A DNA stretch of 64,000 bases. Origin: Methylomonas aurea (GTDB lineage: Bacteria > Pseudomonadota > Gammaproteobacteria > Methylococcales > Methylomonadaceae). Of the stretch, positions 1 to 64,000 are shown piece by piece. Every line of letters begins with the position of its first letter. Positions within the stretch are counted from its first letter, which is position 1. The notes beneath the pieces are model-generated. The model did not search any database. It worked only from the letters and a program-made list of their open reading frames with translations, and was not told the origin of the DNA. The stretch is taken from contig NZ_JANIBM010000006.1 in the NCBI RefSeq assembly GCF_024505045.1, positions 62,001-126,000 on the forward strand, given 5' to 3'. The translations under genes and the position numbers were made by a program.

Positions 1-2578
1 AGGCATGTGCTGGCAGGATCCGGCCGAGCTCTATAACGACGGCCAGGCCTTTAAATTGACTGCCCGCGACCGCTCCGGCGTCATCGTCACGCTGTTGGCC
101 GACAATTACTACGGCTATTGCAAAAAGGAAGTGAAAACCCAGATCAGCTATGCCGCCAACCTGTTCGGCCTGGCCGAGGAAGAGCATGCCGGCGGCGCGC
201 TGGCCTTCCGCCGCTTCAACCACGGCGACGAATTCGGCATCGGCAGCCTGACCCGCGAGCCGGGCTACGATTTCGACGACATGGTTTACCGCTACGGCGC
301 GATCATGGACATGCAGCCGGAAGGCTACGCCATCGACAAGCAATACCCGGACATTATTTACGTACCGCAAGACCTGCGGATGAGCCTGAACAACCAGAAA
401 ATCACCTGGATCAGAAACGGCCAAAGCCATAGCATCCGGCTGCAACCGGGCAAAATTTACGTGCAGCCCAACGGTTACAAGATCGAAATGTGCAAGCACC
501 CCGGTGCGCCGTCCTGGCGTTTGATCGGTACCGTCGCCGAAGGCACTTTCTGCCACAAGCCGTGTACCGTGTCCGGCGGCGGCAAGTCGGAAATTTCCAA
601 ATCCATCGAGGATGCGGTGATTTACGGGCCGCTGTTCGTCGACGATTTGCAGCACGATTTGGACCGGGTGCAGGCGATTTTCGACAAGGATTACACCGGC
701 CGCTTCCTGCCGGGCTACGAGCACGAAGACCGCGATCCGGCCCGCAAGATTCTGAGTCCGGAGCGTAGCTTGGGTTCGGTGATCAAATTATTGACGCCGT
801 CCAGTTACCATACGCCGGAGTTCAACAACTGGCTGAAGTCGATCCCGCCCAGCATTCTGGCTTTGGTGTTCCTGATCAAACGTTTTTACCGCGAAGAGTG
901 GGGCGAACACTGGCGCGACCATTTGTCGGTGGATGTAATCGACGGCGCGCCGGGCCACGAGCTGAAACTGAATCAGCGCAAGATCGTCGCCACCTATTTG
1001 CGGGTCGGTTTCGACGCCGAAGGTGGCTGGCGCACGTTTAAGGTACGCCAGGACTACATCGCCTGCGAGAAAGTGCAGATGGAAGACGACATCAGCGCCT
1101 CTGTGGTGGTACCGACCGCAGCAGTGCTGCCGTGGTTGCCGGATACCGGTTACCAGATGAGCTTGAAACTGGTCACCAACTGCGAATACCGGCTGTTTCA
1201 ACGTCCGGACGATGCGATCATCCCCGGCTACGACAAGCAGACCGAAGCCAACATGTCCGGCCCCGGCAATTTCATGGCCAATTTCGAGCCGTTGGACCCG
1301 GCAAAACTGGCGGCCGTGGTGGAAGACGTGATGACGTTCTCCAAATTTACCCCGCCGATGCAAAACCTGTTGAGCGAGGCCTATCGCGACGGCAAGGGCT
1401 TTGTCGTGTCTTCCGCCCATCCGCGCCTGGTCAACGGCAAACCGTCGAAAAACCCGCGCTATCTGGAAACCCGAGTCGATGTGGTCAAGCCGCTGCGCAA
1501 ATATGTCGCCGAAGTCGGGGCCCGCCTGCACCGAAAGATTCCGCTGAACCAGCCCTTGTGCCATCCGGTGGATGCGGTGCTGACCGGCCGGCGCAACAAT
1601 CCGCCCGAGCCCGGAATCCGGCCGCTGGCGGTGTACAACCCGATTCATTACCAGGAATTGCCGGAGCTGTTCATGGACTTCATCAGCTCGCTGACCGGCA
1701 AGTCGCCGTCGACCACCGGCGCCGGCAGCGAGGGTGCGCTGACCAAAGGCCCGTTCAACGCCTTGCGCGGCATCACCGATCTGAACAACACGCTGGTGTC
1801 CTACGTCCTAACCGGCTATCCGGGGTTTTCCAGCTCGGCCGGCCATATCGGCCCCGACACCCGGGTCGACCACGACATCAGTTTGCTGATTCCGGAAATC
1901 TGGGCCCGCTTGTCGCGCCAGGAACGGGAAGCCGATTACCTGTTGCAACACGGTTACCTGGAGCCGTTGACCGATTTCGAGCACAAAGGCCAACTGGTCA
2001 TGGCCAGCCGGCTCGGCTACCGCATCACCAGCCATTTCGTGCATAGCCTGATGGGTAAGATCTTCGACAATCCGTATGCGGTGTTTACCGACGAGATCCT
2101 GCAGCCGGAGCGGCAAGATCTGGAAGTATTCGTCGATGGCGTCAACAACATCGTCGAGACTCAGCAGCGCGTGGCGCAGCAATATCTGGACGACGGCAGC
2201 ATCGAAGACGCCTGCCCGCCTTTGTATGCGCTGCTGCACATCATGGCGATCGGCCATTACCAGGGCAAGGACGCGCATCATCCGCAAATCCGGGCCATGT
2301 TCACCCGCGATTATTTGTTGGCTTCAGATTGGTACCGCGAACGGCTGGAAATCAAACAGCAACGGGAGCTGGCGCTGTGGCAACGCCATGTCGGCTATCT
2401 GGAAGCCTTTTTGCGCGACAACAGCCATCAGGCCGTGGTGGGCGAACTGAAACTGGCCGAGCGTCTGCAGCGGGCGCAACGCAAACTTCAGGAACTGTCC
2501 GGGCCGGCTTATCTGGAGTCCCTGGTCGGTACCCTGGGCGCCGATCCGCTGGGCCCTTACCGCTGTGGCACCGCGTAA
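1..2578 (+). CDS. PPi-type phosphoenolpyruvate carboxykinase, 5'-truncated by window edge
   Basis: Interconverts oxaloacetate plus pyrophosphate with PEP, CO2 and phosphate. About 858 codons are visible; the family is about 1,100-1,150 residues, so roughly 300 N-terminal residues lie left of the window and the ATG at position 5 is internal. From memory of the Propionibacterium enzyme, several blocks match: LYNDG.AFK and ADNY.GYCKKEVKTQ near the start, the glycine-rich TVSGGGKSEISKS near residue 190, SVIKLLTPS, and TGKSPSTTGAGSEGALTKG near residue 570, with VGTLG at the C-terminus. The family is unrelated in length to ATP- or GTP-PEPCK. The gene runs convergent to the next one, with a hairpin at the junction. 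Family assignment is strong; direction of flux is unknown. Confidence 0.85.
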   Translation, partial: GMCWQDPAELYNDGQAFKLTARDRSGVIVTLLADNYYGYCKKEVKTQISYAANLFGLAEEEHAGGALAFRRFNHGDEFGIGSLTREPGYDFDDMVYRYGAIMDMQPEGYAIDKQYPDIIYVPQDLRMSLNNQKITWIRNGQSHSIRLQPGKIYVQPNGYKIEMCKHPGAPSWRLIGTVAEGTFCHKPCTVSGGGKSEISKSIEDAVIYGPLFVDDLQHDLDRVQAIFDKDYTGRFLPGYEHEDRDPARKILSPERSLGSVIKLLTPSSYHTPEFNNWLKSIPPSILALVFLIKRFYREEWGEHWRDHLSVDVIDGAPGHELKLNQRKIVATYLRVGFDAEGGWRTFKVRQDYIACEKVQMEDDISASVVVPTAAVLPWLPDTGYQMSLKLVTNCEYRLFQRPDDAIIPGYDKQTEANMSGPGNFMANFEPLDPAKLAAVVEDVMTFSKFTPPMQNLLSEAYRDGKGFVVSSAHPRLVNGKPSKNPRYLETRVDVVKPLRKYVAEVGARLHRKIPLNQPLCHPVDAVLTGRRNNPPEPGIRPLAVYNPIHYQELPELFMDFISSLTGKSPSTTGAGSEGALTKGPFNALRGITDLNNTLVSYVLTGYPGFSSSAGHIGPDTRVDHDISLLIPEIWARLSRQEREADYLLQHGYLEPLTDFEHKGQLVMASRLGYRITSHFVHSLMGKIFDNPYAVFTDEILQPERQDLEVFVDGVNNIVETQQRVAQQYLDDGSIEDACPPLYALLHIMAIGHYQGKDAHHPQIRAMFTRDYLLASDWYRERLEIKQQRELALWQRHVGYLEAFLRDNSHQAVVGELKLAERLQRAQRKLQELSGPAYLESLVGTLGADPLGPYRCGTA

Positions 2579-2589
2579 CGCGGCGGTTT

Positions 2590-2627
2590 CCGGCTGTTCG
2601 CCCAGGGAACCCTAGGCGAACAGCCGG
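2590..2627. terminator. Long inverted repeat between convergent genes
   Basis: A 13-bp perfect inverted repeat (2590-2602 with 2615-2627) has a nested AGGG/CCCT stem in its loop. It sits between the convergent PPi-PEPCK and GGDEF-EAL genes, and its right arm overlaps the last codons and stop of the minus-strand gene. There is no clear T-run on either side, so a bidirectional terminator or mRNA 3'-end stabiliser is inferred from position only. Confidence 0.5.
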
Positions 2628-4693
2628 CGAAACTCGTCTATTGGCAGCGGTTTGTGAAAGAAATAGCCCTGGCCGCGGTCGCATTGGTTCAGTTTCAATA
2701 GCTCCAGCTGCTGCGCGGTTTCCACGCCTTCGGCCTGGACTTTCAGGTTCAGGCCGTGGCCCAGACCGATGATGGAGCGCACGATGCAAGCATCGTTCTG
2801 GTTGTCGTAGATATCGGCGACGAAGGATTTGTCGATTTTGAGCGTGTCGACCGGAAACCGTTTTAGATAGCTGAGCGAGGAAAATCCGGTGCCGAAATCG
2901 TCTATCGCCAGTCGAATGCCGAGATTTTTCAATTCCTGCATCTGCTTGACGGTTTTCTCGAAATGCTCGACCAACATGCTTTCGGTGATTTCCAGCTCCA
3001 GCCGCTCGGCCGGAAAGCCGGTTTCCGCCAGAATGCTGCGCACGCTATCTACCAATGTGGTTTTCTTGAACTGGCGTGCCGATAAATTGATCGCCAGCAA
3101 TAGGTTGCGCTCCCGCAACGGCGCCGCCATATAGTCGCGGCAGGCAGTACGCATCACCCATTCGCCGATTTCGACGATCAGGCCGCTGTTCTCGGCGATC
3201 GGGATGAATTCTTCCGGACTGATGGTGCCGATTGCCGGGTTCCAGCGCAGTAATACTTCCGATCCGATGATTTCGCCGCTGGCCAAATCGACTTGCGGCT
3301 GGTAGGCCAGCGAAAATTCGTTGCGGGCCAGACCGTGGCGCAAATGGTTTTCGATGTTGAGTCGGCGCAGGGAGAGGGCGTTGGCCGCGGCATTGTAGAA
3401 CTCGAAGGTGTTGCGGCCGTGTTGTTTCGCCAGATACAAGGCGTCGTCGGCGTGTTTCAACAGTTGTTCGCTGGTGGTGGCGTCTTGCGGGTAGACGCTG
3501 ATGCCGAGGCTGGTGCTGACGAACAATTGGTGGTCGTCGATAAAAAACGGTTCGTTGACGGTGTGGATCACGCGCTGGGCGATGTCGCCGGCGTCGGCCG
3601 GACTGGACAAATTCAGGCCGATCAGCGCGAATTCGTCGCCACCGAGCCGGGCGACGGTTTCTTGCTCGCGCAGGCAGGCCGAGATGCGTTTTCCGACCTC
3701 GATCAGCAGTTTGTCGCCAACCAAATGCCCCAGCGTATCGTTAATGCTTTTGAAGCGGTCCAGGTCCAGATAGAACAGCGCGAAGATTTGCGGATTGCGC
3801 TTGGCTTGGTGGATGGCTTGTTCCAGCCGCTCGTTGAACAGCGAGCGGTTGGGCAGATCGGTCAAAGGATCGTAGTACGCCATGTGGCGGATGATTTCCT
3901 CGGTATCCTTGCGGTCACTGATGTCGTGAATGATGGATACGAAATGGCTGATAGAATTCGTCTCATCCAGGATGGGCGCAATCGATTCCAGGCACCAAAA
4001 AAGTTCGCCGTTTTTCTTGCGGTTTAAGAATTCGCCGTGCCAGGCGGAGCCGCTCATTAACGTGGCCCAAAGGCTCTTGTATGTCTCGTCGGCAGTTAGG
4101 TCGGATTTGAGCAGATTGGCCCGGCGCCCGATCACTTCTTCCGCGCTGTATCCAGTGATCTGGTAAAAGGCCGGGTTGCAATATTCGATATGGGTTTCGG
4201 CGTCAGTCACGATGACCATGCTCGAGCTGTATTGCATCGCCAGCGTTAATTTGCGCAGTTCCTGCTCGGTTCTTTTATGGTTTTCGATCTCTCTGGCCAG
4301 GGCCGAGTTGGCTGCTACCAATTGCGCTTGGCTGGGTATGGCCAGAATTTTCGGCACCAGAGGCCAAACCAGGGCCGCCGTCGTGATAGAACTGATTGCC
4401 GTAGCCAGTTTGACGAATCCGGACAGCCAGTAATCGGGGACCCAGACATTCCAGATGCTGAGCAAGTGGGTAGTGCCGCAGAGGAAGATGAACAGGCCGA
4501 ACAGCCAATAAATCCAGCTAAACGGAATATCCTGGCGCTTTTTCAGAATGTAGACCAGCGCGAACGGAATCGAGTAGTAAGACAACACGATCAGCGTGTC
4601 GGACACCACATGCAGCAACAGCAGATCGCTCTGCCACAAATAACATTGGCCGTGCGGCATGTATGGGTGGATGTCGAACATGTGATCTTGCAT
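2612..4693 (-). CDS. Ethylene-receptor-like membrane sensor with PAS, GGDEF and EAL domains
   Basis: Makes and/or degrades cyclic di-GMP at the inner membrane (693 aa). Residues 1-110 hold three hydrophobic segments matching the ethylene-binding domain of plant ETR1 and cyanobacterial homologues. Asp32, Tyr39, Ile42, Pro43, Cys72 and His76 line up without gaps, at a constant offset of 7, with ETR1 Asp25, Tyr32, Ile35, Pro36, Cys65 and His69; Cys65 and His69 bind Cu(I) in ETR1. A short coiled linker, a PAS domain (about 145-260), GGDEF (intact LGGDEF) and EAL follow (signature reads EVL; DDFGTG, the lysine of LKIDKSF and the QGYFF block are present). No RxxD inhibitory site is seen before GGDEF. 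The output may be either activity; the ligand is inferred. Confidence 0.9.
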   Translation of the reverse strand: MQDHMFDIHPYMPHGQCYLWQSDLLLLHVVSDTLIVLSYYSIPFALVYILKKRQDIPFSWIYWLFGLFIFLCGTTHLLSIWNVWVPDYWLSGFVKLATAISSITTAALVWPLVPKILAIPSQAQLVAANSALAREIENHKRTEQELRKLTLAMQYSSSMVIVTDAETHIEYCNPAFYQITGYSAEEVIGRRANLLKSDLTADETYKSLWATLMSGSAWHGEFLNRKKNGELFWCLESIAPILDETNSISHFVSIIHDISDRKDTEEIIRHMAYYDPLTDLPNRSLFNERLEQAIHQAKRNPQIFALFYLDLDRFKSINDTLGHLVGDKLLIEVGKRISACLREQETVARLGGDEFALIGLNLSSPADAGDIAQRVIHTVNEPFFIDDHQLFVSTSLGISVYPQDATTSEQLLKHADDALYLAKQHGRNTFEFYNAAANALSLRRLNIENHLRHGLARNEFSLAYQPQVDLASGEIIGSEVLLRWNPAIGTISPEEFIPIAENSGLIVEIGEWVMRTACRDYMAAPLRERNLLLAINLSARQFKKTTLVDSVRSILAETGFPAERLELEITESMLVEHFEKTVKQMQELKNLGIRLAIDDFGTGFSSLSYLKRFPVDTLKIDKSFVADIYDNQNDACIVRSIIGLGHGLNLKVQAEGVETAQQLELLKLNQCDRGQGYFFHKPLPIDEFRRLFA

Positions 4694-4935
4694 GTTTCGC
4701 TCGCTTTGGGGTTATCGAGCGCCGGAAGGCGCCGGTCGAGGTACCGGCGATTCTGGCCCTGTCGGTTTAGGATACTCGCGTTCCGTGGAACAGGGCGGCA
4801 AGCTTAACGTAAATTCCCGTTGAGAAAAACAGGTTAATAAAGCGGGCTTGCTAGCGCGAAATGACGCGGTCAGGTGGGGTAGGCCCGGAAAACCGTTTGC
4901 CGGTTCATCCGGGGCGAGTGGGGACGGAGTTCGGG

Positions 4936-6060
4936 CTAGCCTTTGCGTTTGGCTCTTTTGGCTTTGCCTTTCAGCGTTTGCTGGGCGATCAAGGAGCGGG
5001 CCAGCTTGCGCAAACCGTTGGAAGAGACTTCCAGGCCCAACGGCGAGCCGATCGATTCCAATTCGTACATCAGATCGGTCGCGGCAATCAGCGTGACGTA
5101 GCGCAATTTTTCACCGCCCGGCAATTGGCTGGAGGCGTCGCGCAACAAGGGGGCGAAGGTATCCCACGAGCTGTTGAAAAACTTGCGTACCGGGTCGTTC
5201 TCGGCGACCGATTCGCTGCTCAGGCCTTGCTCGAAGGCAGTGCCGGCTTTTTGCAGCACTTCATGCAGTTTGCCGCGGGTTTCCTCGGCATTGTCGCCTA
5301 GCTGTGCGGTGGCGATCGATTTGTCCAGGGAAGCCTGCCAGTTTTGCCACAGAGCGCGCCATTGCTTCAACTCGGTTTCGTTCAGAATCGCAGCAGGCTT
5401 GACGCCGTTCTGGGTAGGGTTGGCGGCCGTGTAGCCCAGATTGATCTGGAGGCCATTGGCGTCGGCTTTGGCTTGGTTGAAACGTAGACTGTTGATCGTA
5501 TCGTGCAATTCTTCGCTGTGTTCGGCGGCGATATAAGGAACCAAGGTTTTGGCAATGTCCGGCCTAACCTGGTTCAAATCGATTTTCAAACCGGACAGTT
5601 TCGGCTCGGCGGCCTTTTTGATCAGAGATTGCAGTTGGTTGATATTCAGCGGCTGACCGTTGCGGTCGAACGCGTTGAGCTGGGTGACCGGAAAGCTCAG
5701 CACATTTCCCGAAGCGTCCACGGTGGGTTGCTGAAAAGTCTGCAGGATACCGGACCATTCCACCAGCGCCATGCATTTGCCGCCCAAAGCAGTGCCGATC
5801 CTGGCCTGGACGTTGTTCTGGATTTTGACTTGGCCGTTCTCGCCGCTGATTTGCGGGTGGTCCAGGTCCAGATAGCTGCATTGTTTACCGTCTTTCCAGG
5901 CGCGAACCGATTCGTCCGGTCCGGTGTAGAGCTGGTTAACCAAAACGCTTTTGATAAAGCGGTATTCCATCGGCACGGGAATATTGATTTCGCGGGCTAG
6001 ACCGTTCTCCGCCGTCAGCAGCAGGGCGGTAGAGATTAAAACGGTACGCAATATTGACAT
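4936..6060 (-). CDS. Hypothetical secreted or periplasmic protein
   Basis: 374 aa, no family recognised. The first about 22 residues are a typical signal peptide (hydrophobic core then ENGLA-R), so export is likely. The mature part has a few cysteines, no obvious repeats, a mostly helical second half and a very basic C-terminal tail rich in Lys and Arg. Its ATG follows an AAGGAGT ribosome site and lies 4 bp after the nadE stop, so it is the last gene of the sucC-sucD-nadE transcript. Nothing in it resembles an NAD or CoA enzyme; its connection to the operon is unknown. Confidence 0.75.
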   Translation of the reverse strand: MSILRTVLISTALLLTAENGLAREINIPVPMEYRFIKSVLVNQLYTGPDESVRAWKDGKQCSYLDLDHPQISGENGQVKIQNNVQARIGTALGGKCMALVEWSGILQTFQQPTVDASGNVLSFPVTQLNAFDRNGQPLNINQLQSLIKKAAEPKLSGLKIDLNQVRPDIAKTLVPYIAAEHSEELHDTINSLRFNQAKADANGLQINLGYTAANPTQNGVKPAAILNETELKQWRALWQNWQASLDKSIATAQLGDNAEETRGKLHEVLQKAGTAFEQGLSSESVAENDPVRKFFNSSWDTFAPLLRDASSQLPGGEKLRYVTLIAATDLMYELESIGSPLGLEVSSNGLRKLARSLIAQQTLKGKAKRAKRKG

Positions 6061-6064
6061 GAAT

Positions 6065-7711
6065 TTACTCCTTAACGTTGTCGGGCGCTGTTGGATTAAG
6101 CGCGGCGGTGCCGCGGTAAGCCGATGAAATGGGATAACGCCGGTCGCGACCGAAGGCTCTGGGCGTGATGCGAATGCCCGGCGGCGATTGCCGGCGCTTG
6201 TATTCGTTACGGTCGACCAGCGAGATGGCGCGTTCGACCGCGTCGCGCGGATAACCCAGGGCGACGATGTCGGCGGACGACTGGTCCTGCTCGATGTACA
6301 GGGCCAGAATCGGATCCAGAATCGAGTAGGGCGGCAGCGAATCTTCGTCTTTCTGGTCCGGCGCCAGTTCGGCCGATGGCGGCCGGGTGATGACCCGCTC
6401 CGGAATCGCCGGCGACAGGCTGTTGCGGTATTCGGCCAGTTTATAAACCATCAATTTGGAGACATCCTTTAACGGCGCGAAGCCGCCGGCCATGTCGCCG
6501 TAAAGCGTGGCGTAGCCGACGCTCATTTCGCTCTTGTTGCCGGTGGTCAGCAGCAGTTTGCCTTGCTTGTTGGATAAAGCCATCAGCAACACGCCGCGGC
6601 AGCGGGCCTGGATGTTTTCCTCGGTTGTGTCCTTTCCGCTGCCGGCGAACAACGGCGCCAGCATCTGGTTAAAGGCGTTGACCGCCGGTTCGATCGGTAT
6701 GGTGTGTAACTTCACGCCGAGCGCTTCGGCTTCCAGTCTGGCGTCTTCGTTGCTGATGTCGGCGGTATAGCGCGACGGCATCGCCACCGCCTCGACCCGG
6801 TCGGCGCCCAGCGCATCGACGGCCAGTGCCAACACCAGCGCCGAATCGATGCCGCCGGACAGGCCCAGAATCGCGCCGTGAAAGCCGTTCTTGCGCACGT
6901 AGTCGCGAATGCCGAGCAGCAAGGCCCTGTATTCGCTGACGATTGGCTGATAAAGGGCGACGATGCCGGTCCGAGCCGGCACTACGCCGTCGAATTCGAC
7001 TACATCGAGCTGCTCTTCGAATTCCGCCGCGCGGTAAACCACTTCGCCGCAGCGGTCTGCGACGAACGAGGCGCCGTCGAACACTAACTCGTCCTGGCCG
7101 CCGATCTGGTTGACGTACACCAGCGGGATACCGGCGGAGCGGACATGGCCGCAAATGATGTCCTCGCGTTGCTGCATCTTGCCGGCGTGGAATGGCGACG
7201 CATTCAAGGCCAACACGATGTCTGCGCCGGCGGCGCGGTTACGCGCCAGGGTGTCCGGCAACCAGACATCCTCGCAGATCGTCAGTGCCAGCTTGCGGCC
7301 GTTCACTTCGAAGATGCAACAGCTGGTTCCGGGGGCGAAGTAGCGTTGCTCATCGAATACGCCGTAATTGGGCAGGGCGGATTTGTGGTACTCGGCGACG
7401 ATAGTGCCATTGCTGATGGCGGCGGCAGCGTTATACAGCTTTCCAGCCTGACGGCGCGGAAAGCCGATCACGGCGACGATACCTTCAATTTGCGCGGTAA
7501 GTTGCCGAATGGCCTGTTCCGATTGGGCCAAGAAATCGGCACGCAGCAACAGGTCTTCCGGCGGATAGCCGGTCACGCACAACTCCGGAAACACAACGAT
7601 GTCGGCTTGGCGCTCGCGGGCTTGCTTGGCCGCGTCCAGGATTTTGCCGACGTTGCCGGCAATGTCGGCGACGGCGAAATTGAGTTGGGCTAACGCGATT
7701 CTCAACGGCAT
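6065..7711 (-). CDS. nadE: Glutamine-dependent NAD+ synthetase
   Basis: Last step of NAD+ synthesis: amidates deamido-NAD with ammonia released from glutamine, using ATP. 548 aa, the usual length of the two-domain form. Residues 1-250 are a nitrilase-type glutaminase (FPELCVTGYPPEDLL with the catalytic Glu, a central Lys, and LTICEDVW with the nucleophilic Cys). Residues about 270-548 are the synthetase, with the PP-loop LGLSGGIDSAL and the TTGNKSE block. The start is 3 bp after the sucD stop. The C-terminal sequence is complete. The glutaminase motifs support ammonia supply from glutamine rather than free ammonia. Confidence 0.97.
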   Translation of the reverse strand: MPLRIALAQLNFAVADIAGNVGKILDAAKQARERQADIVVFPELCVTGYPPEDLLLRADFLAQSEQAIRQLTAQIEGIVAVIGFPRRQAGKLYNAAAAISNGTIVAEYHKSALPNYGVFDEQRYFAPGTSCCIFEVNGRKLALTICEDVWLPDTLARNRAAGADIVLALNASPFHAGKMQQREDIICGHVRSAGIPLVYVNQIGGQDELVFDGASFVADRCGEVVYRAAEFEEQLDVVEFDGVVPARTGIVALYQPIVSEYRALLLGIRDYVRKNGFHGAILGLSGGIDSALVLALAVDALGADRVEAVAMPSRYTADISNEDARLEAEALGVKLHTIPIEPAVNAFNQMLAPLFAGSGKDTTEENIQARCRGVLLMALSNKQGKLLLTTGNKSEMSVGYATLYGDMAGGFAPLKDVSKLMVYKLAEYRNSLSPAIPERVITRPPSAELAPDQKDEDSLPPYSILDPILALYIEQDQSSADIVALGYPRDAVERAISLVDRNEYKRRQSPPGIRITPRAFGRDRRYPISSAYRGTAALNPTAPDNVKE

Positions 7712-7714
7712 TGG

Positions 7715-8586
7715 CTACTTCGAAAAACAATCCCGCATTGCGGCGCCGATATCCGACGGCGAACTGACCATGCTGACGCCGGCCGCTTTCATCGCCGCGA
7801 CCTTGCCTTCTGCCGTGCCGCTGCCGCCGGTAACGATAGCGCCGGCATGGCCCATGCGTTTACCGGGCGGTGCAGTCTGGCCGGCGATGTAACCGACCAC
7901 CGGTTTCGTGACGTGGGCTTTGATGAATTCCGCGGCTTGTTCTTCGTCGCTACCGCCGATTTCGCCGACCATGACGATGCCCTCGGTTTGCGGATCGTCC
8001 TGGAACCGGCTCAACACGTCGATGAAATTCATGCCGTGGATCGGGTCGCCGCCGATGCCGACGCAGGTGCTTTGGCCCAGACCTTCGCGGGTGGTTTGGT
8101 GTACCGCTTCGTAGGTCAGCGTGCCGGAGCGGGAGACGATGCCGATCTTGCCGGGCTGATGAATATGGCCGGGCATGATGCCGATCTTACATTGGCCGGG
8201 CGTGATCACGCCGGGGCAGTTGGGCCCGACCAACAACGATTGCGTACCCTGCATCGCGGCTTTGACTTTCAGCATCTGCAGTACCGGAATACCCTCGGTG
8301 ATGCAGACGATCAATTCGATGCCGGCCGCGACCGCTTCCAGGATCGCATCGGCGGCAAAGAAGGGAGGCACGTAAATCATGCTCGCATTGGCGCCGGTGG
8401 CTTTAACGGCTTGCTCGACCGTATCGAACACCGGTAGATCGAGGTGAGTGGAACCGCCGCGGCCCGGGGTGACGCCGCCGACCAGTTGGGTGCCGTAGGC
8501 CAGGGCCTGTTCGGAGTGGAAGGTGCCTTGTTTGCCGGTAAAGCCCTGGCAAATGACTTTAGTGTTTTTGTCGATCAAAATGCTCA

Positions 8587-8587
<1 letters not shown>
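7715..8587 (-). CDS. sucD: Succinyl-CoA ligase, alpha subunit
   Basis: Alpha subunit of the TCA-cycle enzyme converting succinyl-CoA to succinate with nucleotide triphosphate formation. 290 aa from ATG at 8587. The longer open frame upstream only reads through sucC. The ATG overlaps the sucC stop by one base (TGATG), implying translational coupling. It shows an N-terminal CoA-binding Rossmann fold ([14 protein letters not shown]) and the phosphohistidine loop [10 protein letters not shown] near the C-terminus. Malate-CoA ligase (mtkB) is a close relative, but no serine-cycle genes flank it. Confidence 0.95.
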
Positions 8588-9756
<1,169 letters not shown>

Positions 9757-9854
9757 CTAGGTGCTCCATATTGAGGCGGGCATCGCGGCGCTCCGAGTTG
9801 GTGCTATGATTGCCCGACACTCATTTTAACCAACTCCTGAAAAAACGACGGGCA

Positions 9855-11477
9855 ATGCGAACGCCAGCGGCCGACACTTTATACCCCTGCCCATTTTCCA
9901 AAGGTTACGGTATTCCCAGTCGGCAAGCCTGGCTGATGCTGAAAATCTTTGCTCTGTACCGTTTCGTCACCGCCAGCCTGTTCGCGATGCTGTTCTACTT
10001 GCGTTTCGGCCCGTCCTTACTCGGGGCCTACGACGCTGCATTGTACCAGTTCGCTAGTGGCGCTTATTTGGCGATTTCGGTGATTGCCGGTCCGGTCGCA
10101 TTTAGACAACGGCTGGGCTACGCCAGATTGGCCCAGATTTTGATCTTTACCGACATCGTCTTGATCACGCTGATGATGCACGCCAGCGGCGGGGTTGGTA
10201 GCGGCATCGGTATCTTGTTGGCGATATCGATTGCGGCGGGCGGCCTGTTGGTCGGTGGTCGCTGTGCGATCTTGTTCGCCGCCCTGGCCAGTCTGGCGAT
10301 TCTGGCCGAAGAGCTTTATGCAATACAAATCCGCGCCTTCGAAACCACTACGCTGACCTATGCCGGCATGCTCGGCGTGGCTTTTTTTTCGATTGCCATT
10401 CTCTCGGTGATACTGGCGCAACGCGCCGAGCAAGCCGCGATACTGGCGCAACGCCACGAGCAGACCATCGCCCGCCTGGAAAGTCTGAACCGCTACATCA
10501 TTCAGCATTTGCAATCCGGCATCATGATTGTCGACGACCGTCAGGTAACCCAATTATCCAACCAGTCGGCATTGCGTTTATTGGGGCTGGAACGCCAGCC
10601 GCAAGTCTTGGCCGATATATCGCCGCAATTGCAGCAGGCCTTCGAATTGTGGCGCGAACGCCGGGAGCAGGATTTTGCCATCGTGTCTTTGCTCGACCGC
10701 AGCGAAATTCAAGTCCGATTTTCGGCGCTGGCGATGGAAGAAGAAACTTTGAACATGCTGATTTTCGAAGACATCGCCTTGTACAATCAGCGATTGCAAC
10801 AAAGCAAATTGGCCTCCTTAGGTCGGCTGACGGCCAGTATCGCCCACGAAATCCGCAATCCGCTGGCGGCTATTAGCCATGCCGGCCAATTGTTGGCAGA
10901 ATCGCACGCTCTGGATGCCCAGGATTTGCGGCTGACAGAAATCATTCGGATTCATTGCCAGCGCGTGAATGGTATCATCGAAGATATTCTGAAGCTGTCG
11001 CGGCGGGCGCCGTCGCAGAAACAAAAAATCGTGCTCGACCAGTGGCTGCCGGCGTATTTGAGCGAACAAAGTCTCAATTTGGGGCTGGCGGAGGGCACGT
11101 TCAAACTGGCGTTCCAGGCCCGCGGACTTGGCGCGTGTATCGACGCCGGCCACTTGAAGCAGATTCTGGACAATCTGTGCGCCAACGCATTGAAATACGG
11201 CCGGCCGGATGCGGGGCCGATTCTGGTCGAGGCGGGTATGGCGCAAGGCTCGCCTTACATCAGCGTGATCGACAACGGTCCGGGCATCGGCGCCGACAAT
11301 CTGCAGCATCTGTTCGAACCGTTTTTCACCACGTCTCACCAGGGTACCGGGCTGGGGCTTTACATTTCCAAGGAATTGGCCGAATTGAACCGGGCGGAGC
11401 TGAGTTACGCTCTCGGCGAAAAATCCTGTTTTACCTTGTCATTGGCGAATGCCGATCGTGCGGCGATTGAAATATGA
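9855..11477 (+). CDS. pilS: Sensor histidine kinase PilS, type IV pilus regulation
   Basis: Inner-membrane kinase that with PilR controls pilin transcription in gammaproteobacteria. About 540 aa from ATG 9855; an in-frame TTG at 9810 would add 15 residues and cannot be excluded. Six hydrophobic segments fill residues about 25-200, followed by a PAS-like domain, HisKA with the phosphorylation motif IAHEIRNPLAAISH, and an HATPase domain (N box LCANALKYG, G boxes DNGPGIG and GTGLGLYISKELAE). It overlaps pilR by ATGA. The pilin genes are not in the window; identity rests on architecture and pairing. Confidence 0.88.
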   Translation: MRTPAADTLYPCPFSKGYGIPSRQAWLMLKIFALYRFVTASLFAMLFYLRFGPSLLGAYDAALYQFASGAYLAISVIAGPVAFRQRLGYARLAQILIFTDIVLITLMMHASGGVGSGIGILLAISIAAGGLLVGGRCAILFAALASLAILAEELYAIQIRAFETTTLTYAGMLGVAFFSIAILSVILAQRAEQAAILAQRHEQTIARLESLNRYIIQHLQSGIMIVDDRQVTQLSNQSALRLLGLERQPQVLADISPQLQQAFELWRERREQDFAIVSLLDRSEIQVRFSALAMEEETLNMLIFEDIALYNQRLQQSKLASLGRLTASIAHEIRNPLAAISHAGQLLAESHALDAQDLRLTEIIRIHCQRVNGIIEDILKLSRRAPSQKQKIVLDQWLPAYLSEQSLNLGLAEGTFKLAFQARGLGACIDAGHLKQILDNLCANALKYGRPDAGPILVEAGMAQGSPYISVIDNGPGIGADNLQHLFEPFFTTSHQGTGLGLYISKELAELNRAELSYALGEKSCFTLSLANADRAAIEI

Positions 11478-12814
11478 ACATGCCTGTCACATTAGTGGTC
11501 GACGACGAGCCCGATATTCGGGAATTATTGGAAATCACGCTAAACCGGATGCAAATCCAGACCCGTAGTGCGGCTACCTTGGCGGAAGCCAAGCAATGGT
11601 TGGCCAGCCAGACTTTCGATTTATGTTTGACCGACATGCGCTTGCCGGATGGCGACGGCTTGGAGCTGGTCGATTACATCCAGTCCCAAGGTTTGCAACT
11701 GCCGGTCGCGGTGATCACCGCCCACGGCAGCATGGACGTCGCGATCAAGGCCATGAAAAAAGGCGCTTTCGATTTTCTGTCCAAGCCGGTGGACTTGGCG
11801 GTGCTGCGGCAATTGGTCAGCCATGCCTTGCAACTCTCTCTGAACCGGGTGTCGGAAAAAGATCGCCGCACCCGCGACTTGTTGCTCGGCGAATCGGCGC
11901 CGATGCGCAATATCCGCTCCAAGATCGACAAAGTGGCGCGCAACCAGGCGCCGGTATATATCAGCGGCGAGTCCGGCTCCGGCAAGGAATTGGTGGCTCG
12001 GCTGATCCATCAGCAAAGTCCGCGCAGCGAAAAGGCGTTCATCGCCATCAATTGCGGGGCCATTCCGCACGAACTGATGGAAAGCGAATTTTTCGGCCAC
12101 AAAAAAGGCAGTTTCACCGGGGCGGTCAGCGACAAGCAAGGCTTGTTTCAAGCCGCGGACGGCGGCACGTTGTTTCTGGACGAAGTGGCCGATTTGCCTC
12201 TGGCACTGCAAGTCAAACTGCTCCGGGCGATACAAGAAAAGAAAATCCGGCCGATCGGCGAGCAACGCGAAATTCCGGTGGATGTGCGCTTGTTGAGCGC
12301 GACCCACAGGGATTTGGCAAAAATGGTGCAAGAAGGCAGTTTCCGGCAGGATTTGTATTACCGGATCAACGTCATCGAACTTAATTTACCGCCGTTACGG
12401 GCGCGGGCCGCCGACATTCCGCAATTGACCGAACATTTGTTGCAAGTTTTGGCGCGGGCCAACGGCATTGCCAAGCCGCGCTTGTCCGATGCGGCGTTGA
12501 ATGCTTTGAAACAGTATTGTTTTCCGGGCAATGTTCGCGAGCTGGAAAATATTCTGGAACGGGCTTTGGCGCTGCACGAGGGCGGCGTGATCGAGGTCGG
12601 CGATTTGAATTTGCCCACGGGTTTGGATTTAGCCGCGGCGGAAGATTTCAATGCCGAAAAAATGTCGTTGGAAAGCTACTTGGAAGATATCGAGAAAAAA
12701 GCCTTAAGCTCGGCATTGGAAGAGAATCGCTGGAATAAAACTGCGACGGCCAAATATTTGGGAATGAGTTTCCGCTCGTTGCGTTACCGATTAAAGAAAC
12801 TCGGCCTGGAATAA
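11474..12814 (+). CDS. pilR: Sigma-54 response regulator PilR
   Basis: Transcription activator of type IV pilin and motility genes through RpoN. 446 aa: receiver domain (acidic pair DDEPD, phospho-Asp in LTDMRLPDGDG, Lys in FLSKPVD), AAA+ domain from about residue 140 (Walker A GESGSGKE, the sigma-54 loop motif present as GSFTGA, Walker B LFLDEVADL, arginine-finger region) and a Fis-type helix-turn-helix at the C-terminus (TATAKYLGMSFRSLRYRLKKLG). The start overlaps the pilS stop by 4 bp. Confidence 0.93.
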   Translation: MNMPVTLVVDDEPDIRELLEITLNRMQIQTRSAATLAEAKQWLASQTFDLCLTDMRLPDGDGLELVDYIQSQGLQLPVAVITAHGSMDVAIKAMKKGAFDFLSKPVDLAVLRQLVSHALQLSLNRVSEKDRRTRDLLLGESAPMRNIRSKIDKVARNQAPVYISGESGSGKELVARLIHQQSPRSEKAFIAINCGAIPHELMESEFFGHKKGSFTGAVSDKQGLFQAADGGTLFLDEVADLPLALQVKLLRAIQEKKIRPIGEQREIPVDVRLLSATHRDLAKMVQEGSFRQDLYYRINVIELNLPPLRARAADIPQLTEHLLQVLARANGIAKPRLSDAALNALKQYCFPGNVRELENILERALALHEGGVIEVGDLNLPTGLDLAAAEDFNAEKMSLESYLEDIEKKALSSALEENRWNKTATAKYLGMSFRSLRYRLKKLGLE

Positions 12815-12819
12815 ACGGC

Positions 12820-12845
12820 CGGCAGCCTGCGCCGCAAGGCTGCCG
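12820..12845. terminator. Hairpin between pilR and a convergent gene
   Basis: CGGCAGCC pairs with GGCTGCCG (8 bp) around a loop that can itself pair (TGC/GCA). It sits 6 bp after the pilR stop and just beyond the 3' end of the convergent gene. There is no T-tract, so termination by this hairpin is a guess from position. Confidence 0.4.
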
Positions 12846-12860
12846 CGTGGCATGGCGTTA

Positions 12861-13334
12861 TTATTGGTATTTCTCCATGGTTCTCAATTGTTGTAGTGCG
12901 GCCTGAATCTTGGCGTTGGTGGCCTCGTCAAGTTCGTTGTTTTTATAAACTTTGTCCAGCAGGCCTTCTTCCACCAACGCGTCTTTGATCCAGCGTTTGG
13001 CAAACGAGTAACTGGCCGGGAACTTGGCGACTTCGCCGGTTTTCGGATTTTTCAGGCTGTCTACATTTGCGGGCGGTTTGGCGGCGGCTTTGGCCGGAGC
13101 GGCTTTACTGGCGGTTTTTGCGGCGGGTTTGGCGGGGGTTGGCTTGGCAGGCTTTTCTGCGGTTTTGGCGGCGGCGGGCGGGGCGGCCGGTTCCGGGAGT
13201 GGTGCCGGCTTGGCGGCCTCCGGTTTGGGCGCCTCGGCTTTCGGGGGTTCCGGAACCTCCTTCTTGCCACCCAGTACTACAAACACCACATAAGCCACGA
13301 AAATAGTCGTTGCGATGAAAAGCAATTCAGCCAT
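12861..13334 (-). CDS. Single-pass membrane protein with Ala/Pro/Lys-rich stalk
   Basis: 157 aa, not recognised. Residues 1-22 form one transmembrane helix, followed by about 75 residues of low-complexity Ala-Pro-Lys-Glu sequence and a compact C-terminal domain of about 60 residues (DSLKNPKTGEVAKFPASYSF..., predicted helical). The layout resembles membrane-anchored periplasmic or cytoplasmic tethering proteins: anchor, long extended stalk, small head. A purine-rich ribosome site precedes the ATG and an AT-rich stretch (13348-13385) probably holds its promoter. It is convergent with pilR; no function is assigned. Confidence 0.75.
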   Translation of the reverse strand: MAELLFIATTIFVAYVVFVVLGGKKEVPEPPKAEAPKPEAAKPAPLPEPAAPPAAAKTAEKPAKPTPAKPAAKTASKAAPAKAAAKPPANVDSLKNPKTGEVAKFPASYSFAKRWIKDALVEEGLLDKVYKNNELDEATNAKIQAALQQLRTMEKYQ

Positions 13335-13493
13335 AGTCCTTCCCCCCTTGTTTTTTCTATTTATTAATTTATTAAAAGTTTAAGCACAACGTAACGGCAA
13401 ATAGGGCTGCCGAATCCGAATATACCAGAGCGCGGCATGCCGGTAAACCGATTGGCTTGCCGCTGCGCGCGGGAGTTTCTCCCAGCCTAAACT

Positions 13494-15329
13494 TTAAATA
13501 ACCTTGGTAGGCGATTTTAGCGCGGTGAACAATATCGCATTGGAAACCTGGCTGTCGATTAAATTGCGGTCGGGTTTGCCGAATGCGTAACCCTGGCCGA
13601 AATTGACGCCGATTTCTTTCAGTTTGAGCGCGGTACCGGTCGATTCGACAAATTCGGCGATGGTTTTCTTGCCCAGTTTCGAGGCAATTTCCACCATCGA
13701 TTTCACTAGAATCTGGTCGGTTTCGTTTTCCAGCAGGTTTTTAATAAACTGGCCGTCGATTTTTACATAATCGACAGGAAAGGTTTTCAAATAATTGAAG
13801 GAACAAAAGCCGGCGCCGAAGTCGTCGAGCGCGAATTTACAGCCCAGCGCACGAATTTTGTTGATCATGTGCCGAGTTTTGTCGAAATTGTCGACGGCGG
13901 CGGTTTCAGTGATTTCGAAGGTCAGACGGCCGGCGTCGACCCAGGTCATTTCCAGCTTGTCGCTGATCGTCGACAGCAGATCCGGATACTGGAACGCAGT
14001 GCTGGACAGGTTGATCGCCAACGATACGTGAGACATATAGGACGGTAATGCTGCCAGGAAATCGATGGCGTTTTCCACCACCCACAGGTCGATCGCATGG
14101 ATCAAACCGGTCCGCTCTGCCACCGGAATGAACTGGTCCGGGGTGATGGTCTCGCCGCCTTCGCCGCGCATTCTCAGCAAGACTTCGTAGTGGGAAATAT
14201 TGCCGTCGGCCAATTGCACCACCGGCTGAAATACCAGAAACAGGCTGTTGTCGCGCAGCGCTTTGCGGATTAACGGCACCCAGTAGATGTCGCGCCGCCG
14301 TTCCTTGACCGTAACGTCTTCGCTGTTATAGACGCAGACCTTGTCGCGGCCGGTGTTTTTCGCGAAATTGCAGGCCTGGCGGGCGTGCAAGATCATCTCG
14401 CCGGGGTGGAATGCCGATACCGAATTGTCCAGCGTGGCGATACCGATCGAAACCGAGGCGCTGTAGCAGACCTCGCCGGTGAAGAAGCGGAAATTGTCGA
14501 CCGTGTTCTTGATGGTTTCGGCCAGAAGCTGCGCCTGCTTCTTGGTTTTGTTCTCGATGAACAAACAGAATTCGTCGGCGCCGATGCGGGCGAACAGGCT
14601 GGCCGGAGGGGTCATTTTTCTGACCAGAATCGCCAGCTCCACCAACAAACGGTCGCCGACTTCAAAGCCTTCCAATTCGTTGATCAGGCTGAAGCGATCG
14701 ACGTCGATGAATAACAGCGCCCCGTCCTTTTGGGTCTTGTTGCTGCGGTTCAAAATCAGCCGCAACTGGCGTTCGAAACTGCTGCGGTTGAACAGGCCGG
14801 TCAATTCGTCGTGCGCCACCAAAAATTTGAGCTTGGCGTCGATGACGTTTTTCGCCGCCAACTCATTGATCAATTGTTCTTCCTGGCGTTGGCGGAGCTG
14901 GCGCTCCTGTTTCAGGCTCAACAGAAATTTTACGGCCAGCAACAATTCCTGGGTGTTGACCGGAGCGTGGATCCGGTAGGTCAGGCAGTCGGATTCGGGT
15001 TCGGGCGGACAGTGGTCAGAGCCGCACTCGAAGTTTTCCGAGTTCAACAACACCACCGGAATCACCGATGCCGCCGTAGTGCTGGACAGGTTGCGGCACA
15101 TCTCGTGGACTTTGCACAGCGGTAGCGCCGTATTCAGCACGATCAAGCCGATGGCGTCGGGGGTATCGCTGTAGGGGCGGAGTATCTGGTAGATTTCTTC
15201 GCCGTTGCTGGCTTGGCGAATATGGGTAAAGCCTTTGGCCTTTAAAGTGGATACGATTTTCAACGCGGAGATTTCGTCATGTTCCGCTACGACGATAAGT
15301 TTTTCTTTGAGCGCGTCACTGGCAAACAT
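13494..15329 (-). CDS. Degenerate receiver-GGDEF-EAL protein (FimX-like layout)
   Basis: Cyclic di-GMP signalling protein, 611 aa, cytoplasmic. Residues 1-140 look like a receiver domain, but the expected phospho-Asp position reads Asn (VLNTALP). A short coiled coil leads to a GGDEF domain whose signature is GADEF, so cyclase activity is doubtful. The EAL domain (about 340-600) has EVL at the signature but keeps the other catalytic positions: NLS, EITE, DDFGAGF, DYVKID and AEFVES. It may be a phosphodiesterase or a c-di-GMP receptor. P. aeruginosa FimX, a type IV pilus regulator, has a similar layout; pilSR lie 0.7 kb away, which is suggestive only. Confidence 0.88.
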   Translation of the reverse strand: MFASDALKEKLIVVAEHDEISALKIVSTLKAKGFTHIRQASNGEEIYQILRPYSDTPDAIGLIVLNTALPLCKVHEMCRNLSSTTAASVIPVVLLNSENFECGSDHCPPEPESDCLTYRIHAPVNTQELLLAVKFLLSLKQERQLRQRQEEQLINELAAKNVIDAKLKFLVAHDELTGLFNRSSFERQLRLILNRSNKTQKDGALLFIDVDRFSLINELEGFEVGDRLLVELAILVRKMTPPASLFARIGADEFCLFIENKTKKQAQLLAETIKNTVDNFRFFTGEVCYSASVSIGIATLDNSVSAFHPGEMILHARQACNFAKNTGRDKVCVYNSEDVTVKERRRDIYWVPLIRKALRDNSLFLVFQPVVQLADGNISHYEVLLRMRGEGGETITPDQFIPVAERTGLIHAIDLWVVENAIDFLAALPSYMSHVSLAINLSSTAFQYPDLLSTISDKLEMTWVDAGRLTFEITETAAVDNFDKTRHMINKIRALGCKFALDDFGAGFCSFNYLKTFPVDYVKIDGQFIKNLLENETDQILVKSMVEIASKLGKKTIAEFVESTGTALKLKEIGVNFGQGYAFGKPDRNLIDSQVSNAILFTALKSPTKVI

Positions 15330-15509
15330 TTAATACCGTCCTGGTATTGGTTGGAAATGGGGAGCTTCAAACATGGGCTGGGAGATTGGCCGGCATTCGG
15401 AAAGCTTGTAATTCCATTGAAATGGACTAGGTTTAAGCGCAGACTTTAAAGTCGTTTCTATGCTACTTCCGGGTAGTATAGGTGCAAATTTATATTTTTA
15501 GAATTGTTG

Positions 15510-16361
15510 ATGATAGTATCCTCACCATCCACGTTAACCGTTGCCGATTTGTTGCGGGGCGATCTTCAACTCGCTTCACCGCCCAATATTTATTTCCAGT
15601 TAAAGAAAATCGTCGACGATCCCGCCAAGACCGCGAAGGACGCCGCGTTTGTGATCGAGAACGACGCGGCGCTGGCCGCCAAGCTGTTGAAGATCGTCAA
15701 CAGCGCGTTCTATGGTTTTCCGGCTCAAGTCGGTTCTATCGCCAGGGCGATTACGCTGATCGGTACCCGCGAATTGCAGAATCTGGTGCTCGGAGCGGTT
15801 ATCGTCGAGCGATTCTCCGACTTGCCCGGCCAAATATTCACGATACACGACTTTTGGGCGCGCAATCTGCGTTGCGCGCTGATTGCCCGCGAATTGGACG
15901 TCCAATTCGGCAAGCGCCATGCGGAAGTTGCCTTTATTTGCGGTTTATTGCACAACCTGGGGCAGTTGGTGTTCTACCGGCGGATTCCGGTACTGGCGCG
16001 CGAAGTGGATTTGCTGTTGCAATCGCAGGCGCATCTGGAAGTGGATGACGATGTCCATACCGAGCAAAACGTGATCGGTTTCGACCATTTTCAGGTCGGC
16101 GCGCAACTGTGCCAATTATGGAATCTGCCTGAAGCTATCGTGGAAAGCATCCGTCTGCACTGTTTCCCGGACACGATCGGTCCTTATTCGGAATTGGCCG
16201 CAATAGTGCGGTTGGCTAATTGCCTGAGCCGCATAGAAAACCCCTACGATGCGTTGGCGGTGAGCGCCCTCAACTTGTCCCCCGAACAAATCAGCTTCGT
16301 ACTGGACAAGATCAGTGACGAATTCGAAGTCATTTTTAAACTGTTTTACCCTTCCCACTAA
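15510..16361 (+). CDS. HDOD domain signalling protein
   Basis: About 283 aa from ATG 15510; two in-frame TTG codons just upstream are less likely starts. The whole protein is one HDOD domain, an HD-superfamily fold lacking the metal-dependent phosphohydrolase signature and often linked to c-di-GMP or stress signalling. Typical blocks are seen: KLLKIVNSAFYG, ITLIGTRELQNLVLG, the helix beginning FWARNLRCALIA, and AFICGLLHNLGQLVFY. It is divergent from the REC-GGDEF-EAL gene across a 180-bp spacer, which supports a shared c-di-GMP theme. Confidence 0.88.
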   Translation: MIVSSPSTLTVADLLRGDLQLASPPNIYFQLKKIVDDPAKTAKDAAFVIENDAALAAKLLKIVNSAFYGFPAQVGSIARAITLIGTRELQNLVLGAVIVERFSDLPGQIFTIHDFWARNLRCALIARELDVQFGKRHAEVAFICGLLHNLGQLVFYRRIPVLAREVDLLLQSQAHLEVDDDVHTEQNVIGFDHFQVGAQLCQLWNLPEAIVESIRLHCFPDTIGPYSELAAIVRLANCLSRIENPYDALAVSALNLSPEQISFVLDKISDEFEVIFKLFYPSH

Positions 16362-16552
16362 ATTTCCCGGTATTCGGCACCGGCTTGCTCAAATTTGTAG
16401 CCGGATTTGTGACGCAAATGTTACGGCCGGTTCTCCGGCTGTTCCTCCCGCAAAACCGAAAACGTAAAGTCTTGTTGCGTTATCGCCGGCAGCAGGTCGT
16501 CCAGCCAAATATGTGCTGGGCATCAAATATTTTCGATCCGGCTTGGCGGGAT

Positions 16553-16585
16553 CGTTGCTTTTTAGCAACGTTGGCGTTGCTAAAA
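16553..16585. repeat. Three alternating CGTTGCT/AGCAACG units forming alternative hairpins
   Basis: CGTTGCT (16553-16559), then AGCAACG (16564-16570), then CGTTGCT (16575-16581). The middle unit can pair with either neighbour; the right pairing extends to 11 bp (TTTTAGCAACG/CGTTGCTAAAA). It lies directly upstream of the PHO box and would not be in the porin transcript if transcription starts downstream of that box. An operator or a 3' structure of the HDOD transcript is possible. Confidence 0.6.
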
Positions 16586-16590
16586 CCGAC

Positions 16591-16624
16591 TTGTCACAAA
16601 GCTGTCATATTGCCCCCCTAAAAT
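16591..16624 (+). promoter_or_regulatory. PHO box plus -10 element upstream of porin gene
   Basis: TTGTCAC (16591-16597), 4 bp, CTGTCAT (16602-16608) is a near-perfect pair of PhoB half-sites with the canonical 11-bp repeat. A TAAAAT -10 element follows at 16619-16624, 10 bp after the box, the spacing used at PhoB-activated promoters where the box replaces the -35 element. This leaves a leader of roughly 65-70 nt before the porin ATG. It predicts induction under phosphate limitation. Confidence 0.85.
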
Positions 16625-16698
16625 GCCTCCAAACTCGCCGACCAAGCCGGTTGGTCTGTCGTAATTTGTTGATTTATTTGAATTTTGGAGCATTTTTG

Positions 16699-18237
16699 AT
16701 GAAACTTTCCAAACTGAGTTTGGCAATCGTGGCAGTAATGGGCGCCGGCTACTTCGCCGAAGCTGTAGCGTTGGACCTGTACGTCGACGAAAAAACCAAG
16801 CAGATTTTTGCCGAGCCCGGCCCCGGACGTACCAAATTGGGGTCTTTCGAAAAAGTCGAAGACAGCGCCAAGCAAAAAGCCGACTTGACTGCGATTCAGA
16901 CTGATCTGGAATTGAAAACCAACGAATTGAAAGCCATCGAAGAACATATCGTCGCTCAACGCGAGGACAAGGCCAAGAACGACGAAAAGTGGTTCAACAA
17001 GATCAACATGCGCGGTTATACCCAATTGCGTTACAACCAACCGTTATCAGGGGATAGGGCTTCCGATACCAGTTCCACTCCGCCCGGTACTGATCCGGAG
17101 CTGACTTCTGTTGGTGATAGATCGATTGGCAATAACCAAGGCTTCTTTTTACGCCGGGTGCGGTTGGTATTTTCAGGTGATATCAACGATTACATATCCT
17201 TGTATCTGCAACCGGACTTTGCAACCAATGCCGCTACCAGTTCTTCCAACGTCGATTTGCATTTCGCGCAATTGCGGGATGCTTATGCGGACATAGCTTT
17301 CGATAAACCGCACGAGTACCGGATTCGAGCCGGCCAATCCAAAGTGCCATTCGGTTGGGAAAACTTACAGTCTTCGCAAAACCGGCTGACGTTGGACCGG
17401 GCCGATGCTTTAAATAGTGCGGTACCGAGCGAGCGGGATCTCGGTTTGTTTGCGTACTGGACACCATCCGAAGTCCAAAAAGTCTGGAAAGACTTGACCA
17501 AAAAGGGATTGAAAACTTCCGGCGATTACGGTGTGTTGGGTGTTGGTGTCTACAACGGACAAAGCGTTAACAAGGCCGAGGCCAATGATAACCTTTATTT
17601 AGTTGCCCACTCGACCTATCCATTCGATTTGGGGTTCCTAGGCAGTGCTATGCGTGGGCAGGTGTTAGAGGTTGGCGCGGATGTGATGTCCGGACGTTTT
17701 ACTATGAATCCAGCCGCGTACTCCAACCCTTATGACAATGTTACCGCTACCGTCACACCGACAAACGGTAGCAACTTCAGTATCAGCGAGGATCGGGTCG
17801 GCGTTCACGCGGTGTTGTTTCCGCAACCGTTCGGTTTGCAAGCGGAATGGAACTGGGGGGCCGGACCCACGCTCAATCCTAATAGAGACTTGAGCCCTAC
17901 CGCCGGTATTCAAGGTGTCATCGAACGGCAAAATCTGAATGGCGGTTATGTACAAGCCATGTACAAAATCGACGATGTCTTCGGTACCAAGGGCACCATG
18001 ATCCCTTACGTAAAGTGGCAAACATACAATGGTGCATGGAAAGGGGCTACCAACGCGCCGAGAGTTGACATGGATGAATTGGAGGCCGGTATCGAGTATC
18101 AAATATTCAAGGCGCTGGAGTTGACGGTTGCTTACTCCAGCATGAATAGGACAAATGTCTCCAGTGCGTCCAGCGCAGATTATTTGCGCCAAGCCTCGGG
18201 TGATCTGATCCGGACTCAAATTCAGTTCAACTATTAA
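16699..18237 (+). CDS. Phosphate-regulated outer-membrane porin (OprP/OprO-like)
   Basis: Trimeric beta-barrel channel of the phosphate-selective porin type, outer membrane. 512 aa from ATG 16699, preceded by GGAG; a longer reading frame crosses the promoter and is rejected. It has a signal peptide (about 1-26), a periplasmic coiled coil (about 50-95) and then a barrel with alternating aromatic strands (MRGYTQLRYN, GFFLRRVRLVFSG, RAGQSKVPFGWE) ending in a C-terminal aromatic (IQFNY). The upstream PHO box supports phosphate or other oxyanion uptake. A strong terminator follows. Confidence 0.88.
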   Translation: MKLSKLSLAIVAVMGAGYFAEAVALDLYVDEKTKQIFAEPGPGRTKLGSFEKVEDSAKQKADLTAIQTDLELKTNELKAIEEHIVAQREDKAKNDEKWFNKINMRGYTQLRYNQPLSGDRASDTSSTPPGTDPELTSVGDRSIGNNQGFFLRRVRLVFSGDINDYISLYLQPDFATNAATSSSNVDLHFAQLRDAYADIAFDKPHEYRIRAGQSKVPFGWENLQSSQNRLTLDRADALNSAVPSERDLGLFAYWTPSEVQKVWKDLTKKGLKTSGDYGVLGVGVYNGQSVNKAEANDNLYLVAHSTYPFDLGFLGSAMRGQVLEVGADVMSGRFTMNPAAYSNPYDNVTATVTPTNGSNFSISEDRVGVHAVLFPQPFGLQAEWNWGAGPTLNPNRDLSPTAGIQGVIERQNLNGGYVQAMYKIDDVFGTKGTMIPYVKWQTYNGAWKGATNAPRVDMDELEAGIEYQIFKALELTVAYSSMNRTNVSSASSADYLRQASGDLIRTQIQFNY

Positions 18238-18283
18238 TAATCAGCAGCGAGGCATATTGCTCTTCGCGCCAGTAACCAGCAGA

Positions 18284-18318
18284 AGCGCCTCGTTTATCCT
18301 TAAACGAGGCGCTTTTTT
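18284..18318 (+). terminator. Rho-independent terminator of porin gene
   Basis: A 13-bp perfect stem (18284-18296 with 18301-18313), 4-nt loop TCCT, then a run of T. It sits 46 bp after the porin stop. Confidence 0.92.
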
Positions 18319-18419
18319 GTCCGGCAAAAAGAACCTGATGTAGCACGTAATCCGCTAACGACCTTCGAATAAGGTCGGTTAAACTCCCCGGCTATCTCGC
18401 GATTACCCGGTATCCGCTT

Positions 18420-19847
18420 ATGTATCCCACCATGCGCCGTTTGCTGTTTCGGCCGGTTATCTTCGTCAGCTTCGTTCTCGGTTTGTTGGTGATTGCCGAA
18501 TTGCTGGCAATCGGTCGCCTGACCTGGGTCAACGACCAACGTATCCACATCATCGAACGCGACATCGGTCGCGGCCATCATTTGGAGGATACGCTGTTCG
18601 AGCTGCTGCAACTGCAATTGACGCTATCCAGCAATCAGGGGGCATCTGCAGCCGAGAAAAGCCAGTTGTCCGATATTCAGGAGCAATTGATCGGCGGTTT
18701 GCGCGACTACGACAGTGCGATACCGGCCAATCTGCAGCAACTTCAGGAAGTGTTCGGCAAGGCGGTGCAGGGCGACCAAGCCAATTTGGTCCATGCCTTG
18801 CAGTTGATCAAGCAGGTTCTGGATCGCCAGGCTCAGGAAGAGGAGCGCTTGTTGATCAATATCGAGGATGACGGGGAATTGGAACTGCAGCTGGCGATAT
18901 TGTTGCCGCTACTGTTGCTGTGGATCGTCGGCTATTTCTTCCGCACCAATGTGCTGGAGCCGCTGGACTGCTTGAAGGAGCTGTTGTCAGGCCTGGCCGA
19001 AGGCGAAATGAAACCGATCAACCGCAGCACCTCGGATCCGTTGCTGCACGCCCTGTTCGACCGCTATAACCATTTGGTCTCGCGTCTGGTCGAGTTGGAA
19101 CGCGAACATCTGGAGCACACCGAGTTGCTGGAGTACCGGGTCCGGCAAACCAGCCACGCCTTGCTGGAACGCAGCCAGCAGTTGGCCAAAGCCGAGCGTT
19201 TGGCGGCATTGGCCGAATTGGCGGCCAGTACCGCCCATGAACTGCGCAATCCGTTGGCCAGCATCCAATTGGCGCTGGAGAACATGTTGGAAGAATGCCG
19301 CGACAGCGAATTGGCGGAAAGGTTGCGGATGGTGTACCGCGAAGTGCAACGGCTGACGCGCAACTTGAACGATCTGTTGGCCTCGGCTCGCAGTAACGGC
19401 GAGTCATCGCAACGGGTCGAGGTGCAGCCGTTGCTGGAAGAGTTGTTAACTTTGCTGAAATACCAGGCTCGGGAAAATGTGGCGTTTAATTGCCGGATCG
19501 CCGAAAATCTGTACGTGTTTTTGCCGGAAAGCGAGTTCCGCCAAGCCGTTTTGAATCTGCTGCTGAATGCGGTGCAGGCCATTGGGCCCAACAACGGCGA
19601 AGTCAGTGTGTTTGCCGATAGTCGCGACGGTAAAATGGAACTCGTTGTCGTCGATTCCGGTCCCGGCTTCAGCGCCGATTTTTTGCGGCACGGCATCCGC
19701 CCATTCGTCAGTTTGAAGGACGGCGGCAGCGGGTTGGGGTTGGCCATGGTGCGGCGTTTCGCCAAAGACCACCAAGGTGCGATGCACTTGCAAAACGATG
19801 ACCAAGGTCACGCCTGCGTGACCTTGACGTTTCCGTTGGCCGTCTGA
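18420..19847 (+). CDS. Membrane sensor histidine kinase
   Basis: 475 aa. A transmembrane helix at about 10-32, a periplasmic helical sensor of about 120 residues, a second helix at about 158-178, a HAMP-like segment, then HisKA (STAHELRNPLASIQ) and HATPase (N box LNLLLNAVQAIG, DSGPGF, GGSGLGLAMVRRF). First of three same-strand genes: kinase, cation exporter, sigma-54 regulator. The kinase most likely phosphorylates the regulator at 20856. The ligand is unknown; the exporter between them suggests a metal cation. An alternative start is 12 bp downstream. Confidence 0.88.
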   Translation: MYPTMRRLLFRPVIFVSFVLGLLVIAELLAIGRLTWVNDQRIHIIERDIGRGHHLEDTLFELLQLQLTLSSNQGASAAEKSQLSDIQEQLIGGLRDYDSAIPANLQQLQEVFGKAVQGDQANLVHALQLIKQVLDRQAQEEERLLINIEDDGELELQLAILLPLLLLWIVGYFFRTNVLEPLDCLKELLSGLAEGEMKPINRSTSDPLLHALFDRYNHLVSRLVELEREHLEHTELLEYRVRQTSHALLERSQQLAKAERLAALAELAASTAHELRNPLASIQLALENMLEECRDSELAERLRMVYREVQRLTRNLNDLLASARSNGESSQRVEVQPLLEELLTLLKYQARENVAFNCRIAENLYVFLPESEFRQAVLNLLLNAVQAIGPNNGEVSVFADSRDGKMELVVVDSGPGFSADFLRHGIRPFVSLKDGGSGLGLAMVRRFAKDHQGAMHLQNDDQGHACVTLTFPLAV

Positions 19848-19905
19848 AACCGGCCGGCGCGGTTCAGTCTGCTAGAATTCCGTCATTTCTCATGATTCAC
19901 CGCTA

Positions 19906-20850
19906 ATGGCAAATCCATCAAAATCTCTTGCCGCCTACGGTTGGCTCTCCATCGTCGCTGCAGTGTCTACAATCGGCCTGAAAAGTTACGCCTATTGGCT
20001 GACCGGTTCGGTGGGGTTATTGTCCGACGCGCTAGAGTCTGTAATCAATTTGGTGGCGGCGGTGATCATGGTCGCAGTGTTGAGTATTTCCGCGCGGCCG
20101 CCGGACGACACCCACGCCTACGGCCACGAGAAAATCGAATATTTTTCCAGCGGCGCCGAGGGTGTGATGATTCTGTTAGCGGCTTTCAGCATCGGCTTTT
20201 CCGCTTGGGAGCGGCTGTGGCATCCGCAGGCGTTGCAGCAACTGGACTTGGGTATCGCGGTTTCGGTGTTCGCTTCGTTGATCAATCTGGCGGTGGCGCG
20301 GGTGCTGATCGGTGTTGGTCGGAGTCGGCAATCGATCACATTGGAAGCCGACGGCAAGCATTTGATGACCGACGTCTGGACCACCGTCGGCATTTTGGTC
20401 GGGATTGCTCTGATTTCGGTGGGCAACCGCTTCGAAGCCAGTTTGAATCTGGCGCAAAGTTTGGGCATGAAAGGCTGGGAGATTTTGGATCCGTTGCTGG
20501 CGATTGGCGTGGCCTTGCATATCGTCTGGGCCGGCTTGCAGTTGATCCGGCGTACCGTGTCCGGTTTGCTCGATGCCGCGTTGCCGGCCGCTGAGGTACA
20601 GGCGATCGTGGCGGTGTTGGAGCAATATGTCGCCAGCCATGCCATCGCCTATCACGCCTTGCGCACCCGCTACGCCGGCGCCCGCCGTTTCATGTCGGTG
20701 CATGTGCTGGTACCCGGCAAATGGAGCGTGCAACAAGGCCACGACTTGCTGGAAGAAATCGAACGGCAGATCATGGACAATTTGGACAACATCGATATCG
20801 ATACCCACTTGGAACCGATCGAAGACCTTGCCTCCTGGGAGCATAAATAA
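19906..20850 (+). CDS. Cation diffusion facilitator, Zn/Fe/Co efflux type
   Basis: Proton-coupled divalent metal exporter of the inner membrane, 314 aa. Six transmembrane segments with the two metal-site motifs (LLSDALES on helix 2, and an Asp in DGKHLMTDVWT on helix 5) and a C-terminal cytoplasmic ferredoxin-like domain with HxxR and HVLVPG elements. Its specificity (FieF-like or CzcD-like) cannot be read reliably. The next gene, a response regulator, starts 6 bp after its stop, so exporter and regulator are co-transcribed. Confidence 0.92.
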   Translation: MANPSKSLAAYGWLSIVAAVSTIGLKSYAYWLTGSVGLLSDALESVINLVAAVIMVAVLSISARPPDDTHAYGHEKIEYFSSGAEGVMILLAAFSIGFSAWERLWHPQALQQLDLGIAVSVFASLINLAVARVLIGVGRSRQSITLEADGKHLMTDVWTTVGILVGIALISVGNRFEASLNLAQSLGMKGWEILDPLLAIGVALHIVWAGLQLIRRTVSGLLDAALPAAEVQAIVAVLEQYVASHAIAYHALRTRYAGARRFMSVHVLVPGKWSVQQGHDLLEEIERQIMDNLDNIDIDTHLEPIEDLASWEHK

Positions 20851-20855
20851 CGCCT

Positions 20856-22244
20856 ATGCCGGACACTCTGTTAATCATTGAAGACGAGGCCTTGCTCGGT
20901 TCCGAGCTGGCGCGTTTTTTTCGAAAAAAAAACTGGGAAGTGACGATTAGCGAGAATCTGCAGCAAGCCGAGCGGCATCTGCTGAGCCAAGCGACCGATC
21001 CTTTGGTGGTATTGTCCGACATGAATTTGCCGGACGGCAACGCCCTGGATTTGTTGGAAAGAATCAAGGACAAGATCGTCAGCAGCGAATGGGTGTTTTT
21101 GACTGGTTACGGCGGAGTGGCCGATTCGGTACGGGCGGTGCGCTTGGGGGCTTACGATTTCGTCGAAAAGCCTTGTGAACTGGAGCGTCTGAACTTGTTG
21201 GTCGAAGGTGCGGCGCGCAGTGCGCGCGCGCAGCGCCAAGTGCAGCAACAAGCTATAGCGCGCAACAGCAAACATACGGTTGACGCCCTGATCGGCGGTA
21301 GCCAAGCGGCTACGCTATTACGAACCATGATTGCCCAGGTGGCGAAAACGCCGTTTTCCAGCTTGATCATTTCCGGCGAAACCGGTACCGGCAAGGGCTT
21401 GATCGCACGCATACTGCATGCGTCCGGCAATCGGGCCAATGCGCCGTTGATCGAAGTCAATTGCGCGGCGTTGCCGCGGGAATTGTTGGAATCGGAACTG
21501 TTCGGTTACGAAGCCGGCGCCTTTACCGGCGCCAAAAAGCGCCACCGCGGTTTGTTCGAGCAAGCCCACACCGGCACCCTGTTCCTCGACGAAATCGGCG
21601 AGATGGATCTGGATTTGCAGACCAAGCTGCTGAAGGCGGTGGAAGACCTGCGGATTCGGCGGTTGGGCGGAGAAACCGAAATTGCGATAGACGTGCAAAT
21701 CATTGCCGCCACCAATTTGAATTTGTTGCAAAAAGTCGAGCTGGGCTTGTTTCGCAGCGATTTATACCATCGGCTGAACGTAATGAGCTTGCGGGTGCCG
21801 GCGTTACGCGAGCGCAAGCAGGATTTGGACGAACTGGTGCCGTTTTTTATTGCGGAGAGCAACCGCAAGTCGGCGAAAAACGTCAGCAAAATTTCCAAAC
21901 AAGCCTGGGCGCTGTTGAAAGGCTACGATTGGCCCGGCAACGTGCGCGAATTGCGGAATGTGGTCGAGCGTTGCGTGCTGCTGGCCACCGACGAGAACTT
22001 TCCGGAGCATTGGTTGCAGCTGCCGAATGCGCCGAGCGGTGCGACTGTGCAGCAAAACGAAAACGGCATTTTTCTGCCGTTGGACGGTAGTCTGAGTCTG
22101 CACGATATGGAAAAGTACCTTATCCAGGAAGTATTGAACCGTACCGACGAGAACGTCACCGCGGCGGCGCGGATGTTAGGTACCACCCGCGAAACCTTGC
22201 GTTACCGGGTGCAGAAATACAACCTGAAATGCAAGGGTTCTTAG
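20856..22244 (+). CDS. Sigma-54-dependent response regulator
   Basis: 462 aa, NtrC class. Receiver (IIEDEALL, phospho-Asp in LSDMNLPDG, FVEKP), AAA+ (Walker A GETGTGKG, GAFTGA loop, LFLDEIGEMD) and a Fis-type HTH (TAAARMLGTTRETLRYRVQKY). Likely the partner of the kinase at 18420. ZraR of E. coli is a comparable regulator in a zinc-response system; that parallel is inference. It is convergent with the JAMM protease gene, whose 3' end it overlaps by 4 bp. Confidence 0.92.
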   Translation: MPDTLLIIEDEALLGSELARFFRKKNWEVTISENLQQAERHLLSQATDPLVVLSDMNLPDGNALDLLERIKDKIVSSEWVFLTGYGGVADSVRAVRLGAYDFVEKPCELERLNLLVEGAARSARAQRQVQQQAIARNSKHTVDALIGGSQAATLLRTMIAQVAKTPFSSLIISGETGTGKGLIARILHASGNRANAPLIEVNCAALPRELLESELFGYEAGAFTGAKKRHRGLFEQAHTGTLFLDEIGEMDLDLQTKLLKAVEDLRIRRLGGETEIAIDVQIIAATNLNLLQKVELGLFRSDLYHRLNVMSLRVPALRERKQDLDELVPFFIAESNRKSAKNVSKISKQAWALLKGYDWPGNVRELRNVVERCVLLATDENFPEHWLQLPNAPSGATVQQNENGIFLPLDGSLSLHDMEKYLIQEVLNRTDENVTAAARMLGTTRETLRYRVQKYNLKCKGS

Positions 22245-22675
22245 GCTTCGATCAGGTTTAACGCGGCTTCGGTGACGTTATTGCCGTCGATTTTGAAGCC
22301 GCGCATTTCCAATACGCCTTTAGTGTTCAACGAAATAATCAAATTCAACGCATCCGGATAAGCCGCTTCGGCGATGTCGGTGGCCGAGGGCGTGGCCGGT
22401 GTGTCGGGATGCGAGTGGTAAATCGCAAACAGGCTTTGTCCGTTCTCGCGCATTTGTTTCATCGCCGCGATTTGTTCGGCCGCATCCAGTAAAAATCGGC
22501 GTTTCGGGTCGGCGGCGCCGTTATTGACCGGATAACAAGCGACCGGTTTGCCGCTGGCGTCGGCGCCGATCAAGCCGCAGATTTCGGCGTCCGGCGACAG
22601 TTGCGCCAGATGCAGCAGTTGGTTGGTGAGTTTGCGCGGCAGGTTGATTTCTAAAGTGCTGGTCATGGATTCCAT
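22241..22675 (-). CDS. JAMM/MPN (M67) family protease
   Basis: Zinc isopeptidase-like protein, 144 aa. The JAMM signature is present: Glu in EICGLIG and HSHPDTPATPSATD (two His, then Ser and Asp). Bacterial members process sulfur-carrier or ubiquitin-like proteins, or act in cysteine and siderophore synthesis; no ThiS- or MoaD-like partner is nearby. It overlaps the prmC 3' end by 13 bp and ends the hemA-prfA-prmC transcript. The ATG three codons in (MTSTLE) is an equally good start. Confidence 0.85.
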   Translation of the reverse strand: MESMTSTLEINLPRKLTNQLLHLAQLSPDAEICGLIGADASGKPVACYPVNNGAADPKRRFLLDAAEQIAAMKQMRENGQSLFAIYHSHPDTPATPSATDIAEAAYPDALNLIISLNTKGVLEMRGFKIDGNNVTEAALNLIEA

Positions 22676-23529
22676 ACCCCTGTGGTAACGCGAGGATTAT
22701 TCGCTAAATCTTGGTGCGTGACGATGTGCCGGTAACCGAGCGCCGATAAGATGGCCCGGACCTCGGCCGCTTGATTGTAACCGTGTTCGAGTAATAGTTG
22801 GCCTTGCGGTTTCAAGTGGCTGCAAGCCTGTTCGGCGATCATACGGATGTCTTTCAGGCCGTTTTCGGTGCTGACCAAAGCGTTGGCCGGTTCGAAGCGA
22901 ACATCGCCTTGCCGCAGATGCGGGTCGTCCGCCGCGATGTAAGGCGGGTTGCTCACCACCAAGTCGAAATCGGATTCGGCTATATCCGCAAACCAATTCG
23001 AAACGGCGAAACTGACGTTAGCCACCTGGAGTCGTTCGGCGTTGCGTTGGGCCGTCTCCAGTGCTGCATAGCTGATATCCACGCCGATTACATGCGCCAG
23101 CGGTCGTTCGGCGGCGAGGGTGATGGCCAATATCCCGGAACCGGTACCTAGATCGATGACTCGGCAGGGGCGCTCGCTCGGCAGCAGACCCAAGCTGAGT
23201 TCGACCAGCAGTTCGGTATCCGGACGCGGAATCAGCACCTCCGGACCGACCAGAAACTCGCGCGACCAGAATTCGCGTTGGCCGGTCAAATAGGCCACCG
23301 GAACGCCTTGCCGGCGCTGTTCGAGCAAACGCTGGAATTCCGAGGCCTGCTCGGCATCCGGGTTGCGTTCCGGCCAGGCGCGCAGATATGCGCGCGGTTT
23401 ACCCAGGCAATGGCAGAGCAGGACTTCCGCGTCGAGCTCGGCAGTTTCGGAACTGCCGGCCAATGCCATCGTCGCGGACTCCAGCAACTCGGCGATGGTT
23501 GCCGGCCGCGCTCGCTCGACGTCAAGCAT
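22663..23529 (-). CDS. prmC: Release factor glutamine methyltransferase
   Basis: Methylates the Gln of the GGQ motif of release factors 1 and 2 using SAM. 288 aa: N-terminal helical domain, Rossmann methyltransferase with [13 protein letters not shown], and the catalytic NPPY (VSNPPYIA). It directly follows and overlaps prfA by 8 bp, the conserved pairing with its substrate gene. Confidence 0.97.
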
Positions 23530-24607
23530 TGCCGAGTTGGGTCAGCAATTCGGCTTGGTGTTCGTGGATTAGCGGTTGGATGACTTGGTCCAACGCTCCT
23601 TCCATGATGTCTTCCAGTTTGTATAGGGTCAGGTTGATGCGGTGGTCGGTCAGCCGACCTTGCGGGTAATTGTAGGTGCGGATGCGCTCGGAGCGGTCGC
23701 CGCTGCCGACTTGCAATTTCCGGCTTTCCGATTGTTCGGCCTGGATTTTTTCCTGTTCGGCGGCCAGCAAACGCGCCTGCAGTACCGACATCGCTCGGGC
23801 CCGGTTTTTGTGTTGCGAGCGTTCGTCCTGGCATTCGACGACGACGCCGGTCGGAATGTGGGTGATGCGGATCGCCGAGTCGGTACGGTTGACGTGCTGG
23901 CCGCCGGCGCCTGAAGCGCGGTAGGTGTCGATGCGCAGGTCTGCCGGGTTGATCTCGATTTCGTCGACGCTGTCGACTTCCGGCATGATCGCCACGGTGC
24001 AGGCCGAAGTATGCACCCGGCCTTGCGATTCGGTTTCCGGCACCCGTTGCACGCGATGGGTGCCGGATTCGAATTTCAATTGCGAATACACATTCTGACC
24101 GGCCACGCGCATGATGATCTCTTTGTAGCCGCCGTGCTCGCCGCGGTTTTCGTTGATGATTTCCACGCTCCAGCCCTGGCGTTCGGCGTAGCGTTGGTAC
24201 ATTCGTGCCAGATCGCCGGAGAATATCGCCGCTTCGTCGCCACCGGTTCCGGCCCGGATCTCCAGAAATACGTTGTGATTGTCGTTGGGATCTTTCGGCA
24301 GCAGCAGTATTTGCAGTTCTTGTTCCAAGGTCTCGCGCCGACTTTCTGCGGCGGCAATTTCTTCCTTCGCCATCTCGCGCAGTTCCGGATCGCTATCCTT
24401 GGCCATCTCTCTGGCCGATTCCAAGTCGGCTGCGTTATCTTGATACCGCCTGTAGCAGGCAACGATCGGTTCGAGCTGGGCGTACTCCTGGCTCAGGCTG
24501 CGAAATTGGTTTTGGTTGCTTTGTACTTCCGGTTGAGTGAGCAGCGCGGTAATTTCTTCGAAGCGCTCGCCGAGATTTTCCAGCTTGGTTGTTATCGAGG
24601 GTTTCAT
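23522..24607 (-). CDS. prfA: Peptide chain release factor 1
   Basis: Reads UAA and UAG and releases the peptide. 361 aa from ATG 24607 (the codon before is TTG). GGQ motif in [13 protein letters not shown], and the stop-codon recognition loop lies in domain 2. It starts 6 bp after the hemA stop, in the gammaproteobacterial order hemA-prfA-prmC. Confidence 0.98.
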
Positions 24608-24613
24608 CAACGG

Positions 24614-25864
24614 TTATCTTAATTTGAAAATTTCGCGCGAGGCGGCGATCAGGTCGTGGCGTTCGTTGGCGCCGGCGTCGCGCAGCTGCGCGCAGGGCGT
24701 GTGGATCAATTTGTTGGTCAAGGTATAGGCCAAACGTTGTAACACGTCTTCGGCGTTTGCGCCGGCATTTAGTTGGGCCAAGGCTCTTTGCAGAGTTTCG
24801 TCGCGGGTCTTTTCCGCTTGGGTCCGGTAATCCCGGATAGTTTCTTGGGCGCCCTGCGAGCGCAACCAGGCCAGAAAATGTTCGACTTGGGTGTCGATGA
24901 TTTCTTCGGCTTGTTCGGCTGCCCGGCGCCGCGAGTCCATGTTCTGGTTGACGGTGTGTTGCAGGTCGTCAACCGTATACAAATAAACGTCGCGCAATTG
25001 TCCGACTTCGGCTTCGATATCGCGCGGCACAGCTAAATCGACCATGAACATCGGTTTGTGCTTACGGATTTTGATCGCGCTTTCCACGCGGCCTTTGCCG
25101 AGAATCGGCAACTGGCTGGCGGTGGAGGAGACGACGATATCGGCTTCGGCCAGATGATTGGGCAGTTCCGCCAGCGAGATGGCGTAGCCGTTAAATTGAG
25201 TGGCGAGTGCGTGGGCTTTGTCGTAGGTACGGTTGGCGATGATGATGCGACCGATGCCGTGCTGGAACAAATGGCGGGCCGTGAGTTCTATGGTTTCGCC
25301 GGCACCGATCAGTAGCGCGGTTTGATCGCCCAGCTTGTCGAAAATTTGCTGGGCCAGTTGCACTGCGGCGAAGGCTACCGAGACCGGGCTGGAGCCGATT
25401 GCAGTATCGGTGCGTACCTTCTTGGCGGCGGAAAACGTGTGCTGGAACAGTTTGCTCAGGTTGCGGCCCAAAGTGCCGGCTTGCGATGCCGCGTGGTAGG
25501 CGGTTTTCATCTGACCTAAAATCTGGGGTTCGCCGAGTATCATCGAGTCCAGGCCGCAAGCAACGCGGAACATGTGGCGAATCGACTGGCTATCCTTGTA
25601 GCTGTATAGATAGGGCGTGAACTCGGCGGGCTTGATTTTCTTGGTGTCGGCGATCCATTCCACCAACGAGCTTTGGTCGTCGCTATCGGACTGACAGTAA
25701 AACTCGGTACGATTGCAGGTGGAAAGTATTGCCGCTTCGCTGATCTCGCGTATGCTCCACAAATTTTTTAGCGTGGCCTCCAGCGCATCCGACGGGAATG
25801 CCAACCTTTCGCGGACGGCGACCGGCGCTGTGTTGTAATTAATCCCTACGGCAAGAAGAGTCAT
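24614..25864 (-). CDS. hemA: Glutamyl-tRNA reductase
   Basis: First committed step of C5-pathway tetrapyrrole synthesis: NADPH reduction of glutamyl-tRNA to glutamate-1-semialdehyde. 416 aa from ATG 25864; the open frame extends six codons further, but MTLLAVGINYNTAPV matches the family start. Catalytic Cys in LSTCNRTEFY; LIGAGETIELTARHL is the NADPH-binding region. A good sigma-70 promoter lies just upstream. Confidence 0.97.
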   Translation of the reverse strand: MTLLAVGINYNTAPVAVRERLAFPSDALEATLKNLWSIREISEAAILSTCNRTEFYCQSDSDDQSSLVEWIADTKKIKPAEFTPYLYSYKDSQSIRHMFRVACGLDSMILGEPQILGQMKTAYHAASQAGTLGRNLSKLFQHTFSAAKKVRTDTAIGSSPVSVAFAAVQLAQQIFDKLGDQTALLIGAGETIELTARHLFQHGIGRIIIANRTYDKAHALATQFNGYAISLAELPNHLAEADIVVSSTASQLPILGKGRVESAIKIRKHKPMFMVDLAVPRDIEAEVGQLRDVYLYTVDDLQHTVNQNMDSRRRAAEQAEEIIDTQVEHFLAWLRSQGAQETIRDYRTQAEKTRDETLQRALAQLNAGANAEDVLQRLAYTLTNKLIHTPCAQLRDAGANERHDLIAASREIFKLR

Positions 25865-25898
25865 TGGTTTAAGCGCAATCACTTAAGAAAATTCCTGT

Positions 25899-25927
25899 AT
25901 TTTAAGTAATGCGCTGTTTTTGTCCAA
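25899..25927 (-). promoter_or_regulatory. Sigma-70 promoter of hemA
   Basis: On the minus strand TTGGAC (25922-25927), 17-bp spacer, TAAAAT (25899-25904), about 35 bp before the hemA ATG. Five of six consensus bases match in each hexamer, with optimal spacing. Confidence 0.75.
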
Positions 25928-25950
25928 ATCCATTCAAACAGCGGCCCGAC

Positions 25951-25978
25951 TTGCGGGGTTTTTCTGGTAATCTATTAA
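25951..25978 (+). promoter_or_regulatory. Possible sigma-70 promoter of the TPR lipoprotein operon
   Basis: TTGCGG (25951-25956), 16-bp spacer, TATTAA (25973-25978), 34 bp before the ATG at 26012. A weaker match than the divergent hemA promoter. Confidence 0.4.
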
Positions 25979-26011
25979 AAACAAATTTCTGAACACAGGT
26001 CGATTGATTGC

Positions 26012-27736
26012 ATGAACAAATGGATAGCCGTAGCAATAGTTTTATCTTTAGCCGGATGTGCTGTTGCGCCTGACAAGGAAGCGGCGGTCGAGGCACGACC
26101 GGCAAAGGTCGATGGCCTGGAAAACCGGGTCAACCGCAACACCGTCATCGACGAAGAAGTTTTGTATCTGTTGATGGCGGCGGAGTTGGCAGGCCAGCGC
26201 AACCAGTACGATTTGGCGATGGATGCCTACTTGCAGGCCGCAAAGCGGGTCGACGATCCGCGCATTGCCGAAAGGGCGGTGAAAATTGGTTTGTTCCTGA
26301 AGGACGAGGCGCGGACGCGGGAAGCTTTGACGGTATGGCTGTCTAAAGACGGCAAGAATTTGGCGGCCAGAAAATTTGCGGTGCTGTTGGCGATCAAGAA
26401 CTCCGACCGCAAGGCGGCGCTGGATAATCTCGATGCGATGCTGGCGGACGATCCTGCCGGCTTCGAAGCCGGATTGCTTGAGATGAGCAAACTGCTGGAA
26501 AAAGAGGGTCGCACGCAGTTTACTTACGACGTGTTGGATGAGTTGGCGCAAATGCGTCCGTCTTATGCCGGTATCTTCTTTGTTCAGGCCGTATTGGCCT
26601 CGGTCTTGCAGCAAAACGAACTGGCGCAGCAAAAAATCAGTCAGGCCCTGTTGTTGGAACCCGATTGGAACAAGGCGGTCATTTTTCAAGCCCAGTTAGC
26701 CGGTCGGGCAGGCGACTTGGTGAAAGCCAGAGAGTATCTGGAAAAGGCGGTAAAACAGGCTCCGAACGATAAGCAGCTCCGAAAAATGCTGCTTGAGGTT
26801 TTGGTCAGTACTCGCGATTACGACGACGCGATCAAGCTTTGCCAGTCGGTGCTCGAGGATAAGCCGGACGATCCGGAAACGCTGTTTACGCTGGCGCTGA
26901 TTTACATGCAGCAAAACCAGGTCGACAAAGCCGAAAACACTCTGGAAAAGTTACTGTCCAATCCGGAGTGGGAGGGCCAGGCTAGTTTTTACTTGGGAAA
27001 GATTGAGTTGGATCAGCAGCGGCCGGAAAAAGCCTTGGCTTGGTTCGATAGGGTCGAAGAAGGTAATTATGCCTTCGATGCCGACATGGCGGCAGTGTCT
27101 CTGTTGATGAATCAGAAGCGGTTGGACGAGGTCGATGCGCGGATCAAGCGGATGGATGTGAAGTATCCGGAGCAGCGATTGCGGGTGCTGATGGTCAAAG
27201 CCGAATTTTACAATCAAACCGGCCGGTATCAGGAAGCTTTCGACGCTTTGAGCTTGGCGTTGAAGGAAGCGCCCGACAACAGGGATGTGTTGTACGCCCG
27301 TGCGCTGGTTGCCGAGCGGTTGGATAAGCTTGATGTTCTGGAAGCGGATTTGCTAAAGATTTTGGAAAAGAAGCCGGACGACGTGGCTGCGTTGAATGCG
27401 CTGGGTTACACCTTAGTCGATAGAACGCAACGCTACGATGAAGCTGCAAAATATCTCGGCAAGGCTATTGAACTGCAACCCGACGAGCCGGTGATCGTTG
27501 ATAGCTACGGTTGGTTGTTGTACAAACAGGGAAAGTTGGCGTTGGCCTTGGAATACTTGCGCAAGGCTTACGAGAAACAGCCGGAAAATGAGATTGCTGC
27601 CCATATTGCCGAAGTGCTTTGGGAGATGGGTGATAAAAAACAGGCCAGGGAGTTGTTCGATGCTGCATTCAAAAAAGCACCGGACGATGAATATCTGCTC
27701 GAGTTTAAGAAGCGCTTTTTGCAGAACGGCCAGTGA
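26012..27736 (+). CDS. TPR-repeat lipoprotein
   Basis: 574 aa. Signal peptide with lipobox LAGC (Cys16), so a lipid-anchored protein; no Asp follows the Cys, consistent with outer-membrane sorting. The rest is about 14 tetratricopeptide-like helical pairs (for example ALVAERLDKLDVLEADLLKI), a protein-binding scaffold. The stop overlaps the GTG start of lolB (GTGA), so the two are translationally coupled. Related TPR proteins upstream of lolB occur in gammaproteobacteria; a role in envelope assembly is inferred. Confidence 0.88.
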   Translation: MNKWIAVAIVLSLAGCAVAPDKEAAVEARPAKVDGLENRVNRNTVIDEEVLYLLMAAELAGQRNQYDLAMDAYLQAAKRVDDPRIAERAVKIGLFLKDEARTREALTVWLSKDGKNLAARKFAVLLAIKNSDRKAALDNLDAMLADDPAGFEAGLLEMSKLLEKEGRTQFTYDVLDELAQMRPSYAGIFFVQAVLASVLQQNELAQQKISQALLLEPDWNKAVIFQAQLAGRAGDLVKAREYLEKAVKQAPNDKQLRKMLLEVLVSTRDYDDAIKLCQSVLEDKPDDPETLFTLALIYMQQNQVDKAENTLEKLLSNPEWEGQASFYLGKIELDQQRPEKALAWFDRVEEGNYAFDADMAAVSLLMNQKRLDEVDARIKRMDVKYPEQRLRVLMVKAEFYNQTGRYQEAFDALSLALKEAPDNRDVLYARALVAERLDKLDVLEADLLKILEKKPDDVAALNALGYTLVDRTQRYDEAAKYLGKAIELQPDEPVIVDSYGWLLYKQGKLALALEYLRKAYEKQPENEIAAHIAEVLWEMGDKKQARELFDAAFKKAPDDEYLLEFKKRFLQNGQ

Positions 27737-28305
27737 TCATTAATCGCCGTTATTTGGGTTTGTGCTGTTTGCTGTTGGCATCGGCCTGTTCGTTGGTGCC
27801 AGAGTCGGGTGTGGATGTCTATCGTCCGTTCGAGACTCAGGCTTTTCAGGCCCGTCGGCAATGGGCATTTGCCGGTAGGTTGGCGGTTGCTGACGAGCGT
27901 GAATCTTTTACCGCATCACTGAACTGGCGACATCGCGATGGCAGAGATGATGTCGAACTGGTAGGGCCGCTGGCACAAGGGCGTTTGGCGATCAGTGTGT
28001 CCGATGGTGCTGTATCGATTGACGATGGCGAGAGTCGGCAACAGTTCTACGGTTCGGCGGAGGAAATTCTGTTCGAGCGGTTGGGGGTGAGAATGCCGGT
28101 TGAATCGCTAAAGTATTGGGTGTTTGGGATTCTTGATCCCGCTGTGGAGGGCTTAAAGCTGGATGCCGGCTTCATGCAGGCGGGCTGGCGGGTTACATTC
28201 AGGGAGTCGCATCGAGTTGAAGCGGCATCGCTGCCGAAAAAGATCAATATCGAGAAAGACCGGACAAAAATTAAAGTGATAGTGGATCAGTGGGATTTGT
28301 CGTGA
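27733..28305 (+). CDS. lolB: Outer-membrane lipoprotein insertion factor LolB
   Basis: Accepts lipoproteins from LolA and inserts them in the outer membrane. 190 aa from GTG 27733; lipobox LASAC (Cys19). The fold is indicated by WAFAGRLAV and the family's terminal strand region (IKVIVDQWDL). It overlaps the TPR lipoprotein upstream and ispE downstream by 4 bp each, in the conserved lolB-ispE-prs cluster. Confidence 0.93.
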   Translation: MIINRRYLGLCCLLLASACSLVPESGVDVYRPFETQAFQARRQWAFAGRLAVADERESFTASLNWRHRDGRDDVELVGPLAQGRLAISVSDGAVSIDDGESRQQFYGSAEEILFERLGVRMPVESLKYWVFGILDPAVEGLKLDAGFMQAGWRVTFRESHRVEAASLPKKINIEKDRTKIKVIVDQWDLS

Positions 28306-29177
28306 CGGAAAGTCAATTGAATTCTATGGGCTGGGGCGAGAAGTGGCCGGCGCCGGCAAAATTGAACCTGATGCTGAGGATTACGGGGCGTCGTCAAGAT
28401 GGCTATCATTTGTTGCAAACCGTGTTTCGGTTTATCGATTTATGCGATTTGATTAGTTTCGATCCTGCTGTGGACGGTGCGGTTAGGCTGCGAAACCCGA
28501 TTCCTGGGGTGCCTGAGAGCGAAGATTTGACTGTTAGGGCTGCTAATCTGCTTAAGCAGTACACCGGTTGCACAGAAGGTGTCTGGATCGAGATTGACAA
28601 AAATCTACCGATGGGTGGTGGGCTGGGTGGTGGTAGTTCTGATGCGGCGACCACATTGTTGGTGTTGAACAGGCTCTGGGGGTTGGGACTTTCGTTGGAT
28701 ATTCTGATGGAGCTTGGTCTTCGCTTGGGAGCCGATGTGCCTGTCTTTGTTTTTGGTCGCAATGCCTGGGCGGAGGGTGTTGGCGAAAAACTTACTGAAG
28801 TCAGTGTGCCTGATAGATGGGTAGTGGTGATTAAACCGGATTGTCACGTCAACACCCGGCAAATTTTTTTGGCGGATGGGTTGACAAGGAATAGTAAACC
28901 AATCAGAATGACGGACTTTCTTGCAGGGGATGCACGAAACGATTGTCTTCCGATTGTAGGAGAGTTATATCCTCCAATAACAAAAGCTATCGAAGCTTTG
29001 TCTCGATTCGGAGAGGCTAAATTAACCGGGACCGGTGCTTGCGTTTTTGCGGAATTTGATTCCGAGGATTTGGCAAGGCATGCGTTTTTAGAGTTGAGTG
29101 AAGATTGGCAGGTTTACTTTGCTAAAGGCGTGGATAAGTCGCCTCTTCATGCTAAGTTAGGACAAGGAACGTTTTAA
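28302..29177 (+). CDS. ispE: 4-diphosphocytidyl-2-C-methyl-D-erythritol kinase
   Basis: ATP-dependent kinase of the MEP isoprenoid pathway, GHMP family, 291 aa. Start chosen as GTG 28302, overlapping the lolB stop (GTGA); ATG 28326 is an alternative. Motifs: PAPAKLNL near the start with the substrate-binding Lys, the ATP loop PMGGGLGGGSSDAA, and the third GHMP motif LTGTGACVFA. Codon use is visibly AT-richer from here to rplY than in the flanking genes. Confidence 0.96.
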   Translation: MTESQLNSMGWGEKWPAPAKLNLMLRITGRRQDGYHLLQTVFRFIDLCDLISFDPAVDGAVRLRNPIPGVPESEDLTVRAANLLKQYTGCTEGVWIEIDKNLPMGGGLGGGSSDAATTLLVLNRLWGLGLSLDILMELGLRLGADVPVFVFGRNAWAEGVGEKLTEVSVPDRWVVVIKPDCHVNTRQIFLADGLTRNSKPIRMTDFLAGDARNDCLPIVGELYPPITKAIEALSRFGEAKLTGTGACVFAEFDSEDLARHAFLELSEDWQVYFAKGVDKSPLHAKLGQGTF

Positions 29178-29186
29178 GTCAATTAT

Positions 29187-29261
29187 TGGGCTGTCGCCAA
29201 GCGGTAAGGCACGGGGTTTTGATCCCCGCATACCTAGGTTCGAATCCTAGCAGCCCAGCCA
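29187..29261 (+). tRNA. tRNA-Gln (anticodon TTG)
   Basis: A 75-nt cloverleaf: acceptor TGGGCTG/CAGCCCA, D-arm, anticodon stem CGGGG/CCCCG with loop TTTTGAT (anticodon TTG), T-arm with GGTTCGAATCC, and an encoded CCA end. It sits between ispE and prs, a conserved gammaproteobacterial location. Confidence 0.98.
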
Positions 29262-29296
29262 TAATTTCCAAATTTAAATCCCTTGGGAGTGCTTGA

Positions 29297-30250
29297 ATGC
29301 GCGAAGCTTCGGTAATGGTATTCTCCGGCAATGCCAATAAGGCTTTGTCTGAAGGTATCGTAAAGAAGCTGAATATGCGTCTCGGCATGGCTAGCGTCGG
29401 TCGCTTTAGCGACGGCGAGATTTTTGTGGAGATTCAGGAGAATGTCCGCGGAAGGGATGTGTTTGTGATTCAGCCGACCTGTTCGCCCACCAACGAAAAC
29501 TTGATGGAGTTGTTGGTGATGATAGACGCTCTGCGTCGTGCGTCGGCGGCCAGGATAACTGCGGTCATGCCTTATTACGGTTATGCTCGCCAAGATAGGC
29601 GGTCGAGATCGGCGAGGGTGCCGATTACGGCCCGATTAGTAGCGGACATGATAGGTAACGCTGGTGCCGATCGGGCGCTGACTGTGGATTTGCATTCCGA
29701 TCAGATCATGGGGTTTTTCGGGATTCCGGTCGATAACGTATATGCGTCTCCGATCTTGTTGGGCGATATATGGCGGCAGGAGTATCAAGATCTGATTGTA
29801 GTCTCGCCGGATGTCGGTGGTGTGGTCAGGGCCAGGGCGATTGCCAAGCGGCTGGGAGATGCGGATTTGGCGATTATCGATAAGCGTCGACCCAGACCTA
29901 ACGTGTCCGAAATCATGCATATCATCGGCGATGTCGATGGAAGAACTTGTGTGATGGTCGATGACTTGGTGGATACGGCGGGTACGCTGTGTCATGCCGC
30001 TGCAGCGCTGAAGAAGCATGGTGCGAAAAAAGTAGTTGCGTACTGTACTCATCCTGTACTCTCGGGCGCGGCGGCCGAGAATGTAAAGCAGTCTGTGCTT
30101 GATGAGTTGGTGGTAACCGATACGATACCGCTAACCGATGAGTTAGTTGGTATTAGCAAGATTAGGCAGTTAAGCGTTGCGGAAATGCTGGCTGAAACTA
30201 TACGGCGAATAGCGGTCGGGGAGTCCGTGAGTTCGTTATATGTTGATTAA
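29297..30250 (+). CDS. prs: Ribose-phosphate pyrophosphokinase
   Basis: Makes PRPP from ribose 5-phosphate and ATP for nucleotide, His and Trp synthesis. 317 aa, class [11 protein letters not shown], the flexible loop KRRPRPN and the PRPP-binding motif [13 protein letters not shown] are all present. It starts 35 bp after tRNA-Gln. Confidence 0.98.
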
Positions 30251-30295
30251 CGAGAACTAAATGTAGTGCTTGAGTGGCAAGCGTGAGGAGAAATA

Positions 30296-30892
30296 ATGGC
30301 AAACGTTTTTGAATTTATTGCGGAGGCTCGAACCGGTGTGGGTAGCGCTTCTGCTAAAGCTGTGCGTCGGCAAGGTAAAGTGCCTGCGGTGATTTACGGC
30401 GGCTCTGTTTCTCCTCAGATGTTGGTTCTAGATCATAACGAAATCGTCAAACATCTCGCTCACGAAGCCGTTTATTCGCACGTGCTTGATGTAACGGTTG
30501 ACGGTAAAACGGAGAAGGCGGTTCTGAAGCATATCCAGCGCCATCCGGCAAAGCCCCAAATTTTACACATGGATTTCATGCGGGTCGACGAATCTCACAA
30601 GCTGAGAGTTCATGTTCCTTTGCACTTTGTTAACGAAGCAGTATGCGTTGGTGTAAAGAAGGGTGGCGTCGTGACCCATGCAATGACTGATGTTGAAGTG
30701 GTGTGTATGCCTTCAGCGTTGCCGGAATTTATCGAAGTAGATTTGGCTGCGGTGGATATCGGATCGACCATTCACTTGTCTGATTTGGTTTTGCCTGCAG
30801 GAGTCGAGTTGCCCGCTTTGGCACAGGGTTCCGAGCATAACCATCCTGTGGCTCAGGTTGTTAAAACCAGGGGTTCCGAAGAATCTGAATAG
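30296..30892 (+). CDS. rplY: 50S ribosomal protein L25, CTC (long) form
   Basis: Binds 5S rRNA. 198 aa: N-terminal L25 domain (about 1-95, with GKVPAVIYGG) plus the extra C-terminal TL5/CTC beta domain that the short E. coli form lacks. A strong GAGGAGA ribosome site precedes the ATG. Followed by pth after 17 bp. Confidence 0.97.
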   Translation: MANVFEFIAEARTGVGSASAKAVRRQGKVPAVIYGGSVSPQMLVLDHNEIVKHLAHEAVYSHVLDVTVDGKTEKAVLKHIQRHPAKPQILHMDFMRVDESHKLRVHVPLHFVNEAVCVGVKKGGVVTHAMTDVEVVCMPSALPEFIEVDLAAVDIGSTIHLSDLVLPAGVELPALAQGSEHNHPVAQVVKTRGSEESE

Positions 30893-30909
30893 TTTTTTGA
30901 AATTGTTGA

Positions 30910-31479
30910 ATGATTAAGTTGATTGTTGGTTTGGGCAATCCAGGCCAGCAGTATGAAAAAACCCGGCATAATGCCGGGTTTTTGTTTGTGGATCGTTTAG
31001 CTGGCTTGTACGGTGGGGGATGGTCTCGCGCCGGTCAATTTCAGGGCGATGTTGCCGAGTGCGTTATTGGCGGCACCAAGGTGCTGTTGCTGAAACCAAT
31101 GACGTTTATGAACAGAAGCGGCACTTCGGTCGGTGCGGCGCTGCGGTATTACAAACTGGAGTGCGGTGAACTGCTGGTGGTGCATGACGAGCTCGAGTTG
31201 GCGGAAGGAGTTGCCAGGCTCAAGCGGGATGGCGGGCACGCAGGGCATAATGGTTTGCGCGACATTATTGCCCATATCGGAACTAAAGATTTTTATCGTT
31301 TACGGATCGGAATAGGTCGGCCATCTGTGGGTGGGGTTGCTGATTATGTGTTGTCCGGTTTTTCTGGTGATGGGCTGGTACGGCTTTCCGGTTTGTTCGA
31401 TGTCTTATTGAGCGATGTTGATGCCTTGGTATCGGGCGACTTGACTGGGGTTAATTCGCTAGCGCAAGCAGCAACGTAA
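30910..31479 (+). CDS. pth: Peptidyl-tRNA hydrolase
   Basis: Recycles peptidyl-tRNAs released from stalled ribosomes. 189 aa. Catalytic His in KTRHNAGF, FMNRSG, the conserved HDELEL and GGHAGHNGLRDI blocks, and the expected length. The codons for KTRHNAGF form a terminator-like hairpin (see the entry at 30956). Usual order prs-rplY-pth; ychF does not follow. Confidence 0.97.
   Translation: MIKLIVGLGNPGQQYEKTRHNAGFLFVDRLAGLYGGGWSRAGQFQGDVAECVIGGTKVLLLKPMTFMNRSGTSVGAALRYYKLECGELLVVHDELELAEGVARLKRDGGHAGHNGLRDIIAHIGTKDFYRLRIGIGRPSVGGVADYVLSGFSGDGLVRLSGLFDVLLSDVDALVSGDLTGVNSLAQAAT
30956..30983 (+). terminator. Terminator-shaped hairpin inside pth
   Basis: A-run, CCCGGCA (30962-30968), 3-nt loop TAA, TGCCGGG (30972-30978), then TTTTT (30979-30983). 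This is a textbook intrinsic terminator shape in both directions, 64 nt after the rplY stop, but inside pth codons 16-25. It may terminate part of the prs-rplY transcript and so lower pth expression unless ribosomes cover it. Confidence 0.6.
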
Positions 31480-31823
31480 CGGTGCGGTTTCAAGCTAAAT
31501 GGAAGTGATCCCCGAGGCCCAGAAAATCCGCGCTATAAGCCCCCTGCGCTAGGTCAACACCCTCCATGCATACTGATTGAGAATAATCTGCATTGCGAGT
31601 GGTAGGGCAAAGAGTGTGGCTTTCGACGATGAATGCAATCGGCAGGGCCCGATTGCAGCTAATTCGGCCTGTCGTTTTGATTCAGCTCTCAACCCCCCCC
31701 CCCCCCCCGAAAGGTTGGTGTCACCTTAAAGCACAAGCGCCTCTGGAGGGATGATAGGTTGGGCCCCCCGCGGGAGATAAGCGCAATTACTCTGCTCAGG
31801 CGTTCAACTTTTCCGGAGCAAAG
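31480..31823. other. Non-coding spacer with C16 tract and hairpin
   Basis: 344 bp between the convergent pth and TPR-oxygenase genes, without a credible gene. It holds a 16-base C homopolymer (31693-31708), a 9-bp hairpin (TGCAATCGG 31634-31642 with CCGATTGCA 31649-31657) and a second short C-run near 31762. No T-rich terminator was found. It could be a decayed gene or element. Confidence 0.6.
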
Positions 31824-33416
31824 TTATTTCCCTGGCTTAATGTCAAATGCAATACAAATCCGTTCTTGGTCGGAGTTGAACGGAATCGTCCGGTGGAACA
31901 ACGACGAAGGGAATAACACTAGATCGCCGACTTTTTGATCGACGATTTGGGTCGGGAAGTCGTCATGCAATCGCGGATAATCGTCGCCGTCGGTACCGTA
32001 TTCGAAACTACCTTCATGGTTGTCGCATTTGTCCGGCAGTTGCAGGTAAACGCAGCCGCTGATCCAGCCTTCTTCGTGGATGTGCGAGGTCAAATAGCCG
32101 CCCTGGTTCATGCGTAAATACCAGGAGCTGGCGAATTCTAGCGATTTGGGAAACAAGCGAATCAACGCGTCATTACTGCCGGCGAAATACTGCTGGTAGG
32201 CTTTGACCTTAGCGCGGATCAGTGTCGCCAATTGCTGAAACGAGGCTTCCGGCCGCTGCAGCAAATTTCCCGCTGATTGCATGCCGTAATATAAACGGCC
32301 CTGCTTGCGCTCGGCGATAGCTAAGTGTTTGACGTCGTCTAGCAATTGATTTAACAAAGCGCTGCCGGGTTCGGCCAGCTCGTCAATCCGGGTATGCTGG
32401 ACATAATCCATCGGGCTACGGCAATAGCCGTAAGTATCAGGCTGGCGGAAATTAGTGGCGTAGTGAGTCGCCAAACTGCCCAACAATACCGAGTTGTGGC
32501 GGTCTTGGCCGATCAATTCATCCAGGCGCTGTTTGAATGCGTCGAATTGACTGGTTTTATACAAACACAGTAACACCCGCTCTTGAGCGTCGGCGAAATC
32601 CGACGCCGAGAAGTAAGGGATCGCCTGCTCAAACTGTCCTCCCAAACAATAACTCTCGCCCAGATTGTAATTGGCACGGCCGTGATCGGGATTGGCTTGC
32701 AGCGCGGCGCGGTAACAACGCACTGCTTCTTCCATGTTGCCTTGGTCGCGGTAAATTTCACCCAGGTCGTTCCAGGCGTCGGCGAATTGCGGATCCAGGC
32801 GCAACGCTTCTTTGAAAGCTTCGATGGCTTGGGCGTGCGCGCCTTGGTCGTAAAGATTGGTGCCAAGATTGAAATAGCCCAATGCATCGGCATTGATCTC
32901 CAGGGCTTTGCGGTAACACTGCTCGGCCGCTTTCAGGTCGCCAAGCGTTTGCAGCACAGCGCCCCAATTGGCCCAAGCCTGGTAATAACCGGGTTGTTGC
33001 TCGACGGCCGTTCGATAATGCTTGGCTGCATCCTGCCAATGGTTTTGCTGCTGCAACAGCGCGCCCAAATTGAAATGAGCAACGGTCAGATCCGGCTTGA
33101 TTTGTAGCGCCTTGCGGTAAGCGGCGATCGCGCCTTTGGCGTCGTTGAGCTGGGTGTAAATCGCGCCGAGATTGAAATGGATTTCGGCGACATTGGGATC
33201 GATGGCGATCATTTTGCGGAAACTGGCTGCCGCCTCGCGCAACTTGCCCTGCACCTGTTGGCACATGCCCAACAAATTCAGCACGGGCAGCGATTTGGGG
33301 AAATGGGGTAACAGCGCTTGGGCGCGAGCCTCAGCTAGTGTAATTTGGCCGGCTTGGTAGAGCTGGTGAATGGCTTGCAATTCCCCTGGCTGCGGTTGTT
33401 TGACTTGGGCTTTCAT
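31824..33416 (-). CDS. TPR protein with C-terminal 2OG-Fe(II) oxygenase-like domain
   Basis: 530 aa from ATG 33416 (TTG two codons earlier). Residues about 15-290 are tandem TPRs with consensus W-G-Y-A-F-A-P positions (for example HFNLGALLQQQNHWQDAAKHYRTAVEQQPGYYQAW). The C-terminal about 110 residues resemble the putative 2OG-Fe(II) oxygenase family (SHIHEEGWISGCVYL, LFPSSLFHRTIPF, ERICIAFDI), with candidate iron-binding His residues and the 2OG-binding Arg. Likely hydroxylates an unknown protein or small molecule. Monocistronic, flanked by structured spacers. Confidence 0.85.
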   Translation of the reverse strand: MKAQVKQPQPGELQAIHQLYQAGQITLAEARAQALLPHFPKSLPVLNLLGMCQQVQGKLREAAASFRKMIAIDPNVAEIHFNLGAIYTQLNDAKGAIAAYRKALQIKPDLTVAHFNLGALLQQQNHWQDAAKHYRTAVEQQPGYYQAWANWGAVLQTLGDLKAAEQCYRKALEINADALGYFNLGTNLYDQGAHAQAIEAFKEALRLDPQFADAWNDLGEIYRDQGNMEEAVRCYRAALQANPDHGRANYNLGESYCLGGQFEQAIPYFSASDFADAQERVLLCLYKTSQFDAFKQRLDELIGQDRHNSVLLGSLATHYATNFRQPDTYGYCRSPMDYVQHTRIDELAEPGSALLNQLLDDVKHLAIAERKQGRLYYGMQSAGNLLQRPEASFQQLATLIRAKVKAYQQYFAGSNDALIRLFPKSLEFASSWYLRMNQGGYLTSHIHEEGWISGCVYLQLPDKCDNHEGSFEYGTDGDDYPRLHDDFPTQIVDQKVGDLVLFPSSLFHRTIPFNSDQERICIAFDIKPGK

Positions 33417-33535
33417 CGGCAATCATCCGAATGTGCTGTTTATTCAGTATGCTCGAACGCCTTCAAAACGAATTTGGGCAAGGCTCCGAAAAGACAAAAC
33501 ATTGCCGGTCACTTTTTAGACACGACGGTTAGGGC

Positions 33536-33575
33536 TTGGGGTGACGGGAACGGATGCTGTCCCTCGTCACCCCAA
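33536..33575. repeat. 11-bp inverted repeat upstream of TPR-oxygenase gene, downstream of cysN
   Basis: TTGGGGTGACG (33536-33546) and CGTCACCCCAA (33565-33575), with further pairing of GGGA/TCCC in the loop. It is located 12 bp beyond the cysN stop. There is no T-run in the cysN direction; it may still be the 3' end structure of the cysDN mRNA. Confidence 0.55.
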
Positions 33576-33587
33576 TTCTTCTTGAGC

Positions 33588-35213
33588 CTAGCGCACCACT
33601 TCGCGCTGTTTCAATGTGGCGTAGATGTCGTCGACGCTCATTTGGTCGGCGTCGAAGGCCAAATCGGCGGTATCAGCTGCCAAGCCTACCGACAAGCAGA
33701 TCAAGCCGGCCTGCTTGATCGCGTTAGCTAGCGTTGGGTCGGCTTGTTCCAATACCGTGGCGGCGTGGCCGGTGTCGAACAAGCGGCGTTCCAGGTGGTA
33801 GGCCAAGGTTTTGGCGGCCGTGCCAGTGAGCACGACGATGGTTGCGGTCTGGCCGAAGCGGCTGGCGCGTTCTTCCGCGGTCACTGGCGTCCATTCGTCC
33901 TTGCTGGCGTCGCCGACGATCATGCCGGCGCCGACCGTGACGTTGGTCAAGCGGTCGATGACGATGAACGAGCCGGTGGCTTTATTGCGTTTATACGGCT
34001 CGAATACCACCGGCGCGTTGACTGCGACGGTGCACAGGCCGATTTCGTTCAGTTTCAATTCGTCGGCGTCATGGTGTTCCAGCGTGTTGACGTCGATCCG
34101 ATGGTGAATCGTCGCCACCGAACCGGACACGCTGCGGGTGGCCAGTTTGATCACGTACTGGCGACCGGGCAACATCGCTTGTTCGGTCATCCAGACGATG
34201 TTGGCCTTGAATTTGTCGGCGACGCTAGGCTGAGTTTGCTGTTGGCCTAAAATCACGTCGCCGCGACTGATGTCGATCTCGTCGTTCAGTGTTAAGGTCA
34301 CGGCCATGCCGGCGAAAGCTTGTTGCAGATCGCCGTCGAAAGTCACGATCGATTTGATCGTGCTGGTTTTGCCGGACGGCAGCGCGGTAATCATATCGCC
34401 TTGATGGAAAATACCCGACGCGACGGTACCGCAGAAGCCGCGGAAATCGAGATTCGGCCGATTGACGTACTGCACCGGAAAGCGGGCGTCGTCGAAATTG
34501 TGGTCGCTGGCGATTTCGATGCTGTTCAACAATTCCATCATTGGCAGGCCGCTGAACCAGGGCATATTGGCGCTGGGGTTGACGACGTTGTCGCCGTCCA
34601 AAGCCGACATCGGAATGAAATGGATGTCGTGCAAATCCAGATTTTTGACGAAAGCCATGTAATCGTCGCGAATCTTTTCGAAGGTTTCCTGGCTGTAGCC
34701 GACCAAGTCCATTTTGTTGACCGCGACAATGATGTGCTTGATGCCCAGCAGCGAGGCGATGAAACTGTGACGTTTGGTTTGGGTTTGCACGCCGTAACGT
34801 GCGTCGATCAGGATCACCGCCAAATCGCAGGTCGAGGCGCCGGTGGCCATGTTGCGCGTGTATTGCTCGTGGCCAGGGGTGTCGGCGATGATGAATTTGC
34901 GGGTCGAGGTCGAGAAATAGCGGTAGGCGACGTCGATGGTGATGCCCTGCTCGCGCTCGGCCTGCAGACCGTCGACCAACAAGGCCAGGTCGATCTTGCC
35001 GGCGCCGGTGGTGCCGGACTTGACGCTATCGGCCTGCACCGCTGCCAATTGGTCTTCGTAAATCATTTTCGAGTCGTGCAACAAGCGGCCGATCAACGTA
35101 CTCTTGCCGTCGTCGACGTTGCCGCAGGTCAAAAATCGCAGCAACTCCTTGCGTTCGTGTTGCGCCAAGTAGGCGTTGATGTCGGTGGCGATTAAATCTG
35201 ATTGATGTGACAT
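33588..35213 (-). CDS. cysN: Sulfate adenylyltransferase GTPase subunit with shortened APS-kinase-like tail
   Basis: GTP-driven subunit of ATP sulfurylase, making APS from sulfate with CysD. 541 aa. GTPase domain: [21 protein letters not shown] and NKMDLVGYS, followed by EF-Tu-like barrels. Residues about 444-541 are extra compared with E. coli CysN (475 aa) and resemble a contracted APS kinase: P-loop position reads GTAAKT instead of GxSGxGKST, then [14 protein letters not shown], and a closing [10 protein letters not shown] segment. The tail lacks the middle of CysC and should be inactive. No cysC is in the window. Confidence 0.93.
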
Positions 35214-35252
35214 GGTGTTCTCTGAATTCGTTGCTGAGCGGATAAACGCGAT

Positions 35253-36161
35253 TTAGAAATAGCCTTCGCGTTTTTTCTGTTCCATAGACCCGGCCTGATC
35301 ATGGTCGATCAAGCGGCCTTGACGCTCGGACGTGGTAGTCAGCAACATTTCCTGAATGATTTCCGGTAACGTCGTCGCGGTCGATTCGACGGCGCCGGTC
35401 AGCGGGTAACAGCCCAGGGTGCGGAAGCGCACCATTTTCATTTCAACTTTGTCTTCGGGGCCGATCGGCATGCGGTCGTCGTCGACCATGATCAGCATGC
35501 CGTCCTTGTTGACGACCGGGCGCTCCTTGGCGAAGTAGAGCGGGACGATTGGGATGTTTTCCAGATGGATGTATTGCCAAATGTCCAATTCAGTCCAGTT
35601 GGATAGCGGGAAGACGCGGATGCTTTCACCTTTGTCGATCTTGCCGTTGTAGATGTTCCAAAGTTCCGGGCGCTGGTTTTTGGGGTCCCAGCGGTGGTTT
35701 TTGTCGCGGAACGAGTAAACCCGTTCCTTGGCGCGGGATTTTTCCTCGTCCCGGCGGGCGCCGCCGAACGCCGCGTCGAACTGGTATTTGTTCAAGGCCT
35801 GTTTTAGTGCGTCGGTTTTCATCACGTCGGTGTGCTTTTTACTGCCGTGGGTGAACGGGCCGATGCCTTGGGCGACGCCTTCCTGATTGATATGGACGAT
35901 CAGGTCCCAGCCCAGATCTTTGGCCATGTTGTTCCGAAACTCAATCATTTCCCGGAATTTCCAGGTGGTATCGACATGCAACAACGGAAACGGCGGTTTG
36001 CCGGGAAAGAAGGCTTTGCGGGTCAGATGCAGCATCACCGCCGAGTCCTTGCCGATGGAATACAGCATGACGGGCTTTTCGAATTCCGCGGCTACTTCGC
36101 GGATGATGTGGATACTTTCGGCTTCGAGCTGTTTCAGGTGGGTCAGTTTATAATCGGTCAT
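35253..36161 (-). CDS. cysD: Sulfate adenylyltransferase subunit 2
   Basis: Catalytic ATP-pyrophosphatase-fold subunit of ATP sulfurylase, 302 aa from ATG 36161 (preceded by TTG). Motifs: [16 protein letters not shown]-loop, [36 protein letters not shown]. It is followed by cysN after 39 bp, forming the assimilatory cysDN operon. Confidence 0.97.
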
Positions 36162-36250
36162 CAATTATCCGGGGCGCGCGGCCTGTTTGCATGCAAAGGT
36201 TAGCGCGCTATTTTAATGGCAAACCCCTATCGACGCCATCGGCAAAGCTT

Positions 36251-36661
36251 ATGAGACAGTACCACGGTTTGGAAACTCTGCGGACAGCAATCTCCGGCCG
36301 GCTGACGCTGGCAAAGTTGGCGGAATGCTTGCTGGAGGATTTGCGCGAATGCCGTTGCACAATCTACGGCAGCATCGGCGAGGATGAACGCGTCGTACTT
36401 GCCGAGCTGGCGTTGGAGGCCGATTCGCTGTTTTATGAGCGCTTCGCACAACGCCTCGACTTGCAGGTGGCAGGGCCGATTTTGCGCGCCGATTGCGTGC
36501 CGCTGACCTTTCGTTTGGCCGGCCAGCGATTTGCGGTGACAGGCCGCTGTTCGGCTTTACCGCACGTCTGCGGTCGGGATTTGTATTTGAGCAGTTACAG
36601 CGGCCAGATTGGCGATATTGCCCGGCAACGTTTTCAGATTCCGCTGAAACAATTGCTGTAG
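36251..36661 (+). CDS. Hypothetical protein, divergent from cysD
   Basis: 136 aa from ATG 36251; an ATG at 36191 in the same frame would give 156 aa but leaves only 29 bp to the divergent cysD. No family recognised. Helical N-terminal half, several cysteines in the C-terminal half (DCVP, GRCSAL, HVCG), no membrane segment. It runs into trxC from the opposite side with a 9-bp gap. Codon use is like the neighbours, so probably a real gene. Confidence 0.6.
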   Translation: MRQYHGLETLRTAISGRLTLAKLAECLLEDLRECRCTIYGSIGEDERVVLAELALEADSLFYERFAQRLDLQVAGPILRADCVPLTFRLAGQRFAVTGRCSALPHVCGRDLYLSSYSGQIGDIARQRFQIPLKQLL

Positions 36662-36670
36662 CGAATTATT

Positions 36671-37105
36671 TCAAGCATGGCTTTTTGCCCAACGCGCAAT
36701 GTCTTGAGCCGACATCGCCCCGGCCTGGCGGGCAACTTCGCGGCCGCCCTTGAACAGAATCAGAGTTGGGATGCTGCGGATCTGATAATGCGCGCTCAAC
36801 TCGGCTTGAGCTTCGGTGTCGATTTTTCCCAAGCGCATCGTCGGTTCAAGTATGCCAGCCGCCTGGGCAAAGGCGGGCGCCATCATCCGGCAGGGCCCGC
36901 ACCAAGCCGCCCAAAAGTCGACCAGCAACGGTATCTCGCTGTGGCGCAGATGTTTGTCGAAATTGGTGCCGGTCAATTCCAGCGGATGGCCGGTAAACAG
37001 TGCTTGGTGGCATTGGCCGCATTTCGGGTGCTGGCTGAGCCGCGTGGCAGGCAGGCGGTTGATGGCTGCGCAATGCGGGCAGGCTAAGTGAATCGATTCG
37101 CTCAT
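36671..37105 (-). CDS. trxC: Thioredoxin 2 with N-terminal zinc ribbon
   Basis: Disulfide reductase, 144 aa. Two CxxC pairs at the N-terminus (CPHC and CGQC) bind zinc as in E. coli TrxC; the active site is WCGPC within FWAAWCGPCRMM. The cis-Pro and C-terminal helix of the thioredoxin fold are present. TrxC can reduce PAPS reductase, but proximity to cysDN may be chance. Confidence 0.95.
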   Translation of the reverse strand: MSESIHLACPHCAAINRLPATRLSQHPKCGQCHQALFTGHPLELTGTNFDKHLRHSEIPLLVDFWAAWCGPCRMMAPAFAQAAGILEPTMRLGKIDTEAQAELSAHYQIRSIPTLILFKGGREVARQAGAMSAQDIARWAKSHA

Positions 37106-37201
37106 GTTGGCCTCGGAATAGGGACGCTTAGTCTTCGCGAACGCGAAGGGAATGGTGCTTAAATTTGGGGCTAAGGCAGTAAAAACAAGAGGGGACGGAT
37201 G

Positions 37202-38152
37202 TTATCGCCACAAGCCACCGATTCGCCAACGCGGTGCTCGCCGGATTGGCGTCACGCTATAGCCCAGTAACGGCGCGTAATTCAGCCAATGACTAGGTGC
37301 CGCCGGTACCAGAGCTTGCAGACGGCGAATCCGTTCTTCGGTCGGCGGATGGGTGCGCAGCCAGGAGGGTTCCGGATTGCCCCAACCTGGAAACAACACG
37401 GCCAGCCAGCCCTTGCTGGCTTGTTCGATATGGGCCAGCGCTTGCGCCAAACCCAGCGGGTCGCCGGTCAGCATCGCCGCATTCAAATCGGCGTCGTATT
37501 CGCGAGTACGGGACAAGCCCAGTTGCGCCAGCAGAGCCAAGTGCGGCGAAAACAGCAATAGCATTACTGCCGGCCAGTTGAATTCGAAGGTTACGCCGGT
37601 AAACAGCATGGCCGGAATGCTTAGCAGTAGAAACAGTTGTCCCAGACTGGCAAAAATGGCCGTAATGCGGCTAACCGCATCAGCCAGACTCATCACTCGC
37701 AAATCGTTGTTGGCAATATGCGAAATTTCGTGGGCCAGCACGCCGGCCAGTTCTCGGGTCGATAAACGTTGCAACAGGCTGTCGCTCAGTGCAATCGCCG
37801 ATTGCTCGTGGCTGCCCACGGCAAAGGCGTTGATGACTGGGCTGGGGAAGAAGTAAGGCGTCGGCACGCTGGGCAGTTCGGCACGTTCGGCCAACGTTTC
37901 CAGCATTTGCCAAAGCGCCGGGGCTTCTTGCGGATAAATCGGCCGGGCCCGATAGAAACTCAAGGTCAGGCGCCAAGCGGTGCCGGGCGTAATCAACAAA
38001 CCGAAGCCGGCCGCCGCTAATGCCATCCAGATGCCGTCGTCGCCGAATAACAGACTGCCAGCCAGCGCGCAAATCCCCAGCAGCGCGGCGATTAATAAAA
38101 CGGTTTGTAGCCGGTTCAGCCAGCGGTGGCTATTTTGGATCGCGTGATTCAT
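37202..38152 (-). CDS. M48 family zinc metalloprotease, HtpX-like
   Basis: Inner-membrane protease, 316 aa. N-terminal membrane hairpin (about 18-60), zinc motif HEISH in LAHEISHIANNDLR, third ligand Glu in LSRTREYDADL, and two more hydrophobic segments between. It is the last gene of an operon with cbpA and cbpM (gaps of 3 bp), suggesting a shared role in protein quality control. Confidence 0.9.
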   Translation of the reverse strand: MNHAIQNSHRWLNRLQTVLLIAALLGICALAGSLLFGDDGIWMALAAAGFGLLITPGTAWRLTLSFYRARPIYPQEAPALWQMLETLAERAELPSVPTPYFFPSPVINAFAVGSHEQSAIALSDSLLQRLSTRELAGVLAHEISHIANNDLRVMSLADAVSRITAIFASLGQLFLLLSIPAMLFTGVTFEFNWPAVMLLLFSPHLALLAQLGLSRTREYDADLNAAMLTGDPLGLAQALAHIEQASKGWLAVLFPGWGNPEPSWLRTHPPTEERIRRLQALVPAAPSHWLNYAPLLGYSVTPIRRAPRWRIGGLWR

Positions 38153-38155
38153 CGC

Positions 38156-38467
38156 TTATTCCAGACCGGCCCGGCGCAGGCGCCGGCGCAGGTCATCGAT
38201 TTCTTCCTGCATGTCGGCGACCAGCGCGGCCAGCTCCGGTAATGCCTCGAACTGGCGCTCGATGTTGGCGATGCGCCTGACCCGTAGCAGCGTGGCGCTG
38301 GAGAAGCGCCATTCGCCGCCGTGTTGAGTTGGCGTCAGCAAACCCTCTTCCACATGTTGGTTGATCCAGTTGTGGTCTACCGCGCACAGTGCGGCGAGTT
38401 GCTGTAGGGTCAGGCCGTGTTCCTCGAGAATGGCATCAATGGCAATAGCGGTCAACGATCCGGGCAT
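38156..38467 (-). CDS. cbpM: Chaperone modulator CbpM
   Basis: 103 aa, MerR-like helix-turn-helix fold that binds the J domain of CbpA and inhibits it. N-terminal HTH (LTLQQLAALCAV..NWINQHVEEGLL), then a coiled coil ending in an Arg-rich stretch. Placed between cbpA and the M48 protease, with 3-bp spacers. Confidence 0.9.
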   Translation of the reverse strand: MPGSLTAIAIDAILEEHGLTLQQLAALCAVDHNWINQHVEEGLLTPTQHGGEWRFSSATLLRVRRIANIERQFEALPELAALVADMQEEIDDLRRRLRRAGLE

Positions 38468-38470
38468 GGC

Positions 38471-39415
38471 TCAACTCCTGTGTGCGGCGCGCGGATCGAA
38501 AGCCAGCTCGCGCGCCATGGTTTCGTAAAGTTCTTTGGCTTTGGCGGTGTTGGCCGGCGGCAGCACCACTTGTATATCCAGCAGCAAGTCTCCAGGGGGC
38601 ACGCTAGGGATGCCCTTGCCGCGCACGCGCAATTGCTGGCCGCTTTGGGTGCCTTCCGGAATCCGCACTTTCAGGCCGGTATCGAACAGATTGACCGGCA
38701 ACACCGCGCCGAGTGCCGCTTCCCATGGCGTCACCGCCAAAGTCATATGCAGATTGTTACCGTCGACGCGCAGTTGCGGATGCGGATTGAAATGGACTTC
38801 CAGCAAAAGATCCCCGGACTTGCCGTTGCCCATGCCCGGCGAGCCTTGACCGGCGAGGCGAATGATCTGGCCTTCGTATACGCCCTTGGGTATTTTGACG
38901 TTCAAGGTCCGCGTGTTCAAGGTGACATGGCCGCTGGGGTCCATGGTCGGCACCCGCAGACTGATCTGACGGGTGGCGCCGCGGAACGCGTCTTCGATGT
39001 CCAATAACACTTTGGCGTGATGGTCCTCGCCTTGGGCATGAAAGCCGCCGGCGTGGGATTCGAAAGGGCCACCGCGGCCGCGCGCGCCCATCCGGCCGAA
39101 TAATTGGCTGAAAAAATCGCCGAAATCGCCGACGTCGCCACTGGAAAATTCGAAGCCGGCATCCCAGTTCGGCGGCGGATGGAATTCCTGCCCCGGGCGG
39201 TAGCCGCGGCCGAGTTGATCGTAGGCAGCGCGTTTCTCCGTGTCGGACAAAACCGCGTAGGCTTCGTTGACTTCCTTCATTTTGGCTTCGGCATCCGCTT
39301 CCTTGGAGATGTCCGGATGGTATTTGCGCGCCAATTTGCGGTAAGCCTTTTTAATGTCGGCCAAGGCAGCGTCGCGGTTGACGCCCAAAATTTGGTAGTA
39401 ATCTTTGTATTGCAC
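38471..39415 (-). CDS. cbpA: Curved DNA-binding protein, DnaJ-type co-chaperone
   Basis: Hsp40 co-chaperone of DnaK. 314 aa from GTG 39415, which has GGAGG 6 bp upstream; a frame extension to 39451 is not needed. J domain at 1-70 with HPD in KYHPDIS, Gly/Phe-rich linker (about 75-120), and two C-terminal substrate-binding beta domains without zinc fingers, as in CbpA. First gene of cbpA-cbpM-M48 protease. Confidence 0.95.
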
Positions 39416-39642
39416 GCCATGCCTCCAGTGACTGACGTTGATCAAACCCAATCGGGATCGGGATTATATAGACCATAGCCGGCGGGCGAACAATCGGCAA
39501 ATGCGGCGTTGGCCGGCCAACTCAACCGTAACACTAAATGCCGGCGCTCCGGCCAGAAATCAAGGCGAATGCGGACGGTGCAAAAGGGTTGAACTTATCG
39601 GGCCTGCCCCTATCTTAAGGAGCAATTCTTTTATCGTTTTGG

Positions 39643-39648
39643 TAGAAT
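39643..39648 (+). promoter_or_regulatory. Probable -10 element of ssrA
   Basis: TAGAAT, ending 9 bp before the mature 5' end of tmRNA. No good -35 hexamer is visible at 16-18 bp upstream. Confidence 0.5.
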
Positions 39649-39657
39649 GAAGATTCC

Positions 39658-40036
39658 GGGGGTGACATGGCTTCGACGTGGGTAGCAAAACCTCAGGTGC
39701 ATGCCGAGCACAGTACAGCTCGTAAAACCTACTGAAAAAAAGTATTCGCAAACGACGAAAACTACTCAGTGGCCTTAGCAGCTTAAAACCTGCACCACTT
39801 CTCTGACCAGATGTACTTATGCGTCTGGAGTCCTTTCGGGGACGTTCAGGGATCATATTACATAAGCTCGCGCCAAGGCTTAGTTCGGAGCCCGAAGCGC
39901 TAAATCCAATCGAAATCGCTGTTGATCCTCTTGGCCCGACGGGTAGTCAACAGTTAAATTAAAAGCGCGGGATAAGCATGTAGAGCTTGTGGCGGAGTGC
40001 TTGCGGACGGGGGTTCAATTCCCCCCACCTCCACCA
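39658..40036 (+). ncRNA. ssrA: tmRNA (ssrA)
   Basis: Rescues stalled ribosomes by trans-translation. The 5' GGGGGTG pairs with CACCTCC near the 3' end, giving a tRNA-like acceptor; the TTCAATTC T-arm and an encoded CCA (40034-40036) are present. The tag frame at 39748-39786 encodes ANDENYSVALAA then TAA. One-piece form, about 379 nt. Confidence 0.97.
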
Positions 40037-40071
40037 ATTTACCATCCAATGTAGTTCAGTAACATCCACGA

Positions 40072-40095
40072 AGCCCGCTAAATGCGGGCTTTTTC
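40072..40095 (+). terminator. Rho-independent terminator of ssrA
   Basis: AGCCCGC (40072-40078), 5-nt loop, GCGGGCT (40084-40090), then TTTT and a further T-rich stretch, 36 bp after the tmRNA end. Confidence 0.9.
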
Positions 40096-40126
40096 GTTTG
40101 TACTTCACCCAACGACGTCCGAAAAA

Positions 40127-40170
40127 ATGCCCCCACATCCAAGTGTTTTTGGGGGCATATCCGGGGGCAT
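40127..40170. repeat. Three copies of a GGGGGCAT motif downstream of ssrA
   Basis: ATGCCCCCA (40127-40135) is inverted relative to TGGGGGCAT (40150-40158) and GGGGGCAT (40163-40170). Repeats of this kind beside a tmRNA end may be integrase arm sites left by an integrative element. No integrase gene remains in the window. Confidence 0.45.
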
Positions 40171-40241
40171 ACGCTCAAGGCGGCAAGCCTGATGCCCCAA
40201 ACACACCGGAAGCCCCGCCAATGCTGAATGGAGGAACGGTT

Positions 40242-40595
40242 ATGCTCAGCGAATGCATAATGCCGAGCTCAAAGAAAGGGTTAGGCATGGGGGCTTTGTT
40301 TCGGTACGGCGGTATGCTGGCGGCCTTGCTGCGCCAAAACATCGTTATGCAGTCGTGCACAGAAGCCTTGAATCAACTTGCCCGCCGTTGGCCCCGGTTA
40401 GAACCGGCCAGCATCGTGCGGCTATCGCATACGCTTGCCCCAACGATGTGCTTGGTATCTGCGCAAAGCCTGGACGACCAACTGCGGCGTCTGTGGTGCG
40501 AACGTGCCGTCCTGGTCTTTGCGATTTCTCCAGGTTTTTGGCAGCGCATGGATCTGCCGCTCATAATCACGCAAGGCACGAGTACGAAAAAATAG
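40242..40595 (+). CDS. Doubtful small ORF in ssrA-adjacent accessory patch
   Basis: 117 aa from ATG 40242, preceded 7 bp upstream by a perfect GGAGG. No family recognised; composition is unremarkable, with one weak hydrophobic stretch. It overlaps the minus-strand ORF at 40422-40730, and both are unlikely to be functional over their full length. The ribosome site is the main argument for it. Confidence 0.3.
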   Translation: MLSECIMPSSKKGLGMGALFRYGGMLAALLRQNIVMQSCTEALNQLARRWPRLEPASIVRLSHTLAPTMCLVSAQSLDDQLRRLWCERAVLVFAISPGFWQRMDLPLIITQGTSTKK

Positions 40596-40730
40596 AGGCC
40601 GATCCGGCACAAGGTGAATGCCCTCAAAACTCAGTTGAACGGTGGCCGAAAAGTTGTATAACCCGCGCCGCATTTCCATCGGCACCACGGCGAACGAAAA
40701 CCGTACCGGATACTCGATCAAGCCAGACAT
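40422..40730 (-). CDS. Hypothetical small protein, accessory
   Basis: 102 aa. The sequence reads like a folded protein (alternating hydrophobic strands in YNFSATVQLSFEGIHLV, then a basic helical C-terminus) more than the opposite frames do. No family recognised. A 55-aa ORF ends 14 bp before its ATG, so the two may form a mini-operon. Probably cargo of a lost integrative element at ssrA. Confidence 0.4.
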   Translation of the reverse strand: MSGLIEYPVRFSFAVVPMEMRRGLYNFSATVQLSFEGIHLVPDRPLFFRTRALRDYERQIHALPKTWRNRKDQDGTFAPQTPQLVVQALRRYQAHRWGKRMR

Positions 40731-40743
40731 CGTAACAACTCGG

Positions 40744-40911
40744 CTACCCGACCCGCCAATGAGCTGGAGAAGCGGCTTCAGCTGCCGCCAACTGTGCCGG
40801 CACTAAAGCGCACGTGTCGGCATTAGACAGTTGGCGATATTCGCCGCGTCCCGCCGTGAAGGTGATGTTATCGAGACGTTGCTTTGCCACTTTTCGATAT
40901 GCAGAAGCCAT
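40744..40911 (-). CDS. Hypothetical 55-residue protein, accessory
   Basis: Reads MASAYRKVAKQRLDNI at the start and ends ...AHWRVG; basic N-terminus, then Ala-rich. No family recognised. Same strand as, and 14 bp upstream of, the 102-aa ORF. The ribosome site is weak. Confidence 0.35.
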   Translation of the reverse strand: MASAYRKVAKQRLDNITFTAGRGEYRQLSNADTCALVPAQLAAAEAASPAHWRVG

Positions 40912-41027
40912 TTCGATTCAATCGGGCGTGATGCGGTTATCCGCTCCAAGCGCCGGAGGCAGGTGGACAAGTAAATGCACTGGTGTCGTTCCGCTGTAGC
41001 ATACGGCCCCGCCGTGGTTGTATACAT

Positions 41028-42554
41028 TCATTCGTCCGAGTTTCTTCCCCCCGCCGCATAAACCAATGCCGTTGCCGATTTCAGCAATCCTGCTCGGCTG
41101 TCGATTTCGGTGTAGCGGGCGCGGGCCAAATCCTTTTGCGCCGACAACAGTTCGATCACGGTGGAGAAACCGTGATTGTACGATTCCTGTGTGGCGGCGA
41201 ACGATTCTTCGGCGGCGCGCAGCAGGGCCAAGGCGAATTCGCGTTTTTCCAATGCGGTTTTGGTGTCGGCATAGGCCTGCCAGATGTCGCGCATGATGGC
41301 CAGGCGCAAGGCTTCGACTTCGGCTTGGCTGGCCTGCTGTTTGGCTTCGGCCTCCCTGACCGCGCTGTTGCGCTCGAAACCGTCGAACAATTTCCATTCC
41401 AGATTCAGCATTGCACTGCCGACCAGATCGTCGGACGCATAGTTTTGCCGGCTCGCCGGCCGGGTATGCACGTCGCCCCAATACTGGTTGCCGACATTGC
41501 CCTTTACCGACAATTTGGGCCAGAACTCGGCACGGGCTTTTTTGACTTCGGCTTCGCGGGCGCGCAATTCGGCCAGCCGCGCCATCAGCTCCGGGTGCTG
41601 GGCCAAGGCGTCGTCGACGATATTTTCGACCGACGCTGCCAATTTGTCCGGCAACGCCACCTGGCTCAAATCAACCAGTTGCAGCGTCTGCGACGGCGAA
41701 GTGCCGATGTTGGCGGCCAGTTCGGCGCGAATCTGGGTGACCGAACCGCGGGTGTCCTGCAAATCGTAATTGGCTTTGGCTTGTTCCTGAATGGCCAATA
41801 ACAGGTCGGGGCGGGTGGCAAAGCCGCGTTGGAGTTTGGCTCTGACCGCCGCGGCGTTGGTTTCCGCCGCCGCAAACGTCTGTTGGGCCGCATTGACTTT
41901 GGCCAGCGCCGCCTGATAAGTGAAAAAGCTGGTCGCGACCCGGTAAGCGATTTGCTGGTGTTTGCGCGTCAACGCGGATTGCGCAGCCTCCAAGCGTTGC
42001 AGGCTGGCGTCGACCAGCGCTTCGCGGCGGCCGAAATCGAACAGGGTCCAGGCCAGTTCCAGGCCGGCGAAGCTGCCGTAGCCGTGGCTGACCAGTGCGC
42101 TTTCCGGGATCGGAATGCTGGTTTTGAAGTATTGGCCGAAGGCCAGCGCGGTCAGCGCCGGGTACCAAGCGCTGCGCTGTTTATCGACTCGGGCGGCGGC
42201 GGCTTTGGCCTCTTCCCAGCTTTGCCGGGTTTCCGGATGGGTCTGCAAGGCCAGATCGACCAGGGCCGGCAAATCGTAGCTTTGCCCCGGTTTCGGCGTT
42301 GCGGCTTCAGAGTCCGTCGTCGGTCCGGGCGTTGCAGCGTTGGCCATCCGGTACTCCGACCAGGTCACGCTACGGGGCGGCGCTGCGGCGGCAGGCGCCA
42401 CTTCGGTGCGCAACTGCGATGGCGGCGTGCAGGCCGCTAACGGCAATGCCAAGGCCAGAACGGCACGCACCGGGTTTAACTTTAACCAAGGCGCTCGAGG
42501 CGGGTTCAACCGCCGATCCGGCGCAAGCTGCGCGTTGCGGGGAAATAGCGTCAT
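41028..42554 (-). CDS. Outer-membrane efflux lipoprotein, TolC/NodT family
   Basis: Trimeric outer-membrane channel for a tripartite pump. 508 aa from ATG 42554; the longer frame upstream has no support. Signal peptide with lipobox LAAC (Cys42). Two repeats of the outer-membrane efflux helical-hairpin domain follow (long Ala/Glu/Gln-rich helices, with strand segments such as GLELAWTLFDFGRREA and LNLEWKLFDGFERN). It is divergent, across 240 bp, from the YtcA-HlyD-FUSC genes, its likely partners. Confidence 0.93.
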   Translation of the reverse strand: MTLFPRNAQLAPDRRLNPPRAPWLKLNPVRAVLALALPLAACTPPSQLRTEVAPAAAAPPRSVTWSEYRMANAATPGPTTDSEAATPKPGQSYDLPALVDLALQTHPETRQSWEEAKAAAARVDKQRSAWYPALTALAFGQYFKTSIPIPESALVSHGYGSFAGLELAWTLFDFGRREALVDASLQRLEAAQSALTRKHQQIAYRVATSFFTYQAALAKVNAAQQTFAAAETNAAAVRAKLQRGFATRPDLLLAIQEQAKANYDLQDTRGSVTQIRAELAANIGTSPSQTLQLVDLSQVALPDKLAASVENIVDDALAQHPELMARLAELRAREAEVKKARAEFWPKLSVKGNVGNQYWGDVHTRPASRQNYASDDLVGSAMLNLEWKLFDGFERNSAVREAEAKQQASQAEVEALRLAIMRDIWQAYADTKTALEKREFALALLRAAEESFAATQESYNHGFSTVIELLSAQKDLARARYTEIDSRAGLLKSATALVYAAGGRNSDE

Positions 42555-42794
42555 TGGCGCGCCTCTTTCAGAAGAAAATGCTGATATAGTAACGTAGCTG
42601 CCTAACCAAATTGGTGCAACAAATTGACAACAAGCAGCAAATAATCGGCTTGCCGGATAGGGGTTAGAATAGTTCCGAATCGGCTTCGCGTCAGATACCG
42701 AGCGGCCGCCGGTGTAGCACAAGCCTGTGCCGTGTGCCGGACAAGGCAGCGGCCGCGGGCCGCATCGATTATTCCGCGATCTCCGGAGGCCGCC

Positions 42795-43064
42795 ATGAAG
42801 CCGAGTGCAACCCCGCCCAAAACGGCAACGATACTTGCGTCGAGTTTATTGCTGACCGGCTGCGATCCGATGTTGAGCTTGCAAGGTTCGTTCTGGCCGG
42901 CCTGGATCGTCTGTATTTTGGCCGGCCTGGCCGCCAGCATGCTGCTGATGTGGCAATTGGTCCGCTTGCGGCTGGCGCCGCATCTGGGGCCGCCGTTGCT
43001 GGTCGCGCCCAGCCTTTGGGCCTTGTGCACCTTCAGCATTTGGCTGTTGTTTTATTCTCGCTAG
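42795..43064 (+). CDS. YtcA-like small membrane lipoprotein
   Basis: 89 aa from ATG 42795, with GGAGG 5 bp upstream. Lipobox LLTGC at about residue 23, followed by two transmembrane helices separated by a short basic loop, as in the YtcA family found beside the mdtNOP efflux genes. First gene of an efflux operon; the next gene starts 1 bp after its stop. Confidence 0.75.
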   Translation: MKPSATPPKTATILASSLLLTGCDPMLSLQGSFWPAWIVCILAGLAASMLLMWQLVRLRLAPHLGPPLLVAPSLWALCTFSIWLLFYSR

Positions 43065-43065
43065 G

Positions 43066-44223
43066 ATGCCGATGGAAACCTCGCAAAATCCCGATCTTCT
43101 GCAACGCCGAATATTGATCGGCCGCATCCTCGGCATTCTGATCGTGCTGGGCGCCGTCGCTACCGGCAGCATGGTCTGGCGCATCAATTACCAGCATCCG
43201 CGCACCAACGACGCGATGGTGCGCGCCAACATCGTCGGCATCACCGCCGAAGTCAGCGGCCGCATCACCGAATTGCATGTCGAGGACAACCAGTTCGTGC
43301 GCAAGGGCGAGTTGCTCTACGTCATCGATCCGCGGCCTTACCAGGCCAAATTGGATAAGGCCAAGGCCGAATTGCTATTGGCGGAGAAGGAGGTCGAATC
43401 GCGGCGCGCGTCCGGCAGTTCCGCGCAAAGCGCGGTCGAACGCCTGCGCCACCAACGCGCGGCGGCAGCGGCTGAAATCAAGCGCATAGCCGCCGAGGAC
43501 GAGTATTTGCACCACCGTTTGCAGGCGCTGGAACCGCTGGCCGACAAACAATACGTGACCGGCGACCAACTTCGCCAGGCCCGTTCGCGGCTGGATGCGT
43601 CGCGCGCCGAATTGGCCGACGCTGTGGCGAAAGAGCAGGCGATGGCCAGCGCGATTGCGGAAGCCGAAAGCGAAAGCAGCCGTGCCCAATCGTTGATTGC
43701 TCAGGTCGGCGATATCAACGCCCGGGTCGAGGCGGCCAAGGCCCAGGTCACCGCCGCCGAACTGGATTTGGAATATTGCTTCGTGCGGGCGCCGTTCGAC
43801 GCCTACGTCACCAATCTGAACACTCGCGAAGGCGAATACGCCAAGGTCGGCAGCCAATTGTTCGCGCTGGTCGACGACCGCCATTGGTATGCGATCGCCG
43901 ACTTCAAGGAAACCTATCTGCAAGCTATCCAGCCCGGCCAGGAAGCCGAAGTGTTCCTGGTCGGTTACCCCGGCAAGCGCTTTCGCGGCGTCGTCACCGG
44001 CATCGGCTGGGCCAATTCGCCGGACAACGTCAAACAACAGGGCGTGTTGCCGGAGGTACAACGCAGCTTGAATTGGGTGATGTTGGCGTCGCGGTTTCCG
44101 GTGCGCATAGAAATCCTCGAGCGCGACCCGGAACGGCCGTTACGGATGGGCATGACCGCGTTCGTCACCGTGCTGGGCCGTCCGGCGCCAAGCGATAGCC
44201 AAACCGCGCAAACGCCGCGATGA
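43066..44223 (+). CDS. HlyD-family membrane fusion protein (EmrA/MdtN-like)
   Basis: Periplasmic adaptor joining the inner-membrane pump to the outer channel. 385 aa: one N-terminal transmembrane helix (about 15-37), barrel-sandwich lipoyl half-motifs (GRITELHVEDNQFVRKGELLY and FVRAPFDAYVTNLNTREGEYAKVG) and an intervening coiled coil of about 100 residues. It overlaps the FUSC gene by ATGA. Confidence 0.92.
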   Translation: MPMETSQNPDLLQRRILIGRILGILIVLGAVATGSMVWRINYQHPRTNDAMVRANIVGITAEVSGRITELHVEDNQFVRKGELLYVIDPRPYQAKLDKAKAELLLAEKEVESRRASGSSAQSAVERLRHQRAAAAAEIKRIAAEDEYLHHRLQALEPLADKQYVTGDQLRQARSRLDASRAELADAVAKEQAMASAIAEAESESSRAQSLIAQVGDINARVEAAKAQVTAAELDLEYCFVRAPFDAYVTNLNTREGEYAKVGSQLFALVDDRHWYAIADFKETYLQAIQPGQEAEVFLVGYPGKRFRGVVTGIGWANSPDNVKQQGVLPEVQRSLNWVMLASRFPVRIEILERDPERPLRMGMTAFVTVLGRPAPSDSQTAQTPR

Positions 44224-46433
44224 GGTCGCGCAACGGCCATCCCGGCCATAGCCGGTTTTGGTTCGGCACCGGCCTGGCCCAATTTCTAAGCGCCGAACTG
44301 AAAGATTTTCCCGGCCGCCGGGTCGCTGCCGCCCGCCTGTTCGCAGTAAGTTTGATCATCGCGCTGGCTAGCCAGACCTTGCACGTGCCGCCGCTGGGCG
44401 CGCTGTCGATTCTGGTCTGCCTCAGCTACGACGCCTACGCCAATGCCGGCCAATCGTTGGCGTTCGGCTTGCGCCAGTTGTATTACCTGTTCGTTACCGT
44501 GCTGATCGCGGTATTGACGTTGGTGTTGGCCGGCAACGACCCCTGGCTGCTGCTGAGCCTGTCGTTCGCAATCATGGCGTTGGCCTTGTTCCATGCCCGG
44601 CTGATAGCGTGGCCGACCGGTATTGCGTTGTGGTATTCGATTCCGGTGTTATACAACCCGGATGCGCCCGCCGCCGCTATCCACAGCGCCTTGTGGAATA
44701 TCCCTATCATCGGCGTACTGGGCTTGGGGACCTGGACCTTGGTGCATCTGAGCATCAAACCGCAAGACCCGCGCCAGTTATTGGTAGCCGGGCTTGCCGA
44801 AGAGCTGGCGGCTGTGGCCGCGATATTCAGCGGCCGCCTGGCCGATGCCGGCGTCGCCGGCCAGCAAAAACCGCTGCACAAGTCTGCGGCCGGCGGCCAG
44901 TTTGGCAAGCTGCGAGCGCTGCTCGGCCATGCCGAACTGCTGCATCCGACCATGCGTCGGCAGCGCGACACCTATCTGGCCTTGTTGCTGGAAATCGACG
45001 GCCTGCGCCAATTGGCGTCCTGGTTGGACCATAGCCTGGCGGCGGATTATCGAGCGCAGCCGATCAGCCCGGAAAAATTGGCGGTCTATCTGGCGTTACA
45101 AAACGCTTGCGTTGGGCTGCGACAGAGCTTGGCGGCGGCGACTGGCTCCGCCGCCAATCCCGGCGCAGTCGCGCTCGACGAAGCCATATTGGCCGGCTAT
45201 TCCCTGGCCGGCCAGCCGTCGTTGATGACCGCTTTCTGGCGCGCATTGCAACGGATTGCGGCATTGGCCGGCCAATTGCAATGCGACCCAGCCGATAGCG
45301 GCCGCAAAGCCGGCGACGAGGCAATGGCGCAATGGCGCCCGGCCTGGCTCGGTTACCCATTTTGGGCCGAGCACGTCGACAGCCTGCAATACGGCATCAA
45401 ATTCTCGCTGGGCGCGATTCTGTGCATGCTGATCGTGCAAGCTTTGGACTGGCCGGATATCAACACCGCGATCCCGACCTGCCTGGTCGCGGCGCAGACT
45501 AGCCTCGGCGCCGACTATCGGCTGTCGTTGTTGCGGATCTCCGGCGCCGCGATCGGCGGGCTGTGCGCTTACTTTTACGTGTTGGTGTTGCAATCGCAGT
45601 TCGATACCGTCATCGGTTTTGCTTTGGCGACGACGCCGATATGGGCGCTGGCGGCCTGGATCACCGCCGGCAGCGACCGCATCGCTTATCTGGGCCGGCA
45701 GCTCGGCTTTTCCTTTGCATTGTTCGTACTGCACGATTTCGGCGCGGTGACTGATTTGTATCTGCCGCGCGACCGGGTCATCGGCATTTTGCTGGGCTTG
45801 GTGGTGATGGGCGTGCTTGATTATGCGCTATGGCCGCGGCGCTCCTCGGTACTGGCGCGCCAGCATTGCATCGCCGCATTGCGCACGCTGGCGAAATTTA
45901 CGGTACGCCTGCCCGATCCCGGCCGTTTGATCAGTTACACGCTGCCGCTGCGCCTGGCGGCGGAAAAAGATCTGGCGGCAGCGCAGGACTTGCTGGCACA
46001 CGCCGTGTTGGAGCCGGACGCCCGACTGCCGGACAAGGTGCGCGAGCGCGCGGCATTGCGGGCGATCATGCGCGATGCGGAACGGTTGTCGTCTTTATTG
46101 CAGATCCGAAAACGCTACCGCTTGTTAAGCGGCCAGCAATTCGGCCGGTTTCCGGAGCAACTGCAGCAGCACAGCCTCGGCTTCGATGCGGCACTGGCGC
46201 TGGCATTGGAGCAGACTGCGGAAATATTGCAAGGCGAGCGGCGCGACAGCGCCAACCAGGCGGCGGAACGCCAAGCCCAGCTCAAGCGCAGTTACGCCGA
46301 GCATCACCGGATCGACAGCCTGCCGGCCGATTGGGTGCTGGAATGGGAACTGCGGTTTAAGCTGGACGAGCAAATCACCGAGCTGCTCGGCAGTATGCAA
46401 GCTTCGGCACTAAACGCATTGCCGGAACGCTGA
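44220..46433 (+). CDS. FUSC-family inner-membrane efflux protein (AaeB/MdtO-like)
   Basis: 737 aa with two clusters of transmembrane helices (about 35-185 and 385-530), each followed by a long cytoplasmic helical region, the FUSC/aromatic-acid-exporter architecture. With the HlyD-like adaptor and the divergent channel it forms a complete pump. AaeB exports hydroxylated aromatic acids in E. coli; the substrate here is unknown. Confidence 0.9.
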   Translation: MRSRNGHPGHSRFWFGTGLAQFLSAELKDFPGRRVAAARLFAVSLIIALASQTLHVPPLGALSILVCLSYDAYANAGQSLAFGLRQLYYLFVTVLIAVLTLVLAGNDPWLLLSLSFAIMALALFHARLIAWPTGIALWYSIPVLYNPDAPAAAIHSALWNIPIIGVLGLGTWTLVHLSIKPQDPRQLLVAGLAEELAAVAAIFSGRLADAGVAGQQKPLHKSAAGGQFGKLRALLGHAELLHPTMRRQRDTYLALLLEIDGLRQLASWLDHSLAADYRAQPISPEKLAVYLALQNACVGLRQSLAAATGSAANPGAVALDEAILAGYSLAGQPSLMTAFWRALQRIAALAGQLQCDPADSGRKAGDEAMAQWRPAWLGYPFWAEHVDSLQYGIKFSLGAILCMLIVQALDWPDINTAIPTCLVAAQTSLGADYRLSLLRISGAAIGGLCAYFYVLVLQSQFDTVIGFALATTPIWALAAWITAGSDRIAYLGRQLGFSFALFVLHDFGAVTDLYLPRDRVIGILLGLVVMGVLDYALWPRRSSVLARQHCIAALRTLAKFTVRLPDPGRLISYTLPLRLAAEKDLAAAQDLLAHAVLEPDARLPDKVRERAALRAIMRDAERLSSLLQIRKRYRLLSGQQFGRFPEQLQQHSLGFDAALALALEQTAEILQGERRDSANQAAERQAQLKRSYAEHHRIDSLPADWVLEWELRFKLDEQITELLGSMQASALNALPER

Positions 46434-46447
46434 TATTCGCGCTTCAA

Positions 46448-46777
46448 CTAACTGTGGCTCGCGATAAACGCATCGATATCGCATAAGACCGCCAAGGCCC
46501 GGGAAATTAACATCTGCGAATCGGCGTTCCTGCGCAGGTAGCCGTCCCAGCAGGTGTAATCGAAAATAATTTCCCCCGGATCGGTCGTGCGGCTATCGTC
46601 GATATCAACAATGAACAGTTCGTACTTATCGAATCCGGTGGCTTCGTATAGTTTCGGCATCAGCAACTCCAATACCTCGAATGGCGCATTTACGCATTTG
46701 ATTGCGCAGATATCGTGAAATGTCCATCCGGATGAAATTAACTTGGCTTTTAACTCGTTTTCAGTGATTGTGATCAT
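46448..46777 (-). CDS. Hypothetical acidic small protein
   Basis: 109 aa from ATG 46777; the open frame extends upstream to 46933 but that part reads like non-coding sequence. Acidic, mixed alpha/beta, with no signal or membrane segment (ELFIVDIDDSRTTDPGEIIFDYTCWDGYL). No family recognised. It is convergent with the FUSC gene, with a 14-bp gap. Confidence 0.55.
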   Translation of the reverse strand: MITITENELKAKLISSGWTFHDICAIKCVNAPFEVLELLMPKLYEATGFDKYELFIVDIDDSRTTDPGEIIFDYTCWDGYLRRNADSQMLISRALAVLCDIDAFIASHS

Positions 46778-47192
46778 GATGCGGTGTGCTGGTTTTGAGT
46801 GGAAAACAGGCCGGCAACGGGCGGAGCCGCGGGTTGTTCGGCAAATAGATTCGTAGCGAACGCCTTGATAGCAAGCCATCGGCAAAAACGATGCCCGATC
46901 CGAATCGCCGATAACGCGCGGCTTTCCGCCCAATATACTACCGGTGCTTGGTTGATATTACCTGCGGGCTTGTGCGGAGCGGTTCGTATTCGCCATTTTG
47001 GCGGACAGGGCTATCGCAGGCGCAATCCCGCTCGGCCAGTGTCCGATTGCGGCCGGACTATGGTCCGCCGATCCACCTCCCGGCTGCAAAAAGATAGGAA
47101 AATCGGGCCGGTGTAACAACGCATCGAATTCGCCGGTTTAGGTGTAGTATTGTCCGTACGCGATTGGGCGCAGCCGCTAACGAGGTACCGTT
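46778..47192. other. Intergenic stretch without a recognised gene
   Basis: About 415 bp between divergent genes. It must contain the promoters of the 109-aa gene and of the membrane protein at 47193. Short open frames here show no ribosome site or family resemblance. No repeat or RNA structure was recognised. Confidence 0.5.
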
Positions 47193-47903
47193 ATGTTGGA
47201 CACCATGAGAAAGCCGTTTTTTGCCGTCGCACTGGTGCTGTTGGCGTTGGCGTTTTTGATCGACATCGGCGCATCGTTTCTGGATTTCGCCGCGCCGAGC
47301 GGCCAGAAAAGTCCAAGCGATCTGCCGCGGCCGGGTTTGGGGATTCCCTACCTGGCCCTGGTCGACGGACTTTTGCTCTACACCGTGGGGTTGATCGGCG
47401 TGTCGCTGCTGGTACCGGAGCGCATTCACGGCCGAATCCAAGGCATCGCGACTTTTATCGTCGGCTTAATGAGTCTGATCGCGTCGATTGGCATGATTAT
47501 GGCTGCCCTCGCCTTGTTAGGCGTCATGGTTTCGTTGCTGTTGGCGGTGCCGTTCGGCACCGCGCTGTATTTCGCCGGATTCGCCGATTTTGCCAAGGCC
47601 GCGGCGGCCTCCACCCTGGCGCTGATCATGCTGTTGAAGCTGGGTTTTTGCGGTTTTTTGGTCGCGGCCCAGCAGCAATTCCTGCAGAACAAGGGGTTGG
47701 TGCTGCTGACGCTGACGGCCTTGTTGGCGAATATCCTGGTCACTTTCCTGCACGGTCTGGTGCCGGGTTTTCTGGTCAGCATCACCGACTGTATCGCGGC
47801 CTTGGTGATCGGCGTGCTGGGCGCGATCTGGAGCCTGGTGTTGCTGATCGGCTCGCTACCGGCCATCGTCAAGGCCTTGCGCGTCGACCGGGCGCTGGCC
47901 TGA
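47193..47903 (+). CDS. Polytopic membrane protein beside the injection-system operon
   Basis: 236 aa, not recognised. About six or seven hydrophobic helices (13-33, 52-72, 85-105, 108-130, 140-165, 170-195, 205-225) and almost no soluble part. It is convergent with the minus-strand operon, with only 2 bp between the two stop codons, and there is no gene between it and the injection-system genes. It may belong to the system as a membrane component; this is inference from position. Confidence 0.7.
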   Translation: MLDTMRKPFFAVALVLLALAFLIDIGASFLDFAAPSGQKSPSDLPRPGLGIPYLALVDGLLLYTVGLIGVSLLVPERIHGRIQGIATFIVGLMSLIASIGMIMAALALLGVMVSLLLAVPFGTALYFAGFADFAKAAAASTLALIMLLKLGFCGFLVAAQQQFLQNKGLVLLTLTALLANILVTFLHGLVPGFLVSITDCIAALVIGVLGAIWSLVLLIGSLPAIVKALRVDRALA

Positions 47904-47905
47904 GC

Positions 47906-48490
47906 TTATTCCAAGGCTAAGCGCGCGGTTTGCCCATCGCTACAGGTTTCGCAGGTCAGCGTTAAATTGGCGCCTTTCGCCAACACCGGCGCCTTGAAAT
48001 GCTGCGGATCGCGGGCCGGTTTCCAACACAAAGGCTCTTTCCAGTCCGAATCGGCGTCGTTCAATTCGAATCTGACCCGGACCCGGACCGGCGCCGAATT
48101 TTGCGGACAAGCCTCCCCGGCGTCGACCGGAATCAGCAACTGATAATTGTTGGCGCCGCGCAGATTCAAGGTCCTGCGTTCGGCTTGGGTCGGGTCGATT
48201 TTGATCAGGCAGGGCGAGCCGGCGCCGAGCGACAAAGTACCGCCGTCGCGCCGGCAATGGTTATCCAACGGATGAATTTCGGCCGGCTTGATCGCCGGCG
48301 CCAACGGCGCCAGCAGATCGTCCATCGCACTCAGCCAACTATCCTGGCTCAGGCGCGAGGCCTCCCGGTTCTGGCTGCGGGCGCCGGCCGGTTTGTCGTT
48401 GGCTCGGGGGCGAAACCCCAAAGCCAGCGCCAGCGCAAACAGGCATAGCAATAAAACCAAGCCGATGATCACGCCTTTGTTTTGCTCCAT
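47906..48490 (-). CDS. Single-pass membrane protein, last gene of eCIS operon
   Basis: 194 aa, no family recognised. N-terminal transmembrane helix (about 7-26), then a soluble domain of about 165 residues containing cysteines that could form disulfides outside the cytoplasm (HCRRDG, SPCLIK, EACPQNS, PLCWKP, and CETC near the end). Starts 29 bp after the PASTA gene. Its size and topology suggest a membrane-bound accessory exposing a periplasmic domain. Confidence 0.7.
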   Translation of the reverse strand: MEQNKGVIIGLVLLLCLFALALALGFRPRANDKPAGARSQNREASRLSQDSWLSAMDDLLAPLAPAIKPAEIHPLDNHCRRDGGTLSLGAGSPCLIKIDPTQAERRTLNLRGANNYQLLIPVDAGEACPQNSAPVRVRVRFELNDADSDWKEPLCWKPARDPQHFKAPVLAKGANLTLTCETCSDGQTARLALE

Positions 48491-48519
48491 CGATCGAATC
48501 TCCTAATTTCAATCCGTTA

Positions 48520-49536
48520 TTACTGTTCCGCCGGTTCGATGCCGCGCGGCAACACTTTGAACACTCGATTTTGTTTGGTCATCAACTCGGTCAAATCGCG
48601 GTCCCAAATGATCACCGGCCGAGTCGGCTTGGTCGCCACGGTCAGCATGATCGGAGTACCTTTATCCACGGCTTGGCCGGGAGCAGGGGTTTGCTCGATG
48701 ACTGTTTGTTCCGGCTGGGCGGTGGTCGGTTGCGACTTGGCTTCGCCCAACACCAGATTGCTGTTGGATAGGGTTTGCGCCGCAGCGAGCAGCGATTTGC
48801 CTCTCAGGTCCGGCACGGCAACGCCCGGAAAACTCAACACCACCGACACCGTCGTTTCCGCTTCGGCCGCTGATCCCGCAGCGGGAGATTGATCCAGCAC
48901 GATCGGATCGCGCTTGCTGGGATCGAATTTGAAGCTGGTTTCGAATTTACTCAAGCCCGCCTGCTTCAGCCGTTGCTGGGCTTCGTCCCAGATCATGCCT
49001 TTCAGGTCGGGGACTTTGGCTTTTTCGACCACCGGGCCGTTATCGTCGGGCTTCATCATCAACCAAGCCGCTATGCCTATGGTCAACAGCACCACCAGCG
49101 CAAGCACCAGAATCCACCAGGGGAACGGCTTGGGCGGGGGCGGCGGAGCCACCGCGTTCTGGATTTGCAGATAAACCGGTTCGCCGTCCTTGAAGTCGTC
49201 GTCCGGCCTATCCACCGAAAACACCTGCAAGTGGAACGCATATTTGCCGTCGGCAACCGATTTGGGGACTTGAAAATTGACCGATATTTCCTCGGTCGCG
49301 CTCGGCGCCAGCTTCCATTCGTTTGAAATTGCACCGCTGGTCGGCTTGGCGTTGGCGCCGGCCTGAATCGACGTGAACCATTTTTCATCGGCGCCGCTGC
49401 CGGTGACGACCCGGGCTTTGAGCAGCAATTGCCGGTCGTTGTAGGCGTTGGTGACGAAAAACTTGCAATTGCCGTTGCCGTTGCTATCGCAACCCACCTT
49501 GTCTGACGCTTGTTTGATACTGACGATTGCGGTCAT
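48520..49536 (-). CDS. Membrane protein with Ig-like N-domain and PASTA repeats
   Basis: 338 aa. Residues 1-130 form a beta-rich Ig-like domain with no signal peptide. A Pro-rich stretch precedes one transmembrane helix (about 139-160). Two PASTA-type repeats follow (VPDLKGMIWDEAQQRLKQAG and VPDLRGKSLLAAAQTL, each closing with a D/E-Q-x-P-x-x-G motif) and a short tail. The predicted topology puts the Ig-like part in the cytoplasm and PASTA in the periplasm, where PASTA domains usually contact peptidoglycan. It lies 101 bp after tail protein I. A candidate anchor for the particle. Confidence 0.85.
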   Translation of the reverse strand: MTAIVSIKQASDKVGCDSNGNGNCKFFVTNAYNDRQLLLKARVVTGSGADEKWFTSIQAGANAKPTSGAISNEWKLAPSATEEISVNFQVPKSVADGKYAFHLQVFSVDRPDDDFKDGEPVYLQIQNAVAPPPPPKPFPWWILVLALVVLLTIGIAAWLMMKPDDNGPVVEKAKVPDLKGMIWDEAQQRLKQAGLSKFETSFKFDPSKRDPIVLDQSPAAGSAAEAETTVSVVLSFPGVAVPDLRGKSLLAAAQTLSNSNLVLGEAKSQPTTAQPEQTVIEQTPAPGQAVDKGTPIMLTVATKPTRPVIIWDRDLTELMTKQNRVFKVLPRGIEPAEQ

Positions 49537-49637
49537 TGTAGTTATCTCCTGTGACGTTAAATAAAACGAATATCGGCTTGTTAGCCGCCGCTGCCGGCGC
49601 TACCAACCGATTCGACCGTGTTGCCCGGATAGCGGGT

Positions 49638-50186
49638 TCAAGTTCCGCCATCGGCGACAAAACAAACTTCGCTGGTCGCGTAAGCCGGTTTTTCCTGGTC
49701 CACGATCCGTTCGATCAGGCCGCGGTGCGGACGCAGTCGTTCCGGCGCCAACACGCACAAATGGAACGGCCGGGCGGCACCGTCGGCCGTGGCGTTTTCC
49801 CTCAGCTCGAAACCGGCGTCGCCGGTGGCAGTCTGTAAAAACAATTTCAGGCCGTAGGCGGTCCCGCGCCATTTCGACAGCAAGGTGGCCGATGCGATCA
49901 GCTCGCGCAAGCGCTCGATACCGGTCGAGATCGGCGGCGCGCCGTTTGCACGGCCGGCACCGGATAGCGGCGACAGCCGGTCCAGATCGACCCAGGCGGC
50001 CAGCATCGGCACGAAACGCTCGTCGGCCAGATACGGGTTAAAACGGGTTTCGACGTTTTCCAGAATCGCTTCGGCCGGCGCGTGCAGCGCTTCCATGATT
50101 TCCAGAATCGCGAACAGCGGCGTCTGCGGCGTCAGGCCGCGCTGGAATATGCCCGGCAGCAGGCGTTCAATCGCTTGGCGTTTCAT
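49638..50186 (-). CDS. Phage tail protein I-like baseplate component
   Basis: 182 aa from ATG 50186; the longer frame only overlaps the previous gene. It resembles the phage-tail protein domain of eCIS (P2 gpI / Afp12-type): LLPGIFQRG..TPL at the start, MLAAWVDLD, and the LISSATLLSKWRGTAYGLKLFL-type central helix block (here LIASATLLSKWRGT). Overlaps the baseplate J gene by 20 bp. Wedge or fibre-connector role by homology. Confidence 0.85.
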   Translation of the reverse strand: MKRQAIERLLPGIFQRGLTPQTPLFAILEIMEALHAPAEAILENVETRFNPYLADERFVPMLAAWVDLDRLSPLSGAGRANGAPPISTGIERLRELIASATLLSKWRGTAYGLKLFLQTATGDAGFELRENATADGAARPFHLCVLAPERLRPHRGLIERIVDQEKPAYATSEVCFVADGGT

Positions 50187-52779
50187 CTTCGCTGACCACT
50201 TCGAGTTCGTGCGCGCCGGAACACAGCAGCCAATTGCAAGGCACGGTGACGGTGTCCGCAAAACTGTCCGCCGAGCAATTGCGGTAATCGCCGGCCGCGC
50301 CGCGCAGATAAAGCCCCTCGACGCCGCCGCACAGCAACAGCGCTTTGCCGGCCGGAGCGGCGGCAATCGCATCGACGGCCTGGAATCTGCCGACATCGCG
50401 CACCGGTAAGCCGCATTTGGCGTCCGGCGCTTTCCAAGCGGGCGCGGCGGAATTGGTGTTCAGGCTCAATACCCCCAGGCGTTGGCTGGCGGCAAATACC
50501 TCTTCGCCGACGAAAGCAAGACCGTTGCAACTGCCGGCTTGCCAGCCGGCCTGAAAGCCTTTCCAGCCTTCGTTGTTATCGCTGGTGCCGGTCAGCCGCC
50601 AACGGAAGCAACCTTTGCCGGGGTCGGCTCCCGGTGCGCCGATTCCCGCCCATAGATAACTATGTCCGCCCTGGTTTTGCACGGCAAGCAGCCGGACCAG
50701 TTCGCCTTTCAAACCGATGGCGCTGAAGCTGCCGGCGCGGCCGCCGTTGTTGGACAGGTATATGCCGCGGTTATTGCCGGCAGCCAGCGCGACGCTGACC
50801 AAGCCGGAGGCGTCGGCCGCAACGGCAAGCGCGTATAACGGGATTTCGTTGTCCTCGGCGTCGAATTGCACCGGTTTCGGGCCCGCCGCGGGGTCCCACG
50901 GCACGCCGAGTTCGAACAGGCCTTTCTCGGTGGCCAGCAACAGCGCCAGTTTGGCGTCGCGCTCGACCCAGGCCATGTCCTCGACCAGAAAATTGGTCTC
51001 TACGTAATCCAGCCAGCTTTCGCCGCAGTCGAGCGAGACTCTGACCCGGCTGGCGCCGTCGCTGTCGAGCAGGCGCGAGCTGATCGCCAGCAAGCCGGCA
51101 TGTTTCGGATCGGCGCCGGCCTGTTTCGGCCAGGCCTTGATCGCGTCGATTTTTTCGCCGGCAAACGGCTCGATCAGCTCCCAGCCCTCGCCGTCATTCG
51201 AGGAGCGGAACAGCCCGGCCGGGGTTGCCGTGTACCAGGTCTTGCTCTGGAAGGCGTCGGCGCACAGGGCGCCGACATTGGCGTTCGGCGCGTGTTGCAC
51301 CGACAGCCGGACATTGTTGACCGATTTGACGCCGGGGTCGTCGCCGAGGATTTTGTAGACGTCGAACACCCGTAACGGTTGGCCGAACGGCCAGGGTTGC
51401 GCCGAGTTGGCTTCGATCGGATTGATGCCGCGGTAAAGTTTGCGCAACAAACGCTGCTTCAACTGCTGCGGATCTTCTTCGCGGTGGGTAACGATCTGCG
51501 TCCGTATCGTGACGTTTTTGTAGCGTGCCCAACTGACCTGGCATTCGGTACCCAACGGTCGGCGTTCCGCCAGCGCGTTTTGAATTCGCAGCCGGGCCTC
51601 CTCGCTTTCCAAAGCGTAGAGTTGTTCGGCGGTCAGCGGCGCACTGTAGTCGTCCGGCGCCTGCAGGTTGGGCACGATCAAGACTTCGACGGTACCGGGT
51701 CTGGCGTGGCTCCAGATGTCGGCCCGGGTAAAGGCCTTGGCGCGGTTGGCCGCACCGGAACAATGCACCGCCAGTAGCGCGTAATCGCGGGCCGTCACTA
51801 CCCGTTCCAAGGAATGGATTTGTTGCGGGCCGCGGATCAGCGCGTTTTCCAGCGTTTCCGCGGCTTTGCCGCCGGCGGCCGGTTCCGGGTTGGTCACCGC
51901 AACGCCGACGATCGGATCTTTCAATGTGTTCAGCGTATTCGCCGCCAGATTGCCTTCCGCGCCGCCGCCGCGCCGATACCAGAGCCGGATTTCCCGCCCG
52001 GCCGCCGGCACTTGCGCCAGCGTTTGCAGCGGCGTCATGCCGCCGGCCGGATCGGGCAACCGTAGCGCCGGGGTAAACACGATTTTCCCGGTCAGCCGAT
52101 CCACCAGATAGACTCTGCCGTCCGAACCCGGATTGGCGAAGTTCTCCGCTTCGCGCCAGACGATGTAGGATTTGCCGTCGTACTCCAGCGCCGAGGTATG
52201 GTCTTCGATTTCGTCCGCTCCGGCCTCCACCCCCACCACCAGATCGAGGCCGTCGCGGTTCGGAGCGACGATGGGCGGCCGTTTGGCGTTGACGAAAAAT
52301 CCCGGTTGGCCGTCGCTCTTGCCCGCCAATTCGCCGCGCACCCAGTCGCAGTGGTAGGCAATGCTTTCGGCGCTGGTACTGCCGGCCGGAATCGCCACCG
52401 CCTCGCTGGTGGTGAAGATCGGCGGTTCCCGCCCCGAGCCGGCGCGGCCCAGCGTCACCCGCACGCCTTTCGGGATTTCCACGGCGTGGCCCAACGGTTT
52501 CGGAATCGAAAACACCAATTTGGTGACCGCGGCAGCGGGCGGTTGCAACCTTACCCCGATCAGGTTCAGGAACTCGATATAGGCTTTTTCCGGCAAGCGG
52601 TTCAAGCGGTAGATCATCACCTCGGTCAGATGGGCAAAGGCTTCCAGCAGCACCATCCCCGGGTCGCTCGGACTTAGATCGGTCCATTCCGGGCATTGCT
52701 GGCGAATGCGGTCGCGGGCTTCCTGCAGTAAATCGGCGAAGCGGCGGTCGTCGAGGTTGGGCGGCGTCAAGTAAGTCAT
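50167..52779 (-). CDS. Baseplate J-like wedge protein fused to a C-terminal repeat domain
   Basis: 870 aa. Residues 1-500 are a putative baseplate-assembly protein (Afp11/gpJ type): DDRRFADLLQEARDRI, DPGMVLLEAFAHLTEVMIYRLNRLPEKAY..FLNLIGV, and LERVVTARDYALLA in the middle. From about 510 to 860 the sequence changes to repeated short strands with sialidase-type Asp-box patterns (SSNDGEGW, SLDCGESW, SNNGGRAG), suggesting a beta-propeller. It could be a surface-exposed decoration or receptor-binding module. In operon with gp25 (gap 2 bp) and tail protein I. Confidence 0.9.
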   Translation of the reverse strand: MTYLTPPNLDDRRFADLLQEARDRIRQQCPEWTDLSPSDPGMVLLEAFAHLTEVMIYRLNRLPEKAYIEFLNLIGVRLQPPAAAVTKLVFSIPKPLGHAVEIPKGVRVTLGRAGSGREPPIFTTSEAVAIPAGSTSAESIAYHCDWVRGELAGKSDGQPGFFVNAKRPPIVAPNRDGLDLVVGVEAGADEIEDHTSALEYDGKSYIVWREAENFANPGSDGRVYLVDRLTGKIVFTPALRLPDPAGGMTPLQTLAQVPAAGREIRLWYRRGGGAEGNLAANTLNTLKDPIVGVAVTNPEPAAGGKAAETLENALIRGPQQIHSLERVVTARDYALLAVHCSGAANRAKAFTRADIWSHARPGTVEVLIVPNLQAPDDYSAPLTAEQLYALESEEARLRIQNALAERRPLGTECQVSWARYKNVTIRTQIVTHREEDPQQLKQRLLRKLYRGINPIEANSAQPWPFGQPLRVFDVYKILGDDPGVKSVNNVRLSVQHAPNANVGALCADAFQSKTWYTATPAGLFRSSNDGEGWELIEPFAGEKIDAIKAWPKQAGADPKHAGLLAISSRLLDSDGASRVRVSLDCGESWLDYVETNFLVEDMAWVERDAKLALLLATEKGLFELGVPWDPAAGPKPVQFDAEDNEIPLYALAVAADASGLVSVALAAGNNRGIYLSNNGGRAGSFSAIGLKGELVRLLAVQNQGGHSYLWAGIGAPGADPGKGCFRWRLTGTSDNNEGWKGFQAGWQAGSCNGLAFVGEEVFAASQRLGVLSLNTNSAAPAWKAPDAKCGLPVRDVGRFQAVDAIAAAPAGKALLLCGGVEGLYLRGAAGDYRNCSADSFADTVTVPCNWLLCSGAHELEVVSEDETPSD

Positions 52780-52781
52780 GA

Positions 52782-53210
52782 TTAACCTGCCACGAGTGGG
52801 TAGCCAAATAATAATTGGTCGCGGCCTAGCGTCCGCCGCACCCGGTAATCCAGAACAATGTCGATTCGGGTCGGGTCGTCCGGATTGCTGCCGGCGTCCA
52901 GTTTCAGGATTTCGATGCGCCGTTCCCAGCGTTCCAGGGCCTGGCGCACGAAGTGGATCGCCAGGCCGTGGGTAGTGGCGTCGTTGGGCATGAAGGCCAG
53001 TTTATCCAGACTGCAACCGTAGTCGGGACGCATGACCCGCTCGCCGGGCACCGTGGTCAACAGCATCAGGATCGCCTGGCGTACCGACAAATCCTCGCTG
53101 ACCATGCGGATGCCGCCGCCGGCGGAGATTTCCAGACCGGCCGGCGCGTCGGGATGCAGAAAATCGGGGTGGGCAAAACTCCAGGCCCGGAATCTGGCTG
53201 TGCTGGGCAT
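52782..53210 (-). CDS. gp25-like baseplate protein (Afp9-type)
   Basis: 142 aa. Carries the gp25/lysozyme-like family signature: VRQAILMLLTTVPGERVMRP followed by DYGCSLDKL, then the pattern of a conserved helix and closing strand. Initiates sheath assembly in related machines. Its ATG overlaps the stop of the tip gene by 1 bp (TAATG). Confidence 0.92.
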   Translation of the reverse strand: MPSTARFRAWSFAHPDFLHPDAPAGLEISAGGGIRMVSEDLSVRQAILMLLTTVPGERVMRPDYGCSLDKLAFMPNDATTHGLAIHFVRQALERWERRIEILKLDAGSNPDDPTRIDIVLDYRVRRTLGRDQLLFGYPLVAG

Positions 53211-53548
53211 TAGCGTTCCTCCACAAAATGTTGGCCCGGCTGGCGTACTTTATACAGCACGGTGCCCGGCGGGGTGCCGTCGGTCAAGCCGGTCACGCTG
53301 TCCAGGCAAACCCGTTTGCCGCCGATTCTGATCCAGCTCGAATAGCCGTGCTTGACCGCCAGCGTACTGGTACAGGGTTTGATCGCCGGGCCGGCATTCG
53401 GGCAGCCGACGATCGGCCGTTGCTCCGGATTGGTCTCGACCAACAGTCGGCGGCCGTTGACGGTGACAAACGACTGGGTCGGGACAATGCCGACCAAACC
53501 CAGCTCGTGGGCGCAAACCAGCGTGGCGTCTTCGGTTAACAGTTTCAT
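53210..53548 (-). CDS. PAAR-like spike-tip protein candidate
   Basis: 112 aa, small beta-rich protein with Cys and His (LVCAHELG, GCPN, KPCTS, RVCLD) that could bind metal at the apex as PAAR proteins do. Position between the VgrG-like spike and gp25 is that of Afp10. The first residues LLTEDATLVCAHELGLV and the closing Gly-rich turns fit a beta-prism. Assignment rests on position and composition. Confidence 0.65.
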   Translation of the reverse strand: MKLLTEDATLVCAHELGLVGIVPTQSFVTVNGRRLLVETNPEQRPIVGCPNAGPAIKPCTSTLAVKHGYSSWIRIGGKRVCLDSVTGLTDGTPPGTVLYKVRQPGQHFVEER

Positions 53549-55113
53549 GATTTCTGCTCGAAATTAATGGCCCGGCCGCGAATCGTGATGGTGCGGCCCG
53601 GCGCCTCGATGTCCAGATCGGCCTCGGCATGCAGTCGGGTGCCGTTATCGGCCAGTTCGAAAAAACTGCCGGAATCCAGTTGCAGGCGGATCTTGTCCGG
53701 CTGCAGCTCAACCTGTTGGCCGGATTGGGTTTGCAGCCGGATCGAGCGCTCGGAGTCGTCCAGGCTGATGCGTTGGCCGCCCGGCGTGGACAGAAAATAG
53801 CGGCCGATGTCGGCATCGACCACTGCGTCGTCCGGCAGCGGACTGTCGCCGTACAAGCCGCCGATGACGATGGCCTGGGCCGGATCCTCCCGAATCAGCG
53901 CCAACAGCACTTTATCGCCCAGACTCGGCAGCAGCAGCAGGCCTTTACCTTTGCCGGCCCCGGCGCAGGCGACCTCGATCCAGTCGGTTTCCAGTTCGCC
54001 GTAAGAGGGCAGCATGGCCTTGACCCGGCCCAGGCCGTCCGGATCGTCGACCCTGGTGACGACGCCGACCGTGGCCAGCGTGGCGCGTTTGCGCGGCCGC
54101 AGCGGCGGTGGTGCGGAATCCAGTTCGCAGACGTAGCCCTGGCGGCTATCGAAGCGGTGAGTCACCGCGCTGAGCACGTACTGGCCGTTTACCGGTCCCG
54201 ACAAGCCGTCGAGCTTGACTGCCAGACCGGGCATCAGCTCGGGATTGCCGGCGGCGATGCCCCAAAACACGGTTTCGGCGGCCGTTCTGTGGTCCAGTTG
54301 CGCCTGGGCGTAGGCTTCGGCCTGGTTGTCGTCCTGCACGCTGTCGTCGGTCGAAGTGAATTCCGGCGCCGAATCGGCGTGAAAAGCGGTGTCGGCGGCC
54401 AAGCGGCGGCCGCAGCGGGCGGTATCGGCCCGGCCGCGGCGGGCGGCGGCCTGCCACGGGTCCCAGGCCAGATTGGTCACTGCTTGCCGGCTTCTGCCGC
54501 TATTGGCTTCGATTTTGGCTTCGAGCAGATTTTCGCCCAGTTTTAACACCGGATTGCCGGGATGGCCGGCCAGACTGGCGAACTGCAACACCGAATCGCG
54601 CAAATGGAAATACAGACCGGCGCGTTCGGCGAATTCGGCCAGCAACTCCAGATCGGATTGCTCGTGTTGCATGATCAGCCGCCAGATCGGTCCGGTTTCG
54701 TCGGCCGCGACCGCGATATCCAGATCGCCGACCAAGGTCGCGGCCAATTCGGTGACGGTCAAATCGACATAGGAGCGCGGCGCCTGGCGCTGGCGCAAGC
54801 TGTGCAGCCGGTCGTAAGCGCGGATGCGCAAGCCTAGATTGTTGCCTGGAGCAAATTCGTATTCCAGTGCGGTGATGTTACCTTGAAACAGGCAGCGGTC
54901 GGGACCGGTCCGAACAATCAACTCGGTGCCGTCCGCGAGCGAGGCCAAGTCGCCGAGCAAATCCGGCAGGCCCTGAAACGCCAGTTCGCATTGGCTGGGC
55001 AAGGACAGGCGTTCGCTGACTTGCAGTTCGGTCAGATATTGGGCATCGCCGGCCGCCAACGGCTTGCCGGCCAATTCGATCTGCAGTTGCGGCGGGTTCA
55101 GCAGCGCTTCCAT
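53545..55113 (-). CDS. VgrG-like central spike protein (Afp8-type)
   Basis: 522 aa. N-terminal gp27-like region, an OB-fold (TLATVGVVTRVDDPDGLGRVKAML is the gp5/VgrG hallmark near residue 350) and a C-terminal beta-helix (short strands to residue 522). No extra C-terminal effector domain. Overlaps the tip gene by 4 bp and starts 2 bp after the tube adaptor. Confidence 0.93.
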   Translation of the reverse strand: MEALLNPPQLQIELAGKPLAAGDAQYLTELQVSERLSLPSQCELAFQGLPDLLGDLASLADGTELIVRTGPDRCLFQGNITALEYEFAPGNNLGLRIRAYDRLHSLRQRQAPRSYVDLTVTELAATLVGDLDIAVAADETGPIWRLIMQHEQSDLELLAEFAERAGLYFHLRDSVLQFASLAGHPGNPVLKLGENLLEAKIEANSGRSRQAVTNLAWDPWQAAARRGRADTARCGRRLAADTAFHADSAPEFTSTDDSVQDDNQAEAYAQAQLDHRTAAETVFWGIAAGNPELMPGLAVKLDGLSGPVNGQYVLSAVTHRFDSRQGYVCELDSAPPPLRPRKRATLATVGVVTRVDDPDGLGRVKAMLPSYGELETDWIEVACAGAGKGKGLLLLPSLGDKVLLALIREDPAQAIVIGGLYGDSPLPDDAVVDADIGRYFLSTPGGQRISLDDSERSIRLQTQSGQQVELQPDKIRLQLDSGSFFELADNGTRLHAEADLDIEAPGRTITIRGRAINFEQKS

Positions 55114-55115
55114 GG

Positions 55116-55883
55116 CTATGGCTCGGCGGAGGGGGCGGCCGGGCCGATTTCCAGCACGGTCCCGGACGCAATGTTTAACGGATCGGCAACGAAGGTGTTG
55201 GCAAACAATTCCCGCCAGCGGCCCGGATCGCCGAAATACTGGAACGACAACAGGTCGGGGCGTTCGCTGCTGCTATTTTCGGCGGCAGTATCGGCCTCCG
55301 CGAGTTCGGTTTCGGCTGCGGCGATCAAGTGCTGCAATCCGCCGGCCGCGAGCGGCGCGTTACCGGGGTAAGTGAAATTTTCGATAGCCATCGCTTCGGG
55401 AAAATCGGCGTCGGTCGGCGCTGGCGGTTCGTTGACCCGCAGCAGCCGCATCCGCAGCCAGGAACGCTGCGGGACGCCGTCCTGGTTGAAATGTTCCAGC
55501 CGTTCGGCGACCGCGGTGACGACGCCCGGAATGTTCCAGCTTTTGCCCCAGACGAAACGGCAGACCGGGACTTGGCCGCTGCCGCCGGTTTTGGCGTTGT
55601 TCTCGGCCAGATTCCAGAACGGCCGGGTCAGGTCGCGCACGTCCTCGCTGCCGATCGACGAGCCGGCGATATTGACATCGAACAGCAGGTCCAGCTCCAA
55701 AACGGTGGTGCCGCCGCCGGTCTGGATGTAGCAATCGTCGGCCAGGCCGTGGCCGGTCAGGATCGCGGCCGAGGACTGCCGGGGCTGGATGCCGGCCTTG
55801 CGCCGCATCACCAGTGTTTCCGGGTTCAACAGGCAGCGTAATTGTTCGCCGCTGTGTTCCAGCACGAAGGCTACTCGTTCCAT
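55116..55883 (-). CDS. Tube-baseplate adaptor (Afp7-like, LysM-type)
   Basis: 255 aa. N-terminal domain of contractile-injection tube adaptors (FVLEHSGEQLRCLLNPETLVM..) and a C-terminal LysM-like segment (LSFQYFGDPGRWRELFANTFVADPLNIASG). LysM-type domains of this kind connect tube to spike in eCIS. It overlaps the preceding disordered protein gene by 13 bp. Confidence 0.9.
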   Translation of the reverse strand: MERVAFVLEHSGEQLRCLLNPETLVMRRKAGIQPRQSSAAILTGHGLADDCYIQTGGGTTVLELDLLFDVNIAGSSIGSEDVRDLTRPFWNLAENNAKTGGSGQVPVCRFVWGKSWNIPGVVTAVAERLEHFNQDGVPQRSWLRMRLLRVNEPPAPTDADFPEAMAIENFTYPGNAPLAAGGLQHLIAAAETELAEADTAAENSSSERPDLLSFQYFGDPGRWRELFANTFVADPLNIASGTVLEIGPAAPSAEP

Positions 55884-57130
55884 GCCAACCCCCGTTGTTC
55901 CTGCGCCAGCCGGCGGTTACGTTCCTGTTCGCGAGCCATCGTCTCGACTGGGCGTTGGGTTTGGGCGCCGGTTTCCGAAAATTGATCCGGCAGATCCGGC
56001 CAGCGTTGGCAGCGTTGCGCGAACTGGTCCGCCGATTCGTCGGGTAATTGCGGCCAGTTTTGCCGCTGCCAGTTTTCCGGTTTGGCCGGTTCGGCCCGAT
56101 CCGACACGGCTTGTGCCGCCGGCTTGGCCGGAACCGCGCCAAGCAGCGGCTCGGCTGCGGGCGGCTGGTTGTCGGCGAATGCGACCGGATCGGCCGGTCG
56201 AGCGGCACTGGTCCGGATCGGGGCGGTCTGCTGCGGTCGCGCCGGTGCTTGAGCCAGCGCAACCAGGCGACCACGGCCGCCAGCCGGACGATTTTTCCGG
56301 TCCGCTTTGCCGGCCGCTTCGGTTTGGCCGGCAAATTGCCGGGTACGCGGCGCCGATTCCGATTCGATCGGGGCAGGCCGCGGCGCCGGTTTCACTTCGA
56401 ACCGATGACGGTCTGTTTGCTGCTGCTTGCGGTACGCAGCCCCAGGCGCCGGGTGGCTTTCGATCCGGCGCCGAGTCGCGGCAGCCGACGCGGGACTTGC
56501 CGAACCGGTTGCGGCCGAAATCGGCTTGGGTCCGGCCGGCGGGCTAGTGCGCAGGGTTTCAGCTTGCCGGGCGCGATCAACGCTGGGTTCGATAGGCACT
56601 CTGGGTAGCGTGGACTTTTCGGCGCGACCGGCCGGGCCGGGGGGGGCAATAGAATTGGCCTTATCGTCCCGGCGTAGCCACGGGTTGGCAGGTGAGGGCG
56701 CCGGCTTGGCTTGGTTGCGGTGCTCCGCGGCAGCGGATTTCGGCCCGGACCGGCCGCCGCCTAACGGCGAGGAGGCTACTGGCGACGCCGGTGCATTCGT
56801 TGCACGAGCAGGGGCTGCGGGTGCCCGGCGGCTCGGCTCCGGTTCGCTTCCTGGGGGGCCGGTGCGGGTCGCGGCGCTTGGCTCGGTCGCGGTTTGATAA
56901 GCCCCGGTCTCGGGCCAAACGTAGTCTTCCAGCAGCCACGGCGCCTCGGCTTTGACCAACGCCACCCAGTGCGGCGGCGGCACCCTGGCGGAGGCGCCGG
57001 ATGCCGGCGCCGCCCGATCCGCAGATTCGGCAAGGTCGCCGGCCGGATTGGCGGGCTGGTAGCGCTCGACCAAACGATGGCCCCAGCTTTGCAGCCAGCG
57101 TCCCAGGTTCATCAGCAGCGTGCGTCCCAT
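55871..57130 (-). CDS. Long Pro/Ala/Arg-rich disordered protein in eCIS operon
   Basis: 419 aa (an ATG 18 bp downstream is equally good). Only the first about 25 and last about 70 residues look structured; the middle is Ala-Pro-Arg-Ser-rich and probably unfolded. N-terminus: helical amphipathic segment LGRWLQSWGHRLVERYQ. C-terminus ends with a charged helix (REQERNRRLAQEQRG). Sits between tube and tube adaptor, where Afp5/Afp6-like small genes are found. Might be a linker, a chaperone or an effector-loading protein; not recognised. Confidence 0.7.
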   Translation of the reverse strand: MGRTLLMNLGRWLQSWGHRLVERYQPANPAGDLAESADRAAPASGASARVPPPHWVALVKAEAPWLLEDYVWPETGAYQTATEPSAATRTGPPGSEPEPSRRAPAAPARATNAPASPVASSPLGGGRSGPKSAAAEHRNQAKPAPSPANPWLRRDDKANSIAPPGPAGRAEKSTLPRVPIEPSVDRARQAETLRTSPPAGPKPISAATGSASPASAAATRRRIESHPAPGAAYRKQQQTDRHRFEVKPAPRPAPIESESAPRTRQFAGQTEAAGKADRKNRPAGGRGRLVALAQAPARPQQTAPIRTSAARPADPVAFADNQPPAAEPLLGAVPAKPAAQAVSDRAEPAKPENWQRQNWPQLPDESADQFAQRCQRWPDLPDQFSETGAQTQRPVETMAREQERNRRLAQEQRGLAWNE

Positions 57131-57142
57131 AGCCGTTGCCGC

Positions 57143-57574
57143 TTAGCGTTGTTCGAGGCCTTCGTGGGCTATTTCCAGCGTCTGGATCGCCACGCCCTGG
57201 CCCAGCGACTCCAGCCGGGCGCCTTTCCATTTGCAGGGCCAGGCGTTGTGCAGGTTCCAGCGAGTGGCTTCCTCGGCCTGACCGTAAGGCTTCAGCAAAA
57301 TGATCGATATTTCCCGGCGGTCGGCTTTGCCGCGCGTCGATTGCATCAACCAATTCCAGACGTCCTTATTTTCGGAAACGCCCCAACGCAACACCACGTT
57401 GCCGTAGGCGACCCGGCCTTCCAGCTTGCGCACCGCCGGCGCGCCGCCGCCTTCCCGGTAATCGATGGTCTCGACGTCGATGCTGAGGCCGTCGATTTCG
57501 GTGAAATAGGCGCCGTTCTGGCCGCCCCAGTCGAGGATGAAATTGTAATTACGGTAAATCTCCGCTTCTGCCAT
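57143..57574 (-). CDS. Injection-system inner tube protein (Afp1/5-type)
   Basis: 143 aa, T4 gp19/Hcp-like tube family. Characteristic start AEIYRNYNFILDWGG, FTEIDGLSIDVETIDYREGG, then LEGRVAYGNVVLRWGVSENKD and a closing strand set. Only one tube gene is present here, while Afp and PVC have two to three. 34 bp after the sheath gene. Confidence 0.95.
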   Translation of the reverse strand: MAEAEIYRNYNFILDWGGQNGAYFTEIDGLSIDVETIDYREGGGAPAVRKLEGRVAYGNVVLRWGVSENKDVWNWLMQSTRGKADRREISIILLKPYGQAEEATRWNLHNAWPCKWKGARLESLGQGVAIQTLEIAHEGLEQR

Positions 57575-57608
57575 GGTCGTTCTCCTGGTTGCTTAGTCGC
57601 TGATTGAT

Positions 57609-58808
57609 TTATGCCGCGTTTTGCGGTTCTACCGGCGTCGCGCCGGCCCATTGCCCGATGCGGAAGATGATGAATTCGGCCGGTTTCACCGGCGCGATGC
57701 CGATTTCGATGATCAGTTGGCCGGCGTCGATGACTTCCTGCGGATTGGTTTCCGCGTCGCATTTGACGAAGAAGGCCTGTTCCGGCGTCGCGCCCTTCAA
57801 GGCGCCGCTACGCCACAACCGGGTCAGAAAAGCCGAGACGTTGCGCACCACCGAGTTCCACAGAATGCGTTCGTTGGGTTCGAACACGGTCCACAGCGTT
57901 CCTTTCGCCAGCGATTCTTCGACCGAGTTGAACAGGCGGCGGACGTTGACGTAGCGCCACTCGCTGCGCGAACTCAAAGTGCGGGCGCCCCAGACCCGGA
58001 TGCCGGAAGTCGGAAACGAGCGGATGCAATTGACGCCGAGCCGGTTCAATTCGCCTTGTTCCTGGTGGGTCAGCATGTAGGTCAAACCCAGCGCGCCGTT
58101 CAAGACCTGGTTGGCCGGCGCTTTGTGGACGTCGGTTTTGGCATAGATCCCGGCCATGAAGCCGGACGGCGGCGTCGCCACTTTCTGAATGGGATTCAGC
58201 GGGTCGGCGGCGACTACCCAGGGGAAGTAGAGCGCGGTGAAGCCGCGGTCGGAGCCGCTCGGCAACAAGCCTTTCACGGCCGGCGCGTCGGCCGGTTTGG
58301 CCGCGGCGTCGCCGGCTTCTTCGCTGCCGATCTGTTTCAGCGCGTCGATGTTCTTTTCCGCGTCGCGCGAGGCATCGAGGATCGCCACCACGTCCTGCCG
58401 GTTTTCGCAGAAGGTTTTTAGGGCTTCCTGCGTGGTTTTGTCGGTATAGCCCGGTGCGGCGACGATGGCGATTTCGTCGATCGGTTCCAGACAATACAGG
58501 CCGGTGCGCTTGCGGGCGTCGCCGACCACCGAGCCGCCTTTGCCGACATTGACCACATAACAGCGCGAGCCGCCGTTACAGAAAAAGGCGTACACCGATC
58601 GGGCCAGATCGGTACTTTCGCTGTCCTCGGCGGTGAATTCGCGGACGAATTGCTGCCAGTTGTTGCAGGCGAAGGCTTCGTTCAGGTGCTTGTTCGCGGC
58701 CGGCGCCACGCCCAGGAAAGCGGCGACTTCGGATCCCACCATTTCGATAGAATTCGATCCGGTCGAGAGCTCTTCGATATAAACGCCCGGTGTCAGATAA
58801 GTAGCCAT
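57609..58808 (-). CDS. Contractile sheath protein
   Basis: 399 aa, phage tail sheath family (Afp2-4). N-terminal YLTPGVYIEE motif, variable middle domain (about 110-200), and C-terminal SIRVWGARTLS-type block (here SGIRVWGARTLSS) with RLFNSVEESL and FNP-like contraction handle region. It is the only sheath gene in the window. Starts 1 bp after the DUF4255 gene stop. Confidence 0.96.
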   Translation of the reverse strand: MATYLTPGVYIEELSTGSNSIEMVGSEVAAFLGVAPAANKHLNEAFACNNWQQFVREFTAEDSESTDLARSVYAFFCNGGSRCYVVNVGKGGSVVGDARKRTGLYCLEPIDEIAIVAAPGYTDKTTQEALKTFCENRQDVVAILDASRDAEKNIDALKQIGSEEAGDAAAKPADAPAVKGLLPSGSDRGFTALYFPWVVAADPLNPIQKVATPPSGFMAGIYAKTDVHKAPANQVLNGALGLTYMLTHQEQGELNRLGVNCIRSFPTSGIRVWGARTLSSRSEWRYVNVRRLFNSVEESLAKGTLWTVFEPNERILWNSVVRNVSAFLTRLWRSGALKGATPEQAFFVKCDAETNPQEVIDAGQLIIEIGIAPVKPAEFIIFRIGQWAGATPVEPQNAA

Positions 58809-58809
58809 G

Positions 58810-59487
58810 TCAGATCTCCAATTGCTCGAAATGTATTACTACGGGTTCTTGAGTCGGATTAGCGGGTTCCACTAATAACTCGCGTCGTTTGGCGCGGATC
58901 AGATAACCGCGGCGGTGTTGGTTCGGGTCGATGCCGGCAAAGCTGAAATTGCCGGCGACATCGGTCCGGGTGTAACGGCCGGCCGCCACCAGCTCGACGT
59001 CGGTGTCGGCCAATGGAATCTCGCCGGGTCCGAGCAGGCGGCCGCTGAAGGTCGCGACCGGGCCCATCCTGACCTGCGGCGGCGCTTTGATGCGCGGCGC
59101 AGTTTGCTCGGCCACAGGCAGCGCGACCGGAACCTTGATCGTAAAGGCCGGCGCCGGCTTGGCAGCCAAGGCTTGCCAGGCTTCGAGCGGTGGCGGCGCA
59201 AACTCGTATTCGAATTCGGTTTGTTGCACGGCTGCCGCGACCAAGGTACCCATTAATTTGTGCGCCGCGGTTTGATCGGCGGCCTGCACCGTGACCAGAT
59301 AGTTCAAAAGCAATTGCGGCTGCGGGCTGCGTGCGGCCGGCGGCGAAGTCAGGCGTTTGAAGTCGAGCAGGTACAGCACGACGGTCGGTTCGGCGGCCGG
59401 GGCGCCGGGCGGCTCGAACGATATTCTGGCTCCGGCGGCGACGGCGTTGATCCAGGCCGACAATTTTTGGTCGGTTTGTTCGAACAT
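58810..59487 (-). CDS. DUF4255/Pvc16-like tube-terminating protein with extra C-terminal domain
   Basis: 225 aa. Residues 1-130 fit the Pvc16 N-terminal family that caps the tube end (ISFEPPG start, LLNYLVTVQA, MGTLVAAAVQQTEFEYEF). About residues 145-225 read like a carboxypeptidase-regulatory beta-sandwich (VATFSGRLLGPGEIPLADTDVEL..TDVAGNFSFAGI). Its ATG directly abuts the caspase gene stop (TGAATG), which ties the protease to the structural genes in one transcript. Confidence 0.82.
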   Translation of the reverse strand: MFEQTDQKLSAWINAVAAGARISFEPPGAPAAEPTVVLYLLDFKRLTSPPAARSPQPQLLLNYLVTVQAADQTAAHKLMGTLVAAAVQQTEFEYEFAPPPLEAWQALAAKPAPAFTIKVPVALPVAEQTAPRIKAPPQVRMGPVATFSGRLLGPGEIPLADTDVELVAAGRYTRTDVAGNFSFAGIDPNQHRRGYLIRAKRRELLVEPANPTQEPVVIHFEQLEI

Positions 59488-61221
59488 TCAGTACCTCCCC
59501 AATCCGGCTAAGGCCCGGTTCTCTGCGGTTCGCAGGCTGGGCCGAAAATAAAACTGGCCATCCGCATCGCCGGCGCCTTGAATCGGACCGTACAGCGGCC
59601 GTTGCGGATGGCCGAGTCGGGAAGATTGGTCGTAAACCGCTGCTTCGATCTGGCCGTAAATAGCGTCGGCCGAGACCGGTTCGGGCTTGTTGTAGTTTTT
59701 CAGAAAATCGATGAATGCGGCGGCGAACACCGAATGGTTGCTGCGCCCCTTGTCCAGCACCGGTTCGTCGCCGCCCGAGGTCAGGAATTTGCGCGATATC
59801 GACGACGATTTCAGCTCGATAATAGAAGCGGCACGGCCGGCCGCGACGGTCGGTTGCGGTGCCGATATCAATCCGGTGTTGCGCAACGATCCGGAAAAGC
59901 AGGAGTCGGCCACGATCAGCACGTGCCTGGCGCGCATGTCTTGCCAGGCGGTGTTAAGCGCAATTTCGTAATCGCTGATCCAGGTGTATTTGTGCGGCGG
60001 TTTGTCGGCATCCACCGGCAGCCAGAAACCTTCCCTATCTTCCTTCTGGCCGTGGCCGGCAAAATAAATCAACAGGTTGTCGTTTTCGGTCAGTTGCTGG
60101 CGCAGTCCGATCAGCGCTTGCCAGATTTGGGCGCGGGTAGCCTCTCGATTCAGCAGCAATTTGACCGAGGCGAAGCCGAACTTGCCGCGCAGCAGTTCGG
60201 CCACCGCGTTGGCGTCGTTGACCGGGGTCTGTAGCCTATCCATCGCGGCGTAATCGTCTATGCCGATCACCAACGCGAAATAACGGCCGGCGGCCGGCGC
60301 GGCAAGCGTTTCGGCTGCCACGCCTTGGCCGCGCAATTTGGTTTCGGTTTGGGCGATTTGGGTTTGCAGCTTGGCGATCTGGGCCTGGTCGGCTTGGGCT
60401 TTTTGCTCCAGTTCGACGATGCGTTGCTGCAATTGCCGGTTGCGCTGCTGTTCGGCCGGATCTGGCTGCGCTGGCGGTTGTTTGATTTGCAAAGATAGGG
60501 CTTCCTTCTCCGCCATCTGTTGCTTCAGGCCGGCTTGAGCCTTGTCCAGCAACCGGTTTGCCTGGGCCAAATCGGCCCGCAATTGGGTGACTAAGGCGCT
60601 ATCGTTCGTTGCGGGAGCTTGGGCCGGTAACCCTGAGGCTTTGCGATACCATTCCTGCGACGCGCTCGGGTCTTGGGTAACGCCCAGGCCTTTGGCCAGT
60701 AAGAAACCCAGGTTGGCTTGGGCGCGGGAATAGCCCTGCTCGGCGGCTTTGCGGTACCAGATCGCGGCATTGGTGTAATCGGCGACCCGCTCATAGAACT
60801 CGCCGAGATAAGTTTGCGCGATCTTATCTCCGGTTTCGGCGCAACCTTTCCAGACGTTCTCTACCTGTTGCAAGTTGGCGGCATCGAAGGCCACTTGCTT
60901 GCCGCCGCCAACGCGGCATTGCCAGACGCTGGTTCGGGCAGGACGCGGCGGCGAGGTGTAGAAAATGCCGTCGCCGATTTCAAACTGTATGCCCGGCAAT
61001 TCGCAATCGACAATGATCTGCTCTTCGGCGCTGCGGGTGCTGCCTTCCGTCGGGTCGCCGGCGCGGCTGGCGTTGACCGGGCAATCGGCCAGTCGCATGG
61101 CGCCGGCACGCGACATGCGGTCGGTGCAGCCGGCCAGCAGCACCGCGCAACCGAAGCCTGCGGCGAATCTGCCGATTCCCGAGGCTTTTGCCAACATCGA
61201 ACGAAAAACTTGCCGTCGCAT
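59488..61221 (-). CDS. Caspase-like (C14) lipoprotein with Sel1 repeats
   Basis: 577 aa from ATG 61221 (AGGAG upstream; a longer frame to 61251 is less likely). Lipobox LAGC at about residue 32. Residues about 115-200 hold Sel1-like repeats (IWYRKAAEQGYSRAQANLGFLLAKG), about 205-305 a coiled coil, about 315-560 a peptidase C14 domain with catalytic His (about 390, YFAGHGQ) and Cys (about 441, ADSCFSG). A lipid-anchored caspase would face the periplasm. Cleaves after basic or acidic residues in relatives; the target is unknown. Between the CHAT gene and the DUF4255 gene in the same operon. Confidence 0.9.
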   Translation of the reverse strand: MRRQVFRSMLAKASGIGRFAAGFGCAVLLAGCTDRMSRAGAMRLADCPVNASRAGDPTEGSTRSAEEQIIVDCELPGIQFEIGDGIFYTSPPRPARTSVWQCRVGGGKQVAFDAANLQQVENVWKGCAETGDKIAQTYLGEFYERVADYTNAAIWYRKAAEQGYSRAQANLGFLLAKGLGVTQDPSASQEWYRKASGLPAQAPATNDSALVTQLRADLAQANRLLDKAQAGLKQQMAEKEALSLQIKQPPAQPDPAEQQRNRQLQQRIVELEQKAQADQAQIAKLQTQIAQTETKLRGQGVAAETLAAPAAGRYFALVIGIDDYAAMDRLQTPVNDANAVAELLRGKFGFASVKLLLNREATRAQIWQALIGLRQQLTENDNLLIYFAGHGQKEDREGFWLPVDADKPPHKYTWISDYEIALNTAWQDMRARHVLIVADSCFSGSLRNTGLISAPQPTVAAGRAASIIELKSSSISRKFLTSGGDEPVLDKGRSNHSVFAAAFIDFLKNYNKPEPVSADAIYGQIEAAVYDQSSRLGHPQRPLYGPIQGAGDADGQFYFRPSLRTAENRALAGLGRY

Positions 61222-61252
61222 GTCTGTTCTCCTAAATCCGCTAGAGCCCATA

Positions 61253-64000
61253 TCAGCCCACCAGCACGAAGGGCGCCCAATAATAGGGATGGCGGTAATC
61301 GGCCGGCGCGGCGCCGCTATCCACCGATACGCCGCGGCTGCTCAACACCTCGCGCCGGCCGGATTTGATCGCATCCGGACTCAGGGTTTGTAAATGAACC
61401 TGTGCCGCCTGCAGTGCCGATCCAGGTGTCTCGCCGGCCTGCAGGTGCCGGTAAAACTCGGCCATCAGCAGGCTGGTCGCCAAATCGTCGACCGGCCACA
61501 AGCTGACGATCGCGGCGCGGGCGCCGGCGGCCAGCAAGCCGCGGCTGAAGCCCAACACATCGTCGCCGCCGGCGGTTTTGCCCTGGCCGGTGCGGCAGGC
61601 GCTCAACACCACCAAATCGGCGTTCAAACGCAGCCCGATCAAGTCCTGCACGGTTAACGCGCCGCCGTCGGCCAGCAGAATCGACGACAACAAAGGCGCG
61701 TTTTCCGCCAGTACGCCGTGGGTGGCAAAGTGCAGCACATTGAAATCCGGTATCGCCTCCCGTACCGCGGCCACCGTCGCTGCCGGTCCGATCAACGTGC
61801 GGTGGTGATCGAATAATCGGGCAATGTGGGCGGCTTCGGTTTCGGCGGCCGGCAGCGACGGTTGGGCTACTGCATGCTCGGCAAACGGCGCTTGGTAGGC
61901 CATCTTGGCCGGATTGCCGACTGCCAGCACCACCGGTTTTGGGCTACTCACGGGCTTGGCGAGAAATTGCAGAATGCTGGCGCTGGGCAGATAGGACACG
62001 GTGTGGCCGGCGATCAGCGGCCGGCCTTGCCAGGGTAGGGCATGGAACGGCAGGGCATGGGTCGTACCGTAGGGTACGATGAGCAGGCGATTGTGCGTAT
62101 CGAGGACGCCGGCAAAAGGCTTCAATAACCATTCGCTGAGCTGGTCGCCGGTTTGGCGGTAGTCGCCGCGGCGTTCGCAGGCCGTATGGAAATCGCGCAC
62201 CCGGCGGTCCAGTTGCTTGGCGTCGATATTTTGCCGCTCTGCCGTAATCAAACCTTGGCCGTCGATAGCCCAGGCCAGCAGGTCTTCGCCGAGAAAGGCG
62301 TATTGCAGCAAAGCCGTGCCGGCCGGCAACAGGCCGGCAATTTGGCTGACGTCGGCGATCGGTGCCTGGCGGTTGACGGAGCGGTAGAAGCTGGGGTTTG
62401 CTGCGGCCAGTTGGGTTTCGGTCTGGCGTAATTGATTTTCGGCGGCGGCAATTTTTTGTTCAAGATAGGCAATCCGGCCGGCATCCGGCGTTTGCGCGCC
62501 GCGCTCGCCAGCCAATAGGCTGCCCCAGGTCGCCAGCTTGGCCGTGTCCTGCAGCCAGCGGCGGACGCTTTCGTCTGCGTTGCGTTCGGGGCGATTGGCG
62601 CCGTTAGCCATCAGGTCCAGCAGCGCGCGGGCTTTGCCGCGCTCGGCATAGTGGTAGGCGGTTTGCCGGTGGCTGGCTGCTGAAGCCGGTTGCAATGCCG
62701 CCAATTTCAACGCATTTCTGGCCGGCAAAAAATACAGGTATTGCGAGCTGGATGCGGACGATAAGGCGGTTTTGAAGTTGTCCCGCCGCAGCAATTGCCG
62801 GGAACGTTCGAACTCATCCAGCGCTTTGGCATAGTACTCGGAGGCCTGCGTTAAATTTTCCAGGCCTTCGGCGACTTCGCCGTAGGTTTGCAGACTCTCC
62901 CAGGGCTTGTCTTCGCTTTGCCACCAATCTTTACCGAAGCGGTTTTCCAATTGGCCGAGATGGTCCGCCGAATCGGCATAAGCCTTGATCATGCAGAAAA
63001 ACAGCGCCGCCTGCTGTTGGCTATTGCGCCATTGTTGTTGGATGCCGGCTTGGATCGCTTCGCCGCCGATCTGCGCCGCCAGCGCTTCGATGCTGCTGCT
63101 CAGCGGCGAGGCAGCGATTTGCTTCGGCAGATAGCGGCGGTAGGCTGCGGCGGCGGCAGGGTAGTCTTTGCGCTGGGCGTGGACGATCGCCAACTGAAAG
63201 TCGCGGTGGTGTTGAGCCGTTTTGTCGGCTGCCGCCAGTGCAATGGCAAATTGCCGCTCCGCTTCCGTCCGATCGCCGGCATTGCGTGCGGCCAGCGCCC
63301 GGTAACACGGGGCATTGACGGCGGTGTATTCGATGGCCTCCTGCGCCAGCTGCGCCACCAATAAGCCGGCGCCGGTATTGTCGCTGGCGGGGTGAGTTTT
63401 CAACCAATCGATTTGGGTCTGCAGTTTGCCGGCGATGGTTTCCATATTGTCGGCGTCCATACCGTCCAGATAGGCCTGCCACAGACCGTGCAGCGACAAC
63501 AGTAGGCGCAGCGGCGCGTCGGCGTCGAGCCTGGCCGAGTTTTGGGCTGCCGATTGCAATTCGACCGCCTGTTGCAGGTGGACGATGGCGGCGTCGCGCT
63601 CGCCCAGCTTACGCAGCAGGTAGCCCTGGTCCATCAGGCTTTGCACCCGCCGCGGCGTCGAACCCAGGCCGGTATACAGCGATTCGGCCAGACGAAAGCA
63701 GGCCAGCGCCCGCTCGAAATCGGCATCGCGCAACAGCCAGTGCCAACCGAGGCGGCTGTGCAGGAATCCCAGACCCAATGCATAACTGAACGAGCCGGCG
63801 GTTTTGCCCCACTCGCCGATGCCGGCGGCGATGTCGCGCGGTTCCGGCACTTGGCCGTCGGCGACTTTCAGCAACGCGACATGCGCGGCGGCGGTCCAGT
63901 AACCGTAACCGTCGCCGGCAGCTTGGAACTGCTCTCGGGCGCTGCTCGCTTTGGCCAACGCTGCGGCAGTGTCGTTTGCCAACGCCGCCAAATAGGCATG
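61253..64000 (-). CDS. TPR-like helical protein with C-terminal CHAT protease domain, 5'-truncated by window edge
   Basis: At least 915 codons; the frame is open through the window end, so the TTG at 63991 is not necessarily the start. Residues about 1-480 (from 63991) are TPR-like helix pairs, then a coiled linker, then CHAT (about 590-912): LPFHALPWQGRPLIAG, catalytic His in LHFATHGVLAENAPLLSS, catalytic Cys in VVLSACRTGQGKTAGGDD, and GARAAIVSLWPVDD. CHAT is a separase/caspase-fold cysteine protease. Its stop lies 31 bp before the caspase gene. Confidence 0.92.
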   Translation of the reverse strand, partial: HAYLAALANDTAAALAKASSAREQFQAAGDGYGYWTAAAHVALLKVADGQVPEPRDIAAGIGEWGKTAGSFSYALGLGFLHSRLGWHWLLRDADFERALACFRLAESLYTGLGSTPRRVQSLMDQGYLLRKLGERDAAIVHLQQAVELQSAAQNSARLDADAPLRLLLSLHGLWQAYLDGMDADNMETIAGKLQTQIDWLKTHPASDNTGAGLLVAQLAQEAIEYTAVNAPCYRALAARNAGDRTEAERQFAIALAAADKTAQHHRDFQLAIVHAQRKDYPAAAAAYRRYLPKQIAASPLSSSIEALAAQIGGEAIQAGIQQQWRNSQQQAALFFCMIKAYADSADHLGQLENRFGKDWWQSEDKPWESLQTYGEVAEGLENLTQASEYYAKALDEFERSRQLLRRDNFKTALSSASSSQYLYFLPARNALKLAALQPASAASHRQTAYHYAERGKARALLDLMANGANRPERNADESVRRWLQDTAKLATWGSLLAGERGAQTPDAGRIAYLEQKIAAAENQLRQTETQLAAANPSFYRSVNRQAPIADVSQIAGLLPAGTALLQYAFLGEDLLAWAIDGQGLITAERQNIDAKQLDRRVRDFHTACERRGDYRQTGDQLSEWLLKPFAGVLDTHNRLLIVPYGTTHALPFHALPWQGRPLIAGHTVSYLPSASILQFLAKPVSSPKPVVLAVGNPAKMAYQAPFAEHAVAQPSLPAAETEAAHIARLFDHHRTLIGPAATVAAVREAIPDFNVLHFATHGVLAENAPLLSSILLADGGALTVQDLIGLRLNADLVVLSACRTGQGKTAGGDDVLGFSRGLLAAGARAAIVSLWPVDDLATSLLMAEFYRHLQAGETPGSALQAAQVHLQTLSPDAIKSGRREVLSSRGVSVDSGAAPADYRHPYYWAPFVLVG

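What the first reader, a model, noticed from the sequence alone, without database searches (positions are those of the whole stretch)
47193..64000. Contractile injection operon carrying two caspase-fold proteases and membrane anchors
Sequence shows one minus-strand run of tightly spaced or overlapping genes encoding sheath, tube, adaptor, spike, tip, gp25, baseplate and tail I proteins, preceded by a caspase-like lipoprotein (59488-61221) and a TPR-CHAT protease (61253-64000) and followed by PASTA and single-pass membrane proteins. Caspase ATG/stop contacts (TGAATG with the DUF4255 gene) place the proteases in the transcript. Established: eCIS are phage-tail-like particles, and some act inside the producing cell (Streptomyces cell death, Anabaena thylakoid-anchored). 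Inference: here a membrane-bound machine coupled to a protease pair, possibly a stress- or phage-triggered death or processing system.
Basis: partly seen in the sequence, partly recalled or inferred. Interest (0 to 1): 0.9.

Follow-up and report, generated by a model that had tools for sequence, protein, structure and literature searches.

The report
Membrane-docked injection machine with caspase-like proteases
A methane-oxidising bacterium carries one operon that joins a stripped-down, spring-loaded injection machine, apparently docked on its own membrane, to exported caspase-like proteases and cell-wall enzymes; close relatives of the machine occur in six bacterial phyla.

Summary
Window 47906-64000 (-) encodes a compact contractile injection system (CIS) whose operon runs about 5.6 kb past the window: lysozyme lipoprotein, MlaD-like lipoprotein, C14 caspase with an NlpC/P60-like motif, 1275-aa TPR-CHAT protease with a twin-arginine motif, then the Sel1-C14 lipoprotein. 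So there are three caspase-fold proteases, all with export motifs, catalytic residues intact in 4 of 4 genus loci. The CIS belongs to a sheath clade (17 rows, SH-aLRT 97; one further row leaves it in the fuller tree) with near-constant gene order in six phyla: one sheath, no ATPase, tape-measure or fibre gene seen, and three membrane proteins (Ig-TM-PASTA, single-pass, 6-TM). The 6-TM and baseplate genes occur in the same 3 of 394 genomes. The full-length caspase occurs in the same 4 of 201 order genomes as the compact sheath; a 50%-identical C14 and the lysozyme accompany a related CIS in another phylum. Exported proteases flank 5 of 14 lineages, so they are accessory. Best reading: a T6SS-like, inner-membrane-docked CIS with an exported protease and cell-wall module (docking inferred). 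The death-system idea is untested and less likely. New variant of a known kind.

The parts
61253..64000 (-). TPR-CHAT protease, C-terminal 915 aa of a 1275-aa protein that starts at extrapolated window position 65080 (L002:6254-10081); twin-arginine motif DRRTFLK; CHAT His/Cys motifs. Upstream on the same strand, outside the window: C14 protease with NlpC/P60-like motif (L002:10095-12857, 920 aa), MlaD-like lipoprotein (L002:12936-13688), lysozyme lipoprotein (L002:13747-14553).
59488..61221 (-). Sel1-repeat C14 caspase lipoprotein (577 aa from the ATG preceded by AGGAG; longest ORF 587 aa from 61251)
58810..59487 (-). Pvc16_N/DUF4255-like tail-end (cap) protein, below the Pfam cut-off
57609..58808 (-). 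compact single sheath, 399 aa
57143..57574 (-). gp19-type tube protein
55871..57130 (-). Pro/Ala-rich linker protein with recurring ends (W-P-x-L-P and E-Q-x-G near the C-terminus in most rows); fast evolving (dN/dS 0.55-0.73)
55116..55883 (-). CIS_tube (Cis7-like) second tube/adaptor
53545..55113 (-). VgrG-like spike
53210..53548 (-). PAAR-like tip with conserved C/H/C/C
52782..53210 (-). gp25 sheath initiator
50167..52779 (-). Baseplate_J (Cis11-like) with a C-terminal BNR/propeller-like region (from about residue 500)
49638..50186 (-). Tail_P2_I baseplate protein (Cis12 position)
48520..49536 (-). bitopic anchor: Ig-like N-terminal domain, TM 140-160, two PASTA domains
47906..48490 (-). single-pass membrane protein with beta-rich domain
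47193..47903 (+). convergent multi-TM (about 6 TM) protein, found with the CIS in 14 of 14 lineages (two of them on another contig)

Best explanation
A membrane-docked, T6SS-like CIS with an eCIS-type sheath, equipped with an exported protease and cell-wall module. Shown by sequence: a minimal tail (cap, one sheath, tube, adaptor, spike, tip, gp25, baseplate J and tail I) with three conserved membrane proteins; no ATPase, tape-measure or fibre gene recognised in the core; export motifs on the five upstream proteins; intact catalytic residues. Inferred: the tail assembles in the cytosol and its baseplate docks on an inner-membrane platform made of the Ig-TM-PASTA protein (N-terminus in, PASTA domains holding peptidoglycan), the single-pass protein and the 6-TM protein. 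Lipid-anchored lysozyme and the NlpC/P60-like tail of the caspase open or edit the wall where the machine sits. The periplasmic or outer-membrane caspase-fold proteases process platform, substrate or incoming proteins at the firing site. Contraction then drives spike and tube outward through the cell's own envelope.
For: One sheath clade with near-constant gene order in six phyla. The 6-TM protein occurs in exactly the 3 of 394 f63 genomes that carry the clade's baseplate gene and in 14 of 14 lineages (Desulfobacteraceae and Nitrococcus on a second contig). In plasmids 6 of 72,556 records have it; 4 opened records hold the CIS and 1 unopened has the baseplate gene. The anchor sits just after the baseplate genes with one TM helix, as reported for CisA. 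A multi-TM protein marks the T6SS-mode group of haloarchaeal CIS. Operon spacing; protease dN/dS 0.10-0.33. P0008 full length is in 4 of 201 order genomes, the same 4 that have the compact sheath. A Desulfobacteraceae MAG with a related CIS has a related lysozyme lipoprotein after its CIS, and on another contig, beside the 6-TM gene, a C14 50.5% identical to P0008 over 661 aa. Exported proteases with wall enzymes also flank clade CIS in Acidobacterium (2 C14, RlpA-like), Paracoccus and G872 (trypsins, PG_binding, amidase): 5 of 14 lineages against 2 of 42 other CIS loci, p 0.008.
Against: No experiment. 9 of 14 lineages show no protease nearby, so the core does not need them. The enrichment weakens to p 0.023 without the window host, where the pattern was noticed, and to p 0.067 without the Desulfobacteraceae MAG as well; flanks were longer for clade loci and the protease profiles were grown from clade sequences. 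Export rests on motifs: a hydropathy scan at TM threshold saw a segment only in the MlaD-like protein among the five, and a crude signal regex did not flag TPR-CHAT. The anchor model has pTM 0.40; the single-pass protein had no PDB match at E<=0.001. The Desulfobacteraceae link crosses a contig break. In Nitrococcus the one C14 found lies in a T6SS cluster, and the C14 genes of both Myxococcus (13 and 9) are on other contigs than the CIS. One Rhodovulum plasmid keeps the 6-TM gene with no annotated CIS gene within 14 kb. Relatives of the Sel1-C14 lipoprotein are common without this CIS. A terminator-like match lies before the anchor gene.
Confidence: 0.55

Rival explanations
1. The exported proteases and wall enzymes are cargo or effectors that act on a neighbour after injection, while the machine is T6SS-like.
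For: They are the variable part of the locus and differ in fold between lineages (C14/CHAT vs trypsin; lysozyme vs amidase), as effectors do; in G872 an Amidase_2-Trypsin_2-Endonuclease_NS protein of 868 aa lies in the flank.
Against: Lipoprotein, Sec- and Tat-type motifs are unusual for tube-loaded cargo (established knowledge); no immunity-like protein was among the Pfam hits, though none was searched for specially; protease genes come first in the operon.
Confidence: 0.22
2. Self-directed death device: the CIS fires within the producer and the caspases execute death on stress or phage infection, as reported for the Streptomyces CIS.
For: The best PDB sequence matches of sheath and baseplate J are chains of 8bky/9gtp (entries recalled as the S. 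coelicolor CIS); the anchor has a CisA-like position; bacterial caspases and CHAT proteases act in death systems (recalled; search listing only).
Against: Proteases carry export motifs; no gasdermin or CRISPR protein among the Pfam hits; PADLOC shows only generic or weak matches. Not tested otherwise.
Confidence: 0.1
3. Free extracellular eCIS: the lysozyme and proteases are a lysis or maturation cassette for releasing particles.
For: The lysozyme is endolysin-like (phrog_7, 6.2e-35); eCIS are released by lysis (recalled).
Against: No fibre, tape-measure or ATPase gene recognised; three conserved membrane proteins; the lysozyme has a lipobox in both phyla; no holin among the Pfam hits (no holin model was run specially).
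Confidence: 0.1
4. Protease genes are passengers that happen to share the transcript.
For: 9 of 14 lineages lack them; Sel1-C14 and C14 genes are common elsewhere; the enrichment depends on few lineages.
Against: Full-length P0008 only with the compact sheath in 201 genomes and a relative with a related CIS in another phylum; exported proteases of two folds in 5 of 14 lineages.
Confidence: 0.12

Closest known systems
Streptomyces CIS (type IId) with CisA
   Same: Best PDB sequence matches of sheath and baseplate J are chains of 8bky and 9gtp (entries recalled as S. coelicolor CIS). A bitopic membrane protein lies just downstream of baseplate genes with cytosolic N-terminus and periplasmic C-terminus (passages of PMC12237407).
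   Different: Anchor here has an Ig-like domain and PASTA domains, whereas the CisA C-terminal domain is likened to substrate-binding domains; extra single-pass and 6-TM proteins; 399-aa sheath; baseplate J has a BNR-like tail; protease and wall-enzyme module.
Haloarchaeal T6SS-mode CIS (Halogeometricum borinquense)
   Same: No tape-measure homologue; T6SS mode correlates with a conserved six-TM protein (passages of PMC11566945).
   Different: Bacterial; bitopic anchor with PASTA domains; whether the two multi-TM proteins are related was not tested.
T6SS i-iii (and iv)
   Same: T6SS i-iii lack plug, fibre and tape-measure homologues (PMC12210884 section 5).
   Different: No IcmF/TssM, TssK or other T6SS Pfam hit in the operon; no ClpV-like gene seen; sheath is of the Phage_sheath_1 type.
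Anabaena thylakoid CIS (7b5h)
   Same: Membrane-attached CIS; sheath related (4.7e-85).
   Different: There a baseplate extension anchors the CIS; sequence match weaker than to 8bky (3.4e-136).
Craspase TPR-CHAT (Csx29)
   Same: TPR-CHAT architecture.
   Different: NCBIfam Csx29 scores 30.9 against a cut-off of 300; no CRISPR protein among the operon's Pfam hits; twin-arginine motif.
CHAT proteins in a Bacteroides fragilis T6SS variable region
   Same: Published neighbourhood of CHAT-domain proteins and a contractile system (passages of PMC11854122).
   Different: Proposed there as immunity proteins; the word caspase does not occur in that paper's main text.

Membership tests
Contractile injection system (general) | sheath, tube, spike, gp25 and baseplate genes in one locus | tested here: met
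eCIS (free particle) | tail-fibre gene (Cis13) | tested here: inconclusive
   none recognised in the gene order, but fibres diverge fast and no fibre model was run
eCIS (free particle) | AAA ATPase (Cis15) | tested here: not met
   P-loop pattern scan of predicted genes within 6 kb of the core in 17 contexts: hits are ABC-type by sequence or record annotation, spurious (CHAT, baseplate J) or an AAA_22 protein in one of two Myxococcus; an ATPase elsewhere in the genome was not looked for
eCIS (free particle) | tape measure (Cis14) | tested here: inconclusive
   no unassigned long ORF in the window's core except the Pro/Ala-rich protein, which could play this part; no tape-measure model was run
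eCIS (free particle) | release of particles | not testable with these tools
   needs microscopy
T6SS i-iii | TssJLM/TssK complex and ClpV | tested here: not met
   no such Pfam hit in any operon gene
T6SS mode of action | docked on the cytoplasmic membrane while firing outward | not testable with these tools
   three conserved membrane proteins are consistent
Streptomyces CisA-type CIS | bitopic membrane protein downstream of baseplate genes | tested here: met
   one TM helix by model and hydropathy, position; orientation inferred
Streptomyces CisA-type CIS | homology or same fold as CisA | not tested
   CisA itself was not fetched
Prophage or R-type tail | close relatives in phages | tested here: not met
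   baseplate J: 6 of 50,697 phage records, at most 41% of the query, 24-26% identity
Craspase (type III-E) | Csx29-level match and CRISPR genes | tested here: not met
Bacterial gasdermin/caspase death system | gasdermin or sensor partner in the operon, cytosolic protease | tested here: not met
   no such Pfam hit in the operon; export motifs

The most novel reading that the evidence does not exclude
An independently evolved, minimal secretion machine of T6SS type, spread over six phyla, with its own trans-envelope platform (Ig-TM-PASTA, single-pass and 6-TM proteins) and without an ATPase, in which a periplasmic caspase and CHAT cascade, with local wall opening, licenses or terminates firing: proteolytic control of an injection machine from outside the cytoplasm.
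Probability: 0.25. Interest if true: 0.87.

Novelty: new variant of a known kind. Interest (0 to 1): 0.68.

Why it matters
It adds a compact class of CIS, so far as my searches show not described as such, that looks docked at the membrane and shows no ATPase, tape-measure or fibre gene. That makes the open question of how eCIS-type tails become T6SS-like testable on a 10-kb locus that also occurs on plasmids. It also places caspase-fold proteases, usually discussed in death and defence, in the export route beside an injection machine.

Tried and rejected
I first read a neighbour of the Sel1-C14 relatives as TssA and a general T6SS link. Pfam showed a Ser/Thr kinase, so I withdrew it. A gene matching the Nitrococcus kinase lies in 15 of 20 fetched regions; two of these and the Nitrococcus one were Pfam-tested. 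Among the loci read, only the Nitrococcus copy sits in a T6SS cluster confirmed by Pfam. TPR-CHAT as Craspase: rejected. The PADLOC hit of the anchor (PD-T4-6) falls on its TM and PASTA part. Five further full-length compact sheaths were not used as clade members: G525 and G499 (sheath and tube only recognised), G231 and G264 (sheath only), G412 (several CIS genes). Adding them to the tree moved Jannaschia out of the clade to join G525 and G499, and left the window's sister unresolved within a 6-row set (support 91) that holds Desulfobacteraceae, Acidobacterium and Myxococcus; in the first tree Desulfobacteraceae was the sister (90). My first gene finder (longest ORF) failed on GC-rich loci; the second is home-made. 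A trypsin-like hit about 15 kb beyond the Myxococcus L080 CIS (in L198, likely a wrong frame) was dropped from the 5-of-14 count. The 14 lineages were grouped by hand: genus copies, both Myxococcus, both Caulobacter and both Rhodovulum merged; Jannaschia kept. The 2 of 42 controls were not flagged as exported by a crude regex; I quote p 0.008 with them kept. The 2019 eCIS survey (recalled) is not held, so its subtypes could not be compared.

Full report
What is there. The window is contig C6:62001-126000 of a 4.81-Mb genome that holds two AMO-family (methane/ammonia monooxygenase) genes; the genus is not told. On the minus strand Pfam recognises a contractile tail set. I took the next 31 kb of the contig. 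The CHAT frame is 1275 aa, and three more genes precede it: C14 protease (920 aa), MlaD-like (250 aa) and phage-type lysozyme (268 aa). Next upstream is an autotransporter gene, 125 bp away, with two promoter-like sites before it (fewer sites than shuffles give, so not evidence of a promoter). Gaps from lysozyme to the last membrane gene run from -20 to 101 bp. No promoter-like site on the operon strand lies inside the operon; a weak terminator-like match lies in the 101-bp gap before the PASTA gene.

Export. By motif the lysozyme, MlaD-like and Sel1-C14 proteins have lipoboxes, the 920-aa C14 protein a Sec-like start, and TPR-CHAT a twin-arginine motif. The C14 and CHAT His/Cys motifs, and an NlpC/P60-like Cys/His in the C14 tail, are present in 4 of 4 genus loci. 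The NlpC/P60 reading rests on motif only, since Pfam gave no such hit. No trained signal predictor was available; a hydropathy scan at TM threshold flagged only the MlaD-like start among the five and a crude regex flagged lysozyme and both C14 proteins but not TPR-CHAT. Protease dN/dS is 0.10-0.33 over three comparisons. The lysozyme and Sel1-C14 genes of two genomes have higher dS (0.58-0.59) than their neighbours (0.07-0.28), which suggests recombination.

The machine is a clade. Nine of the 80 loci share the window's order wholly or largely: Desulfobacteraceae MAG, two Myxococcus, Nitrococcus MAG, Acidobacterium, Cryobacterium, two Caulobacter, Jannaschia. I printed maps to L104 and judged the rest by the lack of tip and anchor hits. 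Plasmids of Deinococcus, Paracoccus and Rhodovulum and three genomes of family f63 add more. In a 90-row sheath tree the 18 rows form one side of a branch (SH-aLRT 95). With five more compact sheaths, 17 rows stay together (97) and Jannaschia leaves. Both are quick searches with long branches. Hosts fall in Pseudomonadota, Thermodesulfobacteriota, Myxococcota, Acidobacteriota, Actinomycetota and Deinococcota. The core spans 9.1-10.2 kb in 14 of 17 contexts; the others are two broken Nitrococcus contigs and Jannaschia (7.7 kb), which also lacks a recognised anchor and cap. The Rhodovulum cap was not recognised by my model and the Cryobacterium baseplate frame looks broken. The 6-TM gene was found in all 14 lineages, Cryobacterium included. 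A Pro/Ala-rich gene of variable length stands between tube and adaptor genes; none was found in Cryobacterium, it is short in Jannaschia, and in some GC-rich loci (G678, G817) the ORF picked may be a wrong frame.

Membrane proteins. The anchor model (pLDDT 78, pTM 0.40) has an Ig-like N-terminal sandwich (PapD- and MSP-type hits), a TM helix and two PASTA domains. PASTA is confirmed by Pfam for the window and Cryobacterium and by record annotation on the opened plasmids; in Nitrococcus and Jannaschia Pfam sees none, and the Myxococcus C-terminal part aligns poorly. The single-pass protein has a beta-rich domain without a solid PDB match. The multi-TM protein of 47193-47903 is in 3 of 394 f63 genomes, exactly those with the baseplate gene. 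It is in 6 of 72,556 plasmid records: four opened records with the CIS, one unopened Rhodovulum record with a baseplate hit, and one R. sulfidophilum plasmid where no CIS gene is annotated within 14 kb.

Are the proteases linked? In the order, 66 of 201 genomes have some sheath match at E<=0.001 but only four have the compact one. Full-length P0008 occurs in those same four; 5 others match at C14-domain level only. In the genus 5 of 37 genomes have the baseplate gene; the fifth is a 4.4-kb contig that I could not check for proteases. In the Desulfobacteraceae MAG the lysozyme lipoprotein follows the CIS, and the one C14 gene found lies beside the 6-TM gene near a contig start, 50.5% identical to P0008 over 661 aa, without the NlpC-like tail. 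The Acidobacterium locus has two C14 genes and an RlpA-like gene on the opposite strand. The Paracoccus plasmid and G872 have trypsin-like proteases with PG_binding or amidase domains. Together 5 of 14 lineages have exported proteases nearby against 2 of 42 other CIS loci with any hit (p 0.008); without the window host p is 0.023, and without the Desulfobacteraceae MAG too 0.067. Flank lengths differ, lineages were merged by hand, profiles were grown from clade sequences, and only C14, CHAT, trypsin, lysozyme and NlpC profiles were used. PF00656 rings in 9 of 13 genomes with the CIS and in none of four (Cryobacterium, two Caulobacter, Jannaschia); it listed only one of the two Acidobacterium C14 genes, so it undercounts. 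The Nitrococcus C14 lies in a T6SS cluster, and no Myxococcus C14 is on the CIS contig. So the proteases are an accessory, repeatedly recruited module, conserved with the CIS where present.

Against known systems. PDB profiles place the sheath nearest 8bky, 8bl4 and 9ezm, then Anabaena, Pvc and other eCIS proteins. Baseplate J is nearest 9gtp, with a tail beyond residue 500 that matches BNR-type proteins weakly. CisA in Streptomyces (passages of PMC12237407) and a six-TM protein in haloarchaeal T6SS-mode CIS (passages of PMC11566945) are precedents for membrane proteins tied to eCIS-type tails that work at the producer's membrane. Surveys that require fibre genes or at least ten core genes (passages of PMC12923769 and PMC8213781), or that start from eight reference clusters (PMC12210884 section 5), could miss this clade or fold it into others. 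My searches listed no paper that by title and abstract start joins CIS with PASTA anchors or C14 caspases (listings only; one search lists 20 papers holding both words); one paper mentions CHAT proteins in a B. fragilis T6SS region (passages). The library lacks most subscription papers.

Verdict. The most likely mechanism is a membrane-docked, T6SS-like CIS with an exported protease and wall-enzyme module; docking and protease roles are inferred. New variant of a known kind.

Noticed in passing
L174:3713-6319 (-), G872: 868-aa protein with Amidase_2, Trypsin_2 and Endonuclease_NS domains in the flank of a clade CIS.
   Followed up: partly
L239-L258; L172:16963-18654: Relatives of the Sel1-C14 lipoprotein are in 33 of 303 genomes of the class and lie near a gene matching a Ser/Thr kinase in 15 of 20 fetched regions; the Nitrococcus MAG copy lies in a T6SS cluster.
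   Followed up: partly
L265:13863-17912 (AP014802.1): Rhodovulum sulfidophilum DSM 2351 plasmid keeps the 6-TM gene but no annotated CIS gene within 14 kb; an Rhs-family gene and a small ORF sit beside it. Rhodovulum MB263 has a T6SS VgrG and PAAR gene upstream of its CIS.
   Followed up: no
L002:14679-16010 (-): Autotransporter gene 125 bp upstream of the operon; ORFs of similar size stand at the same place in the three other genus loci, homology not checked.
   Followed up: no
G187 and other genus genomes: Many other members of the genus have different, longer sheaths (open frames of about 500-745 aa); the G187 locus that I mapped has two sheath genes.
   Followed up: partly
window 50167-51300 (-): The baseplate J protein ends in a BNR/Asp-box-like region conserved in the clade.
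   Followed up: partly
G000:C34:5314 (L247): The genome has a second Sel1-C14 protein (750 aa) near a Ser/Thr kinase gene.
   Followed up: no
L033, L034 (G525, G499): Compact sheath and tube genes without other recognised CIS genes; their sheaths group with Jannaschia in the fuller tree.
   Followed up: partly
window 43066-46433 (+): HlyD-type and FUSC-like genes in a probable efflux pair left of the operon.
   Followed up: no
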